Positions 1-21,191 of a DNA stretch of 21,191 nt are shown here, in pieces. Positions within the stretch are counted from its first letter, which is position 1. The number at the start of each line of letters is the position of its first letter. The position numbers and the translations under genes are program-made. The notes under the pieces are model-generated. The model saw only the letters and a list, made by a program, of their open reading frames with translations, was not told the origin of the DNA and ran no database searches. Origin of the DNA: a virus; the IMG/VR virus record IMGVR_UViG_3300001419_000070, positions 1 to 21,191 of that record, one strand, 5' to 3'.

Positions 1-668
1 TTTTGCGATATGTAGTCATCTGTCCAATCATACTCAACACCATTTATTTGTGAAATTTTATCAAGTGCTCCTGAAATATTTTTTATGTTTTCCTTGAGCC
101 TTTCATCCGATGAGTAGAACGAAGTGATTGAGTTAGTTGCTCTTATTTCTCCCGTTGTTGAGGAAGCAGCAGTGCCAACTCCAATGCTATCCGATCTTGT
201 AGCACCCATTGTTAGTAATCCTGTGCTTGGGTTGTATGTTAATCCACTGTCCTGTTTTGCTGCTACTAGTGCTCCGGTCGTTGTGTCAGCAAAATAAAGT
301 AAAAAATCTGTGTTACTGCTAGTATCGCTGGTAATTGTTGCACCAGCAGGGGCAAAACTTAATATTCCTGCACCATCACTTACTAGTGCATATCCACTTA
401 CGGCACTGTCAGCATTAGGTAGAGTCCATGTAACGTTTGATGCAACTGTTGACGCTGCCTTGAAAGCAACATAGTTTGAAGAATCAGAATCTGCAAAGCG
501 TAGATCACCAGAGTCATTAATTTGTTGATTGCCCTTGATTTCAAATATACCAGTTCCGCGTGGATCTATAGTGATATTATCGTTTTCACTCGCTGTAATA
601 GTCGTATCTTGGGCACTTAATCCTGCTAGTGCTGTTGGTGCTACACCGCCGTGTTGTTTTCTTGCCAT
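1..668 (-). CDS. Fibre-like protein with C-terminal S74 chaperone domain (3' end cut by window)
   Basis: The gene starts at ATG 668 (protein begins MARKQHGGVAPTAL), 8-10 bases after AGGA, and 222 residues are readable before the left edge cuts it. Residues 1-180 are a Ser/Thr/Gly-rich beta-type fibre segment (for example GLTYNPSTGLLTMG, about 142-155). At 186-195 it reads SSDERLKENI, the hallmark opening of the peptidase S74 intramolecular chaperone domain. In the endosialidase family the Ser of S-D-x-x-x-K and the Lys five residues later form the self-cleavage dyad; both are here, as Ser187 (bases 108-110) and Lys192 (bases 93-95), followed by a typical GVEYDW continuation. Known role of the family: the domain assists trimeric beta-fibre folding and then cuts itself off. 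By inference this is a trimeric virion fibre or tip protein. The remainder of the S74 domain should lie just outside the window. Confidence 0.85.
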   Translation of the reverse strand, partial: MARKQHGGVAPTALAGLSAQDTTITASENDNITIDPRGTGIFEIKGNQQINDSGDLRFADSDSSNYVAFKAASTVASNVTWTLPNADSAVSGYALVSDGAGILSFAPAGATITSDTSSNTDFLLYFADTTTGALVAAKQDSGLTYNPSTGLLTMGATRSDSIGVGTAASSTTGEIRATNSITSFYSSDERLKENIKNISGALDKISQINGVEYDWTDDYISQ

Positions 669-690
669 ATCTCTAGTTTCCTATGATCCC

Positions 691-1020
691 TTATGTTGTA
701 GATGTTTCAATACCATAGCATACCGCTGATATACCCGTGTCACTTGCGTATACTGATACAATTTTACCTGTATCTAAAACTATCCCTGTTCTCTCCAAAA
801 CACCGTTTCCGGAAATACTTACATCATATTCGATGAATTCGCTGTTATTTGGAGCACTTGGAGGGGTAGTTCCTGTGACCGCTATTCTAACATTTACCGC
901 TGTTGAACCCCTGTTAAGAATATTTACAGTTACCACAGAAAATGTATCTGCAGGAACCGTATACAACGCAGTATATGTCGTTGCTGATAGATCTTGGACT
1001 CCTAATCTTCCTGTTGCCAT
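691..1020 (-). CDS. Small beta-rich virion protein (109 aa)
   Basis: Starts at ATG 1020 with GGAG about 9 bases upstream. The 109-residue product has no signal peptide, membrane segment or catalytic motif. It reads as alternating short hydrophobic strands: MATGRLGVQDL, then TALYTVPA near 17-24, VVTVNILNRG near 29-38, and a C-terminal GIVLDTGKIVSVYAS stretch. This pattern, with a VPA turn and an L-x-x-G-D/K-x-V-x-V strand near the end, recurs in the 110-residue product at 14805-15137 and the 122-residue product at 18443-18811. I infer a small immunoglobulin-like or jelly-roll sandwich that decorates or joins fibre or baseplate parts. It lies between the 2577-residue adhesin and the S74 fibre gene, 22 bases from each. 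The exact role is unknown. Confidence 0.8.
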   Translation of the reverse strand: MATGRLGVQDLSATTYTALYTVPADTFSVVTVNILNRGSTAVNVRIAVTGTTPPSAPNNSEFIEYDVSISGNGVLERTGIVLDTGKIVSVYASDTGISAVCYGIETSTT

Positions 1021-1039
1021 TTTAATTGTTCTCCATAGT

Positions 1040-1046
1040 TATTTAT
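1040..1046 (-). promoter_or_regulatory. Late-promoter-like box ATAAATA before the 109-aa gene
   Basis: The minus strand reads CATAAATAACTATGGAGAAC just before the ATG at 1020. It matches the core of T4-type late promoters (TATAAATA). The stop codon of the 2577-residue gene lies inside the box. A start 6-8 bases downstream would leave a very short leader that still keeps the GGAG ribosome site. Inferred from the consensus only. Confidence 0.4.
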
Positions 1047-4000
1047 GTCAAAAAGTAGTTAAACGCTATTGGAAGACCAGTAATGCCTCCCTTGAAGTTC
1101 ATCTTAGCATTGACATTGATTGTTGCGCCTGTTGTTGTTGTAATCTGGTTGGAATTAATGAATATAAATCCAGCCGTAACACTATTTACGTTTAGCGACG
1201 CACCACCACCACCAATTTGTGAACTGATGTATGCCTTAATTGCTCTCTGGGTAGGTACAATGCTATCCGAATCAGCAGTAAAGAATGGATCTGTACTAAA
1301 TTCCGTAATACTTGCGGAATTTCCGCCCAATGTAACTTCACCTAATGAAAGTTCCTGTAAACCAGAAATGTTAAACGCATCAGCATTAAGTGTAGCAACA
1401 CCAGTTGACTGTTCAATGCTGAATAAATCACCTACTCTAAAGTTACCATCCTGGTCTGTTGATGTAAAGAACACTCTACCACCATTTGATTCCTTTGTTT
1501 CGTTTGCCTGATTTGGAATCTGTGTTGGAATTCCTGGATAATTTGTTTCGGTAAAACTACCGGTTCCAATATCAAGGAAGTCGTGTCCTGTCAATCTAAC
1601 CTGAGAGTAACGTATTCTACTTGTTATTGTTGTGCCATCAGGTGGGCTATCAAACACCGTTACGTCTGGTGATACCTGCAAGAATGCAGTGTATGCACCA
1701 TCATACTCACCAAGGAATGTTAATACCTGTACCAGTTTAAATACTCTATTCGGTAAGTGACTAAACACTACATTTGATCCAACGGCTGGTCTTTTTGTTA
1801 ATCTTCTCACGGCAATAAATTGTCCGCTCTGGAAGAAATCAGCGTATCCATCCCCACTGTCTATATCAGCACTGGCACTATCAAATGCACTTCCTCTATT
1901 TACGAATGATGGATTAGCCAATACGCCATTTCCTGTTCTAACGCTTGTTGGTGCCTCAAATGTATTGTTAGGATCCGTAATTGTTATCGTTGGTGCGCCT
2001 CCGGTATACCCTGATCCAGGTTCAGTAAGTCTAATTGCAAAGATTTTTTCATCTGCAACAAAAGCTCGTGCTTCTGTCGTAGCACCTGTTCTTGTATCAC
2101 TAGCAATGTTTACGGATGTTCTACCTATTGAAACAAATCTACCAACTTGATCCGGATTACCAAACGCACTTGCTTGGAATCCGTTTGCCGCTGTGCTCAT
2201 TGTTCTAGCAGTCCATGTAATACCATCCGGTGATGTTGCACCGTTGTTAGTTGCGCTCACTGCAAGGAATACACCCTGTCCATATTCAACATGCTGCCAA
2301 GCCTGTGTTGATGGTAAAGTGGTCTCAGTCCAGTTAGCACCTCCGTTGATTGAGTAGGCTGCTAATGTTCCGTTTGAGGAAGATACAGCAACGAATCTAT
2401 TGTTACCCCATGTAACGCTGCCCCACTGTGAAGAACTTAAACCAGTTCCAGCGGTCCAGTTATCGCCATCATCTGCTGAATATGCTACAGCATTTGTGTT
2501 GGATACTGCTATCCAAACACCTCCGCCGTATGCAACATCTACCCAAGTAGTAGAACTTGGAAGATTTGCTGTGGTTGCTGACCAAGTAACGCCACCATCT
2601 GTTGTGATTGCTGCTTGGTTAGAGCCAGATTTTACTGCCATCCACTTGCCATCACCGTAGCCTAATCCTGTCCATGAACCAGTTGAAGGCAAATTACCTC
2701 CTGCTGTCCATGTTGCGCCGCCATCTTCTGAGAACGCAGTATCATCAACTCCCGCTCCTCCCGCTATGGCAATTATTCTTGCTGCGTTTGGTTTTGCGGT
2801 TCCTGCCGTGCTAGTAAATGATCCAGCACCCGTTGCAACGAATGTTGTTCCTGCAACAATTGAGCTTGAACCAAAGGTTAACCATGGTGAATCACCCGTT
2901 GTTACAATCGTATATGATCTTCCAGTTACAAAATTTCCAGCAGTTTCTATTGCTGTTAATCTACCTCCGGCTATGGCTGTCCATGTTGTTGATACAGGAA
3001 GTGTAGTAACCGCAGTCCATGAATCTGCATCATCACTATAATTTACCGTGTTACCTGAAGCACTCGGAAGTGCCACAAAGTAACCACCGTGTCCTACACC
3101 TTCAAAGTCAAATGCCTGTATTTCACCGTTGCTAGAGTTTACGGCTGTGATAGTTATAACAATGTCATTTGTGGTATTATTTCCATTTAAATTAGATCCT
3201 TGTATAGTAATTGTATCTAATCTTGCATAACCAGTACCACCCTGATCCAATCTAACAAGGTATTTTGTGCCTTTCTTTGTAATATCAAACGTTGCACCAG
3301 TTCCTGAACCACTAGTTGAATCCTGTGTTGTATTTTCAAAACTCTCATACACTCCACTGTATGTTACATCGCTCCATGTAGTGGTCGTAGAAAGTGTTTT
3401 TGCATCTGAACTATAAGGAGGAGCAGTGAATGAAATTCTCGGTTCGATTGTGTATGTTGTTGATGCATCCGGAGAAACAATTGTAGTTCCTGCAACAATG
3501 TGATCCCATCCACTAGAACCATCTGATTCCTTAATAACAGTAGCAATCTTAGTTCCTGAATTGTATGTATTAATAATACCATACTGTCCAACCCCAGTTC
3601 CTCCAGTTAGATAAACTTTCATTCCTGGATATGCACTTGAAGTGTTTGCGTCTGTTGCAGCAATAGTAATTTGGGTAGCAGTTCCTCCTTGTGCTGTGTT
3701 TGATGATGTAACATAGCCAAAGCCGCCAAAATTACCATCTGCTTCTGGTGCAGTTGTTGAATCGTCAACATTGTCAAGCAATCTTACATTAAATACTGCA
3801 TCATCACGGAATTCCTTGTCCTGTTCCGCAACAAATCCACTTCCTGGACCAAACACACTAAACACTGCTTCTGTGTATTCTATACCAGCATTGTCATATT
3901 CAAATTGATATATTTCCTGAGCATTGTCAGTGAACACACTTCCCACAGTTGCTTCATATTGGAATTTATTATCTACTGTACCAGTACCAGGTGTTTCGGT

Positions 4001-7000
4001 TGAATCAAACCCTTCAGCAACAGAACCAAAGTCACCGTATGAGTTGTTACCGTTGGTTCCTCTAATTCTTCCACCTTCTGTTGCCAGATAACCAATGTGT
4101 GAGTAGTATGTAAACACTGATACAAGCTCTGCTCTACCGTTGTTTGCTACCCAAGCGCCGATACCATCACTAATAACCTGTGTAAAGTCATTTGATACGA
4201 TCGAATCGTTACCGCCATTGTGTAGTGCACCGTCAATTTTTTGACCTATTGCAGCATTACCAAATGTGGTATTGTTCTGTACGTATGGTGAACGTGCAAT
4301 AATCCATGTTCTAAAGTCATCTGGTCCCCAACCTGGATCCAACGAACAGTATGCACCCGCTGAAACTCTTGAAGTTCCGTATTCGTTTTCAGGTAATAGA
4401 TCACCGTTCAATCCGTCCATAGTCTGGTTTCTAATACCCGTTCCGTTTCTTAAGTAGTAGAAATCTTCTTCCTGTGAACCAAGCACTGCATTTGCATAGT
4501 ATCTTGCTACGTATCTTGATCTATAGTTTGAAGTCCATTGCAGATCCCATTTGAGAGCATCGATATATGTGTCAACGTCTCTAGCACATAATGCTTCATT
4601 ATAAACAAGTTCAACACCCATGCTTCCGCTTGCAGTTGTTAATGTAACTGCACTGGTAGCATATCTAGTGGTACCTATTTTGAAAGTGGTTGAACTTACA
4701 ACATCCTGCACATAATAAGTTGTATCCGCTGTAATTCCACCAAACGTTGTACCTGTGAATTTAATTGCTGCATTTCTAACTAACCAACTAGTGTCTGCAA
4801 TTGTGATCACATCAGTTGAGGCAGTGGTATCTGTTGCTGTGTCCTTAAAAGTGTCATCGATGTATGCTGCTAGTTCAGCCTTAATGAATGCTCTATTTTC
4901 CTCAAGTTTTAACCTTGCCCAATCTCTTACACGCAGTTCAGTTTGACACACCTCACCTTCATCAGTTGCACTGAAGAATATAGTGTCAAGTTTATCCATT
5001 AGTAATGCTAATCTCGCTGCGGCCGTTGCATCACTGTTTAAGTAAGTTGCAGTATCGCCAGCAATAGTTTGTGCCAAATACAGATAAGCAGCTCTAGTTG
5101 CTGCTTTCTGTCCCAGGGTGTATACATCGCTTGCTGTGCTTCTTAGATATGATAGTGCAGCAATATGTGTAGCAAAGTTCGTTGCATCACTGTTAGCAGC
5201 GGCATTTCCTAGCATGAAGTCAAACATGACCGCTTCTAGTATCAGTCTGGTGTCTCTCTTACACTTTGCATCATTATATGTTAAATTTGGATAATTGGTT
5301 GAAAGATAAGTATCTACCAATGTAACCAACGCTTCCTGCTGTGCATCAAGAGTTTCTGCAGCGGTAATCAATGCAGTTGTTGATGATACAGCATTCGTAA
5401 CTGCTGGATAATCTTCCTTAAATGCTGGTATGCTTAATCCACTTCCGTCAACAAGCGTAAATGTTGATCCGCCGAATGTTTCACTTATCGTAAAAGTGTT
5501 AGCAGCAGGTGTTGATATAATCCAGTATTTTGTATCTGTTACTAAATTCTTGTCTGTTTCCAAAGGAATAATTGCATCCCCAACCTGTAATCCATGATTA
5601 GCAGTCGTTGTTACCACATTTGAAGCAATTGTTGAAATAGTAACGTTAGGTAAATCAGCACCAGTCGAATCGCCAGCCAGTGTGTTTAATACTATTTGAA
5701 AATTGTCCTCAACAAAAGTTGCTGCTGTTGCTCCAGCATCTGCATTTTTGTACTGCGGTATTCCTACCTGTAATGCACTTACTGTGCTGTTTCTTGTTAC
5801 AGAGCTGAGTATTGTTTTTAAATATCCATATGCAGCAATTGTTTGTGCTACTGTTGCTTCTGATAAAGCTCTAACACTGCTTGTTCCATCCCAATATGCC
5901 TTTGCAGCATTTAGAGTCTGATAAAATCCGCCATATGTTAGATCATAACTTAGTGCATCAACAATATATCCAACATCCTGTCTACATTTTGTCTTACTGT
6001 ATTTCAAATCAGGATAGTTGTTCGTAATGTATTGGATTACTTCTTCCTGGAAGAATTTTTTATTTTCTGTTATATTCTTTCTTGCAGTTCCATAACCTGC
6101 CAGATATGAACTATTGTACCCAACCGGATCAGTCAAATTAGTAGTATGTTTTGTTCCAAGCCTAAAGTCAACCTGTTCCTTCATTACATCAACTAATTTG
6201 CTTGTTAATGCAGGAGTATCCGCGTCATCAGCCACAGGCCATGTTTGATCCTGTGCTGTTGTATTTCCAGTTGACGGTGTAATAGATGTTCCTGAAACTA
6301 CATTATCAATAATACCACTTAGGTGCTTGAACGTATCAACAGTGTAGAAAGAATCACTTATATCTGTATTTCTATCTGATGCTGCTGCTGCTCTTACATT
6401 CGTAGAACGAACTTCGTCACCGAGAATACAAGTTTCTGCTGGAACAATAATAGGAAGAACTTCCTTGTACTGTCCTGCACTTACCTTAATTAATACATTA
6501 GGAACTACTCTTTCTGGAATAGCACTTGTATCTCCTGCGGTAATTGTATCTGTTACAATGCCCAATAATGAAGTAATTGTTGCATAAACTCCAGTTTCTG
6601 TTGTGTAATCTGTGTCAATGTATTGTGCTGCAACTGCTGTACTGTCACTTGCATCTTGATATGCTACTGCTGGTGCTTCATTGTCTAAAACATTACCTAT
6701 GATTGTTAGCAGATAAGCGTATGCTGCTACTGATTGTTGAGCTTCATTGTTTAAACCCGACCCATAAACTCTGTCTTCAGATGCATCTGAAAATTCTCCA
6801 TCCGCACTAAATCCTTGAACAAATGAAAGTGCTGCTGCTCTAGTTTTTAGATTTCCGCCATGGCCTATATCCCAAATTAATCTGTCGATGATGAATCCAA
6901 CATCTCTTTCACATTTGTATTCATCATAATCAAAGCCTATCCAGATAGGATCAGTTCCGCTGGAAATCTGTGCTTCAATCCAACTTGAAGTTTCTCGCTG

Positions 7001-8776
7001 TAGGAACACTCTATTTCTTTCAAGTAAATATTGTGCGTTAGGATTTCGTGGTCCTTTTTCTACCTGTTCACATGCATATCTAATAGTAGCAAAAGGTTTA
7101 TCAAGTGTTGTGCCATGAATTGGTGCGGGCAAATCTGTTCCGCTGGGCGCAACGTAGTAAACTTGATCAATTTTACCAATAGTTCTCCATTCTGGTAGTG
7201 TGCCATCCGATACTAAAACTTGTCCTTCTTGGCCGATGGGTAATCTTGCCGGTCCTGAACCTGAATAGTAAACTAAATCACCTGTGGTTGTTAAAACTGA
7301 AGTATCACTACCAATTGTAAGAACATTCCAATAGGTACCTGATGTATCTTGATCTGGTCTTGAATTTGCTGCTCCGCCACCTTCTGGACCTATAGTAGAT
7401 CCGTCATCACCTTCAGATCTATGATTGTTAATACAGATGTATGCGTTGCTTCCAAATCTTACAGCATCTCCTAAAACATATTCATAGTCGTCCTGCCACT
7501 CACCCTGCCAATTTATACCGCTGTTTAATTTATCCCAGTAAGAAGCATTAGGTGGTAATGCTGCTACGGTTGCTGACATATTTCCTGTTGCCGTAGTAGG
7601 AGTAAAAACTGTTCCACCTGGTAGAGTTGAAATCGTAAAGGTAGTTCCAGTTACAATTGTTTTGACATAATAAGTTGCACCTTCTGCCACTCCACCGAAA
7701 GACGTTGCACCAAATCTTATTGCCAAGTTTGGCTCAAGATTTCCTGTGTTTGCTGTTGTGAACGTTGTTGCACCAGCGTCAGTAGCCGAAATAGTAATTC
7801 CTTGGCTAGCACTATCTGTGATGGCTCTGTATGTATAACCATTTAGTCTTACAACATCACCAATCTTGTATGAAGTTGTTATGCTCCAATCAGATTGAAA
7901 ATTTAAATTTTGTGCTAATAGATCCCAATCAGTCTGTCCTGATGCAGTTGGGATTGTTCCTGTGTGAACAGTTTTTGCAACGTATTGGTTACCACCATAA
8001 ACAACTACGTCACCCGCTTGATATTCTGTTGAAATGTTGTGTATGTTTTCAAATTCAAAACCTTCTACAAAATCATCCCAGTAACCGCTGTTAACATCCG
8101 AAGTAAAATCTGATCCTGATGTATGGCTCTGTCCTTCTTTGACAATCCATAACCCTGGTCCACTCTTTACAACATCATTTACTTTGTATCTAGTTGATGG
8201 TGCCCAATCGCCTTTAAATTCTAAACCTTGATTAAACTCATCCCAGTATGAACTCTGATTTTCTAGACCATCACTAGCAGTTGCGGATGATGTATGTCCG
8301 GTGTTTGCAACATAAGTATATCCACCGTACTTAACTAGATCATATTTTTTATACCTAGTTGTTGTAGCCCAATCAGCCTTCCATTCTAATCCTTCTGCAA
8401 ATAAATCCCATTTTGCCTGATCTGCTTCTAATCCTGTAGAGTTTTCTAAACCAGCACTGCCAGAACCAACGGATGAATTTGACGTGTGTGCTGTATTTGC
8501 AATGTATAATGCTCCGCCATATTTTACTATGTCATTGATCTTATAAAATTTGCTTGTGGTCCAGTCTCCGGTCCATTCCTGGCCATCACTCATCTGATTC
8601 CATTTAGTTGGAGAATAGTTTAGATCAGTATAAAAATCTGTATCGGATGTGTGTCCTGCGGCAGCAATGTATGTTCTTCCGCCATATCTTACAACATCGT
8701 CAATATAATAAGTTGTAGAAGCAGCCCAATCGCCCTTCCATACAAATCTAATTCTACCAAGTTTAAATTCTGCCAT
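1043..8776 (-). CDS. Giant modular adhesin/fibre-like virion protein (2577 aa)
   Basis: The largest gene here and the paralogue of the 1866-residue gene immediately upstream. Domains seen by reading: seven N-terminal repeats of the type W..(T/S)..Y..GD.V.YGG..Y....HTS (about 11-484), resembling ChtBD3/CBM5-12 carbohydrate-binding modules; a linker; a pectin-lyase-like entry (YVAPSGTDLP at 541-550, KPFATIRYACE, then GQYKEVLPIIVPAETCILG at 768-786); four helical units each with a K/L-C-x-R/Q-D motif (Cys622, Cys931, Cys1172, Cys1397); a beta-helix core beginning GQKIDGALHNGGN (1511-1523); an Asp-box propeller-like stretch with six S-x-D-x-G-x-x-W-like boxes (1913-2188); and a C-terminal domain (about 2385-2520) with STDQDGNFRVGDLF and IVPTQRAIKAYI. 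Three beta modules and one further module interrupt these domains and are listed separately. By inference it is a virion fibre or adhesin binding surface glycans. No catalytic site was recognised. The start has only a weak ribosome site (CGGAAA). Confidence 0.9.
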   Translation of the reverse strand: MAEFKLGRIRFVWKGDWAASTTYYIDDVVRYGGRTYIAAAGHTSDTDFYTDLNYSPTKWNQMSDGQEWTGDWTTSKFYKINDIVKYGGALYIANTAHTSNSSVGSGSAGLENSTGLEADQAKWDLFAEGLEWKADWATTTRYKKYDLVKYGGYTYVANTGHTSSATASDGLENQSSYWDEFNQGLEFKGDWAPSTRYKVNDVVKSGPGLWIVKEGQSHTSGSDFTSDVNSGYWDDFVEGFEFENIHNISTEYQAGDVVVYGGNQYVAKTVHTGTIPTASGQTDWDLLAQNLNFQSDWSITTSYKIGDVVRLNGYTYRAITDSASQGITISATDAGATTFTTANTGNLEPNLAIRFGATSFGGVAEGATYYVKTIVTGTTFTISTLPGGTVFTPTTATGNMSATVAALPPNASYWDKLNSGINWQGEWQDDYEYVLGDAVRFGSNAYICINNHRSEGDDGSTIGPEGGGAANSRPDQDTSGTYWNVLTIGSDTSVLTTTGDLVYYSGSGPARLPIGQEGQVLVSDGTLPEWRTIGKIDQVYYVAPSGTDLPAPIHGTTLDKPFATIRYACEQVEKGPRNPNAQYLLERNRVFLQRETSSWIEAQISSGTDPIWIGFDYDEYKCERDVGFIIDRLIWDIGHGGNLKTRAAALSFVQGFSADGEFSDASEDRVYGSGLNNEAQQSVAAYAYLLTIIGNVLDNEAPAVAYQDASDSTAVAAQYIDTDYTTETGVYATITSLLGIVTDTITAGDTSAIPERVVPNVLIKVSAGQYKEVLPIIVPAETCILGDEVRSTNVRAAAASDRNTDISDSFYTVDTFKHLSGIIDNVVSGTSITPSTGNTTAQDQTWPVADDADTPALTSKLVDVMKEQVDFRLGTKHTTNLTDPVGYNSSYLAGYGTARKNITENKKFFQEEVIQYITNNYPDLKYSKTKCRQDVGYIVDALSYDLTYGGFYQTLNAAKAYWDGTSSVRALSEATVAQTIAAYGYLKTILSSVTRNSTVSALQVGIPQYKNADAGATAATFVEDNFQIVLNTLAGDSTGADLPNVTISTIASNVVTTTANHGLQVGDAIIPLETDKNLVTDTKYWIISTPAANTFTISETFGGSTFTLVDGSGLSIPAFKEDYPAVTNAVSSTTALITAAETLDAQQEALVTLVDTYLSTNYPNLTYNDAKCKRDTRLILEAVMFDFMLGNAAANSDATNFATHIAALSYLRSTASDVYTLGQKAATRAAYLYLAQTIAGDTATYLNSDATAAARLALLMDKLDTIFFSATDEGEVCQTELRVRDWARLKLEENRAFIKAELAAYIDDTFKDTATDTTASTDVITIADTSWLVRNAAIKFTGTTFGGITADTTYYVQDVVSSTTFKIGTTRYATSAVTLTTASGSMGVELVYNEALCARDVDTYIDALKWDLQWTSNYRSRYVARYYANAVLGSQEEDFYYLRNGTGIRNQTMDGLNGDLLPENEYGTSRVSAGAYCSLDPGWGPDDFRTWIIARSPYVQNNTTFGNAAIGQKIDGALHNGGNDSIVSNDFTQVISDGIGAWVANNGRAELVSVFTYYSHIGYLATEGGRIRGTNGNNSYGDFGSVAEGFDSTETPGTGTVDNKFQYEATVGSVFTDNAQEIYQFEYDNAGIEYTEAVFSVFGPGSGFVAEQDKEFRDDAVFNVRLLDNVDDSTTAPEADGNFGGFGYVTSSNTAQGGTATQITIAATDANTSSAYPGMKVYLTGGTGVGQYGIINTYNSGTKIATVIKESDGSSGWDHIVAGTTIVSPDASTTYTIEPRISFTAPPYSSDAKTLSTTTTWSDVTYSGVYESFENTTQDSTSGSGTGATFDITKKGTKYLVRLDQGGTGYARLDTITIQGSNLNGNNTTNDIVITITAVNSSNGEIQAFDFEGVGHGGYFVALPSASGNTVNYSDDADSWTAVTTLPVSTTWTAIAGGRLTAIETAGNFVTGRSYTIVTTGDSPWLTFGSSSIVAGTTFVATGAGSFTSTAGTAKPNAARIIAIAGGAGVDDTAFSEDGGATWTAGGNLPSTGSWTGLGYGDGKWMAVKSGSNQAAITTDGGVTWSATTANLPSSTTWVDVAYGGGVWIAVSNTNAVAYSADDGDNWTAGTGLSSSQWGSVTWGNNRFVAVSSSNGTLAAYSINGGANWTETTLPSTQAWQHVEYGQGVFLAVSATNNGATSPDGITWTARTMSTAANGFQASAFGNPDQVGRFVSIGRTSVNIASDTRTGATTEARAFVADEKIFAIRLTEPGSGYTGGAPTITITDPNNTFEAPTSVRTGNGVLANPSFVNRGSAFDSASADIDSGDGYADFFQSGQFIAVRRLTKRPAVGSNVVFSHLPNRVFKLVQVLTFLGEYDGAYTAFLQVSPDVTVFDSPPDGTTITSRIRYSQVRLTGHDFLDIGTGSFTETNYPGIPTQIPNQANETKESNGGRVFFTSTDQDGNFRVGDLFSIEQSTGVATLNADAFNISGLQELSLGEVTLGGNSASITEFSTDPFFTADSDSIVPTQRAIKAYISSQIGGGGASLNVNSVTAGFIFINSNQITTTTGATINVNAKMNFKGGITGLPIAFNYFLT
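2102..3094 (-). repeat. Asp-box beta-propeller-like region of the 2577-aa protein
   Basis: Residues about 1895-2225. The boxes are YSDDADSW, SEDGGATW, TTDGGVTW, SADDGDNW, SINGGANW and SPDGITW, spaced about 42 residues apart apart from the first gap, which contains module B. Between them lie strands of the type W..V.YG.G.FVAV. This is the BNR/Asp-box pattern known from sialidase-like propellers. No sialidase catalytic residues were identified. Confidence 0.75.
2789..2959 (-). repeat. Module B, copy in the 2577-aa propeller region
   Basis: Residues about 1940-1996: GNFVTGRSYTIVTTGDSPW, then LTFGSS, VAGTTFVATGAG and AGTAKP. It splits a propeller strand (TAIAGG before, RIIAIAGGAG after) that is uninterrupted in the 1866-residue paralogue (CLAGGGTGNYRFVAI). 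It matches residues 155-202 of the 229-residue protein. Confidence 0.7.
3140..3325 (-). repeat. Module C, copy in the 2577-aa protein
   Basis: Residues about 1818-1879: GTGATFDITKKGTKYLVRL, then GGTGYARLDTITIQGSNL and TNDIVITIT. The same order of ATFDI, GxGY, D-T-I-T-I-x-G and NDI-x-I-T occurs in the 1866-residue paralogue and in the 467-residue protein. Confidence 0.6.
4457..4930 (-). repeat. Helical Cys-Arg-Asp unit 4 (interrupted)
   Basis: Residues about 1283-1440. It has a LKLEENRAFIKAELAAYI helix, then after module A copy 3 NEALCARDVDTYIDALKWDL (Cys1397), and YYANAVLGSQEEDFYYLRN. This last part aligns with the only helical unit of the 1866-residue paralogue (ARYFRNLVLG, MFYLRD), so unit 4 is the ancestral position and units 1-3 the extra copies. 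Confidence 0.65.
4607..4840 (-). repeat. Beta module A, copy 3, inside helical unit 4
   Basis: Residues about 1313-1390. It reads AIKFTGTTFGGI, TTYYV, STTFKI, then VTLTTASGSMGVEL. It falls between the leading helix of unit 4 (AELAAYIDDTF) and its LVYNEALCARD motif, where units 2 and 3 have only a few residues (NYPDLKY, NYPNLTY), so it reads as an insertion. Confidence 0.65.
4997..5368 (-). repeat. Helical Cys-Arg-Asp unit 3
   Basis: Residues about 1137-1260. It reads YPNLTYNDAKCKRDTRLILE (Cys1172), AVMFDFMLGN, AALSYLRS, then AAYLYLAQTI. Gly-Gly-Asn is changed to Gly-Asn here, otherwise the unit follows the others. Confidence 0.6.
5426..5647 (-). repeat. Beta module A, copy 2
   Basis: Residues about 1044-1117 of the 2577-residue protein: HGLQVGDAIIP, then TKYWI, NTFTISETFGGSTFTL and GSGLSIP. 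It is the most divergent of the three copies but keeps the order AI(x), Y-Y/W-x, TFTI, GG..FTL. It follows helical unit 2. Confidence 0.55.
5657..6085 (-). repeat. Helical Cys-Arg-Asp unit 2
   Basis: Residues about 898-1040. It reads TENKKFFQEEVIQYI, then YPDLKYSKTKCRQDVGYIVD (Cys931), ALSYDL, GG, and an AAYGYLKTIL helix. This copy is closest to unit 1 in spacing. Confidence 0.65.
6542..7030 (-). repeat. Helical Cys-Arg-Asp unit 1
   Basis: Residues about 583-745 of the 2577-residue protein. It has an ERNRVF helix, then YKCERDVGFIIDRLIWD (Cys622), GGN, AALSF and an AAYAYLLTI helix. It lies between two halves of the pectin-lyase-like entry that are nearly adjacent in the 1866-residue paralogue, so it looks inserted or duplicated there. 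Confidence 0.65.
7325..8746 (-). repeat. Seven ChtBD3-like modules in the 2577-aa protein
   Basis: Residues about 11-484 hold seven copies of a 45-60 residue unit, starting near residues 11, 68, 132, 187, 242, 293 and 423. Each has an opening Trp/Phe, an ST.Y or equivalent, GDVV or similar, YGG..Y, usually HTS, and a closing W(D/N). The sixth copy is split by an extra module (residues 322-405). Similarity to chitin-binding type 3 modules is by pattern only. Confidence 0.75.
7562..7813 (-). repeat. Beta module A, copy 1, inside adhesin repeat 6
   Basis: Residues about 322-405 of the 2577-residue protein. Key features are an AIRFGATSFGG segment, then TYYV and TTFTI, then an FTPTTATGNM ending. 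It sits between GYTYRAI and PPNASYWDKL, which together would make one ordinary carbohydrate-binding-like unit. The other six repeats lack it. Confidence 0.65.
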
Positions 8777-8819
8777 TGTCGTTTCCGTTTGTTATGTTAT
8801 ATTTATCCTTGTTGTTCAT
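8763..8819 (-). CDS. Possible 18-aa leader peptide overlapping the 2577-aa start
   Basis: A short reading frame, MNNKDKYNITNGNDNGRI then TAA, starts at ATG 8819. It has a better ribosome site (AAAGGAG, 6 bases before the ATG) than the giant gene it precedes. It runs through the start codon of the 2577-residue gene in another frame and stops 11 bases after that gene begins. That arrangement would allow translational coupling. It may equally be chance, since the ATAAATA box lies inside it and a transcript started there would lack its start. No similar protein is known to me. Confidence 0.3.
   Translation of the reverse strand: MNNKDKYNITNGNDNGRI
8800..8806 (-). promoter_or_regulatory. Late-promoter-like box ATAAATA before the 2577-aa gene
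   Basis: The minus strand reads GGATAAATATAAC 23 bases before the ATG at 8776, matching the T4-type late promoter core. It would give the giant adhesin its own late transcript with a very short leader. Evidence is the consensus and its position between genes. Confidence 0.45.
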
Positions 8820-8825
8820 TGCCCA

Positions 8826-8832
8826 CTCCTTT
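8826..8832 (-). promoter_or_regulatory. Strong ribosome site with no long gene behind it
   Basis: AAAGGAG lies over the stop of the 1866-residue gene (TAA 8831-8833). The next ATG, 6 bases on, opens only the 18-codon frame. The giant 2577-residue gene starts 50 bases further with a much weaker site. This contrast is what supports the leader peptide. Confidence 0.4.
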
Positions 8833-11800
8833 AGTCATTGAAGGAATCAAAGAACATGGTTTGTGCTAGCATGCTTCCTGCAATTCCTATCTGATCTCCG
8901 CTGTAGTCCACTTTTACAGGGAATACTACTTCTAAACTCGCTACGTTATCAATTAGGTTAGGTCCAACCTTAACGGTACCAGCAATAAAGCTCGCCGTAA
9001 GCAAATCAGAACCACCAACATTTAATCTATTCTGTAAGTAAGCAGCAATCGCTCTCTGTGTTGGTACCACATTGTTAGAATCCTGAACAAACAGTGGATC
9101 CGTTGAAAATTCTCTAACTACCGTTCCTGATCCACCTAACCTTACTCCTCCTAGTGCTAGTTCAGTTAAACCAGCAAGATCAAAGAAATCAGCACTAATA
9201 GTTACGATACCCGTTGCCTGTTCAACAGCAAATAGTTCACCACATCTAAAATTACCTGACTGGTCAGTTGATGTATAGAATACTCTACCACCGTTTAGTT
9301 CTTGTACTTCATTTTCAGGTGCATAAACAAATGTTGCAGCACTGTACAGAGTTGGATAGTTTGTTTCAACAAAGTTACCAGTTCCAACATCCAAGAAATC
9401 GTGTCCTGTAATCCTAACCTGTGAATATCTTTCTCTAATTTCTACCTGTGACGTATGCTCTAGAAAATCGTTCAATGTCAATCTAGGAGTTACTCTAAAG
9501 GTAGCAGTTAGTGTTTCATCAATCTCCTCACTTAGAGGAGTAATTGTTTGTACTGTATAGAAATCTGTAGCACCTCTAAATCTAAATTGTGTTCCAGGAC
9601 CAGGCAATAGTTCTAGTCCACTAATTGTTACAAATTGATCATTTGGAATAACGTCAGCAAATCCATCTCCTAGTAGAGTTACTATGGTTGAACTAGTTCG
9701 ATAGCCACTGCCTCTGTTAATCCAACTAGGCTGTGCTAGTACAGCATCGCCCATTCTCATTTCAACATATGCCGTATCAGTAACATTTGGATCTACAATT
9801 TGTATCGTGGCAATACCATCATAACCGGAACCGGGCTCCCACAGTCTTATGTGATCAATGCTTCCGGTTTCAACTATACATCTTCCTTGCGCTCTAACGC
9901 CAGTCAATACCTTTGTTGCATGGTCAAGTCCGGATGCAACTCCAATCCACATTCCTGTGCTGTTTGACTGTGTGGTCGAGTCTCCTAGAGTAATGTCTGG
10001 ATTACCAAATCCTATTGCTCTCCAATTAGCATCCTGTGCCAATGTTCTTTCAGTCCATAGTATTCCACTTTCTGATGTTGCGGCAAAACTAGTAGGACTT
10101 CCTACTTCGTCTCCTCCTACAACTCTTCCTCCAGTATCGCCAACTGCAAAGAAAACTCCCTGACCGTATCTTATCTTTCTCCAATTGTGTGCTGTTGATC
10201 CATCCTGAGTAGGAAGGTATCCTCCAGATATCCAATCTTCACCATCAAAACTAATTGCTATTTCTCCCGTTCCTGATACAGCAATAAATTTGTTCTGACC
10301 ATATGTGATGGATCTCCAATCTTTTACCGTACTGTCTGCAATTACGTCCATGATGTATGAATTCCACGTCCATGCACCAGTTGTGCTATTAAATTCTCCA
10401 ACCGCAGCAAAGTTTCCTGAATTGGCTATGGCAACAAATTTTCCCTTACCATATGCTACGTCAACCCATTCATTAAAAGTTGAATCTCCTATGTCAGGTA
10501 GGGTAGTTTCTGCCCACGTGTTTCCACCGTCTGTTGAATAGACAGACTTGTCAGCATCACCTGCAACTGCTAAAACTACTTCAGAACCGGTTCCATTATT
10601 GCCTTTTCCAAACACCACTCCATTCCATAGAGCAGTATCAGGTAGTGTTCTGTCTAACCATGTTTTACCGTCCGCGCTTATTGCGGCCTTGTTACTGTTA
10701 TTTCTAATTGCAACAAATCTATAATTACCAGTACCGCCACCTGCTAGACAACTCCAATTTCCACTTGTGGGTAGTGTTCCCACAGTCCATGAACTTCCGT
10801 CTTCTGAGTATGATACGTTCGAACTATTTAGAGCTGTGGCTACAAATCTGCCACTATTTGCTGTACCTATGTGCCTGAATGAAGTAATTGAATTGGTGCT
10901 ATCATCACTGGTTGATGTCACTGTAATTATTATATCGTGTTCATCTTCTGTGCCGCCGACTAAATTTCCTTTAATTGTAATTTCCTGTCCTACTTCATAG
11001 CCTGCGCCTGCTTCTCTTATGCTAACTTCATATGTCCTGCTGTTCTTGATAACGTCAAATGTTGCTGTAACTGGGGTAACATTGATAGTTTCACCGGTCC
11101 CAGCATCTCCCGAAACACCATTAAATGATTCCCTAGTTTCGTTATATGCAACGGCAGCCCAATCATCACTCTGTCCAATATTGACTATAGATGAAGTAAA
11201 TCCTGGATGTGAAAATATTGGTCTTGGTTCAAATCTGTATGTGTTGTCAGTAAACAGTGCTGGCTGAATGGGAGTTCCTGGAATAACATGATCCCATCCT
11301 GGTTGATCATCACTTTCTCTTGAAACAGTCACAACTTTTGTTGCAGGATTTAGAGAAGTTACGTATCCGTATTGACCTGCTCCTTGTCCTGATGTTATAA
11401 TTAATCTTAATCCTAGTGCTTGTGCTTCGGTTGTATCATCGTTGGTTGCGATTGTTAATGACGTGGTATTTCCTGATTGTGCGTTATTACCCTGTTGAAA
11501 ATATCCTAGTCCGCCTTCTGTTGCACCTGCATCTCCAGGCGCATTCTTAATTAATGGCTGGAACACAGCATTGTCACGGAATTCTTCTTGTACTACTTCT
11601 GCTCCAACACCCGCACCTTGGAATGTGTAGTCAGCACGCGAATAGTTTTCTCCAGCATGCCTGTATTCTAATATGAGTATCTCATCATTAACTTCTCCAG
11701 CAAATGCACTTTCTACTATTGCTTGTCCTGTGCGATTGTTTACTTCTGCAAATTTAGGAGTTTCGGTAGGGTCGTTACCATCAGCAACCGCACCAAAGTC

Positions 11801-14431
11801 ACCGTATGATGAGTTACCGTTTGTTGCACGTAGAACTCCACCTTTTTCAGCAAACATTCCAATCTGTGCGTAATATGTAAACACAGACACAAGTTCTGCT
11901 CTACCATTATTAAGTGCCCATGCACCTATACCATCGGAAATTACCTGTGTAAAGTCATTTGATACCAGTGATTTATTTCCACCATTGTGCAGTGCTCCAT
12001 CGATCTTCTGCCCAACACAGTTCGTTCCAAAGGTTGTTACGTTCTGTATGTATGGTGATCTATTTACAATCCAGCATGCTTCGTGGGCAGGACCCCAACC
12101 TGGATCCAACGACATGAATGCTCCGCCTGTTGGTCTTCTATATAGTTCAAAAACGTTTGGCGGATTAAGTGTTCCATCTAGATCTTTTGTTGTTAGATTT
12201 CTTACACCTGTGGTATCTCTTAGATAGAACATGTCGTCATTGGCACTTCCTAATACTAGATTTCTAAAATATCTGGCTTCTTGTATCGAATGAAAATTAC
12301 CTGGAAATTTTAGATCCTTAATAAATGCATCTATTAATCTTTTAACTGTTGTTCTAATTTTATTAAAATCTGTGCTGTATCCGGGATGAGTTACGGGAAG
12401 CCATGCTGCTATTTCATCAGCAAGAAATTGTTTGTTTGCTAGCAATCTTGCTTCAACGTTATCATATGATGTAGCAGTCTGTGTATTTGATCCAGTAACC
12501 GAAACATCGCTACCTGTGCTTAATAGATAAAAATCTATGTATTGTTTGACATTATCTATCAAATTAGAAATATCCTGTGATACTAATTCTGGTATAATTG
12601 GTTCAAATGGATCGTCCGGATTTGCAGGAACTCTTGGTACCTGTATTATTTCTATATCAGTAACCTGCTGGGTGGTATTACCTGAAGTTGGAGAAATAGG
12701 CGTAAGATTAATTATGGAGTCAATTAAACTGTTTATCCTATCCATCGCATCCTTTTGATACGCTGCATCTAGGGTGCTGTCTGGTAAATTTGGTTTAACT
12801 GTGCATGATCTTAATTCGCTGCCTTCGATCGCTGTACCTGCAGGTACAACTATTGGAAGTATTTCTCTGTATTCTCCTGTTGCTACCTTGATTGTGTGCA
12901 ATGCACTATCATCACCCAACGCTTGAATCGTTTCGCAGGCGTGTTTGATTGTTCTAAATGGTTTGTTTGGATCCTTGCCCCTATTTGGATCATCATCTGA
13001 ATCTGAAGCAATTCTTTCGTCAGCACTCACGTAGCGTACCTTGTTTATTAGTTCTCTTCTTCTGTAACTTAGGGTCGCTTGGTCATTTACTTCTAGTGTT
13101 TGGTCTGATACTCCAATGGGTACCGTGGTTGGTCCTAGAGTACTTCCGTCTCCCGCAAGTTCTCTGCTCAAACCAAAAGTTAATAGATCGCCTCGTGTGC
13201 TTAGAGCAACATTTGGTCCAGCAAGTAATACTATGTCCCAATAAAAGAATCCATTTCCATTATCTCCAGGAAAATTTTCACTGGATGATGTGTGTTCTAT
13301 GTTTGATCTATAGACAGTTCCTCTGTAAATTATGATATCACCGACCGCATAATTCGTGTTAATTAACCAACTATTTTTCCAATCATCTCCAGGTATCACT
13401 ACTTCCCAGTTTGTTGCATCTAAATAATCTAGAGAACTTCCGTCTTCGGAACTTAATTCCGTATCAATCAATGCTACATAGAGATATCCGCCTCTTCTTA
13501 CAACATCACCTGATTTGTAATCAGTCTGTGCATTCCAGTTACCCTTATAATCATGTCCTTTGACAATTAATGACCAATTAGTATCTAGAGTGGGTTGGTT
13601 GTATAGGCTCAATCCTGGAGAAACATTATTGTTGTTGGTGTTTGCTCTAAACAAGTATCCACCATGTTTAACAACGTCACCAACTGCATAATAGTCTGCA
13701 GAACTCCATTCTCCATAAAAGTTGTTTCCTGGAAATTCTGTTTCAAAATTTGCAGCCTCTATGTTTGCTCCTGCTGTGTGACCAGTAATTACTCGTAAAA
13801 TTGTTCCTCCATATTTTACAAGGTCATTTTTTCTATATCTAGTATTGTTGGTCCAATCTCCTACAAACTGAATTCCTTCATAATAAATTTCCCAAAGTTC
13901 GCCGGTACTGTCATCTAATAAATCGTAGTTTCCAATCTCGGTTCCTTGATCTAGAGTTCCTGACGTGTGTTCTGCCACACACTTGTAGACTATTCCGTTA
14001 TATTTTACAAGGTCTCCCACTCCATATCTAGTGCTTGGTTGCCAGTCCTGTGTCCAACCAATAGTAGTTGCATATTCTGTAAAACTACCTGCATTGTCTA
14101 AGAATGTACTTCCGGAAGTATTGGATGTAACTGTTAAGTAGACAACTCCTCCATAAAGAACTATGTCTCCAGGAGCATATAATGTTGATTGCTGCCATTG
14201 ACCTCTCCATGCGTAACCATCCGTCATCTTGGTCCATGCCGGAGTTGGTTCTGAATCTCCTGGATTTGCAAGAAAATCTAGATCCGTTTGAAACGCACTA
14301 GAAGTGTGTTGTCTTATACAAACCCACGTTGATCCACCATATCTAACAACGTCATCCTTGTTGTACGAAATTGAAGTGTTCCACTCGTTTCTCCAAGTAT
14401 ATCTTAATCTGCTTATTCTAAATTCTGCCAT
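8831..14431 (-). CDS. Giant modular adhesin/fibre-like virion protein (1866 aa)
   Basis: Starts at ATG 14431, 5 bases after the previous stop; the ribosome site is CGGA, part of the previous gene's GGATAA end. Read domains: seven N-terminal carbohydrate-binding-like units (about 11-400); a linker (STRGDLLTFG); a pectin-lyase-like entry with KPFRTIKHACE (490-500) and GEYREILPIVVPAGTAIEG (519-537); one helical unit (about 656-735) lacking the Cys of its paralogue; a core beginning GQKIDGALHNGGN (807-819) that is very close to the paralogue for some 80 residues; GQYGYV and a GWDHVIPGT motif; module C (about 1108-1172); an Asp-box propeller-like stretch (about 1190-1500); and a C-terminal domain (about 1665-1800) with STDQSGNFRCGELF and VVPTQRAIAAYL. 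The inferred role is a virion fibre or adhesin. It probably represents the simpler, older layout, since the 2577-residue sister has all of this plus extra modules. Confidence 0.9.
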   Translation of the reverse strand: MAEFRISRLRYTWRNEWNTSISYNKDDVVRYGGSTWVCIRQHTSSAFQTDLDFLANPGDSEPTPAWTKMTDGYAWRGQWQQSTLYAPGDIVLYGGVVYLTVTSNTSGSTFLDNAGSFTEYATTIGWTQDWQPSTRYGVGDLVKYNGIVYKCVAEHTSGTLDQGTEIGNYDLLDDSTGELWEIYYEGIQFVGDWTNNTRYRKNDLVKYGGTILRVITGHTAGANIEAANFETEFPGNNFYGEWSSADYYAVGDVVKHGGYLFRANTNNNNVSPGLSLYNQPTLDTNWSLIVKGHDYKGNWNAQTDYKSGDVVRRGGYLYVALIDTELSSEDGSSLDYLDATNWEVVIPGDDWKNSWLINTNYAVGDIIIYRGTVYRSNIEHTSSSENFPGDNGNGFFYWDIVLLAGPNVALSTRGDLLTFGLSRELAGDGSTLGPTTVPIGVSDQTLEVNDQATLSYRRRELINKVRYVSADERIASDSDDDPNRGKDPNKPFRTIKHACETIQALGDDSALHTIKVATGEYREILPIVVPAGTAIEGSELRSCTVKPNLPDSTLDAAYQKDAMDRINSLIDSIINLTPISPTSGNTTQQVTDIEIIQVPRVPANPDDPFEPIIPELVSQDISNLIDNVKQYIDFYLLSTGSDVSVTGSNTQTATSYDNVEARLLANKQFLADEIAAWLPVTHPGYSTDFNKIRTTVKRLIDAFIKDLKFPGNFHSIQEARYFRNLVLGSANDDMFYLRDTTGVRNLTTKDLDGTLNPPNVFELYRRPTGGAFMSLDPGWGPAHEACWIVNRSPYIQNVTTFGTNCVGQKIDGALHNGGNKSLVSNDFTQVISDGIGAWALNNGRAELVSVFTYYAQIGMFAEKGGVLRATNGNSSYGDFGAVADGNDPTETPKFAEVNNRTGQAIVESAFAGEVNDEILILEYRHAGENYSRADYTFQGAGVGAEVVQEEFRDNAVFQPLIKNAPGDAGATEGGLGYFQQGNNAQSGNTTSLTIATNDDTTEAQALGLRLIITSGQGAGQYGYVTSLNPATKVVTVSRESDDQPGWDHVIPGTPIQPALFTDNTYRFEPRPIFSHPGFTSSIVNIGQSDDWAAVAYNETRESFNGVSGDAGTGETINVTPVTATFDVIKNSRTYEVSIREAGAGYEVGQEITIKGNLVGGTEDEHDIIITVTSTSDDSTNSITSFRHIGTANSGRFVATALNSSNVSYSEDGSSWTVGTLPTSGNWSCLAGGGTGNYRFVAIRNNSNKAAISADGKTWLDRTLPDTALWNGVVFGKGNNGTGSEVVLAVAGDADKSVYSTDGGNTWAETTLPDIGDSTFNEWVDVAYGKGKFVAIANSGNFAAVGEFNSTTGAWTWNSYIMDVIADSTVKDWRSITYGQNKFIAVSGTGEIAISFDGEDWISGGYLPTQDGSTAHNWRKIRYGQGVFFAVGDTGGRVVGGDEVGSPTSFAATSESGILWTERTLAQDANWRAIGFGNPDITLGDSTTQSNSTGMWIGVASGLDHATKVLTGVRAQGRCIVETGSIDHIRLWEPGSGYDGIATIQIVDPNVTDTAYVEMRMGDAVLAQPSWINRGSGYRTSSTIVTLLGDGFADVIPNDQFVTISGLELLPGPGTQFRFRGATDFYTVQTITPLSEEIDETLTATFRVTPRLTLNDFLEHTSQVEIRERYSQVRITGHDFLDVGTGNFVETNYPTLYSAATFVYAPENEVQELNGGRVFYTSTDQSGNFRCGELFAVEQATGIVTISADFFDLAGLTELALGGVRLGGSGTVVREFSTDPLFVQDSNNVVPTQRAIAAYLQNRLNVGGSDLLTASFIAGTVKVGPNLIDNVASLEVVFPVKVDYSGDQIGIAGSMLAQTMFFDSFND
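9932..10864 (-). repeat. Asp-box beta-propeller-like region of the 1866-aa protein
   Basis: Residues about 1190-1500. The boxes are SEDGSSW, SADGKTW, STDGGNTW, SFDGEDW and SESGILW, with one degenerate blade near 1340-1356 (GAWTW). Strands of the type W..V.YG.GKFVAIA lie between them. Unlike its sister, the region is not interrupted by module B. Confidence 0.7.
10916..11110 (-). repeat. Module C, copy in the 1866-aa protein
   Basis: Residues about 1108-1172: VTATFDVIKNSRTYEVSI, AGAGYEVGQEITIKGNLVGG, then HDIIITVT. It lies at the same place as in the 2577-residue sister, so it predates their duplication. Confidence 0.6.
13232..14401 (-). repeat. Seven ChtBD3-like modules in the 1866-aa protein
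   Basis: Residues about 11-400 hold seven units starting near 11, 74, 127, 188, 239, 296 and 351, each with W.....(T/S).Y..GD.V.Y.G..Y and a closing Trp. Four have HTS or HTA. The equal count of seven in both giants suggests the array predates the gene duplication or is structurally fixed. Confidence 0.75.
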
Positions 14432-14436
14432 TTTTT

Positions 14437-14805
14437 TTATCCGTTACTTGAATTTCCTATTGGGTACTCATAATTTTGATTTATTCTTTGGACTAGCATT
14501 CCTTCATCGTCCACATAATAAAGTATTGGTCTTCCGTCCCATCTGTATTGTGTGTAGTACATATTATCATATTCTTTTTCATGATCAGCTCTGATTCCAT
14601 CAAAGTAATCTATGCCTGGTTCAAAATCCTCAAACGTTTCAGATGGTTTTCCAGGTAAATTAATATCAATTGAATCTTTATCAACAATGTTATCAACTCT
14701 CTTAAGGAAAACTTCACCGTCGTCATTGCGTCTTATTAGATACAAATAACGAGGACTGTCGCCTAGTGCAGTATCAGGCGTTTGACCAAAGTAATAAGTT
14801 GCCAT
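14437..14805 (-). CDS. Conserved-type small virion protein (122 aa), function unknown
   Basis: The ATG at 14805 overlaps the stop of the 110-residue gene by one base (TAATG), with GGAG 8 bases upstream, so the two are probably translationally coupled. The product opens MATYYFGQTPDTALGDSPRY and is acidic and rich in Tyr and Asp, with YYTQYRWDGRPILYYVDDEG in the second half. There is no signal peptide or membrane segment, and no motif I can assign. Its place directly before the two giant adhesins suggests a structural or assembly partner for them, but that is inference. Its last codons, GGA TAA, supply the weak ribosome site of the next gene. Confidence 0.85.
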   Translation of the reverse strand: MATYYFGQTPDTALGDSPRYLYLIRRNDDGEVFLKRVDNIVDKDSIDINLPGKPSETFEDFEPGIDYFDGIRADHEKEYDNMYYTQYRWDGRPILYYVDDEGMLVQRINQNYEYPIGNSSNG

Positions 14806-15137
14806 TATGATATCTCCACATAACTTACTGTGACGTCTATGCTGTCATCAGTATCTGTTTCTAGTCTTAAACCAGCGGTTGCTGGTAAAATTAATCGTTC
14901 ACCGTTAGTAATTACCTTGGCACTAGATCCTGGTGGAACTGGAACCTGCCTTGCATAATTTCCCTGAGTTGAATTTTCGTCAACCACATACAAGTTACAA
15001 ATTACCATATCGTAATTAGAGTTATTTGATAGATTACAACCAACCACAGTTGCTCTAACACCTTCACCAATTTGTAAAATATCCACTGGCGTTGTTCCTA
15101 CTCCAGTTACTACATCCTGTTTGAATACTGTTGGCAT
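14805..15137 (-). CDS. Small beta-rich virion protein (110 aa)
   Basis: Starts at ATG 15137 with AGGA 10 bases upstream, inside the TTAGGATAA end of the 355-residue gene. The 110-residue product reads MPTVFKQDVVTGVGTTPVDI, then VVGCNLSN, a VPVPPGSSAKVI turn and strand, GERLILPATAGLRLE, and ends SIDVTVSYVEIS. The strand pattern, with a proline-rich turn before V-x-x-G-x-x-x-L and a final V-x-V-S strand, resembles the 109- and 122-residue products at 691-1020 and 18443-18811. I infer a small sandwich-fold virion component. The exact role is unknown. Confidence 0.83.
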   Translation of the reverse strand: MPTVFKQDVVTGVGTTPVDILQIGEGVRATVVGCNLSNNSNYDMVICNLYVVDENSTQGNYARQVPVPPGSSAKVITNGERLILPATAGLRLETDTDDSIDVTVSYVEIS

Positions 15138-15144
15138 ACTATAC

Positions 15145-16212
15145 TTATCCTAACATTAATGCAAATGACGCTGCAATGTCATTCGCTACAATTTCCGAAA
15201 CAGCACCAGTTGCACCTGCGGGTGACGCCCATGCTGCTCCATCCCAAACTTCAATTGCTTTTGAAGTTGTATTATATCTTGTCATTCCAAGAACTGCATA
15301 TGCACTTGGTCTCTGTGCATCTGTGCCTCTTGGAGGAACAAAACCGTTTGTTGTATCAATTTTAAAATAACCTGTACCTGTTTGCAATATTTGTGTGATT
15401 GCATTATTGGAAACATTTTCGATTACGTTATCAGTTATTTTAAAATTACCTAATCGCACACCACCGGATCCGTTACCATCGATGTACAAATCTAATCCTG
15501 TTGTTGTTGTAATTTCATTATCACGGAACATTAAATCCCCAACATCCATTGTGCTTAATGTTAGGTTATCTGCAACTACATTATTAACAAAAAGTTCTTT
15601 CCATCTAAAAGAAGCACTTCCTAAATTATAAGTACTATCTGTTTCTGGAATTAAATCACTCTTGATTGCTGCATTAATCTGAATAGTGTCCGTTAGTGCA
15701 TCACCAATGGTTATGTTGCCACCTATCGTAACATTACCATCTGCGTTTATATTTCCACTCACATAAAGATCGCCATCTATGTTAGTTGAAGCAAATACTT
15801 CAAGTGTTCCAGTCCCGTTAGGACGTAGTTCAAGTGCTGCATTAGAGTTTGTTGTAGAAATTGTATTTCCTTCAATTTCTAGATCATCTACCTGTAATTT
15901 TGAATGATAGATTACAGGATCTGCTCCAGAAGGAACAAAACTTATAGTATCTAAATCACTTGAAATTGTGTTTCCGGTAATGTGTAAATTACCAATGTCT
16001 AATTGATTATCAACAGTAAGTGTTACTGTTCTCGTAGTTCCTGTGACGTGTAAATCGGTTGATGGCGCAGAGTTATTGATGCCCACTCTAGCGTTGTTAA
16101 CATCCAGATATAAAATGTCAGGGTCACTTGCTCCATTTCTAAAAGTCAAATCCACGCCATTGCGTATTAGATTTGCCTTTAAGAGCGGCCCAGATATACG
16201 ACCAATTGCCAT
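15145..16212 (-). CDS. Fibre-like virion protein (355 aa), paralogue of the 467-aa protein
   Basis: Starts at ATG 16212 with AAGGAG 6 bases upstream. The N-terminus, IGRISGPLLKANLIRNGVDL, matches the start of the 467-residue protein. The middle consists of short beta repeats of the kind seen in trimeric fibres: LELRPNGTGTLEVFASTN (127-144), DGDLYVSGNINADGN, and TYNLGSASFRWKELFVNN (194-211). The last third has the FVPPRGTDAQRP...MTRYNTTSKAIEVWDGAAW pattern (291-328), common in marine phage fibres, and a tail ending AASFALMLG. No enzyme motif is seen. By inference it is an oligomeric fibre or neck/baseplate appendage. It appears to have its own late promoter and a 90-base leader, which sets it apart from the tightly packed genes before it. 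Confidence 0.87.
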   Translation of the reverse strand: MAIGRISGPLLKANLIRNGVDLTFRNGASDPDILYLDVNNARVGINNSAPSTDLHVTGTTRTVTLTVDNQLDIGNLHITGNTISSDLDTISFVPSGADPVIYHSKLQVDDLEIEGNTISTTNSNAALELRPNGTGTLEVFASTNIDGDLYVSGNINADGNVTIGGNITIGDALTDTIQINAAIKSDLIPETDSTYNLGSASFRWKELFVNNVVADNLTLSTMDVGDLMFRDNEITTTTGLDLYIDGNGSGGVRLGNFKITDNVIENVSNNAITQILQTGTGYFKIDTTNGFVPPRGTDAQRPSAYAVLGMTRYNTTSKAIEVWDGAAWASPAGATGAVSEIVANDIAASFALMLG

Positions 16213-16282
16213 CTGCTCTCCTTATACACGGGGATCCTGTCCCTCCAACTACCTTACATTGCGAGTTGACCACAGTAAAAGA

Positions 16283-16302
16283 TTAACGTTGGTCTACGTT
16301 AA
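16283..16302 (-). promoter_or_regulatory. Perfect 7-bp inverted repeat just after the late-promoter box
   Basis: TTAACGT, a 6-base loop and ACGTTAA (arms 16283-16289 and 16296-16302). On the minus-strand transcript an extra G-U pair could close it. It lies at the predicted 5' end of the leader of the 355-residue gene and has no U-run, so it is not an intrinsic terminator. It could be a 5' stabilising hairpin or a protein site. Confidence 0.45.
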
Positions 16303-16308
16303 CAATAG

Positions 16309-16315
16309 TATTTAG
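16309..16315 (-). promoter_or_regulatory. Late-promoter-like box CTAAATA in the largest intergenic gap
   Basis: The minus strand reads GGCTAAATACTATTG, matching the CTAAATA late motif described for marine T4-like cyanophages and T4's TATAAATACT. It lies in the 116-base gap between the 467- and 355-residue genes, about 96 bases before the next ATG. An 8-bp direct repeat, TTGGCTAA, covers both the previous stop and the start of the box. Confidence 0.5.
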
Positions 16316-16328
16316 CCAAAAGGATAAA

Positions 16329-17732
16329 TTAGCCAAGTATAAGGCTGTATGCGTCGCCCAGATCTTCCATTAATTCTACATCTACTTCAGCACCACCACC
16401 CGTTGATAGTTCGTAACCGTCATCGATCTGCGCTCCTACAGTGAGTGTGATATCATTAGTTGGTGTTGCGCCGCCTACAAAATTAGTACCAAGTATGGTA
16501 ATTGTATCACCTGTAAGGTATTCCTGTCCTTGGTTTGTTATGGTTACACTGCTGATTGCTCCAGAAACTATTGTTATTGTAAATCTAGCGTTTTGTCCGG
16601 TAGCACTTGTTGTGCCCGAAAGATTTGTCCTTGTTTGATCTGCTAAACCCGTAACAACGCCCACAGCAGTAACAACGTTAATTTTTCCTGAAAATGACTC
16701 CAGATATTCTTCATCTGTATTCCATCTAGTATCACCCAGTTCTGGTCTAATTGGAGTTCCTAAGTTCTGTGGCCTAGTAGAATTATCTCCTGCAGGTAGA
16801 ACAAAGCCATTGTCTCCCATAAATCTCAAGTAACCTATTCCTGTACTAGCAAACCTAAGCGGAGTGTCAACTAGATTTGTAATATTGTTTGTTTCCCATT
16901 TAGTATTTTCTATGTAAACAATTCCTGTATCTGGACTTAACAATAAATCATCGTTTGATTGTGTTGCAAAAATTTGATTATTTTCTCCGTCTAAGTGCAT
17001 TTGATCACTTACAAAAACATTCAGCGGAGTAACCCTATCAGCATTTCTTAGATCATCGGTGACATAGGCTTGATTCCATCTCCTTGGACTACTGTCTAAT
17101 TGATCTCTCCCCAAATCCCAAAGATTGTCATCACCTGGCAGTATAGATTGTGTAAAGTCAGGCACAATTTCTACGGTATCTCCTTGACCCGTATCAGGGT
17201 CATAAAGTTCATCACCAACAATTAAATCTCCTAATTTTGTTAGATTACCATCTATTGAAATATTACCAGTGACTCCTAGATTACCATAGATGTTTGTTGA
17301 ACTTAAAACTTCAACAGTGCCTGTTCCGCTAGGCTTTAGTTCTATAGTTTGATTTGATGTTGTTCCTGATATGGTATTATCATTAAAATCTAGATCATCA
17401 GAACGCATTCTTTGTAAATTTACATAACTTCCTGCAGTCTGCGGCATAATGTTTATTGGTCCGAGCACAGTAGTGATTGTTCCATCTGCTCTTGGAATAA
17501 TATTATCTATCCTAGCCGAAGTATCGACAATTAAATTTGTTGTTCTAGCATCATTATTAATATCCAAATCAAATGATGGAGTATCATCCTTTATACCTAT
17601 CCTTCCATTATCAACGTCGAAAAATAGTATAGGAGTAGAGTCAAAAGTTGTGTTTGAAAATTTTAGATTAACACCGTCACGGTGTAGATTTGCGTTTAGT
17701 AACGGTCCGCTAATTCGCCCCAATTGCGCCAT
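16329..17732 (-). CDS. Fibre-like virion protein (467 aa) with inserted module C
   Basis: Starts at ATG 17732 after AGGAGGT at 5 bases, the best ribosome site in the window. The first 60 residues (LGRISGPLLNANLHRDGVNL, then FFDVDNGRIGI) parallel the 355-residue protein, as do IELKPSGTGTVEVLSSTN (130-147) and the tail DAYSLILG. A VLPAGDNSTRP...TRWNT pattern (311-339) corresponds to the RP/RYNT motif of its paralogue. Between residues about 363 and 435 it carries module C (NARFTITI, GQEYLTGDTITILG, TPTNDITLTV), which the 355-residue protein lacks. By inference it is a beta-rich oligomeric fibre or appendage protein. Its stop is followed by the late-promoter-like box of the next gene. Confidence 0.87.
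   Translation of the reverse strand: MAQLGRISGPLLNANLHRDGVNLKFSNTTFDSTPILFFDVDNGRIGIKDDTPSFDLDINNDARTTNLIVDTSARIDNIIPRADGTITTVLGPINIMPQTAGSYVNLQRMRSDDLDFNDNTISGTTSNQTIELKPSGTGTVEVLSSTNIYGNLGVTGNISIDGNLTKLGDLIVGDELYDPDTGQGDTVEIVPDFTQSILPGDDNLWDLGRDQLDSSPRRWNQAYVTDDLRNADRVTPLNVFVSDQMHLDGENNQIFATQSNDDLLLSPDTGIVYIENTKWETNNITNLVDTPLRFASTGIGYLRFMGDNGFVLPAGDNSTRPQNLGTPIRPELGDTRWNTDEEYLESFSGKINVVTAVGVVTGLADQTRTNLSGTTSATGQNARFTITIVSGAISSVTITNQGQEYLTGDTITILGTNFVGGATPTNDITLTVGAQIDDGYELSTGGGAEVDVELMEDLGDAYSLILG
16428..16646 (-). repeat. Module C, copy in the 467-aa protein
   Basis: Residues about 363-435: TSATGQNARFTITI, SSVTITNQGQEYLTGDTITI, then TPTNDITLTV. Absent from the 355-residue paralogue, whose corresponding segment runs directly from the Trp-ending motif to the C-terminal tail. 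Confidence 0.6.
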
Positions 17733-17742
17733 GTGTTACCTC

Positions 17743-18432
17743 CTAGTTTGCAAATCCGAAGAATACCGTCACATATTTTGATAGAGGAACTGCTGATGTA
17801 AATGATAGATACCAACCAGTAGGTCTTGCTCTACCCGTTGTTCCACCGCCTGCACCAGTTGCCGTAAATACCGTTCCAACAGTGTTGGCACTCGCACCGA
17901 TCAGAGTAAAATCAGTATCTCCAACATTTGTTATAATATATTCGGTTGAGGTTACAAAATTAGTTGTTAAAACTTCCTCTCCAGTATCAAATGAACTGGG
18001 GTTTTGAACTAATGTAAAGTTAGTTGTTGGTATCTGCATGACATTTTCAACCAAGACAATAATATTGTTTGCACTAGCAGGAACTTTTTGTAGTGGACCA
18101 AATATAGTGTCTGATGCATCTCCTGGTCCGAGAGTTTCAATCGTTACCGCTGCTGAAGCAGGAGCCCTTACAACTTCCCAGTTGCCGCCAACGTATGCTT
18201 CAATGCCAATAGGTTGTCCTGTCACTGCATCGTTATCGGTATTGTATCTTAGATATCCATTTCCGTCGGTTGGATGCCTAACACCAGTGAGCTGTGGACG
18301 CTGAGCTGTTGTTCCTTTTGGAATCATTACTGCTCCATTAAAATCCATAACTGCCCTTCCATATGGATTTATCCTAACGGTATTATCGTTTGGGCTGTAC
18401 TTGGATACGTATTGTGATTTTAAAAATCTCAT
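17743..18432 (-). CDS. Virion structural protein (229 aa) with inserted module B
   Basis: Starts at ATG 18432 with AAGGATG 5 bases upstream. Residues 1-90 (MRFLKSQYVSKYSPNDNTVR, then MIPKGTTAQRPQLTG, YLRYNTDNDA and IEAYVGGNWEVV) have the RP/RYNT/Trp pattern of the fibre proteins nearby. Residues 100-150 continue with beta strands (NNIIVLVENVMQIPTTNFTL). Residues about 155-202 are module B, with GDTDFTLIGAS and VGTVFTATGAG. The protein ends RPTGWYLSFTSAVPLSKYV, VTVFFGF. Reading across the module, NFTLVQNPSS joins well to PTGWYLSF, so the module looks inserted into a loop. The role is a beta-rich virion component by context; nothing enzymatic is visible. Confidence 0.85.
   Translation of the reverse strand: MRFLKSQYVSKYSPNDNTVRINPYGRAVMDFNGAVMIPKGTTAQRPQLTGVRHPTDGNGYLRYNTDNDAVTGQPIGIEAYVGGNWEVVRAPASAAVTIETLGPGDASDTIFGPLQKVPASANNIIVLVENVMQIPTTNFTLVQNPSSFDTGEEVLTTNFVTSTEYIITNVGDTDFTLIGASANTVGTVFTATGAGGGTTGRARPTGWYLSFTSAVPLSKYVTVFFGFAN
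17827..17970 (-). repeat. Module B, copy in the 229-aa protein
   Basis: Residues about 155-202: TTNFVTSTEYIITNVGDTDF, then TLIGASANTVGTVFTATGAG and TTGRARP. It lines up with the copy in the 2577-residue protein (NFVT, Y-x-I, GD, FxxxGxS, VGT/AGT-x-F-x-ATGAG, A-x-P). DNA identity between the copies seems low, so the shared module is old. Confidence 0.7.
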
Positions 18433-18442
18433 CTATTCATCC

Positions 18443-18811
18443 TTACACAGGTAATGAACTAACCGTAACGGTAATGAGATTTGCATCATCTGCCTTTACG
18501 TGAACTTCATCACCGCCATCCAGAATAATTTTTTCATCGCTGAAAAATACTGTTTCTCCTGCTGGTACTGTTAAATTTGCTACTATCTGATTGCCTACGA
18601 CAGGAGTGTTTCCACTCTTAACCAAATAGATGTCAACTTCCGTTCTGTTCACGGATTCATCAGTAATTGTTACTGCACCCGTGTTGCATAGTATAATGTT
18701 AGTTACTGCACGATCCTGTGCCGTAACGCCACCACCTACAGCAGCACCTGTAGTTGAAGCCGTAAAAACCTTTGTGACGCTTGTTGTTGTTAGTTGTTGG
18801 CTATTAATCAT
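18443..18811 (-). CDS. Small beta-rich virion protein (122 aa)
   Basis: Starts at ATG 18811 with AGGA about 8 bases upstream. The product opens MINSQQLTTTSVTKVFTAST, is rich in Thr and Val, and has strands AVTNIILCNTG, EVDIYLVKSG, IVANLTVPAGETVFFSDEKI and DEVHVKADD, ending LITVTVSSLPV. The VPAGE turn followed by a strand, I-x-L-x-x-G-D-x-V-x-V and a final V-x-V-S strand give the same plan as the 109- and 110-residue products of this window. I infer a small sandwich fold used as a virion subunit or adaptor. It lies between two fibre-type genes with gaps of about 10 bases, so it is surely in the same transcript. The specific role is unknown. Confidence 0.83.
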   Translation of the reverse strand: MINSQQLTTTSVTKVFTASTTGAAVGGGVTAQDRAVTNIILCNTGAVTITDESVNRTEVDIYLVKSGNTPVVGNQIVANLTVPAGETVFFSDEKIILDGGDEVHVKADDANLITVTVSSLPV

Positions 18812-18820
18812 TTGTTCTTC

Positions 18821-19801
18821 CTAAAATATCATGCTAAACAGCAATGCTTTATTTTTACTTATCAATTCATCGGTGTCGTTATTGGTATTTCTGTAGTATA
18901 AACCCGTATCACCTATGCCTGGTGTTTTTGCGTACTGTATTGTTGATCCGGAAACATAGGCAGGATCAACGGCAATCTGCTCCAACTGTATACCATAATT
19001 TGTTCTAACTTTACCTGTTCCGTTTGTCTGTAGGTAAATGTTATCGTTTGTATTGTTTACGGTAATTGCAGGATTGCTTGGTTCATTTTGGTTAAACTCT
19101 AACCCTTGTATAAATGCCCTATTGGCAAAAAATTGAGTGTTCAGCGTTCCGTCAATAAGCACAGAAACGGCACTCTCGCCAAAGGTTGAATATCCTGTAT
19201 TATCAATTAGATACTGTAGTGACCCCGAAACTTCCTTGTCTGATACAATTACTCTTGTGTTGTCGTCAATAATTTGGAACGTAGGATTATCTCTAATTGA
19301 ATCATCAACGTATTTTTTATTTGGAATGTCGTCATCATCTGTTACTTGGTTTTCGTAATTATTAGTTCCTATAACTGTAATAACTCCATCACCGTAACCT
19401 ATTAATTCCAAATCTGGACTTGCAGTATCAGTTGTTATTTTTTTTAACCTAAGAGTAGTACCATAGTTGAAAGTTGAAGTGGGTGAACCCGTTGCAAGAT
19501 TAAATGAATCATCATTTTCATCCCAGAAAAATGAAGCGGGGTCCAGCGTGCCTCTATCAATCTGTAAACCAGAATATCTAAGAGATACGCCAGCACCCTC
19601 TTCACCAAAGTTTAACTGTATGATATTGTCCTTGACATTTAAGTTTTCCGCTTCTACCGTAAGTGTGTCACCCTCAACAACAAGGTTGGCTGTGATAATT
19701 ACCTGTCCACCGGCAGTTGGAGGTCCAACATCTAACTTAACGATGCCTCCCTCTCGGGTCTTGATGTTATAGTCGCCGTTGGTTTGTAGAAACTCAGACA
19801 T
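18821..19801 (-). CDS. Tail-fibre-like virion protein (326 aa)
   Basis: Starts at ATG 19801, with AGGAATAGATA before it, 16 bases after the previous stop. The N-terminal half carries a pattern familiar from marine phage fibres: LVVEGDTLTVEAENLNVKDN (40-59), IIQLNFGEEGAGV (60-72), LQIDRG (79-84) and a W/F-DE segment (93-95). IPNKKYVDDSI (159-169) is a second common fibre motif. The rest is short beta repeats with NIYLQTNGTGKVRTNYG (254-270). No signal peptide, membrane segment or enzyme motif is present. By inference this is a trimeric fibre or appendage subunit. It differs from the 467/355 pair at the N-terminus, so I do not count it as their paralogue. Confidence 0.87.
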   Translation of the reverse strand: MSEFLQTNGDYNIKTREGGIVKLDVGPPTAGGQVIITANLVVEGDTLTVEAENLNVKDNIIQLNFGEEGAGVSLRYSGLQIDRGTLDPASFFWDENDDSFNLATGSPTSTFNYGTTLRLKKITTDTASPDLELIGYGDGVITVIGTNNYENQVTDDDDIPNKKYVDDSIRDNPTFQIIDDNTRVIVSDKEVSGSLQYLIDNTGYSTFGESAVSVLIDGTLNTQFFANRAFIQGLEFNQNEPSNPAITVNNTNDNIYLQTNGTGKVRTNYGIQLEQIAVDPAYVSGSTIQYAKTPGIGDTGLYYRNTNNDTDELISKNKALLFSMIF

Positions 19802-19817
19802 TATCTATTCCTATAGT

Positions 19818-20255
19818 TTACTTCTGTACATCAATGTTAGCAAGTGTGAAGCCATCTCCAACGATTGCATCATCACCATCAGTTGATAATACGTATGGAA
19901 GATGAATCATTCCTGTTGGATCATCATCTGGCTGACAACTTACTGTTCTATTATGTAATTTAGTTACATAGTACATTGCTGAGTCATCTAAATTACTATC
20001 AGCATCAGTGTCAACAGTTACTCTTATACAGAACTCCCCTACTCCTGGAGTTGCTTTTCCTACTAGTTCTAATTTTTCAGAAAGTGTTCCATTCTTGTCC
20101 TTGATAAGGAACTGTAGAGATCCTCTCTGTCTATCTATATAAAGTGGATTAGCAATGTCTCCTGTGATAACACCACCGGTTGAAAATCTTGCTGCTGTTA
20201 CCTCAATCTTAGCGGAACCTAATCCGATTTTTCTTTTTTGTATTGGTCTACCCAT
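19818..20255 (-). CDS. Small virion protein with MGRPIQKR N-terminus (145 aa)
   Basis: Starts at ATG 20255 with AAGGAG 7 bases upstream; the TAA of the micro-ORF overlaps that site. The N-terminus MGRPIQKRKIGLGSAKIEV is basic and followed by beta strands, with IDRQRGSLQFLIKDKNG (40-56) and an acidic patch VDTDADSNLDDSA near 80-92. The MGRP-start and RQRGS-x-x-F patterns are what I recall of small structural proteins in T4-like marine phages; this is recollection, not a search. No catalytic motif or membrane segment is seen. It leads the run of fibre-type genes, so a structural role is likely. The precise position in the virion is unknown. Confidence 0.83.
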   Translation of the reverse strand: MGRPIQKRKIGLGSAKIEVTAARFSTGGVITGDIANPLYIDRQRGSLQFLIKDKNGTLSEKLELVGKATPGVGEFCIRVTVDTDADSNLDDSAMYYVTKLHNRTVSCQPDDDPTGMIHLPYVLSTDGDDAIVGDGFTLANIDVQK

Positions 20256-20266
20256 TTTGTTTCTCC

Positions 20267-20338
20267 TTAATTTGACGTTCTAGGTCTACGCGGATGGTTT
20301 ACCGCATAAGTCCGCCTTGCGGCTCGCTTATTAGACAT
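20267..20338 (-). CDS. Basic 23-aa micro-protein
   Basis: A short frame starts at ATG 20338 and reads MSNKRAARRTYAV then NHPRRPRTSN and TAA. Support: AAAGGA lies 9 bases before the ATG, inside the end of the 95-residue gene, and the TAA overlaps the AAGGAG site of the 145-residue gene, exactly as other genes abut here. It exactly fills a gap that would otherwise be the second longest in the window. Seven of 23 residues are Lys or Arg, plus one His, so nucleic-acid or acidic-partner binding is possible. The RNA of this stretch also folds (CCGC-AAG-GCGG and ATGCGG with CCGCGT), which would fit a structured leader instead. I favour a coding micro-gene but the evidence is local only. Confidence 0.5.
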   Translation of the reverse strand: MSNKRAARRTYAVNHPRRPRTSN

Positions 20339-20341
20339 ATA

Positions 20342-20348
20342 TATTTAT
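20342..20348 (-). promoter_or_regulatory. Late-promoter-like box ATAAATA before the 145-aa gene
   Basis: The minus strand reads GGATAAATATATATG, matching the T4-type late core, over the stop of the 95-residue gene. If used, transcription would begin at about the micro-ORF's ATG, giving the 145-residue gene an 80-base structured leader. It competes with the reading of the same bases as the spacer of the micro-ORF's ribosome site; both could hold on different transcripts. Confidence 0.4.
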
Positions 20349-20632
20349 CCTTTGCTCAATAATGCCATTAGTTCTACCTTGCTAATAGTGTTCATAAGTG
20401 CATTAATCTTGTCTATTTCTGCCTGGGCATTGGCTATGTGTCTGTCGCTTTTGGTTTGTTTGTACTTGATTAGGAATTCCATATAGTTTTTCATATGGAC
20501 TTCTATGGCTGACTGGATTCTCCTCACATCATGTGCAAACATTGGAAATCGCTTGCGCCATTTGTCCAGTTGATCTCTAAGTTTGTTAAAATCTTCGTGA
20601 CTAGTAATGTCCTCCATACTAGTATTTAACAC
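20345..20632 (-). CDS. Small helical protein (90-95 aa), function unknown
   Basis: Two starts are possible: GTG 20632, giving 95 residues, or ATG 20617, giving 90 (MEDITSHEDFNKLRDQ). Neither has a strong ribosome site; AAAAAGAG lies before the GTG and about 19 bases before the ATG. The product is highly charged and almost wholly helical by composition (KLRDQLDKWRKRFP, then IEVHMKNYMEFLIKYKQTK, then AEIDKINALMNTI), with leucine/isoleucine spacing that suggests a coiled coil. There is no signal peptide or membrane segment. It is alone among the beta-rich products here, and lies just after the gp23 terminator. It could be an assembly or scaffolding helper, but that is only inference. Confidence 0.8.
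   Translation of the reverse strand: MLNTSMEDITSHEDFNKLRDQLDKWRKRFPMFAHDVRRIQSAIEVHMKNYMEFLIKYKQTKSDRHIANAQAEIDKINALMNTISKVELMALLSKG
20623..20629 (-). promoter_or_regulatory. Weak late-promoter-like box TTAAATA before the small helical gene
   Basis: The minus strand reads GTGTTAAATACTAGTATG between the gp23 terminator and the ATG at 20617. It resembles TATAAATACT with mismatches at the left end. Some promoter is expected here because the terminator should cut off gp23 transcripts, but one starting at this box would begin almost on the ATG, leaving no leader. Confidence 0.25.
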
Positions 20633-20657
20633 TCTTTTTATGTGATTGTCAAGCCAT

Positions 20658-20688
20658 AAAAAAAGGGCGACATAAATGCCGCCCTTTT
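20658..20688 (-). terminator. Intrinsic terminator after the gp23 gene
   Basis: Arms 20661-20669 and 20680-20688 form a 9-bp perfect stem with a GC core (GGGCG/CGCCC). On the minus strand it ends in seven U residues. It lies 27 bases after the gp23 stop, as expected for the highly expressed capsid gene. Confidence 0.9.
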
Positions 20689-20714
20689 AAACACTCTAAA
20701 GTGTAATGTGTTGC

Positions 20715-21191
20715 TTACGCAAAACGTAGGTTCGCTGATGTTACACCAACTTTACCCAAGTAGTCAGCCGCATTACCTAGTGAAGATGCAGTGTTTGTTA
20801 ACTCTACATATCCGTATCTAGTCATGAAGCTCACAACTGGTTCAAATGTTGAAGGATCAAGAACCACACCGCTTGACATTAATGGAATGTATGGGCAGTA
20901 GAACGCTGCTGCGTCTGATTCAGATGAACCTTTGTAACCAATTAACACATCGTCTGATGTAGCATAACCGTTTACATATACCTTCATCGCGCTGTTTAAA
21001 GTTCCTACAAACTTAGTGTTTGTTGGCGCTTCAAAAGTACCTTCAGTTGTTCTTGCGAACGCAGAAGTTGTTGCAGATTGTAACAGTGTTAATACTGTTG
21101 GTGAAACAACAGCCCAGTTACCTGCACCACGACGTGTACGCTGCGCAATCAAGTTAGATACTCTGTTGATTTGAACTGCAAGTGCTGCATG
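20715..21191 (-). CDS. gp23: Major capsid protein, T4 gp23 type (5' end cut by window)
   Basis: The last 158 codons of a gene that enters from the right edge; the first readable codon is CAT at 21189-21191 and the frame is open to the edge. The sequence has RRGAGNWAVVSPTVLTLL, then GYKGSSESDAAAFYCPYIPL, LDPSTFEPVVSFMTRYGYVE and a C-terminus near ANLRFA. The FYCPY-x-PL and DP-x-TF-x-P-x-x-x-F-x-TRYG motifs are typical of the C-terminal part of gp23 capsid proteins in T4-like phages. The family forms the hexamers of the capsid shell after prohead maturation. The very end departs from the cyanophage endings I know, so this is a somewhat divergent member. A strong terminator follows it. Confidence 0.93.
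   Translation of the reverse strand, partial: HAALAVQINRVSNLIAQRTRRGAGNWAVVSPTVLTLLQSATTSAFARTTEGTFEAPTNTKFVGTLNSAMKVYVNGYATSDDVLIGYKGSSESDAAAFYCPYIPLMSSGVVLDPSTFEPVVSFMTRYGYVELTNTASSLGNAADYLGKVGVTSANLRFA

Follow-up and report, generated by a model that had tools for sequence, protein, structure and literature searches.

A 47-residue domain carried in loops of apparently unrelated virion proteins of uncultivated tailed viruses

A small module of 47 residues is found in loops of about 45 kinds of protein that show no apparent relation to one another, most of them virion parts from tailed viruses known only as uncultivated. It is a domain undescribed in the libraries searched, and that it constitutes a distinct domain family is nearly certain. 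We interpret it as an accessory mini-domain for surface display or adhesion that is carried on virion proteins and putatively binds a ligand, a reading to which we assign a probability of roughly 0.5. Accessory virion domains have so far been known mainly as Ig-like or carbohydrate-binding module (CBM) folds of cultured phages. The module described here is much smaller and occurs on neck, tail-tube, tail-tip, fibre and head proteins of environmental viruses as well as on bacterial surface proteins; the annotation libraries searched do not contain it, and isolates almost never carry it.

The starting point was a virus record of 21,191 bases (IMGVR_UViG_3300001419_000070), referred to below as the window, meaning the whole stretch of DNA that was analyzed. 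It encodes the end of a T4-type major capsid protein (Gp23) and a run of virion-type genes on the minus strand (Table 1). A sequence-only reading of this stretch had proposed that its 2577-residue and 229-residue proteins share a module that the 1866-residue sister of the former lacks. The proteins and the coordinates given for the two copies proved correct, and both statements were borne out by a hidden Markov model (HMM) that was built from 56 copies in other viruses and excluded the two of the window. Residues 158–198 of the 229-residue protein (E 1e-17) and 1945–1991 of the 2577-residue protein (E 1e-9) matched with the scores given in Table 1, against a top score of 14.0 among 4,000 shuffled sequences, and none of the other window proteins tested, including the sister, gave a comparable match. 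Because both carrier proteins are Gly/Thr rich, the pairwise likeness of the two copies, which are about 44–45% identical in protein, is by itself weaker evidence than the HMM.

Table 1. Features of the window that carry, lack or accompany the module. Positions are those of the window; HMM refers to the leave-out model described in the text.
Feature	Position	Strand	Evidence or remark
2577-aa tail-fibre-like protein, single module copy	1043..8776	-	phrog_9851 tail fiber, E 1e-177
Module copy, aa 1940-1996 of the 2577-aa protein, in a BNR-propeller-like blade	2789-2959	-	HMM 35.8 bits; blade aligns to the module-free sister; module proper at 2789..2944 (aa 1945-1996)
1866-aa sister protein, module-free (empty paralogue)	8831..14431	-	HMM; blade alignment
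467-aa protein	16329-17732	-	more distant second shared piece, aa 362-437
229-aa virion-type protein	17743..18432	-	C-terminal domain aa about 89-229, module in beta-hairpin turn
Module copy, aa 155-202 of the 229-aa protein	17827-17970	-	HMM 61.7 bits; AlphaFold2

Several other features of these genes were recorded. A set of five to six CBM_5_12 repeats opens each of the long fibre proteins (Pfam, E 4e-21 and 4e-36), and the two share a second piece (ATFDITKKGTKYLVRLDQGGTGYARLDTITIQGSNL..NDIVITITAV) at about residues 1827–1885 of the giant protein and 1115–1175 of the sister, which recurs in the 467-residue protein. More than 80 relatives of the 229-residue protein were found in environmental contigs, and the 50,697 deposited phage records yielded none at E 1e-3.

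As a sequence family the module is sharply delimited. Its consensus is xAGSFVxGxxYxIxxVGTTDFTxIGASANTVGVxFTATGAGSGTGTA, rich in Gly and Thr and with almost no charge. Y7, I9, G21, F31 and G37 are invariant among 127 ungapped copies; in the same set, A stands at -3 in 119 copies, G at -2 in 124, and two residues past the final glycine, G41, an A follows in 121; the residues outside these borders are unrelated. Likewise, when 72 host stretches were aligned, each representing a different site cluster, the conserved columns lay within the module only.

With the copy from the 229-residue protein as query, the module was confirmed in at least 475 environmental viral stretches, and the consensus query on viral contigs returned at least 487. 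A degenerate 9-residue pattern search, which does not rank by similarity, was also run, and at all 76 pattern loci checked the module lies within an open frame. All loci pooled give 390 domains in 320 ORFs, falling into 45 host clusters and 73 site clusters, counts that hinge on the BLAST threshold, since remote homologues may end up in separate clusters and long fibres in a common one. A survey of environmental viral proteins of this kind, which the sequence-only reading had suggested, returned what that reading would count as support: many apparently unrelated hosts, with the module at loop sites.

Searches of Pfam, NCBIfam, PHROGs and the PDB gave no match to the module. Twelve copies matched the Pfam family YjbE weakly, a match we reject as one of Gly/Thr composition that lies below the curated cut-off where this is shown. 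The motif GASANTVG is not printed anywhere in the literature searched.

Many hosts have no assignment. Among the matches listed, all 25 PHROG host families are virion parts, with 49 further families beyond these. The names of host representatives include distal tail protein (the Dit hosts, phrog_1302), head-tail adaptors Ad1 and Ad2, head closure Hc3, minor and major tail proteins, central fibre J, baseplate wedge, tail appendage, tail spikes and head protein, and Pfam matches include SU10_adaptor, Phage_connect_1 (gp6-like connector), Phage_tube_2, Phage-tail_3 and T4 gp9/10_N. Viral records carry one to nine copies, many of them a single one. A first tblastn search masked the module with its low-complexity filter, and its null result was at least partly an artefact; a filter-safe query found matches in 3 of the 50,697 deposited phage records, of which a single one, cyanophage S-TIM54, is an isolate. 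Plasmids gave no match. Within a few kb around each copy we found no neighbour gene or recombinase common to the host clusters, the best candidate being a window-type fibre gene present at 7 of 45.

Natural homologues with an empty site exist for several of the hosts. Relatives of the 229-residue protein have either a short loop (SGSLTGPGAPYADGWYLKF) in the module's place, flanked by the same two strands, or almost nothing there (DLITGNTYIRF). The T4-type gp13 proteins of cyanophages S-SKS1, P-SSM2 and DSL-LC02 are without the module, which is present in three environmental gp13 genes; one of these encodes the neck protein at L036:2716-3699, and since gp13 structures have been solved, the module site can be placed on the neck. 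Clean empty sites were also found in an Ad1 adaptor from a Desulfofustis phage and in phage CAjan's Dit, and the insertion point is a short turn in the homologues. For the giant protein, the equivalent propeller blade of the sister paralogue is empty; a search with the propeller found a single relative (L244) and, beyond the sister, no empty relative of that exact site. The earlier observation that the flanks join smoothly on removal agrees with the homologues of the 229-residue protein, which lack exactly that stretch. The module is thus removable in nature, and it withstands the check on removability that the sequence-only reading had set for itself.

Two bacterial genomes also match, in a scan crowded by unspecific pattern matches. 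Both are metagenome assemblies of betaproteobacteria, and in both the adjoining genes are bacterial. In one, the module lies within a minor pilin among a run of prepilin genes (L083:1979-2578), which we label MshP-like from its sequence as it has no NCBIfam match; only 1 of 74 genomes of its family has the module there, and the other pilin homologues have an empty site. In the other, it lies in an 1109-residue protein with a lipobox-like start (L082:2319-5645) and is retained in three species of one genus (L378–L380). No further carriers appeared in a 369-genome sample of the same bacterial class. By these features, both bacterial hosts are surface-type proteins.

Comparison of copies at the protein and codon levels points to selection on the protein. 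Over 7,324 pairs from unrelated hosts, protein identity is 0.66, whereas codon identity at the same residue is 0.352, compared to 0.329 expected from host codon use; DNA identity between unrelated hosts never exceeds 0.77, and module GC3 tracks that of the host (rho 0.85). Synonymous saturation at this level of protein identity indicates that selection acts on the protein and, with the GC3 match, that the copies are old residents. Of 120 pairs compared inside host families, 116 show stronger conservation in the module than in its flanks. Taken together, these comparisons show that the amino acids are held by purifying selection independent of the host protein, and a module whose residues stay nearly fixed while its DNA is saturated must do something definite. 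The same saturation rules out a recent DNA element. The DNA identity of the two window copies is low and neither is a recent copy of the other, as the sequence-only reading had remarked.

The window's 229-residue protein and its relative L167 are equal at all 60 residues of linker and module, with 24 synonymous codon differences, and 75–84% identical outside; compared to L164, the same protein is 84–97% identical outside and 58% over the linker and module. This contrast indicates that version swaps at one site occur. The sequence-only reading had named the exchange of surface modules between virion genes as a plausible route to capsid or fibre diversity. Strong amino-acid conservation argues against the module itself as a source of diversity; the varying feature is which version a protein carries. 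As to exchange between the 2577-residue and 229-residue proteins, two copies do lie within one window, yet they share 45% identity and both have nearer relatives elsewhere. Of 239 other copies, 235 resemble the 229-residue copy more than the giant's copy does, the best (82%) being in a head-tail adaptor of another virus; for the giant's copy, 70 of 238 others are nearer than the 229-residue copy. Residence in the same genome does not in general make copies more alike (0.58 within genomes, 0.62 between them, p 0.20). As the window copies are not mutual nearest relatives, the comparison does not support direct exchange between their genes, and we regard it as highly improbable.

AlphaFold2 gave a pLDDT of 89–96 in the blocks of the 229-residue protein that cover the module (most of residues 1–50 score below 50) and 86.5 when the module was modelled by itself. 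The module is predicted to fold alone as a strand, a short helix and a strand, with its ends joined to the host hairpin. Foldseek recovered the same piece in nine uncharacterised viral proteins from independent viral models, eight of them with TM 0.83–0.89. It returned no PDB match, and with the little power of a 49-residue query a distant known fold is possible; across family and fold comparisons we saw no resemblance to a known binding fold. The host domain of the 229-residue protein weakly resembles phage proteins of the tail-adaptor and tailspike kinds, namely the LME-1 portal-tail protein and CBA120 TSP4 (Foldseek probability 0.92 and 0.63; E 0.2–0.3).

A near-fixed amino acid sequence wherever the module sits suggests a putative surface-binding tag. 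Each module-bearing virion protein would display a small beta-rich head at the surface of the particle, and the many copies per virion in connector rings, tail tube and fibres could provide avidity for a common ligand in the water, probably polysaccharide-like or particle-associated. Such binding would keep virions near hosts, and bacterial pili and lipoproteins would employ the same tag; spread would depend on occasional recombination events that place the module in a tolerant loop, where it then stays for a long time, with no dedicated mobile element. The sharp borders, 45 host clusters, empty sites, protein-level selection, shared fold and surface-type bacterial hosts all favour this, against which some hosts are possibly not surface exposed (phrog_511, an internal virion protein). 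Adhesins normally diversify with host range, and the strong uniformity of the module is unusual for one. For surface adhesion itself as the module's function, we put the odds at about even.

That uniformity over unrelated hosts, at saturated synonymous sites, would be expected of a tag with one fixed partner, a handle for docking or assembly on a virion or host protein (a decoration protein or chaperone) or on other module copies, of which a genome may hold up to nine. We consider this rather unlikely, as no neighbour family recurs in most host clusters within the few kb around each copy, many viral records have a single copy, and the bacterial pilin and lipoprotein copies would need the same partner. 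The module's position at hairpin turns, its predicted independent folding and its composition would also suit a compact cap that protects long hairpins from proteases or stiffens them with no specific ligand; empty homologues manage without it, however, and polar T15, N25 and T34, which may be exposed, are kept over saturated divergence as a pure stabiliser need not keep them. This explanation too seems unlikely. A selfish in-frame insertion of the Rickettsia palindromic element (RPE) type, spreading as DNA and tolerated in loops, would account for in-frame copies in many unrelated genes and for several per genome. It would predict DNA-level conservation, which the codon identities and the host-like GC3 contradict, and the pattern-sampled copies all lie in open reading frames, with assigned viral hosts that are virion parts; we think it very improbable.

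If display and adhesion are indeed its role, the mini-fold might rank among the most widespread insert domains of aquatic tailed viruses, a universal tag on every class of virion part that is common to bacterial pili, recognizes a single environmental ligand and has been hidden by its near absence from cultured phages; we offer this wider view tentatively, as less likely than not. The cultured carrier S-TIM54 makes the module's role open to experiment, and the module provides an annotation handle that flags unannotated virion proteins in viral metagenomes.

Compared to known systems, the CBM_5_12 (PF02839) repeats of the same window proteins are similarly small (about 45 residues, in tail fibres) and are aromatic beta modules; kinship was rejected (no Pfam match, hhalign probability 0.4%). 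Smug et al. (2023; PMC10684548) described domain mosaicism by domain detection in representative phage proteins, and the module is likewise a fragment common to otherwise unrelated virion proteins, although no domain entry covers it and deposited phages hardly ever carry it. In evoDit proteins, CBMs are inserted in the middle of Dit (PMC9128512), much as the module is inserted within Dit relative to the empty CAjan protein; those CBMs have about 150 residues or more and known folds, whereas the module also occurs in neck, tail-tube and fibre proteins and matches no CBM by family (Pfam) or fold (Foldseek). Ig-like domains such as Hoc are promiscuous on tailed-phage virions and thought to aid adhesion (PMC10385173; Fraser 2006, cited in PMC10684548), and they resemble the module in being accessory, in occurring on several unrelated virion proteins and in differing in presence between relatives. 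An Ig-like domain, however, is a beta-sandwich of about 80–100 residues, while the module is an in-frame loop insert with one conserved sequence and a different predicted fold, and none of 58 copies compared against Pfam matched an Ig-like family. Since it fails the sequence and fold tests of both groups, we do not file the module as a member of either, though it appears to work alike.
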